Assembly: GCA_947095535.1 (NCBI GenBank)
Contig: OX352773.1
Span: 167,102,438 to 167,166,437, forward strand
Direction of reading: 5' to 3'
DNA from: Poecilobothrus nobilitatus
Taxonomy: Eukaryota > Arthropoda > Insecta > Diptera > Dolichopodidae
DNA length: 64,000 bases
The notes under the pieces were generated by a model that had not been told where the DNA came from, ran no database searches, and saw nothing but the letters and a program-made list of their open reading frames with translations. Positions within the stretch are counted from its first letter, which is position 1; each line of letters opens with the position of its first letter. Positions 1-64,000 of the stretch are shown piece by piece. The position numbers and the translations under genes are program-made.

Positions 1-105
1 AATTAAAAACAAAAAAAAAAGTAAAAATAAAAAAAAAAAAAATAGAATAAAAAAAAAAGTTATACAACAGTAAATAAAAGAAGAGTATTTAATAAAAAAA
101 TAATA

Positions 106-586
106 ATGGATTGGGGTGCACTTGGTAAAGTTTTAACAAATAATAATATACCTGTATTTCAACCTTCATCTAATTACAATAATTCAAATTCTGATGAAGA
201 CTTAAAAGAATTGGCAGAATATTTAAAAAAACTTCAAATTTATCATGATAAAGTTTTAAATAATATAAATAATATTTTTGATAATGCAATACCACATGAA
301 CCACTATCATCATCATCATCATCTAATCAACAACAACAACATTTAAATGATGAAAATGATTATTGGAAAAAAAATTCTGATGATATTGAACAAATGACAA
401 TTAATTATAATAATGATGATATTTATGGTTCAAAAAATTATAATGAAATAAAACGTGGTCTAGGATTAACACCAGCTTTTATTTTATCAGGATTAGCTAT
501 TATTGGTATTATAATGATTGCAATTTTAATTGCATATGAAAAAAGAAAGAAAAAAAATTCTACAAGAAATTATGATTATGTTTCTG
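106..586 (+). CDS. V1: first coding exon, single-pass membrane protein
   Basis: The family is not recognised. The exon has 160 codons plus one base. It starts at an ATG (MDWGALGKVL) with no signal peptide. A Ser run and a Gln run lie near residues 66-78, followed by an Asp/Asn-rich stretch. One hydrophobic segment spans about residues 122-143 (from LTPAF to ILIAY), and a strongly basic tail (EKRKKKNS) follows. The frame stops 27 bases past the donor gtatgt at 587, which cuts a Gly codon after its first base, so this is a 5' exon and not a complete gene. The acidic and neutral N side with a basic C side predicts N-out, C-in topology by the positive-inside rule. It is the first member of a same-strand array with identical exon-end phase. 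Its partner exon is unknown; the exon at 62675 is the best candidate. Confidence 0.72.
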
Positions 587-3107
587 GTATGTTCTTTTTA
601 TTTTTTTTTAAATAATAATAATATAAATATTAAAAGTTGTGATTTTTAAACTGAAGTGAGTACACAGCAAATTTAATTTTAAATATTAAATTTTATTATT
701 ATAAGTATAAATAGTGTCAAATAATTAAAAATTTAATATTTTAATATACCTTTTTTACTTTAACTAAAGATATTTTTATTTTAATTGATGACACTTTAAC
801 TTTAAGTGATGAAATTTTTACTTTAAATGTAGATTTTTTTACTTTAAGTGCAATATCAAGTATATATATACATTAATATTAGATCCATATGTATATATGT
901 ATTACGTAAATTAAATATATACTAGTATTCGCCCACCTCTCGATATTCGAGGTGTTTTAATTAGCAATTTTAAAAAAATATTGATATTGTAAGATGGGTT
1001 GTACTGAATATTTATAATTTAAAAAAAAAAAAAAAATGAAAGTTGGTTGTTAAATCATTGAGTGAAAGGGTTTTAAATATCTATCATTTACAGATTAAGT
1101 AAATATTATGATGTATTAAATATTTTAACATAAATGATTGTAAGAAAAAATTTTCACTTAAAGTAAAAATGTTTTTACTTAAAGTAAAAATTTCTTCACT
1201 TAAAGTAAAAATTTCTTCACTTAAAGTAAACATTTCTTAAGTTAAAGTAAAAAGGATTTGGGTATGTTTATGTCATTGTCTGCAAAATTGATTATTTTCA
1301 TTGTTTATCTATCTTCAATCCCTATTCCCCACCCCATCATATATATAAAATAATTTTAATCAAAATTAAAAAATAATTATGCAATTTTAGATACAATCTG
1401 CCAGATACAAAATAAGTTTTTTGAATAAAATTAATTAAAAAAAAAAATTATAACTCTAATAAAAAAAAAAACAAATTATATACTAATATTGACACCAGTA
1501 TATATTATATTGAGGTATTGAGGGTCATTAAGATAGGTAGTGCTACTGGTAATAGTGGTTGTAATAAACAATAAATAAATTATTGAACCCAGAGGTGTAG
1601 GGTGTATCTATAAAGGTTTTTAAAACTTATAATTTCAATATGTCCTTTTACTTTATTAAAAAAAAAAAAAAAAAATTAGAAAATCAATATTTTTATTCTT
1701 GGAATTTACCTTCATTTATATATATATATGTATACAGTTATTTTTGACATAATCTTTTTATTTTCATAATAAAATAATAACTATAACTAGATAGGTAGTT
1801 AATTACTATTTTTTATAAAATTCATTAAATTCATTTCTATTAGGACATAATATATAAAATATAAAAAAAAATCAATTTTTAAAAAAAAAAATTTAAGTGT
1901 ACTTTTTGTGCAAATAATATGTACATAAAATTCATATATAATGTACTAATAAATATATATGGTTGAGTACATAGTATAATTTATTAGTAGAGTAAAAAAA
2001 ACTTCCACGTGTCTATGTATACAATATACATATGTATGTATGTAGTTAAAATTAATTAATTATTAACTATTATATATAGATTTTTTCATTTAATTCTTAA
2101 TATGTTTAACAGGGTGTCTCGTGCTCTAGATGGTTTTTTTTTAAATGGATGATCGAAAATATCAAGGCAAAAATTATTTTCATTATTTTAAAAGTTATGA
2201 CACCTTAATATTGTAGTACCTATTATTTAATTTTATTTTCATAATAGTTTAAAAAAAATCTAAATATAGAATTTTAAAGCTTATTAAAAGCAGCTTGATT
2301 ATGATTTTTATCGCAACAAAAAAACTTAATTAAAATGCAATTATTTTATGAAATAAAAATTTTTCCTAGAAAATCATAAAGAACTTTTTTTGTCCTATTA
2401 TAATTTCCAAAAATTTTAAACTAGAAAAGAAATAGGATACTTAAATTGCAAGGGAATATTTTGATTTAAAATTCCGATTCCGGACTGGGGAACTCTAGAG
2501 CAATACCTAATAATGTTTTAGAAAGCAGATTTAATAAATTTTAAAATTCTATATAAAGTACTTAGATTTTTTTTTCTAAATCATTTCGTATTAATTTTAT
2601 AGAGATTGAAATTATTTATAAATAGTTAAAGCTCTATAACGTCTAAAATAATGAAAATAGATCTCCTTCGCGCCTTCCTCAATGCTTCCTTCCCTTCTAT
2701 ACATTTTTATGTTTGTCTAGATATGCTCGATGACTCATTCTTAGGAACAACATCAAGACACGGACACACTGTATAATAATTTCAATATTTCTATAGAATA
2801 TTTTTCTGGTTTTTTTTTTTTTTTTTTTAATTTTATTTATTTTCAAATTAACAATAACACAAAAAAGTATCTAATAATACATTACAGTAAAATAAAAACC
2901 TTTATTAAATTTATAGTTTTTCCAGTATTAAAACGGTATTTGATTCAAATAGAATTACAAATTTTCATGATTATTATTGAAATTTTATTTTTCATATTAA
3001 ATTAATAACTATTTAATATTAAATTAAAATATTTAAAAATAAAATTTTTGTTGAAATAAATACTCTATCAAAAAATACAAAAAAAAACAAAAAAAAAAAC
3101 ACAAAAA
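587..3107. other. Non-coding interval V1-V2
   Basis: Intron or intergenic DNA. It holds the foldback repeat at 749-1255, many poly-A and poly-T runs and AT dinucleotide stretches. No coding exon was recognised. A slightly less A+T-rich patch at about 2640-2770 shows no convincing open frame. Confidence 0.5.
749..1255. repeat. Foldback element built from ACTTTAAGTG-type repeats
   Basis: The left arm (about 749-852) repeats TTTTTACTTTAAGTG-like units on the top strand. The right arm (about 1148-1255) holds the reverse complement (CACTTAAAGTAAAAA) four to five times at intervals of about 20-26 bp. The outer ends match as inverted repeats, CCTTTTTTACTTTAACT against AGTTAAAGTAAAAAGG. About 300 bp of unrelated sequence separates the arms. 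This is the structure of a foldback or MITE-like element. No clear target duplication was found. Confidence 0.6.
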
Positions 3108-3558
3108 ATGTCTATTTTTAATATTTTTAATTCAAGTGAAACATTATTTAATATATCAAATATTATAAATGATAATGAAACAGATAATAATCAAGAATCA
3201 TTACAAATATATGAAAAATTTTATAATAATAATAATATTATTATGAATAAATTATCATCGGAAAATTTTAATAAATTTTTTTTAAATAAAATATATTTAA
3301 ATCAAGAAAATTTTACTTTAAATAATTATGAAAAAAATGAAATCGATGAAAAAAAATCATATTATTATGAAAATAATAATAATGATAACAATAATTATAA
3401 TAATAATAATAAAGTATATACAAATAATAAATGTTATCCAATATCAAAATATGTTTTTATAATAATAACTATTATATTAATAATAATATTATTAGCTTTA
3501 CATAAACGTAATAAAAGAAAAAGGAAAATACAAACAACAAAAGTTTGTATATGTTCTG
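3108..3558 (+). CDS. V2: first coding exon, single-pass membrane protein
   Basis: Unrecognised family. There are 150 codons plus one base from ATG (MSIFNIFNSS) to a donor at 3559, gtaata, the weakest donor of the set. The N side is very Asn-rich, with long runs of N and NDN around residues 85-103, mixed with Tyr, Glu and Lys. One membrane segment spans residues 115-131 (YVFIIITIILIIILLAL), followed by the most basic tail of the array (HKRNKRKRK) and a short Cys-containing end (VCICSG). The split codon is Gly in phase 1, as in V1. The open frame ends 12 bases past the donor, so more exons are required or the product is very short-tailed. Asn runs mirror the AAT/AAC-rich base composition and should not be over-read as a domain. 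Confidence 0.68.
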
Positions 3559-3777
3559 GTAATATTATATAAATATAAATTATTATATTATGTACTCTTT
3601 TTACATATACAATTTTTTAAGAAAATTTATTATATACTAAAGTGTTCCTATCATATATGTCCCATACATAGAAAATAGAAATTTTAAATAAGTGTTATTA
3701 AAAATTATGAAATTATTAAAATCTTTTGTCTTTTCTTTTGGATGTTTAATTTTGAAAAAATTTAATAATCCTTATTG

Positions 3778-3814
3778 CACCAACCACCATCACCACCACC
3801 ACCACCACCACCAG
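3778..3814. repeat. CAC trinucleotide microsatellite
   Basis: CACCAACCACCATCACCACC continuing as CACCACCACCACCAG. It stands out in A+T-rich DNA; no open frame uses it convincingly. Confidence 0.7.
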
Positions 3815-5880
3815 TAATCAAATTATCAAATAATGATTTTTGTTTCACCAAAACCATATTAATGGTATAATAACTAAAATAACATTTTGATTAATAAAAA
3901 ACACTCCACTTTTAAAAAAAAAAAACAATGATTATTTGATTATTTCATTAGTGATAAGTGGTTAGTGCAATAGCACCGGCAAATATTGATTTAAGCTCAA
4001 TAATTACTTTGGGAATGAATAATGTACAAAAAAAAAAAAAAAAAAAGACGTCAATCGAATAACAATAACCTATAATTTAGTTTGCTCATAAAAAAAAAAA
4101 AAAAAAGATATGTGGAAAGATAGTTACCAATACTCGCAAGTGTTAAAAAACTTAAAAGTGAAAATGAAACAAGTGAATTGAAAAGAAAATATGAAAATTA
4201 TATGTGGAATAAAAGAAAAATGAATACCTAATATTAAGGTTATAATAAAGTTTTCATCATTTTCAAAAACATGTTTCTATTAGTCTCCAATTTATATTTG
4301 AATATACCGTACAGTCAATTTGAAAGCTTTTTATATAGGGTGATTTATAAATTAATGCCTTTGTAATGCATTTTTTGTTTTTGTTCTGAATAAAATACTC
4401 ATAACTTCTGTTTATTACGAAAAAGATTAAAATATTCTGTAAAATGTCAATTATCTTTTACCGACCATTTGAGGAGGTAAACAAAAAATAAATTTCTTAA
4501 AATTAGTATTTTTTAAATATTTGTTTTTTTTTAACAAGATTTTAATAATTATAAGTCTTGGAAATGACCTTCTTCTTCTTCAATACATAGTTTTTTTATT
4601 CATTTTATAACCAAATTTTTTTCAACTTTAAAGAATATAGAATTAAGGTTTAAACGCTATTTGTCGTTTTATACCTTTCTTTTATTCTATACCATAATAC
4701 CATTCTTCTCTAGTTTCCACTGATTTAAAATATAGAGAAAATTTTTCAGATAGCCCAGTAAAAAAAATTATAGAAGTTGAGGGGTTATTTTAATCAAAAC
4801 AACAAAAAAATTTCATCAAAGTTCGTTTCCCACACCAAAATTTTAGGCCCACAATTCTGCCCCCATTATACCTCCAAAACATTTTATCTACACATTTTAG
4901 TATTTTACCCTACACGCGGTGATATTATGTTAAGGCACTCATTAATGAATCATTCTGTATAACTAATTTAACTGCATTCAATATTAGTATTTTTTTTTAT
5001 ATGCATTCTGCCGTCTTCTGTTTAATATTCTTTCAATTTTGGATTTTCGATTGAACATCTATACCGGGTGTATTTGGGGGTGATTTTTTTATATATACAT
5101 AAAAATTCTATAGAGGAAGTAAAGAAATAAAAAGAAAAACATCATCTATAACTAATTTATTTAAAATTGACATTTATAATATAAATTTTATTTTGGATAT
5201 GTTCCAACAAAAAAAAAAAATAAATAAAAAAAAAATTTTGTAAATTTTTATATATTTTAAAATCTATATTGCATATATGTCACTGAAAATGTTTGCATGT
5301 TGCAGTAAATTAAAGAAAAAGAAAATATCTGGCAACTTTTAAAACTTAATACAGTGCATGCAATCAGTTTTTTTTTTTATTGCGCATATATTATATATGC
5401 ATACATATTTGTTATTCTTATAATTTTATTTTATATGTTTAGGAAAAATGTTTTGAAATGAAATGTCAATTTTAATATTTATTTTAATATTTCTTTTTTT
5501 ATTTTTCTTAAAACAATTTTAATTATATTTAAATAAGTTTATTATATATTATAAACAATTTTTAATATGATTGTAAATGATAAATAAATTAGTTTATTAG
5601 TTTGTAAAATTTAAATAAAAATTAAATTGCATTAAATATTAAACTAAAATATACTAGTATATAATAATCAGTTTATTTATTTAATTTATAATATATAAAA
5701 TTTTATAGATACATACTTTTATCTTGATAAAAAACAAAAATTCAAAAACTTTACTGCAGCAGAATTTCATTTATAAATTATAGATATACAAAATATTGTA
5801 TAACTTCACCGATGTCTTCAACTTTTTTTTTTTTTTCTTAAATTAACTGTGGTAACTATATAAGAATTACGATTTTTTAA

Positions 5881-6168
5881 CACATTGAGTTCTATACGTG
5901 ATACGATACACCGGTAAACATAACTCAAGTTTTGCAAATTCGCGTGCTCACCGGTGAACACAAAAAACCAATTCAATGTACTTGTTTTTAACATTAAAAA
6001 TGTTCACAGATCATACATTGAGATTTAACGCAAATTTATTTTTATGTTCACGAGTGACCACCGGATTTTTAAAACATTTTGTGATGTTCAACTGTGATAC
6101 ACGTGAGACTTAAGAGATTTTTTTTTTTTATGTACATCGGTGAGCGTGGATCTCAAACTCTCAACGCA
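5881..6168. mobile_element. Short TTAA-flanked MITE, piggyBac-type
   Basis: A 288-bp non-coding element sits between two TTAA tetranucleotides (5877-5880 and 6169-6172). Its ends are imperfect inverted repeats: CACATTGAG on the left and CTCAACGCA on the right. Inside each end the match continues through ACCGgT..ACAT. Several internal CACCGGTGA/ACAC-like motifs recur at 5908, 5949, 6057 and 6137. TTAA target duplication is the hallmark of the piggyBac superfamily, so this is probably a non-autonomous relative. Its ends differ from those of the larger piggyBac element at 47843. Confidence 0.55.
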
Positions 6169-7049
6169 TTAACTCAAATGGTTAAATTTTAATGTACGAG
6201 AAGTTTATATCACAATTGATTTTATAACATTTTGACTAAAATTGTTCAAAATTGTGAACTACAGAAGTGAATTTTATGTTAGCCATTTTTTTTATTTTAC
6301 TTTGTCTAATTGGAAATGAAAAAATAATATAGTTGCTGAAGGATCTTTGCATTTCTAAAAATTTAATTTATAAGTATATCAATAATGTTATAAATATTAT
6401 TGTTATATTAATTGGTGATTACATATGTTTCTACAATATTTAATATTTAGAATCCATTACTAATTATCTGTCTGACTACATTTAGTTCAGTCATTTAAAT
6501 GTCAAAAAAAAAAATGTCAACTATTTTTCAAAATTGTTTACTTATAAATTTTCCGAATTCAATTCTCAGTCATCTATTAACAATTTATTAATTAATTCAT
6601 TTAATTTCTCGCCTGTCTGTACTTTTATGTTTGACATATAAATTTTTGCTCTTTTGAATTTTTCTTAATAAAAATTTAAATTATTAGAAATTTTTATAAC
6701 AATTGGAACTTTAATCTTGCATAAACCTTTGGACATTTAAGTTCCATAACTTAACTATAAGATTAAGTTATTGTAAGATTATTTAGTTCGTATTGTATAG
6801 GTGATGTGTTTCTTATATTATGTACATATGTATTTCTCATTGCGTGGGTAACTGACATAATCTTTTCTTATACGTATTACGTATTTATGCATAAATTTAA
6901 ATAATTAAACTCCATTAATTCAAATATTAATGAATTTTTCCTTCATGCATATAGGAACCTTATATATTATATAATAATTAGTTTCAAAGGAGAATTTTTA
7001 TTTTGCATATAAAATAGAATTTTACAAAAAAATCATTTTACTAAAGTGT

Positions 7050-7750
7050 GTTTTCTACTGGGTTGGGTACAAAATCCCAAATCAAAAAATCCCAATCACA
7101 AAATCCCAAACACAAAATGCCAAATTACAAAATCCCAAAAAATGTTCAACTTATTACAAAATTCCTAATCACAAAATCCCAAATTACAAAATCCCAAATT
7201 ACGAAACCTTATTCGGGTTGGGTACGAAATTCCAAAAACAAACCAGTAGAACCCACCGTTAAACACGGTCAAAACAGATATCTTTTTTCTCTTTCTATCC
7301 GTAGCGAATCATAGGTGCACAAACTTAAAGCTAATGGGTTCTGCTAGAAAATCCAAATGTGTGAAAAATAGAAAATCTTGTTAAATATTGACATTTCAGT
7401 ACGACAAATTAATTTTTAAAGATTGGTGACTGCTGTCTCCAAACCCCCGCAAAATAATATTATTGGAACCCTGATTGTGAATACAATTCTAAAATCCATC
7501 TTTCCTACAAAAGTATTCAATTTTGACATTTCTCTATGAAAAATAGTAAGTTTTTTAAAAATTTTGACGTTTTTATATGCAGAAAATTAATTTTGAAAAT
7601 TAACATTAAAAATTTCTAATTTTGGGATTTTGTAATTTTGGGATTTTGAAATTTGGGATTATCTCATTTGGAATTTTGTAACTTTGGGTTTATGAAATTT
7701 TGGGATTTTGTTACTTTGGAATTTTGTGATTTGGGATTTTGAGACGTTCC
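7050..7750. repeat. Foldback of CCCAAATTACAAAAT units
   Basis: The left arm (about 7066-7205) is a degenerate tandem array of AAAATCCCAAATTACAAAAT-like units. The right arm (about 7616-7745) holds the complementary TTTGGGATTTTGTAATTTTG units. Some 400 bp of unique sequence lie between. The open frame in the left arm, rich in Lys, Ser and Gln, is a product of the repeat and not a gene. It resembles long-armed foldback transposons; the exact ends are not clear. Confidence 0.6.
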
Positions 7751-8905
7751 CTTTTCAACTGTAAGTAAAATGCAATTATGTCGATTAAAACATGAAAAAT
7801 TTAATAAATTTTGACTTCTCTTAAATTTTTTAGAAAAATTCAAAAGAAAATATTGTCTAATTGGATTATAAAGGTGTGAATAAATTCTTTTAACAATTTA
7901 TTTGATCCTTAAGTATTTAATTTATATTTGAATAAGAAGAAATTCTGAAGGTTTTGATAGAAAATAATTTTAATTTTTCTATTGTTATGGGATTTTCATT
8001 TATATTAACAGTCACTAGCCACCTTCATAATTATTGTTATTTTTTATTATTGATAAACACTTACTAATATTTTAATATGATTCATTATGAACTTTATAGA
8101 TATAATAAAACAAATATAATATGTATATCTATTGAAACTTTTAATTTGATTTAATATTAATTGTATTTAGTTATGTTTTATCCCGATTGATTTTCAATTA
8201 CAAATCTTACATGAAATTGTTTTAATAAAAACTAAAACAAAAACTTTTAATCCTATGAAAAAGATTTTAAAGTTTTTAAATTACTTAAATAGATATAAAG
8301 TATTAAGAACTTTCATCGAAAAACTTGAATATCACAAAAAATAAATATCCTAAAAGTTTCTGAAAGTTACATTTAAATTTAATAATAAAAGTATAGATAG
8401 AGTTGTTAAAAGAATGTACTTGGGAAAACTATTTTTTTTTTTATCTTCTAGAAACCTTCTTCAGTATTTTTGTTTTCGTTCTATCTTTGTTTCTGTTTTA
8501 TCAATCTTTGTTTTTGTTTTTGTAATTTTTTTTTTTTTTTTGTTCTATTTACGATTTTTATACATCTTATTTATATTTTGGAATTTTAAAAACGAAAATA
8601 TATAGGAAAATATGGAAAAAAATTCTAAATGTATTTTTATTCCTATAAGGGAGTTAAGAATCTTCCAAAAACGCAAAGAATACCTTTTTAGTATAGTGTC
8701 AGATTCTTATTGCCAAAAACCCAACTTCCCCTTTAGCCAATATAATGGGATGAAATTTCTAACTGCTAACGTAGTATATTGGCTACGCAATAGGTAGAAT
8801 CGTAGAAAAGAGATGGACTGAGATGCAGAAATTTAGAAATAGTGAGTGGTATTCTATATAACGCAACAGAGTGAGTGATATTCTATAGAACAATATTTAA
8901 AATAT

Positions 8906-10241
8906 AGGGTGTTCAAAATTGAGGTATCATTTTGATTTTGCCGCTATTTTTTTTTCTACCTATAATTTTTATACGAGATTTCTTTAGGTATATTCTAAAT
9001 ACATTCCGGTTAGTTAATATGGAACGTTACACGAAGGAACAACGTGTTTTTGTTATTACAACATTTTTTGAAAATGGTAAAAGTTTTCAAGATGTAATTA
9101 GGAAATTTCGAACAAAATTTGGTAGAGAAAATGCTCCAACAAATCGTGCCATCAAGCTGATGGTTGATAAATTTCTAGAAACTGGATCTGTTCTTGATAA
9201 CAGAGACAACATTTATCAACGTAGTGACCGTTCAACCGAGAATGTAGCAGCTGTGAGCAGAAGTGTTGAAGAAGATCCAAAAACTTCCATTCGTCATCGT
9301 TCGCAGCAATTAAACATCAAACCATCCACATTATTCAACATTTTGCATCGTGATCTCCATTTAAAGGGTTATAAGATCCAGATGACGCAAGAATTAAAAC
9401 CAACTGACCATGCATTACGTCGGCAATTCGTTTCTTGGGCAATCGAAAAACAAGAAGAAAATGAGAATTTTTTAACAAAATAATCTTCACCGACAAAGCT
9501 CATTTCCAGCTCAATGGCTACGTCAATAAACAGAATTGCCGCATTTGGGGTGAAGAGAATCCAAGGGTTATCTTAGAGCAACCAGTACATCCACAAAAAG
9601 TTACGGTGTGGTGTGGTTTGTGGTCAGGAGGAATCATCGGACCATATTTTTTTGAAAACGCAAATGGAAATGCGATTACGGTCAATGGAAATCGCTACAG
9701 GGAGATGATCCGAAGCTTTTTGTGGCAGGAAATTGATGTTTTGGACGTAGAGAATATATGGTTTCAACAGGACGGTGCCACTTGCCACACAGCAAGAGAA
9801 ACAATGGATCTTTTGAAGGAAAAGTTCGAAGATCGCATTATTTCTCGTAGAGGAGGAGTGATGTGGCCACCAAGATTGTGCGATTTGATACCGTTGGATT
9901 TTTTTTTGTGGGATTTTGTGAAATCGAAAGTGTACAGCAATAATCCCACAACAATTCAAGAGCTTAAAAACAACATTATCGAGCAGATTTCAACCATTGA
10001 TCAACAAGCAGTTTATTGAACAACGTGATTCAGAATTTTGGTAAAATATTGGAGGCCTGCTGAATTAGTAGAGAGGGCCACTTGGCCGACATAATTTTTC
10101 ATTATTAACCGGAACCTATTTGTAATAAATTAAAATAAAAATATATTTAATATTTCAAAAAAAAAGTCTTTTTTTATTAAAATTAAAATGATATATTTTG
10201 AATAATAAAACCTCAAAAAACTTAAAAATGATACCTCAATA
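8906..10241 (+). mobile_element. Decayed Tc1/mariner-superfamily transposon
   Basis: Terminal inverted repeats share the core TTGAGGTATCATTTT (8919-8933) and its complement AAAAATGATACCTCAA (10224-10239). The left end reads TAGGGTGTTCAAAATTGAGG, in keeping with a TA target. The body holds a broken transposase. A 'GGTGTTCAAAATTGAGGTATC'-type terminus is common in insect IS630/Tc1/mariner elements. Both sides are A+T-rich non-coding DNA. Confidence 0.75.
9019..10017 (+). pseudogene. Mariner-like transposase, frameshifted
   Basis: The first part (9019-9481) begins MERYTKEQRVFVITTFF, a helix-turn-helix DNA-binding region typical of insect mariner-like transposases. The frame is lost near 9478 in a poly-T stretch and reopens one frame over, reading FTDKAHF (first catalytic Asp; the usual E is K here), then WFQQDGATCHTA (second Asp), then CDLIPLDFFLWDFVKSKVY with the third Asp. 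The spacing from the second Asp to the CDL Asp is 36 residues. The frame ends at 10018, while related codons continue out of frame to about 10085. The frameshift and lost C-terminus make it inactive. In the family this enzyme cuts and pastes the element. It belongs to the transposon and has no evident link with the array. Confidence 0.78.
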
Positions 10242-10551
10242 GAAAATAAAATTTGTATAAAAATTTCTTATTTTTGTGTAATGAAGATCTTTAGATTATT
10301 AACAATTTAAAATTAACTTTTAATATCTGAAATACTAACCACCCTCAATATAAATTGTGTTCAGTAATTGCTTTTCTTCGTTTATGATCACTAGTTTTGT
10401 TTTTTTAGGGTTAATGTAATAAAGTTTATAATATTTTAACAACATTTCTTCTTAACAACTTATAAGTTTTTAATTTTTTGAAAATAATTCAAACAAAATA
10501 AAAAAATTAAATTAATTACTTTATAATATAAATATAATATTAATGTTTTTA

Positions 10552-10581
10552 TTTTTTTTTTTTTTTTATTTTCAGGTAAGT
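10552..10581 (+). promoter_or_regulatory. Recursive splice (ratchet) motif, zero-length exon
   Basis: A run of about sixteen T residues is followed by ATTTTCAG|GTAAGT, a near-ideal acceptor directly abutting a near-ideal donor at 10575/10576. In Drosophila and other animals this juxtaposition lets very long introns be removed in steps, each step recreating the donor. It lies between V2 and V3 on the coding strand of the array. If used, it implies that an intron starting at V1 or V2 extends past this point. Chance occurrence in T-rich DNA is possible. Confidence 0.55.
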
Positions 10582-11584
10582 CAACTAAAAAATTATATTC
10601 AAATATAAAAAAAACAATAAAGAAAATTTCTTAAATTTCTACTAAAATATTAAAATATTCTTTGTAATTTTTAATATTTTATACTGAAATATTAAAATAT
10701 TTCTAATGATACGTTAAAATTCCAATGAATTTTTTCAAATTTTTATACGGAAATATTTAAAATATGAAAATGAAATAAATTTACGTAAGTCTCTGTAACA
10801 AATTATATTCTTTATACCTAAATTAAAATTTTTATTATAAAAATTATTAATTATTTATGTTAAAATATTAATTTAATTTTAAGAATTTTTTTTGTTTCGA
10901 TTTTACAAGAAATTAAAAATTTAAATTATAAATTAATAAAAAACAAAAAAAAAAATTATTTTAATTAAAAACAAAAAAAAAAAATGCAATATAATACAAT
11001 AAAATACAAAAAAAAACAAAAAAAAAAAACAGATTTAAAAATAATAAATAAATTAATTCATAATTAAACAATAAATTAAAACTTCAAAAAAAAAAATAAA
11101 AACAGAAAATAAGACAGGCAGTATATGGTACAGACTCGTACATTTTCAAAAAAAGACAATTAAAAAAAATTTTTAGAATTTTCATTAGTGACTCATCAAA
11201 TTTTACAAATACATTCGTATTTTTTTTTAGAATTTTTTATATTCGGAAAATTTTAAGGTAAAGTTTTATTCAATAAAAAAAATATATCAACATATTATGT
11301 AAAAATATTTAAGTGTCAATTATGGGAGTTTATTGGGTGTAGAATCTAATATTTCTTATTATTAGGGATGTTTTTTTTGGGTTGAATCATTTTAACACTT
11401 TAAAAATTTAAAATAAAACGCATTTTTGACATAAACTTAATTAATATGTTATGTGTGATATGAAATTAAAATGGAAAATCAAATAAAGAAGTAAATAAAT
11501 TTTTTTATTTTAAATTTATTTTTCTTTTTTTAAAACAAAAAAAATTTATTTTTTTTTTTTTAAATAAAATAAAAAATATTTCAA

Positions 11585-11850
11585 TCCAGCCATTGGTGCA
11601 GTGGTTGACGTACCGCTTCTCATTCATAAGGGAATGAGATGTCTCGAGTTCGATTCCCGGCTGAGTACAATAATTATAATATAAAAAAAAAAATATATTC
11701 ATATATCGCAATATATAAATACTTAAATATATCACATAATATCTTGTACACCCCACATTCCTACCAGGAAACAGGGGTTATAGCTACCTGGCACATTTAT
11801 GTACCACGGTAACTGTATATAAATAAAGTAAAATAAAAAAAAATGTTTCA
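11585..11850 (+). mobile_element. tRNA-derived SINE, family B
   Basis: The 5' part looks like a tRNA: an A-box-like TGGTGCAGTGGTTGACG at 11593 and a B-box GAGTTCGATTCCC at 11647, separated by an insert that forms TCTCATTC...GAATGAGA. The 3' part (ACCAGGAAACAGGGGTTATAGCTACCTGGCAC) is unrelated to tRNA and contains the short inverted repeat CCAGG/CCTGG. The copy ends in an A-rich tail near 11830-11845. It is a retroposed element and not a working tRNA gene. Confidence 0.65.
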
Positions 11851-13717
11851 GTAATAAAATGTCAATTAGAAAAAAGTATAACAAAATATATTAAAAAATA
11901 ATTTTCTGTTTTTGACATCAAAAAATTTTCATACAACGGCAATATTTAAAACATTAATTCTATTACATTTTTAGTAGACTCTCATAATTACATGACTTTT
12001 CTCGTAGAATTCTGAGAAAGCAGAAATAATTCTAAACCGAGTATACTTCTGTAATTGGCACTATTATAATGTTAAAACTTTATTTTAATGTGTTATTTTA
12101 AGTAAATTTGGACAGGTTTGCAGAATTTTCAATTTTTTAACCGCGGACAATAACTTTTGAACGGAAAGAAAGTACATACAAACATTTTTCCGAAGTATCT
12201 TCTTATTCTCAAAAAAATGTTTCTACCACAAAAATTTCAAAATTCAAACTGAAAGCTTTCCATAGATTATGGGGTAACTAAAATTTTGATAAATTTTCGT
12301 TTCATATAACGGTAAATTTAATTATCAAATTACAAAAAATTGTTATAATTTTTATTTTTATATTTATATCTACATTATAGTTTTCCCAAGACCTAAGTAA
12401 ACAGGCCAAGAACTGAAAACACATGAATGTAGTTGTCAGAGAATTACAATCGATTCTCACGTATCGCACGTATGAATAATTTCATAATTGATGTGAGTCT
12501 CGATTATACCCATATAAGCGTGTACAAAATTTTAAAGTATGAAAGTAGTCTCGACGTATACTATTGAGATATTGAGTCAATTTATCTTAAGAAGCTTTTA
12601 AAATAAAAAATTTAAAGATTTTATATTACTATAATATAATAAAAATTAAATACTGACGTGATTTTAAAATTTTATCTTTTAAATAATTTTAATTTTATAT
12701 TGGAGTGATTTTACTACAATTATTATTTACTGTTTTTGTTATAGTATATCTATATACCATTATTTATATGTATATAATTATGTATATTATATAATTTTAT
12801 TTATTCATTAAATTTGACAATAAAAAATAAATTTGCTAATTAATTATTTAAAGGTATTTTTTTTTTGTTCTGCTCTTTTATTGTTAATATTATTATTATT
12901 GTTGTTTTTTAAAAGCATCACACGACACTCAAAAAATAATTTTTTTTTTTGTTGTTGTTTATTTTTTTGCATATTTACCTATAAAAACGCTAAAATATTT
13001 TACACGATCAAAGCTTTTTTTTTTGTCGCATTTGCTCATTTACAAACTTGATTATATTTTAAAATTAATGTTTTTTTTTTTTTTTTTTCTAAAGATCAAC
13101 TTACTAATTAATATACGTTTAGTTGTATAATAAATTCGTTTCTCCGTTTAGAATGTTATTTTTTAAGAGCTAGGAAAAAAAAAATTTTCTTTTCAAATGC
13201 ATAATTTAAAGAGTTGTTATTTTAAATATTTTTAAAAACTTTTCTTTGTTTAAGGCTTTAAGATTTGAGATTTTAAATTAATTATTTGTTTTCTTTCAAA
13301 CTAATTCTGCTAGTTATTTTATAATGATTATATTCATTCATTATTGACGTTTATAGTAAATATGTATGTATATACATACATATGTATAATGTGTAATTAA
13401 ATACCTATAAAACAAAAAATCTCTTCTCTTTAATTTCATTTTTAAAAAATACTTCACGTCCCACGTCATTATAGAAACGAATATATATCTTAAGTGTATA
13501 TAGGGGGCATATAAGATTAACTTATAATAATCTTATTTTTTAACGAACTTTTTTTCAGTTCTAATACTGAATTCAGTTAAATTTCCCCATTATAAATGAG
13601 TTTAATTATTAGTATTATTTTTACACATTACATATATTTAACAATTTACAATGTTTGTGTTTCATTTACACAAAAAGAGTATAGTTAAGAGTAATTGGGA
13701 GTAATTGGTGATTACAG

Positions 13718-13982
13718 GCGCCCATTCGATTAAAACAATTCCACTAAAACCCAATTCAACTAGACAAACTTTTAAATTTTAAATATTAATATTCATAATA
13801 TTAAAACATAAAATTATACATAAATACTATAGAAAAAGAGAATACCCTGATTTTGCAACCAACTCGTTGCAATCCACACTAATCATTTTTTTTTTACATA
13901 TACCTACCACATAACATACTTTAGTTGAATTGTTTCAGTCGAATTGAGTTTTAGTCAAATTGTTGTTAGTTGAATGGACCGG
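13718..13982. mobile_element. Inverted-repeat MITE with CCATTCRACTAAAACAATT motifs
   Basis: The left part reads CCCATTCGATTAAAACAATT then CCACTAAAACCCAATTCAACTA. The right part carries the reverse complement, ending AGTTGAATGGACC. Each arm is made of repeated AATTCRACTRAAAC-like subunits, and about 120 bp of unrelated sequence lie between. It is non-coding, and its superfamily was not determined. Confidence 0.55.
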
Positions 13983-14495
13983 TAACGGTAATTGGTAAGT
14001 TGGTACGTTAATTTTTTGTTGAAAAATAAATTCTTGCATATTTACTTATATCTTCTAATCATTCTAAAAGACTAATGTAGTCGGGGGAAGTAAAAGAAAG
14101 TAGCTTAAAAAGTATAGTAGTAGAAAAAAGTAGTTTACTTTATAAAAGAAATCCAAGCATTATCACAAATAGGTTTTTTTTTTTTTTATATTGTCTATAT
14201 CCTATATTTTAGTCGATCAAATATATTGTTTTCTCATCATTTATTTTTTTTTTTTTTTAGTTAAATATTTGTTTTATTTTTTTATACATATTTTTTTTTT
14301 TTTGTATTTTGTCAGATTTTAAATAAAATATTTTTTTTAGATATTATTTAACGCTTTCATAAAGTTGTATTGTACGGATAAAATAAAATAAAAACAACCA
14401 ACGACCCTAACCTTAAAATTTACATTAAAAATTCAAATATAAGTAAAATAAATTTTTTTTTCAAAAAGTAATTAAAATAAATTATTAATAACAAA

Positions 14496-14856
14496 ATGGT
14501 GATTTTAATGACAAATGAAACAAATTTTTTCAATGAAAATAAATTTAATCACAATGATATGAATTTTAAAAATAATAATATTACAAAATTTGATTTAATT
14601 TTAAATGATAATAACAATATTAATAATAATAATTTTGATATTAATGATTTAAATTCTATTAAATTTAATTTGGATTTAAATTTGAATGAAACAATAATGT
14701 CAGCTGATGATATTGAAGAAAATGTTAATAGTTATCCGGTTACAAAACATATTGCTGAAATAATTGTTTTTTGGTGTATAATTGTTATAATTACTTGTTC
14801 TTTAATTTTTTTACATTATAAAAGAAAAAAATTTAATTCACGTTATATATTTTTAG
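14496..14856 (+). CDS. V3: first coding exon, single-pass membrane protein
   Basis: Unrecognised family. There are 120 codons plus one base, from ATG (MVILMTNETNFFNENKF) to donor gtatgt at 14857, phase 1 in a Gly codon. The N side is rich in Asn, Asp and Leu with repeated NN and LNL patterns. One membrane segment spans residues 89-106 (IIVFWCIIVIITCSLIFL), flanked by HIAE before and HYKRKKFNSR after. The frame stops 6 bases past the donor. The exon's last bases are TATTTTTAG, so the exon end itself looks like an acceptor placed against the donor; see findings. The upstream 180 bp are T- and A-rich with no clear TATA box. It is one of a same-strand set sharing length, topology and phase. Confidence 0.68.
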
Positions 14857-16654
14857 GTATGTAAAATTTTTAAATAAATAATATCTATTAAAAATTATAT
14901 AATTTTACTTAATTATTATATTAAATTATTAAATATTAAATATAACATTTTTAAAATTTCCAATTTTTTTTTATTGAAAGTGTTCAATATCTAATCTAAA
15001 AACAAGTATTATACGATATAATTAATATAGAAATATATATATAATAAAATAAAAATAAACTAATACTTGTATAAGACAATAGATGTCGCACAAATAAAAA
15101 TATTTATTTAGTTGCAGCCGAGTAATCAACGGCTTACTGAAACTAATGATTCTAGAAACTGAAGGTTAGTCAAAATAAATGATAATATAGTGGGATATGC
15201 ACGCCATATGCTCTTTATGGGAGTGAAAAGGAGAAAAAAAATATATATATATATATACATACATATTTATATTTTTTTCAATAATTGTTTTTGTGGTTGT
15301 TTTTTGGTAGAGGGGATAGTCTGTGTCTAGTGTGTGAGAAATATTGTTCATTTAAACTTTATGAAATGCTCGTTTATCACAGCGGCTCATCGAACCAATT
15401 AATTCCCTTATTATTTAATAATTTATTCTAAATGTTTACATTTTAAATTACAAATGATATACAAGTTACTGTTTTTTTCATTTGTAATTTTTTTTGAAAT
15501 GAAATATGTTTATTACTAAATTTATTAAATAAAAATAACAATAATAAATTAAAATTCTAGTAAATAATTTGAATCAAAAAAAAAAATTTTTTTTTTATTT
15601 GAAACATCTACTGTTTATCAAAAACAACTGCGAACACGATTTAATTAATTTTAAATTACCGTGACCAGTGACCTGTGTGATGCAATTATTTTATTTTATT
15701 TTATTTTTTTTTTTATTTTAATTAAAGTGTTCTCTTATTTACTTAAAAAAAAAATAATTTATAAATTTAAAAATTTCTAATATAACTTCATAAATTGAAA
15801 AAAAAAAAAAATTTTTGTCACAAATAACAAATCATTTGTTGAACAAAAAAAAAGCAACAAAAACAAACATACTTTGCGTAAAAAAAAACTTGTTTTAATT
15901 TTTTTTTTTAATAAATTAAAAAAACCAATGATTAAATTTCATATATACATTATACATTATACCTAGTATACCAGATACCGAACATATACCAGATATTTGC
16001 ATAAAAATAAAACTAACAATAACTGATATTACTTCAGAAAAAAAAGTCTTCAGTTTAAGTGATTTTCATTAAGGTTTTGAAATATTAATTAAAAAAAAAA
16101 AAAATGAAATAATATATTAACACTTTAATGACCGACATAACGAGTATAATACTTGCCCTTATTATTTTGAAAGTAAAATTGATCAAAAAAAATTTTTTTA
16201 ACTAGTATATATGTAATTAAAATTTCCATTTTGAATGGTAATTTCCATTAAGACAGTAATTTTTTTAATTAATTCTATTAAGCCAACCATTTACAAATAT
16301 TACATCCTCACTTAACGGTTAGACGTCATCTTTTTATACCTTTTTTATATTCAAAGCTGCAACTTTTCATTCCTGTTTGTTAAATTTTTTTTTGAAACTG
16401 AAAAATAGAAATTTTTCATTCAGGTTTTTTGAAATTTCTTTCATACATGTTTTCTGACTATGACATGATTTTTAGCTGTTACTAAATACGGTGAAACTTG
16501 AAAATTTTTCTAAAGTTCTGAACTATTCTTTTTAAAAGTAAAATATTTTTTTTTATTATGGTCATGCACAAAAAGTAAAATATAGTGAAAATTTTATAAA
16601 ATAAAAAATAATTTTCAAATAAAATAAACGCTTCAAAAAAGAAAATTACTCTAT

Positions 16655-17955
16655 TTTTAGCACATTTTTAGCAAAAAAATTTTGAAAAAATGTGCTTATT
16701 AGTTTCACTCTGTCCGTCCGTCCGTCCGTCCGTCTGTTTACAAAACTTCTACACCGTTAAAGATAGAGAAAAAAAATTTTAACCATGGGTAGGTCTCATA
16801 AAAAAAATAATTTTGTGGAACAACTTTTTCATGTAGCCCCATCCATTACGGAGCTACAGCCCCTCAAACTTTGAAAAAGCCCTATTTTCAAATGCATATA
16901 TCTTATGTTCTGCTTAAGATTTTTTCAATCTGAAAACGTCATTCGACAGGTATTTCTTATTATATTCAATATTATACAATATTTTTAAATTTAATATTTA
17001 AATTTACCGTTATGTGAAAACCAAATTTTGCATGATTTTTCTACTTTCATAACTCCGGCACGCTTTTAGATAGTAGCTTGAAATTTTGAGGCAAGAAAGA
17101 ACTTTTAGAATTAGTATAAGTTTCCTCAGAAAATTTTTTTGGACCACCCCCTGTTTATGAGCTATTAGGGCTCAAAAATTGAAAATTTGCTATTTTTAAA
17201 CACCTGTAACTTAGTAACCTGTACACATTTTACTTCGCCAAGATATAAAAATTAAAGCTACGGTACTATATTTTAACGTGTGGTAAAGGTTTATTTTAGT
17301 TGTAAAGGGTTCCAAAGTTGCAGCTCTTCAAAATTGCGAAAAAGCCCCATTTTCAGATATATATATCTCAGGCTCTGCTTAATAGTTTTGCAACCTAAAA
17401 CCGCCAGAAGATCGAAAATTTTATTGTCTATATAAAACAATATCAAAATTATGTAATATTTTGTAATTTACTATTTAAATTTACCGTTATGTGAAAACCA
17501 CATTTTGCATGAAATTTCTTTTTTCATAACTCCGGCACGCCTTTAGATAGGAGCCTGAAATTTTGAGACAAGAAAGAACTTTTAGAATTAGTACAAGTTT
17601 CCTCAGAAAATTTTTTGGTACCACCCCCTCTTTAAGAGTTATTGCGCCACAAAAATTGAAAATTTGCTATTTTTAGACACCTGTAACTTAGGCACCTGTG
17701 AAAATTTTTCTTCGGCAAGGCATGAAAATTAAAGGTTCAATAATATACTTTTACGTGTGTTAACGGCTTTTCTTAGTTATAAAGGATTCCGGACTTACGG
17801 CCTCTCAAAATTTCAAAAGAGTCCTATTTTCACATTTTTTCTTATTACATGAAATTTTCAAATTTTTGTGCAAGTCACAATTCTAAACAGTTTGTATTGA
17901 GTTTTGGAAATGTGCGCTTTTAAAAACCGTTGGTTTACATTCTACCTTGTTTTAT
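16655..17955 (+). repeat. Dispersed repeat family R1, longest copy
   Basis: It begins TTTTTAGCACATTTTTAGC, carries a (CCGT) microsatellite at 16710-16732 followed by CTGTTTACAAAACTTCTACACCG, and ends ACCGTTGGTTTACATTCTACCTTG. A unit of about 0.5 kb is duplicated inside: ACCGTTATGTGAAAACCA occurs at 16993 and 17484, each followed by CATAACTCCGGCACGC. Other copies lie at 22779, 33333 and, inverted, at 55590. It is non-coding and its class is unknown. Confidence 0.65.
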
Positions 17956-18169
17956 TGTAATTTTTAAACGCTTAAAAGAAGGTTCCCTCCTGTCATTTTA
18001 AAAAGTGTAAAGAAAAGGGTTTAAAAACCGGAATAGAAAACATTGATATCCAACCACCACCTTAGTTATTTGAAAAATCTTTCTATTATAGATATTGACA
18101 TTTATAGAATTTGTGTCCTTTATTTCAGATAATTTTTATGTATTTTGAATTACAAAAAAGCATTTAACA

Positions 18170-18966
18170 GGCTCCCTACCGCGTAAAGAAATTTGAATTG
18201 GAAAGATTTCCGAATTTGAAATTCGAATGTAAAATTTATTGATACCGCATATCAAATTTGAAAACAAATAAATGTAATTTAAGTTACTATCGAAAGTTTT
18301 TGAATTTTGAATTGTCATAATATAAAAAAATTATCATATTATAAATATATGAAAAACAATATTGTTTATTTTAGCCATAATTTTTAAACTTCTTTTAGAT
18401 CTGTAAATAATTATAGGCTGCCAAAAGAAGTTTTTGTTTATATTTTAGATATAATCAAAATTGAGTTAAAAACTCCTTTACGTTTGACATCAGTTCAAGC
18501 TGGCTACAACTTTGAGATTTCTAAATGGGAGGTTTATCAAAATGCAATCGGACAAGATATGAACATTGCAAATAATATCAATATTTGAAAAACTGTGGAA
18601 ACATACTATAATTTAAATATATCACACTAAATTAAATATAGTTACATTTATTTTATATTATTACTTAATGTAATATTTAACATACGAGTACTTACATTTT
18701 AAAATAATTTTCACTAAAATTTAATACACCAACGAAGTTTTATCTAAACCATTCCATAACAAAAAAGACCATTCGAATAAAAATGTCAAAAAATATTCGA
18801 AAGTACTATTACATGGCAAGAAAATTTAAAATTCGAATTCACGAAATTCGCAAACACGACTTTCAAACTGTCAAAATTGTTTTTATTACGAACTTCGTAT
18901 TACAAAGTGTCAATCTTTAAAATACGAAATTAGTTTTACGAAAATCTAATTTCGCGGTAGGCCCCC
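18170..18966. mobile_element. MITE with CCTACCGCG ends
   Basis: The ends are inverted: GGCTCCCTACCGCG (18170-18183) and CGCGGTAGGCCCCC (18953-18966). Inside the right end there are many TTCG/CGAA words. A CAG flanks both sides, which may be a three-base target duplication. There is no plausible transposase. The open frame on the minus strand at its left end is not supported. Confidence 0.5.
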
Positions 18967-19862
18967 AGATTTTGTTGCTGATGGAACAACTTAACGGATC
19001 AAAAGGAAAAGTATAATATACACGAAATTTTCTTTGTTCAGAGGAACATTCCTATAAGATTTGATTACAATGGGGTACACCGTTTTGGATTGCATAAATC
19101 ATAAACAAACAAACACACACACTTTCTGTTCTGCTTTATATAATACAGGTTATAGGATAGTTGATATAAAATTTATACTTTATATTTTTTTATAAAAATT
19201 ATTTTTAAAATATTGTGTTAATTTAAAAATCAAAAGAAAAAATAAAAATTGCTCTTTTTTCGGCAAATATAAATAAAGTTACATATAAAAATTTAAAAAA
19301 AAAAAAATGTATGAAAATATAAACAAATCACGCCAAATTACGTGAATAATTTTGAGTATTAAAATATTTTTTTTTTTTCAACAAATGATTCATTAATCAT
19401 ATATAATTTTTAATACAAAATATAAGAACTGAATACAAAAAACTATTTATGTACGTATATGAAAAAATAAATTTATATTAATGGTTAGTTATTGTTCATC
19501 ATTATATTTTAAAGCTTCCTTTTGTACTACTTACATATTTACTTCTTTAAAAGATATTCAAAAAAAAAAAAAAAAATCAGTATTCATGGCACTTATTTTT
19601 TGTTTTGGCAAATTTAAATTATTTTTATTGTATTTCTTTTGATGTAAATAATATATAATAATATAATTTTCAACACACCTTTTACTACATATAATAATAA
19701 TTAAACACAGGTGTTCATTAAATATTAAATTCCAGTAAAAATTTTAGAAACGAAAAGCGAAAAAAAAGAAATTAACAATGAAGGTTTGTTATTAGTTCTT
19801 TGATTTATTTTCACTTGCTACTGAGTTATTCCTTATATAAAATGATAATATATAGAGAATCC

Positions 19863-20577
19863 GGCAGGGAGAAATAAAGCCTAAAGCAATAAAGTCTATT
19901 AGACCTTACTTCACATTGGAATAAAGCCTAAATCGTCAATTTCGCGAATTATTATTTTGTTCTTTCATAATTTAAATCCCATATTGCAGCTTATTTAAGT
20001 AATAAAATGTGCTATTTTTTTTGGCATATTTCACTCCGTAAGTCCGTCAGTTCATTTCATTCCGAAATAAGTTCAGTTATTAGAGTTGGTTACAAAATCT
20101 GGATTGTCTCATTTTTCCGAAATGTGAATATACATGAGTATGCGGAACTCTAAAACAAAACTGATTTTATAGTTGGTTACAAAATCAGGATTGCCGCTTT
20201 TTCAAGAATATTTATAAATAAGCGCGGTATCAGAGGTAGCAGTTCCCATTCGTTCAAGGAAGGTGCGAAGGGAGTCGTGAAAGGAAGGGGCGAAGAGTTG
20301 CTTCAAGGGGAGGGCACGAAGGCCACAGGGTTGACCAGAATATAAAAAATTATTTGAAACCTGTTGGAAAATATTCGGATTTTACAGTCGGCTGCAAATT
20401 TAGAATTGGAATAATATAATATTTCTAAAGTGAAATAAAGCCTATAGGCTTTAATTCTCTTTGAAATAAGAAATAAGACCTACTGGGAAATTTCACGAAT
20501 TACGCCTTACTTCTCAACTCAATTGTGGAAATGAGGCCAATTAGATCTTATTGCTCTAGGCTTTATTTCCCCCTGTC
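19863..20577. mobile_element. MITE with 9-bp target duplication
   Basis: A 715-bp element is flanked on both sides by AGAGAATCC (19854-19862 and 20578-20586). Its terminal inverted repeats of about 40 bp start GGCAGGGAGAAATAAAGCC on the left, with GGCTTTATTTCCCCCTGTC on the right. The centre has an unusual G-rich patch (about 20250-20330) and a near-direct repeat, GTTGGTTACAAAATC (20086 and 20164). A 9-bp duplication with long TIRs fits Mutator-like elements best; 8-bp hAT or P types are alternatives. It is non-autonomous. Confidence 0.75.
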
Positions 20578-22778
20578 AGAGAATCCATTAAACAATTCTA
20601 AAATTAAAATTGATCAGAAGCGTTTCAAAAATATGGAGTTAAGTTGTTCATGTTTTGAAATTTTAAAATTTGAGTTCTTAATCATGCAGGTGTTTTCTGT
20701 GGCAGAATAATGATTATACTAAGGAAATAAATGCTATATGTATGCATTCAAAAACTACGTACACTTCAATAAACAATTTTTGTTTTTGAATTTATTAATT
20801 GAATTAATTGTTAATGAAGCTTCATTAAATATTTTAAAATAAATCCAAATTGATGCATTTTTTCTAGTATTTGGCCTAGAATTTTTATGGCCTGAGAAAT
20901 TTTATTAATAGATTTTCAAACTATTGTTTATCATTTTTCCCGCTAAAATGGAAATTTATATGAAATTAATTTTATGTTACTACCGAACATAAGTTCCGAC
21001 CTACTGAAACAAATTCTTGTTCTACTTTTATTTTTTTTCAATTAATTATTTGATGTCCGCGTGACTTCACTTTTTTCCCACTTTTTCGAAATTTAAACTT
21101 CTAAATATGTAATTCCAAAAAAAATATTATAAGCTGTAGATAAATTTAGAATATCATCTAAAAACATGAAATGATGTTAAATGATATTTAGAAGAACATA
21201 CATGAATTGTTAGATGACTTTCTTATTTTGCTTATAATAGCAGTAGAAATGTTTATGTTGCAAATATTTTACAGTACTAAAAATAGAAATAGATACGACA
21301 GGCTTTATTTAATATTCAAGGATATTTACTAAAAGATTTGAATCTAAAAGTGTCTGACAATTGGGGACTAATTTATTGCCGATATCATAAAAATTAAAAT
21401 CTGTAAAATACAAATTTCGAATTCGAAAATTTAAAAAAAAAAAAAATATTTCGAATTCGAAAATCTTGAAATTAATATTATTTTGCAATAAAAATTTGTC
21501 GAAAAAGTCGTTTTGTCGTTTTTTCCCATTCGTGATTTTCATGGAAATTTTTTTTACAATTTTCTTCTTCAAGAAGATGATAGTTTCTTAATCAAATCAA
21601 TTGAATCAATTTGTGTTATTGCATTCCTTATAAAGTGTAAAATAATAATTAATTTAATAATCTCTTAAGGATCTTTTCGTTAACTAAAAAATTCTGTTTA
21701 ATAATTTTTATGTACTTTTGTTTAACTTTAGTTATAAATTTTCATGATGTTCCTAATATGTAAGATGTTAGTAATTTAATTTTAGAAAAATAAAACACAA
21801 ACTCTTTAAAGCTTATACTTTTTAAAGCTTATACTTTTTAAAATATTAAAGCTTTCTTAAAAAAAAAAAAAACTTTAAAATCAGTCAAAAATTAGTCAGA
21901 CTTGAGACAAAGTTTCATATCACTAAAATTACAACAAAAATACATAGGTATAGTATAAAAAAATTTATTTGAACTTTTTATTAACCCCAATTTAAATTTA
22001 ATTCATTTTTTGCAACTAAAAATAAATTTAAAGTTTATTAGTATCTCTGTCTATAAATTTAGTTTTTTTTTTCAATTTGTACATTTAATTAACAGTTTTA
22101 TGAGGGAATAAAAAATGAATAAAAAAAACCTAAATGCTAAACATTGAATATTTTGACAAAAAACAATAATTATCTGTATGTAAAAGATAATTAATTTTTA
22201 ACAATTTTGGGTTTCATGTTTTTATTGTTAATACATAAACTTTTGAAAAATATCTTCAATCAATATTTTATTTTCTTTTAACTTAGATATAATCTAATAT
22301 TTACTTTTGCTATTTAAAAGTTAAATTATACATGAGCTGAAATTTAAATTAATTTTGTTGAAAATATTTATAGATTTTTTAATCAGATTATCATTTTTGT
22401 TATGTCCTATTATTGTCAGCTGAGCAATTATTGTACTACATAATGTATAAAGTTTTTTTTATTCTTTATAAAGTATATTATTTTTCATATCTTAATTCTA
22501 AATACATTTTACCATGTAAAGCAGTTGTAATATTTACTCTATTATTCTGATTATGGAGCAAGGTAACTTTATATAAAAAGGATATATAGATATATTATCT
22601 AGGTCCTAGGGTATAGAAAATTTATGGTTCACTTCCGATTATCTTACAAAAAACAATTCTAGAAAAAACAAATCTTGAAAGCAAAAATATTTTTGATAAT
22701 AATATAAAAAAAAAACCTTTTTGAAAGAAAGTCTTGGAATATTAAAAACTTAAATTGAATTATTTTTAAATTTGAATT

Positions 22779-23470
22779 TTTAGCACATTTTTAGCATATT
22801 TTTAGCACAAACAACATTAAAAATTTTACTTATTATTTTCATTTTGTCGTTCCCTTTGTCTGTTGTTAACAAAACGTATACACCGTTTAAGAAAGGATTA
22901 AAGAAGATTGCTATCATTGAACAACTTTCACACCAATTACGAAGCTCTCCCACAAAGTTGAAAAAAGCCATATTATCAAATTTTCATATCTCAAGCTCTG
23001 CTTAACTTTATTTTTAATCAGAAAACGCCAAATAACACCAAATTATAAGATTTTTTGCAATTTAGTATGTAAATTTGTCATTAAATAAAATATTTAGCAA
23101 ATTTTTTCTTTCTGTACAATTTCGACGCGCTTTTAAAAATTTTGAAAGAAAGACCTTTAAAAATTACCATAAGTTGCCTCAGAAAATATTTTTGTACCTT
23201 CTCCTGTTTAAAAGCTATTTGCTGTCAATAATGAAAATTTGTAACTACTGTAACTTGGGTATTTCTTCGACATATATTTTTACATGCGTTAAAAGCTTTT
23301 TTTTTTAAGAAGTTTCTTAAAATTAAACCGGCTCTTAATTTTTCACAATTTTTTCGTATAATATATAAAATCCTAAGAAAAATTGGAAATTTTGATACAA
23401 AAGAAGTACAATGCAAAACTCTTACTAATTGTATTTTGGAAAATGTGCGACTTTCAAAACATTTAATTTT
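22779..23470 (+). repeat. Dispersed repeat R1, diverged copy
   Basis: It starts TTTTTAGCACATTTTTAGC and keeps the signature order CATTTTGTCGTTCCC..TGTTAACAAAACGTATACACCG, then TCATATCTCAAGCTCTGCTTAA. It ends near the GTGCGACTTTCAAAAC motif, like the copy at 16655. The CCGT microsatellite has decayed. Small frames inside are repeat-derived. Confidence 0.5.
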
Positions 23471-25680
23471 GTATCATTAAAAACATTTGATTTTTGTGGT
23501 TTTGTAACCACATATAAAATGCACAGCACCAATTTTTTTTTAAAAATCTTGACAGAAAAATTTGATTTTAAGATAAAGTTTTAAAGTTTTTTTCATTCAT
23601 GGTATAATTTTTCAAGATGTTGATCCAAAAAGATTTTAAAAATAAAAAATTCAAGAATTTGTCAATTTAAGATTATTTTCATCGTCATCTCAAATTTCAT
23701 AAATCACGAAGGTTTTTTTATGTACATATATTATTTATATATGGGTTTTACCATCATCCTTACTATCATCCGAAATAAAATGAAGAAGACTTAAATAAAA
23801 AATTAAGAACATAATTCTGAAAAGATAAATTAAAGTTATACTTTGAAATCATAAAAGTTGAATTTAAGAAGCTAGAGAAAAGATTTTTAAACTTTAGGCC
23901 TATATAAGCTGCCCAATTTTTTTTTATTTGCATTGTAATTTTAACTGTTGTAAGAATAATTTAACTTTACAGAATAATTTTTAATATTATAGAAAAGTTT
24001 AAAAAACATATAAATTTTATTTGATTTTTCTAAAATTCTTTTGAAAATAAAATAATACAAAAGTCACTAATTTTAATTTAAATTTTAAAATGGAAAATAT
24101 AACGGTTTAAGTAAAACGGTTTAAGTAAAAACGCTGAAGGAAAATATAACGGTTTAAGTAATATACTACAAAATGTTAAGAAAATTTTGTAATGCATTTT
24201 TCGGCTACTAGATGGCGGTATCGATCCTAATGGCATATTCGGAATCTTGGAGATATAAAGTACCGTTATGTGATGATGTCATCTTAATAGCTTGTAAACT
24301 CCTTTGCGGAAGCATATCCAATTTTATTACTTATTTTAATTAATAATAAATTTCAATATTCCAATTAAATAATTTTCAACATAAATAAAATTTTGCACAT
24401 ATTTAAAGATAAGAAAACCTATAAAATAATCCAATAACTATTAAAGTATCTATCTAATACATCTCTAGTATAAATTTATAGATTTTTTCATTTTCTTTTT
24501 TAATACCCTTCATAAAATTTTTCTTTTTATGTATTTAAATAGTATGTTTTATAAATATATATGAGTGTGTTTTTAGTAATATGTACAATAAATAGATGTT
24601 TTATATATATATATATATGTGTGTGTGTGTTTAGTCATAAAGGATAAATAAAAAAATTAAAATTAATATTCTATTTAGAAATTTTTTGATGTAAAATTAG
24701 AAAATCTTACGTCATTTTTTAAAAATAACCGTTTAAAAATATTTTTTTTCATATTTGAGATACAGATTTATTTATGTATATGTCTGTATGTATGTATATA
24801 TTATATAGTAAACAATCTCTTAACATAACTATTTACCATTAGATTTGTAATAAAAAGCACCAGACAAATTATAAAAGCTTTAAAAAGAAAAAAAAACAGA
24901 GAAATTTAACGAAGTTTTTAGTAATTTTTATGCTCTTTCTTTACTTTTCATTTTAATTAATATTTTAATTAAAACTCCTATCAATTGAAAATATTATATT
25001 AAAGGTCAAGGAAATAAATAATACCTATAACTCTATTGTTTAATCGTTGTGCCGGTAACCACACCTGAAAAGGAAAGGCTAATTTATTCCCTCATCACAT
25101 TTTACAAGTATGTCATGGCGGAGTAACCAAAAAAAAAAAAATTTTTTTTAAATAAAAAACAAATATTGAAATATTTTGAATCATTTTGAACTTTTATAAA
25201 ATAATTTTATATTTAATTGTAATAAAATTAAACTTATTAATAATAAATTATATTTTTTTATCATTTAATTAATTTTTTTTATGATAAAAGGTAAAAAAAA
25301 TTTTATAATTTTATAACCGTCTTTATTATGGTTGTGTCAAGTCATCAAATAGGGCTATCTCATATTATAGTGTTTTAACAGCACATAATGTTAAAACAAA
25401 AACAATATTTTTTTAGCATATATAGGCATAGTACGATTTTCTGAAAAGGTTTTTGACTTTGGTTTATGTTTTTCTTCGTTACCTTAGGTTTATGTTCGAC
25501 CACACTTTAAATCTAGAGTAGTTTTCATTTTATCTTTAGAAAATCTATACAAAAACTGTATGCTCGATCCAATTGAATTTATCAAACTCATGATACATCA
25601 AAACATTTTCTCAATAATAATGATTTTTGGTATGGTGTAAAACTTAAATTTTTCTCTCCAATTATGATTTATTCTTACCT

Positions 25681-26170
25681 GTGGTAACAGTAAATGAAGT
25701 TAAATATTTAGGTGTGCATTTTGACAAAATACTCACTTGTTAACCAGTATTTATGAAATGTCAAAGTAGTTATCGTATTAGTAGTTATTACGTATTATAT
25801 ATAGAATTAAGTATATGTCAAAAAGCACATGCAATAAATGAGGTCTTCTGTACGTAGACTTCAATAAGACAAGACGTATTTATTTTAATCATTCTTCAGA
25901 ATATGTAATAGATAGCTTATGGGCTATGGCGAAAAATTCTTCACTAAATCTCAAGTTCAAAATATTATTATATAATTCGATACTATAAAACCAATCTGTA
26001 CTTGCGAGCGCCAATTATGGAAATCAGTTTCAAATAGTAATATAGAAAACATTAAACGAATGAAAGAGTCAAAGATTTTCAGAACCATCACCGAAAATCC
26101 CATGATATTTATGTTAAAAATAACAAAATTCACAAAAATGTAGAAATACATATAGGATTAAAGATGTATT
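25681..26170 (+). pseudogene. Decayed Jockey-like LINE, end of ORF2
   Basis: Two stretches in different frames recall the C-terminal part of non-LTR reverse transcriptase proteins of the Jockey type. At 25681 the reading is VVTVNEVKYLGVHFDKILT, matching the conserved 'VKYLGhxLDxxLTW' block. At about 25989-26115 the reading is KPICTCERQLWKSVSNSNIE, then KRMKESKIFRTITENP, matching the 'P.W.Y..QLWG.A..SNI..IQR.Q.K.LR.I..AP' block. Stops and frameshifts separate them, so it is dead. In the family this protein copies the element's RNA into the genome. No poly-A end was assigned. Confidence 0.6.
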
Positions 26171-26882
26171 TAACAAAATATATAACCAGACTAGTAACCC
26201 ACCAAAATTCCCTTGCTGGAAACTAAAAGTTATCAACAGTGAACAAACTAAAAAAGAAAACTCTAGCAGTACAATAATTTCTATCTAACCAACGGAAAAA
26301 CTGCTACCTTTCAATCTAGTTTTTTAAAATTTGAAATTATATTATTTAAATTATTAAATATTATTTTGGAATAAATCATTTTTTATTTAAAATCCGGTGA
26401 TTTCATATGGGTCGTCACATTTCGATGATTCCCATTACGATAAAACCCCGTTTTTATTTTTAAAGAAAAACAAAAAAAAATTATTTAAAATATGTACATA
26501 CAATATTTTCTATTATATTCAGTCAGTACTAAATAATTACATAGTGTACATACATAATGTACATACATAGTACAAAAGTATACGGCAAATTATAAAATAT
26601 TTAAAACGCATAAGGTAATTATATATTCCGACGATAAAGTGTTAGAATCTAATAAAAACCAAAAACAAAACAAAAGAAAACGAAATCAATATATAATTTT
26701 AACATTCATATGATTTTTTAAACACCTTTTATATTATGTATTTAATTTGTAACAGATATAAATATAATATCATTTTTAAAAACCACAAGTACAATTCACT
26801 ATTTTTTAATTATGCTGCATCTACAATTATGAACGCTCCTATTCGCTTTCTAAATAATCCAGCTGTCAAAGTAACAAAAAAA

Positions 26883-27070
26883 TTTTTTTTTTAGTGCATT
26901 TCTCTGTCACATAAATGTGAATAGGAAATTACACAGCTTTTCTTTTTTAGGCGTGTCTGTAAATGTAAGGGAGAATAAGGTTTGCGGCGTGTGTGGGATT
27001 CGAACCCACACTCCCTCAGTATTTACAGCGTATTTTATACTCTTTTACCCACTAGATCATCGAGGCCCCT
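26883..27070 (-). mobile_element. tRNA-derived SINE, family A, copy 1
   Basis: Read on the minus strand it starts GGGGCCTCGATGATCTAGTGGGT (A-box region), has the B-box GGTTCGAATCC, then a non-tRNA body ending TGTGACAGAGAAATGCACTA plus an A tail. The same family occurs at 31201, 37654, 45827, 52441 and 54094. Confidence 0.75.
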
Positions 27071-30000
27071 AAAAGTAAAATGAAAATGTATTAAATTGTA
27101 TTAAAGTATTTACAAAAATCGCAGTCGTTGAAAAATATTCTTAACTTTTAACTTTTTTATGCTTTCTATACGAATTCAAGTGTCAAATACTTAAATAAAG
27201 TATCAAAATAAAAAATAAAAAGTAGCCATTGATTTTAGTAATTTGATATTTTTTTTATTTTTTTACAATATTTTTCCAATTCAATTTAAAATATTTATTA
27301 ATTTTATTTTCCTTAATTTTTTTCTCTTAAATTGAAATTTCCTTATGGTGAATATCTACTCTTTTGTAGACTGTATAAAAACTGCGTATAAAGAGCGAAA
27401 CCAAAGCGTTAATTCTGGATGCAACATTTTAATTTTCATATTTCATTATTTTATTATCAAAAAAATATTAAATGTCAGTTTTTGGTTTTGTTTCAATTAA
27501 AATAACAATTACAATTCATATTAATATTAAATTACTTCTTATTTATTAGATTACGCATATTCTTAAGGTTTTAAATTTTACATAAAAGTAATATTTTTAA
27601 TACAATATCACGTAATATGTGCGCGCGTACATGAATGTGTTTATTAAACAAAAAAAAAAAAAAGCAAAAAAAAAAACAAAAAAAAGAAAAAACCTCTCTA
27701 TATTCTAAAATTCAATTTACGTATAAAAATTAAGAATGACCCTCATTTTAAATATACCTACCCCGGAAGTTAATAAAACTACTTGAATTTACATGGAACA
27801 TTATTTACATATATAAATAATAATATACACTCGTGTTTTATGTAAGTACTTTCATAAAAATTATTTGCAGCATTAATTTGTATAGTAAAACATTTTCTTA
27901 AAAAAAAAAAAAAAAAACACACGCTTTCAAATAGAATTTTATAATAAAATTAATTTTGTACAAAAGATTTTCAATTGTATTTGAAGATCATCTTTTTTTT
28001 CGCCACTAGATAGTGGCAAAATTAATACATTTTTGTTATATATAAGAAAATTTAGACTCATATACTTCTTATTTAAAAGAGAAGATTTGAAAAGGGGGGT
28101 ATACCGCATTACAATTTATATTATAATTTGTATAATTTTTTTTTTTTAAATAAGAATTGTTTATTATAATAGTGACTGTTTTCAAATGGAATAAAAATAA
28201 ACATTACAGTTACACCAGCAAACTGTAAGTTAAATAAATTACAAGAGGATAAATCTTAAATTTGAATTTCTTTACAAAATTGTTCATTGAATGAAATGAT
28301 GTTACGCTGACAGTTGTCATCATTCGAACACACATTATTTGAAAATAAATCTTTTTATAGAGTAAATAGTAAATTCATACATAGTATATTGTGCGAATAA
28401 TAAATGCAATCACCTATTCTATCATTCTATTTATTGGTGAAATGCATAAAATTGAGCTTTATCACAAATTTCACTTTTTCAAATAATAAAACAACGCTTC
28501 AACTTACAGTTTTTGTTTGAAAAAGTTAAATTTCAGTCAAAGCTCAGCTTTATTTATTCGATGTTTATAAAAAGACTTTAAAAGTGATTTCTTTTAAAAC
28601 TTTAAATATAATTATACAGAGAACATTTATGCATGCATTTTTTTTTTTTATCCTTTACCTAATAAATATAGAGAATTTCCGTAACATTAAATTCCATAAA
28701 AGAAAGCGTTCGAGCGTTCGACGTAAAGCATTATGATCCAAATTGTAAAACATAAGCTTTTTATAAGGAATCAAAATTGCATTCTGACAGTTTGTATACT
28801 GCTTGCGATGTGCGTTTGTTTAAAATGTTTGCATCTAAAATTTTCACAACACTTTTATTTTATCTTTGATTTATCTTTGAAATTTAATAACATCTTTTTT
28901 TTCCTAAACTATTTTTGTTATAGTTTTCACATTTGTGACAAAATTTATGTAGGGTGTCCCAAAGCCTATATTAAATCATTATTAATTTCCCGAAAGCTAT
29001 TTAGATTGCTTAACCTCCATAAAACAATATACAAAATTGTTTAGAGAGAGAATGCAGTACGACCTCTTTCTTTTGGCCATGAGGGCTTTAACATGTCATG
29101 TAATTATGTATAACCAAAGTTTAGCTATATCAATATTACATTCAAACATAAAAAATGAGAATTCATTCTTACCTCATACCTGTAAAGTATTTCTAGTCAT
29201 CCGGAAATAGCTATAGAAAATATCATCAGGGTATTCTTTAATTGTTTTCAAGAAATTCGAAACCTTAGGAATTCTTCTATTTTTTTCGTTCGTCTCTTTT
29301 AAAATAACGAACGCTCTGTGTCATTTCTGTTTTTTTTTTTTTTTATAGCTTTATAGACTTTTCTGACTACGTGGTCGGTTTTCAGTTGTGGTGAAAAGTA
29401 AATCGAACAACGCCTTTATGCTTTCCATTTTCAAAAAATTAATTATTAAATTTTATTAATACATATTACCACTACATATTACATTTTATTATCACAAAAA
29501 TTCATATTATTCTGCCAAATTATCGCAAAAGACGTCAAAATTATTATAAAAAACAAGGTTTACTGTAATCGGCGAAATATTTGATCCAAATTGTACAATA
29601 AATGCATTTACATTGTATGTATTTAGACGCAAAAAATCTGTTTTACAATGCATTAAAAAGCTCTATGTGTGTTTGTAGAGATACAAACGCTTTTTTTTAT
29701 GCAATTTAAATGTTACGGTTTATTTTAAATTTCATAATACACCTTGTATAATTTTATAATATACGATCGTAAAATTCATAATACCTTGCAAAATAATTTA
29801 AATTTGATTCGAGTGTAAAAAAAAATCTTTAAAATGAAAAAAAAAAAATTTTTTTTAAACAATCTTACAACTACAGATGAAAACCAAAAAAAAAAAAAAC
29901 GTCTCATAAACTTGACCATGATAAATTTTTTTGTATTTTTTTTTATTTTTATAATATTTTCGTTTTTTTTGTTTTTGTTTTTTTTTTTAAAGTGATAGAA

Positions 30001-30251
30001 TTGCAGTGGTTTTCTATTGCAGTTTACATACAAAAGCTTTCAGATATAAATTTGAATTCGTAACGAAAGTATCTTTTTTATGTAGGTTATTACTTTTTAT
30101 CTTTACACCTATAATAGAGATATTTAAATATTATTTAGTTATTTAATTTTTATTTTTTAAATAAAGTAACAAAAAAAAAAAAAAATTTAAAAGAGTGAAC
30201 AGAAAGTGATTTATAATTTTTAATTTTTTTAATAAATTTATCTCAGAAAAT

Positions 30252-30573
30252 ATGATTAATTTAAATGAATTAGATATTGATTATGAAAAAAATATACATT
30301 TAAAAGATTTAGATTCAGAAGAATTTGATTTAAAAATTCATAATAATAAAAAAGATAATTATGATAGAAAAATTTCCTCCTTTGAAACAATCATCAATTC
30401 AGATAATTATAATTTAATTGAACGTGCTGAAATTATTCAATATTATATTGCTGGAGGAATTGGTATTATTGGAATAATAATATTATTATTATTATATTTT
30501 TGTTTAAAAAAAGATAAAAACATAAGACAAAAAATTATTAAATCTATTGATCAAGAGCTTAAAACAATTTCAG
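30252..30573 (+). CDS. V4: first coding exon, single-pass membrane protein
   Basis: Unrecognised family. There are 107 codons plus one base, from ATG (MINLNELDIDYEKNIH) to donor gtatgt at 30574, phase 1 in Gly. The N side is acidic with regular Leu/Ile (LKDLDSEEFDLKI). One membrane segment spans residues 65-84 (from YIAGGIGIIG to LLLYFC) with small-residue GxxG spacing that could favour helix packing. A longer cytoplasmic-type tail follows (LKKDKNIRQK, then SIDQELKTIS). The frame stops about 42 bases past the donor. As in V3, the exon ends in ATTTCAG directly against the donor. A T-rich acceptor at 31111 opens a phase-1 frame and is a rival to the distant shared exon for this unit. Confidence 0.68.
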
Positions 30574-31200
30574 GTATGTTTCAAATTTTAAGAAAATTTT
30601 ATATAATAAAATTGTGATATTTTTTGTTTGTATAAAAAAAATTCCTTAAAAAATTTTCCTTTAAAAATTCCTTAAAAAGTTTGCATACTCTATTTACATT
30701 CTACACCTGCAGTAGGTGTAAAAATTTATAAAATAAATTTTGAATAAAATAAAAAATTTTACGAAAAATATTTTTTGGAAACCTTATAAAAAATTTTGCT
30801 TTTTTTTTTTTTTTTTATTCTCTCTGTTTTACTTCCTGATGCAATAAATCTTAAACATTTTTAGAAATTTTTTGTTTTATTTAATTGTTTTTACGAATGC
30901 ATATGTTACAATTTTTGTGAAAATTGCAAAAACAACAACAAATGTTGCAAAAAGCAAAAAAAAACATTGCGGAAAATACACATGTTTATGCTTTATTGAG
31001 AGAAAAAAAATTGGCATTCTTTTAGTAAACTTTTTAATGTAATCGGATTTGCAGCACCAGTCTGTAATCTGTATATTATTTTTTTTTTTTTTTCATTTTT
31101 TTATTTTCAGTTTTAATGTTTTATTCGTTATTGACAAAAAAAAAAAAAAAATTTAAACTTAGAGGGTTGTCCCCTTGACTTTTTAGAATAATAATAAGAT

Positions 31201-31389
31201 TTTTTTTTTAATGCATTTCTCTGCCATATAAATGTGGACAGAAAATTACACAGCCTTTCCTGTACAGGCGTGGCTGTAAGTGTCGTAAGGGAAATAACTC
31301 TTACGACGTGTGTGGGATTCGAACCCACAGTCCCTCGATGTTTACAGCGTATTTTATACGCTTTTAACCACTAGGCCACCGAGACCCCC
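31201..31389 (-). mobile_element. tRNA-derived SINE, family A, copy 2
   Basis: The minus strand reads GGGGGTCTCGGTGGCCTAGT, then the A-box/B-box pair with GGTTCGAATCCCACAC, the body GTCGTAAGAG..TTACGACACTTACAGCC, and a tail ending GAGAAATGCATTAAAAAA. It is close to full length. The open frame on its minus strand is SINE-derived. Confidence 0.78.
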
Positions 31390-31645
31390 ATAATAAAGAT
31401 ATACAAATAAAAATACTTTAAAATTATATCTAAAAAAAAGTTTAGAATTTATAAATTCTGATTGTGGAATCTGGCATATGAAATATTTAAGAATACCCTC
31501 CAATTCTCAAATGAATTTAATATTGATGTTTTATCATATTTTTCGAAGAAATCTTTTCAGTTCCGAAGAAGCTAGATAAAACAAAAAAATATACCGAATT
31601 TTATTCACATACGTATATATGATATATCTTAATATATTATTAGAG

Positions 31646-33013
31646 GGGCTCAGAACCATAGTGGCCTATCCAACATGAACAAAACATTTTTTTTTTGTTT
31701 TGATCGGTCGTATAGCTTCTCTAGAATCAATAATAAAAATTTCCATTTTTAGAAATAGGTTTTTCCTACTTAATTATCAAAAAAATTGTTTTGGCACAAA
31801 TTTCTTTAGTTATTTTTTGGCAAAGCCGAGTGGCCTAACCCACAATATTACTCCATTCAAGTCGTTTAGGCCACTTTGCTTTTAATAAAATTTGAAGAAA
31901 TGTATGAAGTAGTGCATTATATTTTAATAATTATATTATTAATTGGTGATCAAATCAAATAATTAATATTTACTTTGCTTTTTGTTTTTTTTTTTCTTAT
32001 AATCTAAATTCATTATAAAAATAACAAAAATCAAAGTGGTCATTTGAATAATATATGATTATATTGTAAGAAATAAATAAATTTTTTTTAGCAGAGACGA
32101 GTCAATAGTATTAAATTGCTAGTTAAAAAAAATGGAATACACAACTGTTCAAAGACAGTTTGCTGTAGAGGAATATTTAATAGGTGGAAATTTCGAATTA
32201 GTTAAAATAAAATAAAATTAAAATAAAAAAAAATTAATTTAGTTCTCTTATAATAAAATAAATTAATATTTTTTGTTACCCTCTTATTATATTTTATGTA
32301 CGACTCTGTTTTTAATGGTTTTTTTTTGTTTTGTTTTGAAATTAAAGGCTTTGATCAAAGAAAAAAACTTACTGTTCAAAATATTTTTTAAATATTCATC
32401 ACAAGAAAATTTTTCAATTTTGAATGTTTAGAAAAGATTATTGTGCACACCTGACTATGTAACTGAAATAATTACTAGCTTACCCCAATGGTAGAAAAAT
32501 TTCAACTGAAAAGAAGAAAGATTTGATAGATTTAGTTGATTTTATATCACCATACATCAACACCAACCTTTTTATGTACATCTTCAAGCTCAACGTATGA
32601 TTGAAGATTTTATTTTTACAGATTCCGAAGAAGAAGATTACAAAAATAGACATTTTATTAGATTAGACAAAATAAACAAAAAAATATATTGTTGTTTGTA
32701 CATTTGTCAATTTGTAACATAAAATTAAAAAAAATACATAATTTTCTTTCTTTAGTTTTTTTTAATTTTTTTTTTTTAATTAATGCCAAAGTAAAAGGCC
32801 TAACCAACAAAAAACGGCTTATTTTTAAAGTTAGAGTGAAATAGCAATAAGTCAGCTAAAGAACTTAAAAAACTAAGTACAATAAGCTTTTACTTTTACT
32901 CAATATCGCAACAATAAAGGTTTAACTGGCATTTGAAAATTTCTCTTTTTTTAAAATGCATTTTCTGGTAAATAATGTTGATGTTGTTTAGGCCACTATG
33001 GTTCTGAGTCCCT
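31646..33013 (+). mobile_element. DNA transposon remnant with GGCTCAGAACCATAGTGGCC ends
   Basis: The outer ends are a near-perfect inverted repeat: GGGGCTCAGAACCATAGTGG at 31646 and CCACTATGGTTCTGAGTCCC at 32993. The word GTGGCCTAA/TTAGGCCAC recurs inside (31830, 31868). At 32479-32590 one frame reads AYPNGRKISTEKKKDLIDLV then DFISP, which looks like a decayed protein segment: 'GR.is..KkkDL..ll.fI.p' strings recur in insect transposon proteins. A TA flanks each end, which would suit Tc1/mariner-type insertion, but the class is not certain. Confidence 0.55.
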
Positions 33014-33332
33014 ATGGTGTTGAATCTAAAATTCACTTATTTGTTTCCCAAAAAGGTTTTTTTTTTTTAAATTAAAGGAAATTCAAAATCTCCAGATTTA
33101 TTAACATTTTTGCGGTTGTTTTTTTTTTTTTTTTTGCGAATTCGATATTTACAATATTTAAGTATGTATAAATATAGGTATTTAAATAGTATAAACTATA
33201 TATAGATATAAAATCTAAAAATAAAAATAATAAAACTGAAATAAGTATTGTAAATATTGAAAAAGTTTGATTTAAATACTGTTAATATTGTAAATTTATA
33301 CAATTTTTATTAAAGAATTTTATCGACATTTT

Positions 33333-34150
33333 AACACATTTTTAGGACATTTCTCAAAAGAGAAAATTGAAAAATTTATTTATTAGTAGTTTTACTCTGT
33401 TGGTACGTCCGTTTGTCTGTTTACAACATTAAAGCTATAGAGCAAAAGAAATATTAACCATGGACGGGTTTTAAAAAAGAAAACTCTTTTTTTTTTATAG
33501 ACTTACAGCCTCTCAAAATTGAGAAAAATGTTTTTTTTAAATATTCATATCTCAAGTTCTACTTAATATTTTTTTTCAATCTAAAGGCGTCAAACAACCA
33601 AATTTTTTTGTGAATTAACATCAAAACAATACAATGTTATACAACTTATTACCGTTATGTGAAAATAAAATTTTGCTTCCTTAATATTTTCGGAAAGTTT
33701 TTAATTTTGAAGTTTCAAAATTTTGTGAGAAGGGTTGAGATGGGTTGAGAGAAGAAACTGCAGCTCCTTAAACTTTGAAAAAGTCCTATTTTTAAATGCG
33801 TAAATCGCTCATATTCTGTTTAACATTTTTTCAATCTGAAAATGCCATCATTCCTCAGAATTTTTTTTAACTTTGTAAATAAATATCAAAATTATACAAT
33901 TTATGAAAATTTAGTAGTTAAAAATATACCGTCATGTGAAAACCAAATTTTGCATGATTTTTCTACTTTCATAACTCTAACACGCTTTTAGATAGTAACT
34001 TGGAATTTTCAGGTTATAAAGAACTTTTAGAATTAGTATAAGTTTCCTCATGAATTTTTTTTGGATCAGCCCCTGTTTATGAACTATTAGGGCTCGAAAA
34101 TTGAAAATTTGTGTTTATTAAAAACCATTGGTTTACATTCTGCCTTGTTT
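33333..34150 (+). repeat. Dispersed repeat R1, copy 3
   Basis: It begins AACACATTTTTAGGACATTTC, has the CTGTTGGTACGTCCGTTTGTCTG remnant of the CCGT tract and internal ACCGTCATGTGAAAACCAAATTTTGC, and ends AAACCATTGGTTTACATTCTGCC. It is shorter than the 16655 copy because it lacks the second internal unit. Confidence 0.6.
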
Positions 34151-35009
34151 TTAGTATTTTAGATACATTTGTATACATAATCCTTTTGATTACAATGTTT
34201 TCAGTTATTTGAAATCTTATAGCTTTGAATTTAACTTATATAAATATATAATAATGTTACCCTCATAATATTATATCTTTAATAAAAGTTTTAATGTTAA
34301 ATATTGATTTTTTTGTTTTTTGCTTTATTAAAAAATTTCTAGTTAACATTTAACAAAAATTTTTGCGTTATACAACGATTTTTTAAATGCTCGTAAATAT
34401 TTTAACGCTTGTTTTATATGGCCATCAAGGAGGTATTTTGAAAGGTAGTTTTATCGAGGAGTAGAAAAAAATAACTATTTCGTTTTCTTTTTCCTTTATT
34501 TTTTCACTGAGTTTTTTCATGAAACAACTAGTTAACAGCGATTCCCTAGCTATTTAAAAACTTTAAAGGTATTTTTTAATAGAAATTATATATATATAAT
34601 TATGTTGATATAATATATACTTACCTACTCTAATTTTTTCAATTTAAATAATAATTTTGATAATTAGTCTGTTTTTTTTGACTATAATTGTAAACTTTAA
34701 TTAAAATAACGGTTCTTTCTAAATGTTGAAATATAGACAATTCTCTAGCTCTAATATAGACAATTTTTTTTATATTGAATATAAACAACCTACCTTTAAA
34801 CATACACATAATAAAAATATATCGTTAAAACTTTTGTAATAGTATTTTTTTTTTTTTCAATAAACCTTTTACTTAATAAAAAGTCCTTTTACATTACACA
34901 CAAATTCTCTCGCAAGTCCTTTTTTGGAAATTAATAGAAAAGCTTTTTTTTTCATTTTTTATTTAAATCTCTCTTTGTTTTTATCAGTATCTTAAGTAAT
35001 CTGTTAAAT

Positions 35010-35018
35010 TCAGTTGAA
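35010..35018 (+). promoter_or_regulatory. Possible initiator TCAGTTGAA upstream of V5
   Basis: The arthropod initiator consensus is TCAGT. The same TCAGTTGAA lies 188 bp before the V5 ATG, 187 bp before V8 (39569-39577) and 138 bp before V11 (52852-52860). V9 has TTAGTTGAA at 189 bp (44077-44085). V5 and V8 share it by recent duplication, but V11 is diverged, so its retention is more telling. Suggestive only. Confidence 0.35.
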
Positions 35019-35197
35019 TTGTTCATAAAAGGAGAGAAGAACGATTTTTTGAAAAATATAAGCGTTATTTTTTTATATATATATTAATAATTTTAGTTTT
35101 TTTGTGTGTAATTTTCATTAAAAATTAAAATTTTTATTTTTTAATAAATTTTCACAATAATTCAACAAAGGAAAAAAAAAAGGATAAAGTTAAAAAT

Positions 35198-35699
35198 ATG
35201 CATAATTCACATCATATTTTTAAAATTGTAATGGATTCATTGTCTGAGAATGAAAAATTACAAATTCTTAAAAATTATGAAAAAAATAATTCAAAACCAT
35301 CGCCCTCGCCAATATATTATCGTTATGATATGAAATTTAAAAATTATACAACGGATAATAATAAAAATTATTATGATAGTGAAACTTATATTCCTGATGA
35401 TAATATAAATGTTCAAGCAAGACGTGGTGGCGGTGGTGGTGGTCGTTCAAGTGGACGTTCAAGTGGACGTTCAAGTAGTCATATTGCAAGTGGTATTCGT
35501 TTGGGAAGTTCTGTATCACGAATTTTTGGATCTAGTTCTACTAACAGTTATAGTAGTGATTCAAATGTTACAGCTTTTACTTATATATTAGGTTTTATTA
35601 TATTTTGTCTAATTCTTTATGGTATATATAAATGTATTTCACAAGCTGAAAAAAATGAAAATCCTGACGAAGAAGAACCAATGAATCTATGTGAACCAC
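35198..35699 (+). CDS. V5: first exon, Gly/Arg-rich single-pass membrane protein
   Basis: Unrecognised family. There are 167 codons plus one base from ATG (MHNSHHIF). The second Met begins MDSLSENEKLQIL, shared with V8 and V9. A Tyr/Asn stretch (YRYDMKFKNYT) is shared with V7, V9 and V10. Residues 73-93 form a basic low-complexity region (QARRGGGGGGR, then SSGR repeats) and a Ser-rich spacer follows. The membrane segment spans about 126-144 (YILGFIIFCLILYGIYKC). The tail is acidic (NPDEEEP) with a Cys (NLCEP), unlike the basic tails of V1-V4. Donor gtatgt at 35700 is phase 1; here the split codon would be Arg (C|GT). It heads block 1 of the duplication, and its copy V8 is broken. Small open frames inside on other strands are shadows. 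Confidence 0.75.
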
Positions 35700-36448
35700 G
35701 TATGTATTAAATATATTTTATTTTTATAAGTGTATTAAATAAATTTAATTAAATAAATTCATTATTTTAAAATAAAAACAAAAAAAAACCAACCAATTTC
35801 TTATAACAATAAAATTCTCATTTTTTTTTTTATTAAAATAAAAAAAAAAATTTGGTTGAAATCATTTCTTTATATGTCCAGTTTTTGTAATAATTCCAAA
35901 GAAAAATTACATCACGCAAAATTAAAATACAAACAAAAATAATTAAAAATTAAAGCTTACAATTTGTACAAATATATATACATAGTATAATTTATAATAA
36001 CAAAATCATTCTATTGTAAAAAAAAAAAAACAAAAACTATATATTTTATATTCTAACATAATGAACATAAAAATGACGTGCAAAGATTTATAAAGAAGGA
36101 CAACAAAGGAAAATAAAACTAAAGCAGTAAATTATACTGGGAGTTTCTAAAATTTTGAAAATAATTCAATTTATTATAAAGTCTAATTAGGGCTTTTTAA
36201 AATCTCATCACTTTATCTGTATTTTAGGCTTCTGACGAAGGAATTAAAATTTTATAAGATTTTCATTTCACACAATGGTTAATAAGCTTAAAAAATGTTG
36301 TGCTGTTTGATGTGTTTCCAGATTGAAAATATATTTAGCAAATCTAAAGATATTTAAACTTTAGAACGTAGGGCGTTTTCAAACATTCATGGTTGTTATT
36401 AGAATTCTATTTCTAATAGAATTCTAATAATATTCATGGTTGTTTTCT

Positions 36449-36473
36449 GATCCTACATGCCCAAGTGAAACTG
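36449..36473 (+). pseudogene. V6: 25-bp remnant of a V9-like exon with its donor
   Basis: The bases TCCTACATGCCCAAGTGAAACTG up to donor gtacgt at 36474 are the last codons of a V9-like exon (PTCPSETG). The downstream 2 kb match the V9 downstream region nearly base for base. Everything upstream in the exon (ectodomain and membrane segment) is gone; the breakpoint sits beside a small repeat, ATTCATGGTTGTT (36387 and 36433). It cannot encode a protein alone. It proves that block 1 once had a V9 counterpart. Confidence 0.8.
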
Positions 36474-37653
36474 GTACGTTATTTATTTTTTATTTTTTTT
36501 TTTTTCCTTTTAATAATTTCTATTTACAATGTGTATAAAAAGTAGTGATAAATGTGAAAATATTTTTAGAAATGGTGATTTACATATACATGATGATTAA
36601 CATTTATCCGTTTATGTAATACACTTACGTCAGAAAAATATTTAAGACTAGTTTTTGTAAATTCTAACAAAAAAATATATTCAATTAAATATTGCATTTA
36701 TCTGTCCGTTTGGCTATCAGAACGATAACTCAAAAACCAACAAAATCTAGTCATGTAATTGATTCAAAATATTTTTGAAACAAATCCTATTCTTTTTGGT
36801 AAATGTGAAACCACACCTTGGAGTATAGGTGGTTTTACAAATATATAGATCACCAGTTTACATATCTTAAATATACTGATAAGAAGGTTACAAATTAAAA
36901 TGGGCAAGTTATGTAACGGGACAAGACTTTTACAAAATTTTCAATTATTAGGATCATATTTTCGAATAGATTCCATACAAATTTTTGATCCGATTTATAG
37001 TTATCTATCTTTATTATCTTCAGAACTTATGGCTTAGTTAGGTTACGAAATTGAAATTGTATAAGAAGATAAGTAATGCAATAGGGCAAGTACATTAGAA
37101 AGTATTTGTAATTGATTGCAACAAGGCTTGGTATAGCTGTCATACAAATTTTTTGATCCAAATTGAATATCTTTAATGCTAACAATGTAAAAAATTCCAA
37201 CTTCTTCAAAAATTATTAAGAAACAGTCAATAAATTGCAAAAAAAATAGTGAGTTGCAACAATTATTAAGTTTGATTTTTTAAAATGATGGAATAGATGG
37301 ACAATATATTTTATAAATGACGCACAATAGATTTTTAAACTTCGATTTTTTTAAAGTATTTCTGCAGTGTGTTCTGCAGTGTGTTAGTTCAAAGAAAAAA
37401 ATGGTCAAAAATCTCGCGCTTCGCTTAATTTATAATGCAGCACTTGTTCTATACATTAAGTTACTAGATGAAGTTTTTGTCCCTCTTTATTATGATATTT
37501 TAATACAAAATTACAATAAATGAATTAACAATAAATGAATTGAATTATCGTATTATAATAGGTATCAGTTTATTCTTATATTGTAATCTGAGCTATATGG
37601 TCTGTCAAAATTTAGAAAAATAAAATCTATATTTATATAATATTTGAATAGCA

Positions 37654-37840
37654 GGGGCTTCGGTGGCCTAGTGGGTAAGAGCGTATAAAATACGCTGTAC
37701 ACACCAAGGGATTGTGGTTTCGAATCCCACACGTTATTCCCCCTTATGACATTTACAGCCACTTACAGGTTATATTGTCAAAGGCTGTGTAATTTCCTGA
37801 GCACATTTATGTGGCAAAGAAATGTTTTTAAAAAAAAAAC
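37654..37840 (+). mobile_element. tRNA-derived SINE, family A, copy 3
   Basis: It has GGCTTCGGTGGCCTAGTGGG, a B-box GTTTCGAATCCCACAC with one change, a body and an A tail. It sits at the same place as copy 4 (45827) within the segmental duplication, with matching flanks, so the insertion predates the duplication. Confidence 0.75.
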
Positions 37841-38621
37841 AACTTATTTGAATCAACAAAATTCTCAAAATCAAAATGAATCAAAACAACTCTATTTGAA
37901 TCAACAAAAATCTTACAACTCAACAGAATCAAACAAAATTCTCTGAAAAACCATCTCTTTTTTTTCTGGTTACTCATAATCACGCCTTCCCTTAGGCTCA
38001 AACTCTAACTATTAATATCTTTTCTGAAGTCATATACTATGACTGTATTAGATTGTGTAAGAAGTTTTCATCTGTGATTTTAAAAAATATATTTTATGTT
38101 ATTTTCATCTTTGTTTTTTTTTTTTTTTGCGAGGGTAAATGGGAATCATCCAAAGACACTATACAGGAGTGAAAAAAATCAATGCCTTAAAGAATACAGA
38201 TTTTATATAAATATAAAACTTTTTTAAAATTATGAAAAAGCTTTTTATATTATTTTCTTTATTTATATCTAAAAAAAAAACCTACGATATTATTTAGTTG
38301 ACGGCGGTTTAATAGAAAACCAAAACGGTATTATATTGTCAAAGGTTACAGTTTTTTTTTATTTTTGGTTTTTTCTGAGACTTCATAAAGTCGGCTAAAA
38401 TTTTGATAAAATTTGTTTTACAATCGAATATTATTAAATATATTTGTTACATTATTAGAATATGTAATTTCCATATGTATATATTTAAAGTAAAAAAAAA
38501 AACAAAGAACATAATGAACAACAACATAATATTATTTTACAATAATTAATATATAGTAATGAATTTATTGATTACTATATAATTAATCAAACGTCAAACG
38601 TCAACATCGTATCGTTAGGAT

Positions 38622-38994
38622 ATGAAATTGAAAAATTATACTTTAGATATTAATAATGATTATTATGATAATGTTACATTTACATACACTTTAAATGATA
38701 ATATAACTGCTGAAGCAAGAGGAGGTGGTCGTGGTGGTGGTGGTGGTAGAGGTGGTGGTGGTAGAGGTGGTAGAGGTGGTAGCAAAGGCGGTGGAACTCG
38801 TTATGGTCATTCAGCAAGTATTGGAGCTGCAGGTGCTGTTGGTTATGTATCTACTTCCTCCGACGATACACATTCTTCATTTTTAATTTTTGTTTTATTT
38901 TTTTTGTTACTTTATTCTTTTTCTAAATGTTATAAATATTATAAAAAAATTAAAGCAAATAATGAAGAGGAATCTATATGCTTAAATGAAACTG
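38622..38994 (+). CDS. V7: first exon, RGG-rich single-pass membrane protein
   Basis: Unrecognised family. There are 124 codons plus one base from ATG (MKLKNYTLDINNDYYD). The sequence AEARGGG starts a Gly/Arg repeat of about 30 residues made of GGT and CGT/AGA codons. A membrane segment spans about 86-101, then KCYKYYKK and an acidic NNEEESICLNETG end. Donor gtatgt at 38995 is phase 1. Homology to V5 begins one codon before the chosen Met and continues upstream (SYR, then TAG where V10 has TAT), so V7 and V10 lack the MDSLSENEKL part. In V7 an in-frame TAG three bases before the ATG-adjacent codon forces this start. V10 is its duplicate: the first 36 residues are identical while the membrane segments differ. 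Confidence 0.73.
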
Positions 38995-39755
38995 GTATGT
39001 ATTTTGTTTTTTTAATTTAAAACTAAATTGGTTTATTATTTTTTTAACCTAAAATTAAATTAAAATCCCTTCGAAATTTAACCTTATAGTTTGCAATTAT
39101 AAAAATCTATAATTGAAAAATTAAAAATAAATACATTTTGATATTTAATTAAGTTTTTAAAAGTATTATTTCTAAGATGTTTTTATTTTTAGTGTAGCAT
39201 TTGTCTTTTAAAATTAAAAATTTTTTATTTTTCTGAAAAGGACTTTCGAAATTAACACCTAGAAGTTTTAAAATTCTATTAATAAAAAATATTTTTTTTA
39301 AATTAATTTAAAAGCTTTTTTAAATCTCAAGTTTATATTTAAAATTTTCAAAAGGATTTAGTTAAAATCAAAAAGGATTTTTTTTTATTTCAATAAGACT
39401 AACTGTAACTATAAATAATTTTAACAAATAATTCTTAACTATAAATTTCAATTTTTAGTTTATATTTTAACTAAATAAATTTTTGTTTTTTTCAATTGGC
39501 TTTTTTTTTTCATTTTTTATTTAGATCTCTCTTTGTTTTTATCAGTATCTTAAGTAATCTGTTAAATTCAGTTGAAATTGTTCATAAAAGGAGAGAAGGA
39601 CGATTTTTTAAAAAATATAAGCGTTATGTTTTTATATATATATATTAACAATTTTAGTTTTTTTGTGTGTAATTTTCATTAAAAATTTGAATTTTTGTTT
39701 TTTAATCAATTCTCGCAATATTCAATAAAGGAAAAAAAAAGGATAAAATTAAAAA

Positions 39756-40013
39756 TTGCATAATTTACATCATATTTTTAAAATTGTAATGGATTCATTG
39801 TCTGAGAATGAAAAATTACAAATTCTTAAAAATTATGAAAAAAATAATTCAAAACCATCGCCCTCGCCAATATATTATCGTTATGATATGAAATTTAAAA
39901 ATTATACAATGGATAATAATAAAAATTATTATGATAGTGAAACTTATATTCCTGATTATAATATAAATGTTCAAGCAAGAAGAAGAGAAGATTTTTATAA
40001 ATACATTAAATAA
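39756..40013 (+). pseudogene. V8: broken copy of V5
   Basis: The first 70 or so codons are almost identical to V5 (KIVMDSLSENEKLQILKNY, then YRYDMKFKNYT), with T to M and D to Y changes. The V5 start ATG is TTG here; the next ATG (39789) would begin MDSLSENEKL. After QARR the sequence jumps to DNA that in V5 lies just past the donor: about 300 bp, containing the Gly/Arg repeat, membrane segment and donor, are deleted. The frame then ends at TAA. Without anchor or donor it should not make a family protein. The 187-bp upstream promoter-like region is intact, so transcription could persist. Confidence 0.8.
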
Positions 40014-42181
40014 ATTTAATTAAATAAATTCATTATTTTAAAATAAAAACAAAAAAAAAAAAACGAACCAATTTCTTATAACAATAAAATTCTTATTTTT
40101 TTTTTATTGAAAAAAAAAAAAAATTTGATTGAAATCATTTTTTTATATGTCCAGTTTTTGTAATAATTCCAAAGAAAAATTACATCACGCAAAATTAAAA
40201 TACAAAGAAATATAAGTAAAAATCAAAGCTTACAATTTGTACAAATATATATATAAATATAAAATAGTTATTCTACACTAATATACACTGGTTATTTTTT
40301 TACAAGATCCTATGAATTTGTTAAAACTGTATTGGTTTATCTTAAACATTGTAGAAGAGTTTTGTAAGGAGACAAAAGAACAGACAAACTGGGGTGGAAT
40401 TAATAAGCATGTATTTTTCAAAAAAAAAAATCTTAAAAGTATTCTAATGAAAAAGGCTCATATTGCTCTTATTCCTTTTTTTTTTTTTTTAATGTATCTG
40501 TATTTTGTGTATGTGATCATATGGTTACGCATACATTAGATTTAAAAATAACAAAATATTTTTTTTTTTGTAAAAATATGAAAACTATTGAGTGACGCCA
40601 TACCCACACTATATACATGACTCTGATGACGTATCGTACATGTTTATAAAATTTTAAATCAATGAGATTTTGTTAATTATTGAAGAGATGTTCAAATACA
40701 ATTAATTACATAAATTTTATACAAAGATAAAATTTGTGTTTCAGATCGTAACCTAGACTTAAAAACCAAGTTAGTTGTGAACGTTTTGTGGAAATTTTTC
40801 CATAACCAGAAAATTATTATTATAACCCCTCGCAAAAGAATCCGTACAGATTTATTTATTTTTTTTTTTTATATCCTTTCTGAATGACTGACGAAATTTA
40901 ATTTTTTAAATTAAAATGCGTCATTATTACGCTTCATAGAATTGATTAAATTCACTTTAAAAAAGAATAATCTTAAAAGCAATAAAGAAAATTAGATAAA
41001 TGATAACAGTAATAAAAATAATTAAACATTGTGACCGGGATTTTAAGTAATAAATAATAATAATTTATTCTATTATCGAAATGTACTTTCTGTCATTATA
41101 TATTTTTATTAGGATCTTTAATATAGGCTGGTAAAATTGTATTTACAAAAAAAAAACTCATGTATATTAACATATATTATATATGCATTTAAAAATAATT
41201 ATACATGGTATTTCGAATAATAATGCAAATATTTCAGGGGTTCTATTCTATATTAAATTTTTCCTGTTTTACATTTTTAATTGCTGCAAAACTTTTGACT
41301 CTACAGATTTATATTTATTAATGTACATGGCTTATTTATTTTTTTATTTATTATTATAAAAATTATTTTGACATTATTAGTATTATTATAGTCGTCTACT
41401 GCTAAAGCCATTATGGGCTGATTATTATAAATTAACTATAGAGGGTCTCTTACTTAATTAAAGATATAAAATCTTTTTTATTTTAATATTTTAAATATTA
41501 TAGTTTTTTTATTTTATTATCATTTACTTAATATTGTTTATATTATTGTTTAAAAATATATTACAAAAACAAAAAAAACCGATTTTTTTATCTTACTAGA
41601 AAATTTGTATTTTTTTTTACGTTTTTTCTATTGATACATTTTTTATAATTAGGTTACATAAAAAAGTTTGCCGAAAAAATGTGTATTACGTTATTTATTT
41701 ATTCTTATGACTAAACTTTAAAAACTAAATTTTCATTTTGTTATGAATTATGCATTGTTCTTAAATTAAGATATTGTTATTAATTAAGCAACTTAAGCTT
41801 ACAAAGTAATAATTTGCCCTAAGAAATATTTGAACTAAAAAGAAATTTTTTTTTTTTTATTGCTTCATTGAAAACAAAAAAGCGTAAAACCAAAATAATT
41901 TCAAATTGTTTAAATAAAACTTAACCTAGAACTTAACCTAACATTTCCTAAATCAAAACAAAAATTAAAAAAAAAAAAGTATACTGCTAATATTGCATAC
42001 TAGCAGGCGCTTTATTTTTAAACGTTGTATTTTTAAAGTGTAAAATTCTTTTATGATCATTGATCACTATCACTATTAAACGAAAATTCAATATATGAAA
42101 ATTAAATTAAAAATTTTTTAAAATTTATTTATAAATATTTAAAAATATATAATTAAATGTAAAACAAGTAAATGTAACAGT

Positions 42182-43287
42182 AAGTCGATGCAACCGACTT
42201 ATTTATACCCTACACCTAAAAAATTCAAATTAAATTAAAAATCCATAAGTTATTTTAGTTGGGTATTTAACATAAGCTAAAAACATAAACGCTTTTACAA
42301 CCCTTGTACAAAATTTCAAGCTTCTATCTTTATTAAATTCGAAGATATGCTTGTAAGATCTTGGGAAGTGTGTGAAGGCACCCGCACCACCACCCCAATT
42401 CATCTCAAATTTTAGAGACATCATCAGAACAGTGTAGAATACGCTTATATCAAATTTCAAGTTTTTATATTTATTAATTTCGAAGATATGCTTGTTCGGT
42501 CTTGGGAGTTGTGTGGGAGATACCCGAACAACCATTCCAATTCATCTGAAATTTTAGGCAAATCAGGGATTCAGGAAACAACACCCTGGTATCAAATTTG
42601 CAGTTTCTATCTTTATTTATTTCGAAGATATGCTTGTTCGGTTTTGGGAGTTGTATGAGAGGTACCCGAACTATCACTCCAATTCATCTCAAATTTTAGG
42701 CAAATCAGGGATTTAGGAAATCGCACCCTCGTATCAAATTTGAAGTTCCTATCTTTGTTAATTTCGAAGATATGCTTGTTCGGTTTTGGGAGTTGTATGG
42801 GAGGTAACCGAACAGTTCCTCCAATTCATCTCAAATTTTGGACAAATAACGGATTCAAGAAACAACACCCTAGTACTAAATTTGAAATTTCTATCTTTAT
42901 TAATTTCGAAGATATGCTTGTTCGGTTTTGAAAGTTGTATGGGAGCTACCCGAACAACCACTGCAATTCATCTCAAATTTTAGGGATATCAGGGATTCAG
43001 TTTTGGGAGTTGTATGGGAGGTACCCGAACGCATTGTCCGATTTCGCCTATTTACAATCCCCGCCTTACCTTAGTCATTGTTAACCTACAGTATAAATTT
43101 CATCAAGATAGCATCATTATTTTTTGAGTTATCGTGCGTACGGACGGACGGACATCGCTAAATCGACTCAGGAGGTGATCCTGATTCAGAATATATATAC
43201 ATGTCTATACCTAACTCGCTTCCTTTTGGTGGTTACAAACACCATACCAAACTTAATATACCCTATACTTAATGTGTAGGGTATAAA
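42182..43287. mobile_element. DINE/Helentron-like element with five 142-bp tandem units
   Basis: The left end has a hairpin AAGTCG..CGACTT (42182-42200) then TATACCCTACACC. Five tandem units follow, the word GAAGATATGCTTG recurring at 42341, 42482, 42624, 42766 and 42908 (steps of 141-142 bp). Next come ACGGACGGACGGACATCGC then TCGACTCAGGAGGTGATCCT, and finally the hairpin ATACCCTA..TAGGGTAT (43258-43284). Central tandem repeats plus a 3' hairpin describe dipteran DINE-1/Helentron elements, and the GACGGACAT..TCGACTC string is familiar from fly genomes. Several open frames on both strands arise from the repeat phase and are not genes. Confidence 0.6.
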
Positions 43288-44265
43288 AAATATCTCAAAA
43301 ATAAAAGGATTTTTCGAGTTATAGATAAAAATTTAACTTAGAGATATTTTAAGGTTATGATTAATCTTTTTTGAGAGACAAAACTAAAATGCAACCTGTT
43401 ATTCAATTTTTTTGTAATATAATAATGAATTGGAGAAAATAATTGAATATTATTCTTTTTTTTTAACTATATGACCTTATATTTTTAATTAGTATTTGAT
43501 ACTGTTTTTATTTTTTCAATGCAATTATCTTAACTTAGTTTATTAAGGACTTTGTTGTTATTGTTATTATTTTTGTCAAGGCCTTTAATAAACATTATTA
43601 AACAAAAATAAAACTTCTTTTGTTAATTATATAAGAGCTTTCTATATTAGATGTATATGTATATTTTTATTCTATTCATTTCAAATTATCGGGTAAATTT
43701 CGGGTAAATTTTTTTCCAAACAAAATTAAATCTTATAAATTTTGTATTGTGACGCGCAAAAATGATCAAAATAATAATAAAAATAAAAATGTTTATATAC
43801 ATAATATTATTAAAAATAAATTATTATACAAAATAAGATACATAGATAAATTTGTAAAGAAATAGCTGAAAGCTCTATTTTAAAAAAGTGCAATTTTTGC
43901 ATTATATTAACTGTAAATTCTACCAATTCAATTTTTATTCATTAAGGACTTAAATTACTACACCTACACTTTTCTGTATACATAAAAGTTTTTAAATATA
44001 CGTAAAAGCTTTTTTTTATTTTTTTTTATATATACATATATTTTCCCTTATTTTTATCGGGAATTATCAGATAAATTTAGTTGAAAAGTTTACAGAACAG
44101 AGAACAGAAAAAAGATTTGCAGTAGATAAATTTAAGATTTTTCTTTTTTTCTCTTTTTCAAAATTTACAAATAAAATTTTAATAAAAAAAATAAATTGTA
44201 TCTTTTTTTATCAAAATAATATCTATAATAATATTTTTAAAAATAAACAAAAAAAAACCAAGAAA

Positions 44266-44746
44266 ATGAATCGTATATATCCTATTTATAAAATAGTAAT
44301 GGATTCATTGTCTGAAAATGAAAAATTGCATATTCTTCAAAATAATGGAAAAACTAAATTTAATCTAACGTCGCCATCTTATCATTTTGATATTAAATTT
44401 AAAAATTCTTCAACTAATTTTAATAATAGTAATAATTATTTTGATGATAATACTTATAATCCTGTTGAAAATAATATAATTGCTGAAGCAAGAGGGGGTG
44501 GTCGAGGTGGCGGTCGTGTAAGTGGTCGTAGTCGTGGTTTTGGAAGTGGAAGTGGTATTCGATTTGGAAATGTTTTCTCAGGAAGTTATGGATCTAATTC
44601 AAATGATACGGATTTATTTTTTTACCATTGGTTTTTAGGTTTTCTTTTATTTTTGTTATTAGTTTATGGTGTATACGTTTGTTGTAAAAATGATGAAGAA
44701 ACGGAAAAAAAAAATGATGAAGATCCTACATGCCCAAGTGAAACTG
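44266..44746 (+). CDS. V9: first exon, Gly/Arg-rich single-pass membrane protein
   Basis: Unrecognised family. There are 160 codons plus one base from ATG (MNRIYPIYKIVMDSLSENEK). The KIVMDSLSENEKL block is shared with V5. An Asn/Ser/Asp stretch is followed by IAEARGGGRGGGR then SGRSRGFGSGSG. A membrane segment spans residues 118-138 (from FFYHWFLGFLLF to YGVYVC), rich in aromatic residues. An acidic tail (KNDEETEKKNDEDPTCPSETG) follows. Donor gtacgt at 44747 is phase 1 in Gly. The frame runs 137 bases into the presumed intron, longer than its neighbours, but that part is T-rich and also conserved as non-coding DNA next to the V6 remnant. It is the only surviving V6/V9-type exon in the window. 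Confidence 0.75.
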
Positions 44747-47246
44747 GTACGTTATTTATTTTTTATTTTTTTTTGTTTTCTTTTAATATTTTCTATTTAC
44801 AATGTGTATATAAAGTAGTAATAAATGTGAAAATATTTGAAAATATTTTAGAAATGGTGCATTTACATATACTTGATGATTAACATTTGCCCGTTTATTC
44901 GCCTGTCCATTCGCCTGTCAGAACGATAACTCAAAAAGCATCAAAATCTAGTCATATAATTGATTCAAAATATTTTTGAAACAAATCCTATTCTTTTTAG
45001 TAAATGTGAAACCACACCTTGGAGTATAGGTGGTTTTACAAATATATAGATCACCAGTTTACATATCTTAAATATACTGATAAGAAGGTTACAAATTAAA
45101 ATGGGCAAGTTATGTAACGGGACAAGACTTTTACAAAATTTTCAATTATTAGGATCATATTTTCGAATAGATTCCATACAAATTTTTGATCCGATTTATA
45201 GTTATATATCTTTATTATCTTCAGAACTTATGGCTTAGTTAGGTTACGAAATTGAAATTGTATAAGAAGATAAGTAATGCAATAGGGCAAGTACATTAGA
45301 AAGTATTTGTAATTGATTTCAACAAGGCTTGGTACAGCTATCATACAAATTTTTCGATCCATAATTGAATGTAGAAAATTGCAACTTCTTCAAAAAATAT
45401 TAAGAAACAATCAATAAATTGCAAAAAAAATAGTGAGTTGCAACAATTATTAAGTTTGATTTTTTAAAATGATGGAATAGATGGATAATATGTTGTTTAA
45501 ATGACGGACAATAGATTTTTAAACTTCGATTTTTTTAAAGTATTTCTGCAGTGTGTTTAGTTCAAAGAAAAAAATGGTCTAAAATTTCGCGCTTCGCTTA
45601 ATTTATAATGCAGCACTTGTTCTATACATTAAGTTACTAGATGAATTTTTTGTCCCTCTTTATTATAATATTTTAATACAAAATTACAATAAATGAATTA
45701 ACAATAAATGAATTGAATTATCGTATTATAATAGGTATCAGTTTATTCTTATATTGTAATCTGAGCTATATGGTCTGTCAAAATTTAGAAAAATAAAATC
45801 TATATTTATACAATATTTGAATAACAGGGGCCTCGGTGGCCTAGTGGGTAAGAGAGTATAAAATTCGCTGTAAACACCGAGGGAGTGTGGGTTCGAATCC
45901 TACACACGTGATAAGAGTTATTCCCCCTTACGACATTTACAGCCACTTACAGGTTATATTGTCAAAGGCTGTGTAATTTCCTGACCACATTTATGTTGCA
46001 GAGAAATGTATTAAAAAAAAAAACAACTTATTTGAATAACTCAACAGAATCAAACAAAATTCTCTGAAGAACCATCTCTTTTTTTCTTCTGGTTACTCAT
46101 AATCACGCCTTCCCTTAGAAGTCTATTGCAAAGTTGAAATTAATTTGGCTGTTAATATCTTTTCTGAAGTCATATACTATGACTGTATTAGATTGTGTAA
46201 GAAGTTTTCATCTGTGATTTTAAAAAATATATTTTATGTTATTTTTATCTTTTTTTTTTTTTTGTTTTTGCGAGGGTAAGTGGGAATCATCGAAAGACAC
46301 TATAAAGGGGTTAAAACGAGTACAAGTCCTCTATGAGTGTGTGTGACTTTAACCCACTAAACACCACCTCCCTTTTTTGACCGAACAATAGGTTATACGC
46401 TATTTAGTACTCATGTACTGCCTGGTCAGAGGAAGTTAAGGAATGAAAATTGATTTATATTGTGAACAAAGTTGGTAATATTCACCTTGAATCTTTGAAC
46501 GTTTGTAAATGTAATCATCACCAATTCTGTGGAACACATGAGGTGAGAGATGTTTTCACATTCGCGATGTTCGTACTACAAACGAATTTCCATAAGCCGA
46601 ATTAAATCTAAAAAGGTTTTCATAACTATACTTAACAATTTAAAAAAAAAAATTATGAAAACTGTTGAATGTTTTTAAAGTAAGTTAACACATAAAAAAT
46701 TTCATAAAAAAAAAATCTGAACTAAAGCTTAATTTCAACGGGGAATTATTACCTAAATTCTTAGCTTTAGAAATTCTACAAATTGAATTTTGTTCAACAA
46801 AAACTTTAGTTAATGAAGTCTTACAATCAATCCCTTACAGAATACAGATTCTATATAAATATAAAACTTTTTTAAAATTATGAAAAAGCTTTTTATATTA
46901 TTTTCTTTTATGTATATCTAAAAAAAAACCTACGATATTATTTAGTTGACGGTTTAAAAGAAAACGAAATCGGTATTATATTGTCAAAGGTTAGTTTTTT
47001 TTATTTAAGGTTTTTTCTGAGACTTCATAATGTCGACTAAAATTTTGATAACATTTCTTTTACAACCGAATATTATTAAAATATATTTGTAACATTATTA
47101 GAATATGTAATTTCCATATGTATATATTTAAAATAAAAAAAAAAAAAAGAACATAATGAACAACAACATAATATTATTTTACAATAATTAATATATAGTA
47201 ATGAATTTATTGATTTATTCAAACGTCAACATCGTATCGTTATGAT
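44747..47246. other. Non-coding interval V9-V10
   Basis: It matches 36474-38580 except for an extra 530 bp or so (46306-46836) of unknown origin, bounded by GGGGTTAAAACGAGTAC and TCTTACAATCAATCCC. It contains SINE copy 4. No exon was recognised. Confidence 0.55.
45827..46022 (+). mobile_element. tRNA-derived SINE, family A, copy 4
   Basis: It has GGGGCCTCGGTGGCCTAGTG, a B-box GGGTTCGAATCC, the body CGTGATAAGAG..CTTACGACATTTACAGCC and an A tail. It is the duplicated partner of copy 3. The two copies have diverged in the region between the A and B boxes. Confidence 0.78.
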
Positions 47247-47586
47247 ATGAAATTGAAAAATTATACTTTAGATATTAATAATGATTATTATGATAATGTT
47301 ACATTTACATACACCTTAAATGATAATATAACTGCTGAAGCAAGAGGAGGAGGTGGTCGTGGTGGTGGTGGTAGAGGTGGTCGTAGAGGCGGTGGAACTC
47401 GTTATGGCCATTCAAAAGGTTTTCGAGGTGCTATTGGTTATGTATCTTCTTCTGACGATACAGATTTTTCATTTTTAAGTTTTCTTTTATTTTGTTTGTT
47501 AGTTTATTGTTTATATGAATGTTATAAATATTATAAAGAAATTAAAGCAAATAATGAAGAGGAATCTATATGCTTAAATGAAACTG
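47247..47586 (+). CDS. V10: first exon, RGG-rich single-pass membrane protein
   Basis: Unrecognised family. There are 113 codons plus one base from ATG (MKLKNYTLDINNDYYD), phase-1 donor gtatgt at 47587. The first 36 residues equal V7, with one synonymous difference seen. The Gly/Arg repeat is shorter, the membrane segment (about 75-91, FLSFLLFCLLVYCLYEC) differs at many residues and resembles V9, and the last part (KANNEEESICLNETG) equals V7 again. Upstream in frame the homology to V5 continues for about four codons (SYRY) with no Met before a TGA, so this Met is the likely start. The 3' flank was later split by a piggyBac insertion, which does not touch the exon or donor. Confidence 0.73.
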
Positions 47587-47842
47587 GTATGTATGTTTAT
47601 TTTTTTTTATGAACCAAAAATTAAATTAAAATCTCTTCGAAATTTAACCTTATAGTTTGCAATTATAAAAATCTATGATTTAAAAATTAAAAATAAATAT
47701 ATTTTGATATTTAATTAAGTTTTTAAAAGTATATTTGTAAGATGTTTTTATTTTTAGTGTATTTGTCTTTTAAAATTAAAAATTTTTTATTTTTCTGAAA
47801 AGGACTTTCGAAATTAACACCTACGTTATAAGATTCTATTAA

Positions 47843-50229
47843 CCCTTAACCGCATGAATTTTTTTGTGTACTTGAAAAAATTATTTTTATGTTTGTCACA
47901 AGATTCGCTTACAAAAATTATTCAACAGTATATAAATTTTCTTTCGAGTTTTCCGAGAAAATGCGACTTTTCATTACTTGCATATCTGCAAGATCATGCA
48001 AATTGAAGCATTATGTGAAAAACTTTTTTATTAGTTTTTTTTTAAATATATTAATGAAAAGCTTTATTTTTAACTTTTAATTTGAGCATTTTATTTATAA
48101 CAAAAATTTTATTAGATTTATAACATTTCAGTTTTTTATAAAAAATACTAAGTTAAAAATATTTTTTTTTAAATTAATAAATTCATAAAACTTCATAAAT
48201 AGAAATATATAAATAAAAAGAATATTCATTTTTAGTTATATTATATAACAAGTCTAATTAATTTGATTTGATTTTATATCTACCAATTAAACTGTCCAAT
48301 TTATCAACTCCTCCCATATAAGAATTATATTCTTTAATAATGCTCGGACATTCGATTACACGTTGTCCTAATTTTTTATCAAACCGTTCCGATGTTTGTA
48401 AAGGCAATCGTCCTACGTAATTCGAAATAAGATTTACTATTTTCGTATCTTTCCAAGCAACTGTAGTTATATTTTTTCCATCAATATTTCCCACATATTC
48501 TATCGATGTACCTCGTGGATCCTTCTTCATTTCTTTATCATTTGGCAATTTGCAATTCGATATACGATTTCGACGAATCGTACCTAAGCATAGCATTCCA
48601 TTGTTTGTTAACTCAATTACTAACGGGATTGATGAATAATAATTATCGAAATATACTCGATAATTTAAATACTTTGGCACTGGACGCAATAATCTTATTA
48701 CTGTATTGGCGCTGGCCCCGAGATCTTCTTCTTCTGCTAAACGTTTTGCTGAGTCATTTTCTTGACCAGTGTATATTTCGAAATTATAAGAGAATCCAGA
48801 TTCGCCTGAGAGCACAAACAGTTTGTAGCCCCATTTGTGAGGTTTGTTTGCTAGGTATTGTTTTAAATAGTGTTTAGCCTTAGTGGAACAAAGCTGTTCA
48901 TCCACTGCTAAATACTGTTCCATTGGAACTTTTCGCAAATTTTTCAACAGCATATCAATAATTGGTCTTAACTTGAAAAGACGGTCATGAGCCTCATGTT
49001 CTCTAGGAAGCATATATTCATTATTGTTGAAATGTAAGTTTTGTTTCACTTTATCAAAATTATTCACAGACATTGTATTTTTTATAATTTCATTGCCAGT
49101 AATAGTCCCCCAATACCGACGGTAATCTGGTATTTGTATTATAGACATTAGAATACAAATTCCCAAATATTTTCTAATTTCTAAGCTGGTCAAACATTTT
49201 GAATTATTCAAATTTGTTTGACAGCTATACAAATTGCTTTCTTCAACAATTTTTTCTACAATAGAATTACCAAAAAGATAGTTAAAACAACTGTATGGAG
49301 TAGTTAAATTGCAAATTTCATCGGGTAAATCATTAGTACCCCGGAACATTATTTCATTTTCCGTCGCTAAAAAATCTTGTTGATGCCAAATTATATTTGG
49401 ATATGTTTTTTTTTTATTGGTTGTAGGAGGCGGTACTGCATTGGGCATTTGAACATTATCTTCAAATACAATAGGAATATTTGCAATGTCAAATAATGAT
49501 TCATAGTCTTGGTTTTCAATATCATAGTCACTTTGTTGTAGAATTTCCTCAGAGTCTTCCTCAAACTTTCGGTTTATTTGAACATTTACCTCAATATCAG
49601 CATCATTATTATCATCAAATTCATCTTCGCTTTCACTCCAATTTGCAATTATAGCTTCAAGTTCTGCTTCTGTCAATACAGGCCGACAAGTCATATTGCT
49701 GATAAAACAGAAATTTACTTATATTATGTAGGTAATAAGAAATAAAATAAATCAAAATACTATTGAATATTTAAATTCGTTTCGTTTCTATGCATGTTAT
49801 TGCATATATGCAATACAAAAATAAAGTTGATTATTGCATGATTATGCATATATGCAAGATAAACTTTTATTTTGTTATAGTACAACTATCATTATCACAA
49901 AACTATACTATCATAAACAAAACTGTAGTATATTTAATTATTACCTTGAAATTTATACTTACATAACAAAATAATACAAAAATCTTCTAAAATTACATAA
50001 AAATCATGTATCATACTTCAACATCAACATGTAACTCGGCCACTGACAAATATTAATACATTTATTATATTATTAGAATATAGTTAGAACATCGCCTACT
50101 TGAATTATAACAAAGAAATACATATATAAATTAGAAAATATTGAATACAACCAAAACATGTGCCTCTAAACATTAATATTACAACAATTATTCTTGTATT
50201 GCATATGTGCAATAAGATGCGGTTAAGGG
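47843..50229 (-). mobile_element. piggyBac-superfamily transposon
   Basis: A 2387-bp element lies between TTAA target duplications (47839-47842 and 50230-50233). Its inverted ends are CCCTTAACCGCAT and ATGCGGTTAAGGG. Subterminal copies of TGCATATNTGCA occur at about 47978, 49811, 49845 and 50196, some as near-palindromes, as expected for transposase-binding sites. The matching site downstream of V7 (39265-39285, ATTCTATTAATAAAAAA) has no insert, so it entered after the segmental duplication. Confidence 0.88.
48258..49694 (-). CDS. piggyBac transposase, C-terminally truncated
   Basis: There are 478 codons from an ATG (MTCRPVLTEAELEAI) with an acidic N-terminal region. The catalytic DDE/DDD core carries Asp265 (YLAVDEQLCS), Asp350 (YRVYFDNYYSS) and Asp464 (YMGGVDKLDS), each in the expected context. 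The frame stops at GRYKIKSN, where family members continue with about 100 or more residues including a Cys-rich C-terminal domain. About 400 bp of non-coding DNA lie between the stop and the element's end, so the C-terminus was probably lost by deletion. The enzyme excises and inserts DNA at TTAA in the nucleus; this copy is probably inactive despite its open frame. The strand is opposite to the array, and the plus-strand open frame at 48506 is its shadow. Confidence 0.85.
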   Translation of the reverse strand: MTCRPVLTEAELEAIIANWSESEDEFDDNNDADIEVNVQINRKFEEDSEEILQQSDYDIENQDYESLFDIANIPIVFEDNVQMPNAVPPPTTNKKKTYPNIIWHQQDFLATENEIMFRGTNDLPDEICNLTTPYSCFNYLFGNSIVEKIVEESNLYSCQTNLNNSKCLTSLEIRKYLGICILMSIIQIPDYRRYWGTITGNEIIKNTMSVNNFDKVKQNLHFNNNEYMLPREHEAHDRLFKLRPIIDMLLKNLRKVPMEQYLAVDEQLCSTKAKHYLKQYLANKPHKWGYKLFVLSGESGFSYNFEIYTGQENDSAKRLAEEEDLGASANTVIRLLRPVPKYLNYRVYFDNYYSSIPLVIELTNNGMLCLGTIRRNRISNCKLPNDKEMKKDPRGTSIEYVGNIDGKNITTVAWKDTKIVNLISNYVGRLPLQTSERFDKKLGQRVIECPSIIKEYNSYMGGVDKLDSLIGRYKIKSN

Positions 50230-52440
50230 TTAATAAAAAAACTTTTTTTTTAAATTAATTTAAAAGCTTTTTTACATCTTTTGATTTTTTAAATCTAAAG
50301 TTTATATTTTAGGATTTAGCTAAAATGAAAAAGGATTTTTTTTTGTTTCAATTGGAAAATTTCAAACAAACAGCAACAAATTTTTAAAATTTATAAGTCA
50401 AAATAAATAATCTGACAAATGGCGCGCATTATTTAAGTCCAAGATTAAAATTATCTTATCCCATATAGAAACAATAGACACTAGAAATTAAATTTTACAT
50501 AGAAATGTACCTATCATAATATAACAAAAAAAAAAAATGAAAAATATGTTTTTTCATTTGATTTATTTTTATTTTAAACAATTTATAATATTCACCATAA
50601 CTTTTATATTAAAATTAGATCACAATAACAAAAAATAAATAAATTATAATAAAATTAGACGATATTAACTTTTTGCATTTGCATTAATTTATTTTCGATG
50701 GATAGTAGTCCCAAAAATGATAGTCAGATTTGCCCCATTTTTGAATGCAGATAATTTTTTATCCGTTTAAGTTTTTAAAACAAAAAACTTGCAGCTTCTC
50801 CACTTGTGTCAGCCAAATATTATCAGATAAAGGGGGATAAATCGTGAAAGAAATATTGACTTTGAACAAACTTTCAACTAGTTTATTGTCTATTTGCAGC
50901 TTCGTTATGCAAGACACAGTTGAATATTGTCACCAAAAATTTCAGAAATCTGTAAAGTTTCATCGGTAAATTCCTCTTTAAGGTCTAATGAATACAATTC
51001 AAGGAGTTTCTTTGTTTTATTCAACATATTCCTCACATTGACAAAAATCTGTCAAGAACAAAGTTATACCTTTCGTACAATATTTTAGAAACTGATCTCC
51101 GTCTTTCTATCTGCTAATTAGGTCTGTCTATAATAACATAAAATGGGTAAAACAAAATTTATTACTAGAGTATTTTAACTGGAATCACTTTTATTCATAA
51201 TTTATTCATTAAATTCCTTCTGCATTCACTTGCATTGTACATAGATGTTTTCTAATCAGATTCTGTGAGATCTTTTGCGATTAGCGATATCATATAACGC
51301 TTATCGAATTTCTAAATAATTTGCATAGGAAGTATCATTTCGAGCAGTCGAGCTTGTTTCTAATAAGCTTTAAAAAACAAATCAGTTTCTCTTCACCATG
51401 ACTGTATAACACCAAAATAGATTACTTCTGCTGAACACAGTAACTGAAAACGACCCTCCAGAGCTGATTTCAATGAACTAAGTTTTGGTTGTGGGCAGCG
51501 CATAAAATCAATTCTGCCAATTGATTAATATCTCTGAATCTATAGTTTGAATACTAGAATAAATAATATTATCGTGTGATTATGATCGTTTCAGCCGAAA
51601 AGTTTACTATTCAAACTCCTGTCAGTTCATACAGAAATAAATAATATCACTATATAAAATTAATAGTAAGACAGCTGCCAACATTTCTAACCAGCAAAGT
51701 ATTCATAAAATATATTGCATATGCAAAATATAATATATATACATATACATATTACATATACTATTAGAATTAAAACAACTTTAACTAAAAATCAAATATA
51801 ACTTTAATTAACTTAATTTTAGCGCAATCAGTAACCTTAGTCTATTTATTTATTATTTGCTTAACCTTGGTTCAATCTTGACATGTTGGGAGTTGAACCA
51901 AGAGATTGCTCTAGTTTCGTTTAAATCCGTGAATTAGGTAATTTTACGTACATAAGTAAACCACTTTGATCTTCTCTTGACATGTTAGAAGATATATCGA
52001 AGTTGCATATTACATACGTTTGCATTAATGCATTAAGCAATTTGCTTGTTCAGTGCTAGCAAAAAAACAAATAAATAAAATTAAAAAAAATGTAGATAAT
52101 GTAGCATTGTAAGTCATAGTAAATTATAGTAATAATACCAGCAGTAGTAATAGTAGTAACAATTATTACTATTCTAACAACTAACATTATTTACTAACTT
52201 ATTAACCCTTGTAAATGATGACGTTTCAGTAATAGTTTTTTTTTTGTAATAGTTCACTAAATGAACAATTTAACTGATGTTTGAATGAAGTAAATGTCAA
52301 TGTCAATTAAAATAACTATTCGTAAAGTTTCTGCTTTAGAAAGAAGGATTTATGCTAACTAAGTGAAAACCACACTGTAATTAAAAACCAAAGCAAAAAA
52401 ATAGAGTAATTGTTTGAATAAAAATTAAGAATCAAAATTT

Positions 52441-52606
52441 TTTTTTTTTTACTTTATTCTCCAGTCACATAAACGTGAGAAGGAAATTACACAGTCTTTT
52501 ATTTTCAGGTATGGATGTAAAGAATACTTACAACGTGTGTGCGGGATTCGAACCCACACTACCTCGGTATTTACAACGTATTTCATACGCTCTTACTCTC
52601 TTAATC
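52441..52606 (-). mobile_element. tRNA-derived SINE, family A, copy 5, decayed
   Basis: On the minus strand it keeps the B-box GGTTCGAATCCCGCAC and the tail body but has lost the first bases of the A-box region. It contains the plus-strand string TTTTATTTTCAGGTATGG, which looks like a ratchet motif but derives from the SINE body. Confidence 0.65.
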
Positions 52607-52756
52607 AAAATTTCTTAAAAAAATCTTTGTTTATTTTTTAGAAACATGGTAGTAAAAATTTATAACATTGGTTTTCTAAAAAACAAAAAAAAAAAAAAAT
52701 GTAATCATCAACGGCGCCTCACCCCATATCCAATATGCATGCTCACACATCATGCA

Positions 52757-52765
52757 TATAAATAG
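52757..52765 (+). promoter_or_regulatory. Candidate TATA box before V11
   Basis: TATAAATAG sits in a locally less A+T-rich segment (52705-52770) that stands out from its surroundings. It is 225 bp before the V11 ATG. TCAGTTGAA at 52852 is 95 bp further on, too far to be the matching initiator, so the transcription start is uncertain. Confidence 0.4.
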
Positions 52766-52989
52766 AGACATTCGTATGGAAAGCTTTTTAGCTTTTTTCT
52801 TTCTTTTAATTTAAATTTAGTTGTATTTACTTTTAATTTAAATTTACACTTTCAGTTGAATTTTTAAAAGAAAATAGAACAGAACACTGTTGTTTTTCTT
52901 TTTTTTTTTGTCATAAAAATCCGATATATTGAAATAATATTAAATAAAAATTATTGTAATATTATTTTATAAATTTATTTATTTTTAAA

Positions 52990-53203
52990 ATGAATGATTA
53001 TAATTATTATAATTTAATTATTTCAAAAAATTTGACAAAATTTTCAACTAATGTTCATATTTTAAAACGTTTTAAAAGAAATTCATATGCATATAGTGAT
53101 TCAGTATCAATTTTTTACACTTATTTAATTGGTTTTATTATATTTTCATTGTTAATTTATTTTAGTTGTTTTTATTATAAAAAAAGACGTAAAGAAATAG
53201 GTG
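52990..53203 (+). CDS. V11: shortest first coding exon of the array
   Basis: There are 71 codons plus one base from ATG (MNDYNYYNLIISKNLTK) to donor gtatgt at 53204, phase 1 in Gly. It has a short N side with no low-complexity repeat. The membrane segment spans residues 43-63 (FYTYLIGFIIFSLLIYFSC) and aligns with V5 (FTYILGFIIFCLILYGI), linking this small unit to the Gly/Arg-rich group even though it has lost or never had that region. The tail is basic (YYKKRRKE). The frame stops 12 bases past the donor. Unrecognised family; the small size alone would make it a weak call, but phase, donor and segment match the neighbours. Confidence 0.62.
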
Positions 53204-53269
53204 GTATGTATATTTAATTATTATTAAAAAAAAATACATATTAATTTTTAAAATTATAATTCACTTTTT

Positions 53270-53464
53270 AGGTCGATTTCCACTATACCGGCACCGGAAT
53301 TTTTATTCGTACTATGCATTTCTTATGAATATATTCACGTTGAACGACATCAACTGTAACGTACCGGCATCGTAACATGATTTAAGATATCGTCCTCAAC
53401 GATATTTTTATTTTGCCGACTGACGTCGTCACGTCATCGTTGCCAGTATAGTATGAATCGACCT
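53270..53464. mobile_element. 195-bp MITE
   Basis: Inverted ends of about 24 bp: AGGTCGATTTCCACTATACC on the left and ACTGGCA-type complement GTATAGTATGAATCGACCT on the right. It is distinctly more G+C-rich than its surroundings and has several CCGGCA/TGACGTCG words. It lies only 66 bp past the V11 donor. No target duplication longer than two or three bases was seen. Confidence 0.65.
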
Positions 53465-53499
53465 TTATTATTCCAAAATTTAAAAAAAAAAACATAAAA

Positions 53500-53727
53500 T
53501 TGCATCTTATCAAATCATATGAATTATTTGGGTCTGTTCGTTCTAAAGAAAATTTTATTCTTATTTTATTGCGCCGTAATGTTGTCAATTTGAAAATTTG
53601 TTTGCAGTTAGATTTGACTGGAAAAAATCCAGCTAAAAAAAAATTATTTTCTGTCAGAATTCCAGTTGAAAAACAAAACAACCAATTTACAGTTAAAATA
53701 ATGCCTGTCAAATTCATTCAATTTTAA
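53500..53727 (+). other. Open frame of unknown status
   Basis: A 75-codon frame without an ATG start includes KSYELFGSVRSKENFIL and LDLTGKNPAKKKLFSVRI. Its amino-acid mix is more protein-like than that of the surrounding A+T noise, and its base composition is less skewed. A TTTGCAG at about 53605 could be an acceptor. It could be an exon fragment, transposon debris or chance. No homology is recognised, and a longer minus-strand frame (53382-53717) overlaps it. Confidence 0.2.
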
Positions 53728-54093
53728 TATAATTATCGCATATTACGATGTATAAAGATAAACGCAAACATAGAAATAAATAAAAAAAAATAGGTTAATT
53801 TTTTTCAAAAATTAAATATATGTATGTATGTATATATTTAAATTTTTATATAATTAGTTAACAGTACAGAAACCGAATTAAAAAACAAAACTTATATTTT
53901 AATATTATAATCTCTAATTAGACCAATACCTGTTTAACTAAAAAGTTTTTTGTTCATTGTATCATGTTCAAAAATATCCCAGGTTAAAAAGTAGGCTGTG
54001 TTCATAATTACAATTTATAACTAAAATAGCTAATTTTAATTTACGGTTAAATATTATTCCCCAACTGAAATTTTATACAAAATAATACAAAAA

Positions 54094-54270
54094 GGGGGCC
54101 TCGGTGGCCTAGTGGGTAGTAAACACCGAGGGAGTGTGGGTTCGAATCTCACACAAGTCGTAAGAGTTATTCCCCCTTACGACATTTACAGCCACCCCTG
54201 AACAGGAAAGACTGTGTAATTTCCTGTCCACATTTATGTGCCAAAAAAATGCATTAAAAAAAAAAATAAT
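54094..54270 (+). mobile_element. tRNA-derived SINE, family A, copy 6, internal deletion
   Basis: GGGGGCCTCGGTGGCCTAGT is followed directly by AAACACCGAGGGAGTGTGGG, so about 21 bp between the A and B boxes (the AGAGCGTATAAAATACGCTG segment of other copies) are missing. The B-box and 3' body are intact, and it ends in an A tail. Confidence 0.72.
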
Positions 54271-55589
54271 ATAAAATAAAATAAAAATTTGTTTTCTCTT
54301 TGTTTTTTATTTCACTTTTATGTTTGTTTACTCTTAACTTTGACACAAAATTGTTAGCATTTGCCATTTGAAATATAGGAAACGTCAAGCAAATATATAA
54401 TTCAGACGGATATTAAGAAACTTTTAAATCTATTCACATTAGATTTGAAGGAATAACATTTTAAAAAATTTTTTAAAGTATTTATAAAACGTATAAAGAA
54501 AGAATAAGTGGCAAAAGTATAAAATATTCCAAATATTAAAATCCAGTCAAAAAAATATGCAGCGGGATTGATTTCAAAATAATTTTAAGCTGAGTCCAGT
54601 CAAATCCACACTGCAAAAATGGTCACACAAAAAAATTAATTCTTGACAACTAAAAATTTGGTAGAATATAGAAAATATTATCTCAAATACATCCAACAGA
54701 AGATGTATAAAATTTTATTCATGACAGTTTTAAAATTTAAAATAATTTATTTTTGTTTACTTGTTTAACGAAAAAACTTTATCTATATTATTTTTATAAA
54801 AAATTTAATAAAAAGAAAATAAAGCCTAGGAATATTTAAAGAGCAATTGTTTTGTCAGACCTGTTGTCATCCAAGAACTTTTGATTGTCTAATTAAATTC
54901 TAGCTGAAGTTCCTCATGAACATTCTATACAATTACCCTCGATTCCATATCTTTATTTTAGTTTAGACTGTTTAAAACGTCTTTCCTATAGTTGAAAAAT
55001 TAACTTCAAATGTTGTTGTTGACAATTTTTACAACAACAAAAAACTCAAGTTACATTTAAGCGTCACGAATAAAATTTTTTATTCGATCAAATTTTACTG
55101 ATACGAATTTTATTAAAATTTTATTGCTCTTTCGCTTAATTTCGGCAAAAAAAAGATAAAAATATTTAAACGAATACAAATTTTCATTTTTATAAAATTT
55201 TGTTTAGAACGAGCGAGGAAACCTATTGTTTGTGTTCCTTTTACAGGAAAAAAGTAGTTGAAAGTTGTTAAAGTAGTAGTTAGCAGTAGTTAGTAAATGA
55301 AATAGTAATTTAACTTAACCGTATTTACTCCTATTTACTCTTTCTCAAAGACTGGTATATTTGGGTGTAGAAAAGAATAGTTTACTCTGTAAAACGAACG
55401 CAAATATTATAAACAAAATTAAAATATAAAATATAAAAGCTTAGAATTTTGTCAAAAATTTGAAAGTTTTACAATTTGTATTAAAATTTTTAATCATTTT
55501 GTATTTTTGTAACTGCTACTTAATAAATTCCTATAGTTAAGTACATAATATGTATGTATATATATGTAAAATTTCATTATTATTATATG

Positions 55590-56385
55590 AAAACAAGGTA
55601 GAATGTAAACCAACGGTTTTAAAAACGCACATTTGCAAAAAACAATACAAACTGTTTAGAATTGTGCAAAAATTTGAAAATTACATTGTGTAATAAGAAA
55701 AACGTGAAAATAGGTACTTTCTGTAATTTTGAGGGGCTGTAAGTCCGGAACCCTACATAACTAAAAAAAAAACAGTTAACACACATAAAAATATATTATT
55801 GAACCTTTAATTTTCATGTCTGGCCGAAGAAAAATCTTTACAGGTGCCTAAGTTACAGGTGACTAAAAATAGCAAATTTTCAATTTTTGAGGCGTAATAA
55901 CTCTTAAAGAGGGGTTGCTACCAAAATATTTTCTGAAAAAACTTATACTAATTCTAAAAGTTCAGGTTTCTATCTCAAAGCGTGCCGGAGTTATGAAAAA
56001 AGAAATATCATGTTAAATTTGGTTTCAACATAACCGTAAATTTAGATAGTAAATTACATAATATTGCATAATTTTGATATTGATTTATAAAGGTAAGAAA
56101 AATTCGTTTTTAGATTGAAAAAATGTTAAGCGAAACATGAAATATATGCGTTTAAAATAGGGCTTTTTCAAAGTTTGAGGGGCTGTAGTTCCCTGATGGA
56201 TGGAGCTACATGAAAAACTTGTTCTACAAAATTAATTTTTTTATGAGACCTACCCATGTTTAAAATTTTTTTTCTCTATTTTTAACGGTTTAGAAGTTTT
56301 GTAAACAGACGGACGGACGAACGGACGGAGTGAAACTAATTGGCACATTTTTTCAAAATTTTTTTGGAAATGTGCTAAAAAGGAC
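55590..56385 (-). repeat. Dispersed repeat R1, inverted copy
   Basis: It reads from AACAAGGTAGAATGTAAACC, through complements of CATAACTCCGGCACGC and the CCGT tract (GACGGACGGACGAACGGACG, 56310-56330), to TGTGCTAAAAA. It is the mirror image of the copy at 16655 with one internal unit missing. Confidence 0.65.
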
Positions 56386-57057
56386 ATACAAAGAAAATAA
56401 TATACAATAATTTTTATATGTAAATAAAAAACAAAAACATCAATTTTTTGAATAGTGAATCTATGGTTATATGTATATGTTTCTACATTTTTGTGATTAC
56501 TAATTATTTACAAACACATTCAAAACACAAAAAAAAAAAAAAAATAGAAAAAAAAAAAAAGAAAAATAAATAAAAAAAAGCAAATATTCGTCCGATTGAC
56601 GCCAAAAATTATTTATAGAATGAGTTTTTTTTTTATATATTATTATGTATACGTACTTTTAGTAGATCCTTTTGGAATAAATTAATAGTACATAATTTTA
56701 CTCTACAGAGTATTGTTATGGGTGAAAAATTATTACTTAAACTAAAAGTTATTTTATTAGTAATAAACATCCCACGTTAATAAATTAATCACTACGTATA
56801 TAGTCATTTTTGTTAGTATTTTATACTTTTAGAAAATTAAACATTTTTAGTATAACGTTTATTTTTGTTAAAATTTTTTTAACTTTAATTTTTTTTTTTA
56901 GATTTAATTTTAGTCCGTTTAAATTTTAATTATAATATTGAAAATATTTATATACAAAAAAATTGATTTTCGTAAATTTTTTGGGTTAAAATTTGTTTTT
57001 CTAATTAAAATCATTGATTTTATTAATTTTATAAAATATGTATGTATAATAAATAAT

Positions 57058-57484
57058 ATGTCGTCTCTATTATATATTGATAATAATTCTAGTGATAAAA
57101 AAAATATAATTGAAACTGAATATAAAAAAAAATTAAAAATGAATTCATATTATTATTATTATCCAATATATTCTAATTTAAATAATAAACTTATAAAAAA
57201 TTCCATTAATAATAATAATAATAATCATTATAACAAAAGTGATAATAATTATTATGATATTAATGAAAAAATTTATATAAAAATAAATGATAATAATAAT
57301 AATGAAAATAATAATGAAACATATTATATACGTGATTTAATAAATAAAAGAATTTCATATAATAATGCATTATATTATGGTTATGTATTTGCTGTTATTA
57401 TAATTGTTATTATAATTCGTTTAATAATAATGAGCTGTAAAAAACCAAAAAAAAAAAAACTAAAATATCCGGTTGCATATTATG
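57058..57484 (+). CDS. V12: first coding exon, Asn-rich single-pass membrane protein
   Basis: Unrecognised family. There are 142 codons plus one base from the first in-frame ATG (MSSLLYIDNNSSDKKN); the frame is open further upstream to 56938 but without an ATG. Tyr runs and several Asn runs fill the N side. A membrane segment spans residues 107-124 (from YGYVFAVIII to RLII) and contains an Arg near its C end. The tail is very basic (CKKPKKKKLKYP). Donor gtatgt at 57485 is phase 1 in Gly. The frame stops about 40 bases later. It fits V1-V4 better than the Gly/Arg group. The Arg inside the membrane segment could place the helix higher or mark a partner contact. Confidence 0.66.
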
Positions 57485-57699
57485 GTATGTATATATATAT
57501 TACATATATGAATTCTATTATATAAATTTATATATATATATAAAATTGATACGATACACTAACAAAAAGACATTTAACAAAATGTCCAAATATTAAAGGG
57601 AATTAAAAATGATAACAATTATTTTTACTATTTGTCTTTAAAAATTAACTTCACTTTTTCGATATTAATTATTTTGAAACAAATTTATGCAGCCAATAG

Positions 57700-57945
57700 A
57701 AGAGATAATGAAATTCTAGAGTTAAAAATTAAATTGTTGATTGTTAAAAGTTGAAAATTCTAAATTGTCCTGTTGTAAAAGTTACCAAGTGTTGCCAAGT
57801 TGTCAAGTTTCCAAGTTACACCGAGATAATGCAATTCCAGGGCTGAAAATTAAATTCTTGATTGTTGAAAAAAGTTGAAAATTGTCTACTTGTAAAAGTT
57901 GTTAAGCGTCCAAGTTGCTAAGTGTACAGTTGTTAAATCTATTGT
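57700..57945 (+). repeat. Two-unit tandem duplication, about 122 bp
   Basis: GAGATAATGAAATTCTAGAG at 57702 and GAGATAATGCAATTCCAGGG at 57824 each lead into TTAAATT.TTGATTGTT.AA..GTTGAAAATT. Around them AAGTTGCCAAGTTGTCAAGT-like words recur. Non-coding. Confidence 0.55.
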
Positions 57946-58445
57946 TGCTAATAATCCATTTTGCTAAATGTCTCTTTTGCGAAATGTCCACTGATCAAAT
58001 ATTCAGTTGTCAAGTGAAAATTATCTCCTGTCCGTTTTCCACATAATATGTATCTATGTATGTATTAAAATATTTCAATTGTTATATAATGCTGTTTAAA
58101 TACTGTTTTTGAGCTAATTTTTTTTTACATTTTTAAATCTGTGAAATATTAACTATTTTTGTTTTTTTGTTTAAAAATTTTTTAAATTAAAGATAAATTT
58201 AATTAAATATCTTTAATTACAAAATAAAATATGGTATTTTCTGAAATATTTTAATTTTTTAACAGTCAATCATACAAACACTTTAATTTATATTTTATGG
58301 GTTTTTTTTTTAAATAGTGAGTAACTCATTATTTGTTATTGAGATATATAATAGTTATTTATATTTAAAGTGAGTGATTATATTTTAATTATTTGTTATG
58401 GGATATATTTTCACAGGTCTTCACTAACCGCTGTCTGCGCATAAA

Positions 58446-58679
58446 ATGCAGAATATTCTGACCACTCAGAATAAGCAGCGAAGATCTATGAAGACTTACA
58501 AGAGAGGAACCCATACTATGAGGCAATCTCTTCTAGTCAGAAACAATATTAAAATGCTTTTTTTTATTTTCCTTTATTTTATTATTATTTATTTTATTAT
58601 TCCTTCCTTAATTTTACTATTCATTTATTTAAATTTTAAGAAAAATGTTAAATTAAAACACTATCACAGTTTCTCTTAA
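58446..58679 (+). other. Hydrophobic 77-codon open frame, doubtful gene
   Basis: It starts at an ATG (MQNILTTQNKQRRSMKTYKR), just downstream of an acceptor-like TATATTTTCACAG at 58417. The first 35 codons are basic and less A+T-rich than the surroundings; the rest is a long Phe/Ile/Leu stretch (about residues 37-63) and a short Lys-rich end. It has one or two membrane spans. It lacks the phase-1 donor of the array and ends at TAA. In phase 1 from the acceptor the reading stops after three codons. It could be a separate small gene, a transposon fragment or chance. Confidence 0.25.
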
Positions 58680-59173
58680 TATCGCTCAAGAATCAAAACA
58701 ATAAAAAGGACTTTTGAAATAGGAGCATTTATTATTTTGTTTTTAAAAAGATAAACAATTATTTAATTTTATATTTGATAGAATCAATACAATGTTCTTT
58801 ATTTGTTGTTAAAAAAAAAAAAAATTGTGCAGAGACGAAAAATCATCTTAAATCAAAAAAGAAAATATTATTTTTAAATGAAAAAAAGTACGCAGTACGC
58901 ACAACTAAAAAAAATATACGAAGGGATATTTTCTAATTGAACTGAAGTGATATCAGATAATTAATTTTTTATCATAAATTAAAAGCTTTTTTCCTTCAAT
59001 ATTTGCTCTTTTTTATGACAATTCAAATCTCAAAATTTTAGTTAAAATTTTTAAGGTTAAATAAGAAAGGCGGAAAATTTTTTTTACAAAAATTTATTAT
59101 ATATTAGGAAATTTATTATTAATCATATAGATAAATATATATTTATAATTTAATTACTAAAAAAAAATAAAAT

Positions 59174-60125
59174 ATGAGTTCATATTATTTACAAAATTCT
59201 AAAACAATAAATTCGACAATTATATTTCTTGATAATTTCTTAAAAAATGAACGTAAAAAATTAAATAATCATATAAATGATAATGATCCTTATGGGCCTT
59301 TCCACACGAGTAGTGTCCTCTTTCGTCATTTTTTACTTTTACCTTCGTTTCATACCCTCTTGCCTATAAACTAAATTTGTGGTGGGGATTTTTAGGAGTA
59401 ATTTTTTAAACCAAAATTTTAGAGTTTAAAAATTTAGTCCACTAACACAAACAAAAACTCAAATAAAAATTTTTATGAGGGTCAAAAAATTTTTATGTGT
59501 ACATACGTTTCATTCTCGTTTGGAAAATTAAAGAAAAAAGTTTTTGAAACGGTCGCAGCAAATTTTTAAAAAAGTAAAGTGATTTTTGATCTTTCACTTG
59601 ATGAAATTATTAAAATATATTCTATTGACAAAAAGAAATTATGTGCACAGTACAGAGTTTATTCTATTTCTAGGTACATACATATATAATATATATTATT
59701 TAAAAATTACAGGCAAAAAAATCTTATGTTACTTAAATACAAAAAAAAATTTATTTGTTTTATGCGTGCTTTTTTTTAATATTTATTATCTACCTCTCGC
59801 AACAAATTTTGTTTTAAAATGAAATATTTACACACACATATAAAAGTAACGACTATCGAGAGGAACAGTGTGGAAATAAAAAAAAGAGGAAAGTAGTCAC
59901 GAAACGAAAGAGGACACTACTCGTCTGGAAAGGCCCTATGATCCTGTAATAACGGGAACTTTTAGATGTCGAAAACTTAAAATGAAACAATCACATGCTA
60001 ATATTATAATTATTGTATTTATTATCACTCTTATAATTTTTATTTTATGCAAATGTTGTGATTTTTTCACTAAAAAATCAAATAGAAGATCACGAATATA
60101 TCGTGAAAATATTGAAATGTTATAA
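59174..60125 (+). pseudogene. V13: family exon split by a MITE, donor lost
   Basis: The first part (59174-59290) begins MSSYYLQNSKTINST and runs 39 codons to NDNDP. A 648-bp MITE follows. After the second target copy the same frame resumes (59946): VITGTFRCRKLKMKQSHA, then a membrane segment (from ANIIIIVFII to FILCKCC), then basic FFTKKSNRRSR, ending at TAA 60123-60125. Setting the MITE aside leaves one frame of about 98 codons with the family layout, which shows the exon predates the insertion. Where other members have G|GTATGT, this one has G|AAATGT, so the donor has lost its GT. Two independent lesions argue that it is dead; if the MITE is fixed, the protein would stop inside it. Confidence 0.72.
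59291..59938. mobile_element. 648-bp MITE inside V13
   Basis: Inverted ends: GGGCCTTTCCACACGAGTAG then TGTCCTCTTTCGT on the left, with ACGAAAGAGGACACTACTCG then TCTGGAAAGGCCC on the right. The target duplication is TGATCCT (59284-59290 and 59939-59945), 7 bp or 8 with one mismatch, which fits hAT or P-type elements. The interior is non-coding; a 78-codon frame at 59586 is not supported. Confidence 0.8.
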
Positions 60126-61097
60126 AAATTCAAAAATAAAACACACTTAGGCAATGTTTTTTTTTTTGAGTGAAATTAATGTTTGAGTGAAAGAATGCAT
60201 ATTATGTGTTAGTATCTAAAACTAAAGGATTTAAGGCTAAAAAAAGAATTTTAGAAACGGAATAAAAAAAAAAACCATTTTAAAATTATGATTTTAGTAT
60301 TAAAATTTGCAATTTTAGAAAAAAATTTATATTTTATATAGTATTATGTTTATTGTATTATGATTTTAAATGTAAATTATGAAAAATCAATAGATACTTT
60401 AAGAAAACTGTATCTAAATAAGAAAAGCCATTTTTATAACTTTAATTTTTGTGCTTTACTTTAAAGAAATTTGCAATAAAAAATGTGCAACAGACGCGTT
60501 TGTGCTTATTTTTATTTCAACCATAAAAATAAGCACATAAACATAAAAAAGTATAAATTTTTTTTTTTTGGAGAAATTTATGTTGAAAGATCTTTCCTGT
60601 CGTAAAATTTAGAATTCTATTTATCAAATATTTCGTTTGTATCTTGTAAATATATCTGAATAATTTGAAAATTAAATAAATAACAAAACGCTAAGTACTG
60701 TACCATTTATTATTTTGGATAATAAAATAATATTTATTAATTTTTTTAAACACATGGAAAATTAGTTTTCCCATTTTTCTTAGAATCAATTCATTTTCTA
60801 TACATATGATTTTAAAATTCTTTTTTCTTTTAATACTTTTCTATAATAAATGAAACAATAAAAAATTATTTTATTTACCTATAGATATGTGTATTTATAT
60901 ATAAATATTTAAATAAGGATATTAAAAATACTTTTATAATGTTTACATTAAGATGATGTTAAATATCTAATTATTTAAATACGTTATTTTTATTTTATTT
61001 TTCATTAGAAAAATTTTTTCTCTCTTTTTAATATTTAGTATAAAATTAAATTTCACTGTAGGTTAACGTAAAAAAAAATAAAGAATAGAAAAAAAAT
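60126..61097. other. Non-coding interval V13-V14
   Basis: Plain A+T-rich DNA. No exon, transposon end or tandem repeat was recognised. Confidence 0.5.
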
Positions 61098-61453
61098 ATG
61101 AGAATTTATGATTCGATTAGAAATAAATTAGAAGAAGATACGGTTTGGAAAAAAAATTTTACGTAGATTTTTAATAAATATTCTTATCCGATTATATTGG
61201 GCAATAGAACATATACAATTAATGTGACTAAATCACCTATTTATTATTCAAAAAATACATTTTATAAAACAAAAATAATACCAACAAATTCATATAATTC
61301 TGGGAAAAATTTTCCTATTAATTATTTTTATTATTATAAAATTTATTTTTATTTTCTTATATTATTCTACAAAAAAAGATAAAAAAAAATCTTCAGAACA
61401 AATATCGATTCGATTACAAGATACAAATAATAATGATGACAGTGATAATAATG
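61098..61453 (+). pseudogene. V14: decayed family exon with intact donor
   Basis: ATG (MRIYDSIRNKLEEDT) opens a frame that meets TAG at 61164. The same frame then continues through IFNKYSYPIILGNRTYTINV and an Asn/Tyr/Lys stretch. Near 61305-61312 (GGGAAAAATTTTCC) the frame shifts by one: in the new frame the reading is IFLLIIFIIIKFIFIFLYY, then STKKDKKKS, then a long polar tail (LQDTNNNDDSDNN), ending on donor gtatgt at 61454 in phase 1. The membrane segment has a central Lys. One nonsense codon and one homopolymer frameshift suggest a young pseudogene; an assembly error in the homopolymer could explain the shift but not the TAG. Confidence 0.6.
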
Positions 61454-62674
61454 GTATGTTACAAAATTTTAGTTTAAAATTCACAGTTATAATTATTGAG
61501 TAAAATGTGTATAAAAGATATTTTTAAGTGTTTTTTCTAACAAAAATAGTTCAAAAGTGTATAATAAATTTTTTATAACGTTTGTGACATATTAATTAAA
61601 GGAAATAAAAGAATTACGAAAAAATACATATACATAGATAGCGTCGAACCGTCCGTACAGACGTAAAATAACTCAAAAATGTCAGTTTCGCTATTAAAAT
61701 TTATCAAGTTCGAGTGACAGGTTGGATATAAGTATATAACTCATAACTCAGCCTCTAATTAAACTTTAGATATCTGAAATGTTATCAAAAAAAAGTTAGG
61801 TTTTATATCAACAACTTCTGTAAAATTTGATTAATCTAATATGGAACGATTTCGGATACCTGTGAAAAAGATGGTAATGTGAAATCTTGTTAAAGATGAT
61901 GAAGTTTTATTTCATCAACTTTTGTAAAATATGTCTGGATTAGTGCAACGGGATTAAATATCTGTCATACAATTCCGAAATATACAAAAATATGTTTATC
62001 TTAAGTACTTAAAAAATAATTAAAATTTATGCAAACATTATATATTATGTTCGTGCGGGTCTCCTAAATTCAATTTTAGATTACTGTATATATTTCTCTA
62101 TATTTTAAAGATATTACTCATTTACATAAATGTAGATCTGTAATAGATCTGTGTAGATCTGTAAATTTTGAATAAATGAAAATCGATGTCAAATTTCTAA
62201 ACGTTGTCCATAAATGAAAAAAAAAAATCTGATAGACGTCAAAATTAAAGAATAAAATTGTACTAGTTAAAAAAATTTTTGTATGTACTTTGTTTAGTCT
62301 GAATCCCGTGACGTCGGAAATATCGTTAAAAAAAAAACTGCAATGCAACCTGATTCAATGTAAAATTTATGAACCCAAACGCATTGTGTTGAAAATACAA
62401 TGTGTTTTGTTTATAACCTTAATCACAAAGTACTGTTTTCTGTAACTGTTACTGTACTGTTTATTATAAATTATTATTTACCCTACATTCACAGGCATTT
62501 AATATTAATGCAACCATTTCTATTGGGTTGTTGTTTATAAAATACATACATAATTTGGTATATTCTCTATAATCATTTTATGGTTATGTTATTGATAATC
62601 TTACATATTCAAAATTATCAAATTGCTGTTTAACTATAGATTACTTGCTTAAAAATATTCTTCTGTCTCTATAG
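61454..62674. other. Presumed last intron of the array
   Basis: A+T-rich DNA with no exon recognised. Its 3' end has a good polypyrimidine tract (TTCTTCTGTCTCTATAG). The minus-strand frame at 62118-62348 is T-rich chance sequence. Confidence 0.4.
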
Positions 62675-62751
62675 GTGCTGAGTTACATCATGTAAATCGG
62701 AGTGTTATTATTAAATATATAACGAAATTAAAAAGGTCTTTTGCAAAATGA
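62675..62751 (+). CDS. Candidate shared terminal exon (24-codon tail)
   Basis: The acceptor TTCTTCTGTCTCTATAG|GTGCTGAG is strong for this region. Entering in phase 1, the phase of every family donor, it completes the split codon (Gly in most, Arg for V5) and reads AELHHVNRSVIIKY, then ITKLKRSFAK, then TGA at 62749. The tail is basic with a small hydrophobic patch and would be cytoplasmic under the N-out model. It lies past the last array member, where a constant exon of a variable-first-exon locus should be. Against it: 24 open codons can arise by chance, an internal GTAAAT (62692) might be a donor, and it could belong to V14 alone. A poly-A signal variant ATTAAA follows at about 62952. Confidence 0.45.
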
Positions 62752-64000
62752 ATCTTTGTAATTGTTTGACTTTTTTCATTTTTTTTTTATCTTTACTCCT
62801 CATATTTTACTTTTCCTCTTATCTATTACATAATATTATAACAATGTTTCTTAAAAGAAAAAAAAAAAAAATATTTAGAAGTTTAATGTTTCTTAATCTG
62901 ACCACTATGCTTAAGTAGCCAGAGTAATTAACGGTTTAGTGAAAATCATCATTAAAAAGAACTGAAGTTTAATGTTTATATGAAGAATAGATGGCCTGTG
63001 GTGTTTCTAAAACTGAAAAAAAAAAACAAAAAAAATTAATATTTCTCCTGTAGATATCTTTTTCCTACAAACTCAGTGGAAATAGCATAAGTATAATTTA
63101 ATTGAAATCCTTTTTGTTTGACAAAATGTACGATCGTATAAAAACAAGTACAGTATAATATATAATATATGTATGTATAATATTTGGTTGACCTGAAAAC
63201 TTCCTCATGTCCTTAATAACGAATAACAAATTTTCTCAATAATGAATGAAATGTTTAATATTTAAATTTACATAATTAAAAACACATACATAAGTATATA
63301 CATTTACAAAAATACAAAACATTAACATTTAAGTACAATTTTTAATTACTGTTCATTATTTTATGTTAATACTTAATAGTAGAATTGACGCGCCATAGAC
63401 AGAATTTATGTTTGTATTTTTATGTTGACATAATTTTGGCGTCTAAAATAAATAATTTAATTATCATTCAAAAGTCAAAAATTATTTAAAAAAAAATGAA
63501 AATGAAAATGAAACTAATACAAACAAATTTTTAATATGTGTATGTATAGTTAATTCATAAAATTTATATAAACCTATATACAAATAAGATTATATACATA
63601 ATATATAAGCATAAAGCTTTTTTTCTTTAAATGAAACTTAAAAAAAAAAAGAAAATTCTTTAATCCAAAACATGTTGCGAGCTAAAAAAAATTTTTATTT
63701 GAATATTTTTTTTTTTTTTTGTGAAAAGTTGTCAAAAAATATGTTGTTTCTTTGTGTTTTTTAAATATTTTCAATAAATTAAAGTTGTTAAGAAAAATTA
63801 ATAATGTATGTATGTATGTATGTATAAGTAGGTATTATGTTTTTGTAGTATTTTCAATGTTTATGTTATTCTTATCCTAGGATTATTCAAAGGACACACG
63901 CATATGCATAAATAAAACGATGACAAAATAATGAACTTTTTTAAGGCTTGGCATTAATAGTATTTCTTGGAAAATGGAGAAATAGGTATATCTCTTAGAA
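62752..64000. other. 3' non-coding DNA
   Basis: Possible 3' UTR and beyond. It holds ATTAAA near 62952, AATAAA near 63445 and 63770, and a (TATG) microsatellite at 63804-63825. No open frame with family features; further constant exons may lie beyond the window. Confidence 0.4.

Follow-up and report, generated by a model that had tools for sequence, protein, structure and literature searches.

The window analysed here, 64,000 nucleotides of the Poecilobothrus nobilitatus genome, holds ten intact candidate alternative first exons, all on the forward strand. Each has an ATG, a polar N side, a single membrane segment, and a phase-1 donor followed shortly by a stop, as the first-pass annotation had described. 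Asn-rich heads are encoded by U1 (106–586, donor 587) and U11 (57058–57484, donor 57485), and RGG-rich heads by U5 (35198–35699, donor 35700), U6 (38622–38994, donor 38995), U8 (44266–44746, donor 44747, GTACGT), and U9 (47247–47586, donor 47587). The remaining units are U2 (3108–3558, donor 3559, GTAATA), U3 (14496–14856, donor 14857), U4 (30252–30573, donor 30574), and U10 (52990–53203, donor 53204), the last with a short head and a membrane segment related to that of U5. All eleven donors first listed coincide with a GT, preceded by G at ten and by C at 35700; ten of them close intact units, whereas the eleventh, at 61454, belongs to a broken one.

By our count three units in the window are broken, rather than the four originally reported, and these too lie on the forward strand. 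U7 (39756–39990) is a copy of U5 without membrane segment or donor, a second remnant (36449–36474) consists of an exon end and donor only, and U12 (61279–61453, start approximate) retains a membrane segment and donor 61454 with no upstream in-frame ATG. Tandem duplication is evident from the block that includes 36449–36474 and recurs at 44722–47842, from U6 and its young paralog U9, and from U5 and U7. U1 has a paralog at -19493 (window numbering continued, here and below).

Systematic scans recover the same layout. A search of the window for open reading frames of at least 60 codons with an ATG, an N side of at least 25, and a membrane segment above a hydropathy cut of 1.9 returned 13 on the forward strand, nine of them units and four without a listed donor, and none on the reverse strand, which bears out the one-strand arrangement. 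U6 is absent from this set because its hydropathy peak, 1.88, falls below the cut. A stricter scan over 314 kb, with donor phase left free, yielded 20 candidates on the forward strand (19 with the best donor in phase 1, one in phase 0) and none on the reverse; U1, U3, U4, U8, U9, U10, and U11 are among them, U2 and U5 are not. The probability of such phase agreement is about 1e-8 under independent and equally likely phases, an assumption that duplicated exons violate. Against this pattern, a looser scan of 264 kb also picked up 12 membrane-segment reading frames on the reverse strand, one with a phase-1 GTAA word. We count the strand and phase bias of the strict scan in favor of a single gene.

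The array extends past the window on both sides and comprises 32 candidate first exons across 251 kb. A membrane segment is recognized by hydropathy in 31 of them, the exception being the 11-residue unit at 129854. We ourselves picked the phase-1 donor of 13 units: 12 lie outside the strict scan, and the other, -90165, has its best donor in phase 0. The unit at -45122 would require a GC donor. At -2556, 122070, and 122853 a head is followed by a membrane segment but by no good donor. From the first recognized first exon to the stop, the predicted gene is about 257 kb long, and the window is its middle.

All 32 units lie upstream of, and on the same strand as, two likely constant exons situated 67–71 kb beyond the window end: C1 (131422–131602), with a phase-1 acceptor, and C2 (135198–135345), both on the forward strand. 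Joined, C1 and C2 are open only in the frame supplied by the phase-1 donors and encode a proline-rich tail of 109 residues that contains a PPSY motif, invariant across a 12-row alignment (A1). A search of the whole genome with the tail returned two matches only, C1 and C2, and thus no second copy. The phase-1 acceptor, the single open frame, and the lack of another tail copy together support the one-gene model. The first-pass annotation had placed the common exon at 62675, which proves ordinary: the forward strand of the window has 23 such acceptor-plus-open-frame candidates, this one included (15 on the reverse), and in a search for further copies within the window no match scored better than E 0.25. 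The constant tail is Shisa-5-like. PY motifs are linked to Nedd4 ligases in the accessible text of two papers (PMC5578492, PMC11399591), and from the known action of such motifs this tail probably recruits Nedd4-family ubiquitin ligases.

Predicted proteins of relatives share this arrangement. In Condylostylus longicornis, at least six predicted isoforms (X1 and X4–X8) carry different N-termini on a tail that is identical from the same residue; the gene is LOC129611234, named 'protein shisa-5' and otherwise, with the LOC name given for three of the six isoforms and membership of the others drawn from isoform numbers and identical tails. At least three isoforms of Phlebotomus argentipes 'protein shisa-5' (X1–X3) likewise differ in their N-termini and share, from one common residue onward, an identical tail. 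Both counts are lower bounds, as the protein search was restricted by length and the Condylostylus numbering reaches X8. We take LOC129611234 to be the ortholog of the Poecilobothrus gene. Orthologous first exons of X7 (-121533; 77% over 39, E 3e-17), X4 (-56056; 49% over 101, E 6e-18), and X8 (129854; 10/11, E 6e-4), all on the forward strand with phase-1 donors, flank the window on both sides. Different N-termini on an identical tail, and these orthologous exons, count for the one-gene model. On the other side of the account, no clear ortholog of the ten window units was found among the N-termini of 11 relatives' proteins, U8 on its own retrieved no relative from the protein collection (its predicted product, 269 residues, lies inside the length limit), 13 donors were chosen by us, one unit needs a GC donor, and the relatives' isoforms are predicted models.

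Domain searches gave no cadherin domain, and nothing above the Pfam cut-off, in the 20 of 32 units searched; an all-frame Pfam scan covered two forward frames of the first 15 kb. Matches below the cut-off (Rifin, Duffy_binding, GtrII, MASE3, DUF2569, and others) we took as composition or membrane segments. Precomputed Pfam domains were absent from the 11 relatives' proteins, Condylostylus isoform X1 had no match in the PDB at E up to 1, and Rfam and tRNA searches gave 0 matches each. Three stretches in IMG/VR fit the U8 pattern, and none encodes a relative. A genome search with Shisa_N returned no match, but neither did its controls. No cysteine precedes the membrane segment in 27 of 31 heads. 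Shisa family proteins have a cleavable signal peptide; N-side hydropathy maxima in the nine window units measured, -0.54 to 0.70, are too low for one to be called. The N side is likely to face outward in most units and may do so in the RGG group.

From sequence alone, then, we read the units, their shared phase, a tail of which one copy was found, and the same layout in relatives' predicted proteins. Given these units, the single phase-fitting tail, and the Condylostylus and sand fly isoforms, we propose that the locus is probably one clustered-first-exon gene of protocadherin-like layout, with some 30 alternative first exons and one two-exon constant tail. The earlier protocadherin-like idea is thus well supported as regards alternative first exons and constant cytoplasmic exons, through the phase-compatible tail and the Condylostylus isoforms, but not as regards any cadherin domain.

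A single gene might instead use only a few heads, most units being relics of first-exon duplication on their way to loss. We regard this as unlikely, though several observations fit it: at least three units in the window are broken, -2556, 122070, and 122853 are without a good donor, and only three of six Condylostylus N-termini have clear orthologs in the array. Paralogous heads also show Ka near Ks in seven of eight pairs, yet their frames are still open. In a neutral simulation, five of six pairs would have accumulated 7 to 14 stops on average between copies and would hardly ever have kept an open frame, and these pairs are in fact open; each coding indel between U6 and U9 has a length divisible by three. 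The upkeep of frames in five of the six simulated pairs is counted for the one-gene model with many heads.

The duplications in the window, and its 23 forward acceptor-plus-open-frame candidates, could also be accommodated by a plain tandem family, in which each unit is a separate gene, a second exon and a poly-A site of its own lie close by, and the phase is simply inherited. This appears very improbable, given that the genome search found one tail and that Condylostylus and Phlebotomus place different N-termini on identical tails. Moreover, the near-identical U6 and U9 have only about 250–290 bp in common after their donors, an alignment in which, judged by eye, no coding exon stood out as a private second exon. 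Equally remote is trans-splicing of separately transcribed heads to the tail, which would avoid cis introns of up to about 253 kb (-121415 to 131422) but does not call for the placement of all 32 units upstream on the same strand that cis-splicing needs.

The regions upstream of the units offered no shared promoter word once controlled, and we count this against the one-gene model. Of the 32 upstream stretches, each of 400 bp, 13 contain AAGCTTT or AAAGCTT (random mean 4.0, none of 2000 draws as high), and after removal of six duplicates 12 of 26 units have the word at -550 to -150 (mean 3.3, maximum 11 in 5000), a stretch picked after inspection of the data. As a shared promoter word AAGCTTT failed its control, since random sets yield top words with P 1e-5 against its 1e-3. 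CTCF-like words occur too rarely to single out the units.

Under the one-gene model, a transcript would begin at a single unit, each unit having its own promoter, and the phase-1 donor of the chosen unit would be spliced past intervening units to C1 and then C2. The predicted products are single-pass membrane proteins, mostly of 150–280 residues with the N side outside, whose outer and membrane parts would vary while the proline-rich tail with its one PPSY is common to all. If the tail recruits Nedd4-family ligases, each isoform may direct its own membrane partner into trafficking or degradation, with the head picking the partner.

Clustered protocadherins join constant cytoplasmic exons to variable first exons that stand in tandem and each encode an outer part and a membrane segment. 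The 32 candidates, ten of them in the window, resemble those of vertebrates in combining head and membrane segment in one exon (31 of the 32). Their joining to common cytoplasmic exons is predicted, and phase, frame, the one tail copy found, and the relatives' predicted isoforms agree with it; the absence of a cadherin domain, the short low-complexity heads, and the PPxY tail set the fly locus apart. As far as the available text goes, the sDscam genes of Chelicerata, another arthropod system, likewise pair tandem 5' cassettes with constant 3' exons, but their cassettes are multi-exon and encode immunoglobulin domains (PMC4835542), whereas here single exons encode head and membrane segment with no known domain. 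The tandem variable first exons and common later exons of UGT1 and GCNT2 follow the same layout in the portion of the source available (PMC1885805); their products are enzymes, whereas the fly locus would encode small membrane proteins whose tail resembles that of an adaptor.

Shisa, Shisa-like (STMC6), and Commissureless proteins are described, in the accessible parts of the sources, as short proteins that cross the membrane once and carry a proline-rich tail with a PY motif, several of them ligase adaptors (PMC10531659, PMC11399591, PMC5578492). The present units share with the Shisa family such a tail and, in 31 of 32, a single membrane segment, but the six-cysteine head domain is not seen. 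Commissureless, in the text available, is a short single-pass insect protein with no extracellular cysteine and an extended LPSYDEAL-type motif (PMC5578492); the present units, with few head cysteines and PPSYDQVV in the tail, may be comparable. Within the accessible text of the literature searched, we found an exchangeable head supplied by an exon array described for no Shisa, STMC6, or Commissureless adaptor.

A bolder and less likely reading is that a fly has evolved a large surface-diversity system on a ubiquitin-ligase adaptor, independently of protocadherins and Dscam. About 30 fast-diversifying heads would share one Nedd4-recruiting tail, one or a few heads would be used per cell or tissue, and heads would select the membrane proteins to be removed, perhaps in the interest of cell identity or as a counter to changing parasites or mates. 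To our knowledge, few loci place many outer parts on one inside (clustered protocadherins, chelicerate sDscams, and, for enzymes, UGT1). Distinct here is a shared part that resembles a ubiquitin-ligase adaptor, with variable parts that are short, low-complexity, and fast-changing. If the one-gene model holds, a single gene could yield dozens of membrane proteins that all have one inside end in common, and head exchange would redirect a single degradation tail to new targets, diversifying cell-surface control in a modular way. It would also provide an insect system for comparing tandem-promoter choice with that of protocadherins. As sand flies have the same layout with three heads, growth of the array may be traceable across flies.

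We propose that the candidate first exons (units) probably belong to one gene of about 257 kb, in which clustered first exons share a single tail encoded by two constant exons, C1 and C2, downstream of the window. C1 follows the acceptor TTTTTTTTTTCTATTTTAG at 131422 and starts with CG, which completes the split codon as Ala, or as Pro for units whose last base is C. Its own end is in phase 2, with GTATGT following at 131603. C2, the last exon, has its acceptor at 135198 and a TAA at 135345. Joined, the two exons are open solely in the frame set by phase-1 donors, and they encode a tail of 109 residues (APVVVTSSTH...LPPSYDQVV...YNPHYAGN) that all 32 candidate units join without a stop, partly by construction where the phase was chosen. 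The tail matched C1 and C2 only, both in 314 kb and among the best candidates scored in the whole genome (943.8 Mb, 84 contigs), and drew nothing from Pfam at E ≤ 1.

Positions count from nucleotide 167102438 of contig OX352773.1 as window position 1, with zero or negative values upstream of the window and values above 64000 downstream; the analysis also covered 150 kb before the window and 100 kb after it. A strict scan of these 314 kb, requiring an ORF of at least 60 codons, a membrane segment and a donor score of at least 3 and leaving the phase free, returned 20 ORFs on the forward strand and none on the reverse, the best donor being in phase 1 in 19 and in phase 0 in one. In a looser scan (264 kb), the reverse strand also has 12 membrane-segment ORFs, one with a phase-1 GTAA word. 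Twelve units added from the looser scan, homology or inspection by eye bring the candidates to 32, spread from -121533 to 129887: 13 lie upstream of the window, 10 inside it and 9 beyond it. In these 12 a phase-1 donor was picked by hand, three within the window taking the donor of the first-pass annotation; the same was done at -90165, where the best donor lies in phase 0. The phase of these 13 units is therefore no independent evidence. The weakest candidates are -90165, -45122 (a GC donor) and 106163. Excluded were -2556, 122070 and 122853, which lack a good donor, 110410, whose start is unsettled, and three broken units. Neither the 28 kb preceding -121533 nor the stretch from the constant exons to 164000 shows a unit in these scans, which very short units would escape; the 39-residue unit at -121533 was itself missed by the scans and detected by homology alone. 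Downstream ORFs at 143986-163747, which by eye we take to be EMC7-, exosome-subunit-, LTA4H-type-aminopeptidase- and proteasome-beta-subunit-like, would be useful synteny anchors for Drosophila.

Within the window, all eleven donors placed by the first-pass annotation are present where it put them, and ten intact units each carry, in order, an ATG, a polar N side, one membrane segment, a phase-1 donor and an early stop. Broken units exist as claimed, although we count three rather than four. The donor is GTATGT in eight of the ten intact units and is preceded by G in nine. Thirteen membrane-segment ORFs lie on the forward strand in the window scan versus none on the reverse; nine are units and four have no listed donor. 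A dispersed repeat (26869-27079, 31189-31397, 37653-37842, 45805-46026, 52427-52607 and 54072-54269) carries, by eye, tRNA-like promoter boxes, TAGTGGGTAAGAG ... GGTTCGAATCC, and is thus possibly a tRNA-derived SINE; a tRNA search found none. Also in the window are a reverse-strand piggyBac transposase ORF at 48258-49718, with about 50% identity to its best match, and, at 8923-10019 on the forward strand, a mariner-type remnant that occupies two overlapping frames and matches the DUF4817 helix-turn-helix. At 42300-43000 a 142-bp unit is repeated in tandem about 5 times, and 16654-17961, 33756-34160 and 55582-56381 belong to a repeat family whose copies reach about 700 bp and occur in both orientations.

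The proposed union of diverse heads (the outer parts of units) with one tail has a counterpart in predicted proteins of relatives. The protein collection was queried with the 97949 unit together with the tail and with one window unit, U8 (44266-44746), alone. The first, predicted, query returned 11 proteins at E ≤ 0.01 among 200 candidates: Condylostylus longicornis isoforms X1, X4, X5, X6, X7 and X8, Phlebotomus argentipes X1-X3, and one protein each from Nyssomyia and Lutzomyia. Four are named 'protein shisa-5', and in all 11 a differing N-terminus precedes a tail beginning PV[VI]VTSSTH. LOC129611234 is printed for three Condylostylus isoforms; from isoform numbers, the length of the contig and identical tails we infer that all six come from one gene. 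Five of their N-termini contain a membrane segment by eye, and X8, of 11 residues, has none. Searched against the 314 kb, the N-termini of X7, X4 and X8 matched -121533 (77% over 39, E 3e-17), -56056 (49% over 101, E 6e-18) and 129854 (10/11, E 6e-4), all on the forward strand with phase-1 donors. The exon at 129854-129887, outside the window, encodes MGNSQRRPLFH without a membrane segment, and the Gly at position 2 makes N-myristoylation of its product thinkable. The other eight N-termini gave no convincing match in the 314 kb (best E 0.012, reverse strand). Weak blastp links join -25695 to a Phlebotomus isoform (E 0.001), 68964 and 78895 to Condylostylus X1 (each E 0.001), 106163 to the Nyssomyia protein (E 0.005) and, as the sole window unit, 3108 to Condylostylus X6 (E 0.007). 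Window units are therefore assigned to the gene indirectly: they share its strand and phase, and they lie between exons whose counterparts in a relative carry the tail. U8 alone matched no protein at E ≤ 0.001 among 491 candidates; a piggyBac control query returned 287 proteins, confirming that the collection contains insect proteins. As the predicted U8 product (269 residues) lies inside the search length limit, neither it nor a near relative was found in the collection. In the whole genome, U8 has five matches, all within the array.

Dolichopodidae genomes are described as low in GC (PMC10749331). Nei-Gojobori estimates for eight chosen pairs, with AT bias ignored, gave Ka/Ks of 0.88 to 1.28 in seven (Ks 0.28-0.52); Ks is probably underestimated by this method here, and true Ka/Ks may be lower. 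The young pair U6/U9 (38622-38994 and 47247-47586) has a Ka/Ks of 0.62 overall; the first 32 residues are identical in the two units, and all nine differences in the membrane region are nonsynonymous. In neutral simulations of six of these pairs (2000 runs, hand-set distances, no indels), five accumulated 7 to 14 stops on average and stayed open in no more than one run each; U6/U9 was open in 174. The real pairs are open, so frames are maintained while sequence changes fast; the cause could be diversifying selection, or else selection that acts on composition and layout alone. We consider it unlikely that most heads are unused. RNA would be needed to lower that likelihood further, and for this reason we rate one gene with clustered first exons as probable and no higher.

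One membrane segment is present in 31 of the 32 units. Within 15 residues of it, Lys and Arg are more numerous after than before the segment in 29 of 31, and net charge shows the same bias in 28 (exceptions 35198, 44266 and 78895). Because positive residues mostly follow the segment, the N-terminus is predicted to lie outside for most units; Arg-rich heads leave the units with RGG-rich heads unsettled. Heads carry an N-glycosylation sequon in 25 of 31 and lack Cys in 27.

The first-pass comparison with clustered protocadherins suits the proposed layout, but Pfam, run on 20 of the 32 units, gave nothing above a cut-off, and no cadherin domain was seen. The tail is near Shisa-5, a likeness drawn from the relatives' names and the PY motif rather than from alignment with vertebrate Shisa-5, but the cysteine-rich N-terminal domain described as defining Shisa (PMC10531659) was not seen. 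We would assign the gene to neither family and describe it as Shisa-5-tailed, with clustered first exons. The relatives' isoforms are already known as annotation; in searches of open-licence papers we found no account of such a locus.

In the mechanism we propose, each unit would have its own promoter, transcription from a chosen unit would run as far as the tail, and splicing would join the cap-proximal donor to C1. An upstream word search with a control found no promoter element of the units. Strict cap-proximal choice need not hold, since downstream cassettes of sDscam are reported to be joined to the constant exon as well (PMC4835542). PY motifs are described as binding WW domains of Nedd4-family ligases, which the short PY membrane proteins Commissureless, CYYR1 and WBP1L bind or recruit, with Nedd4 contact reported as not needed for Commissureless at the midline (PMC5578492, PMC11399591). 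For the gene proposed here, we infer that the head would choose the partner.
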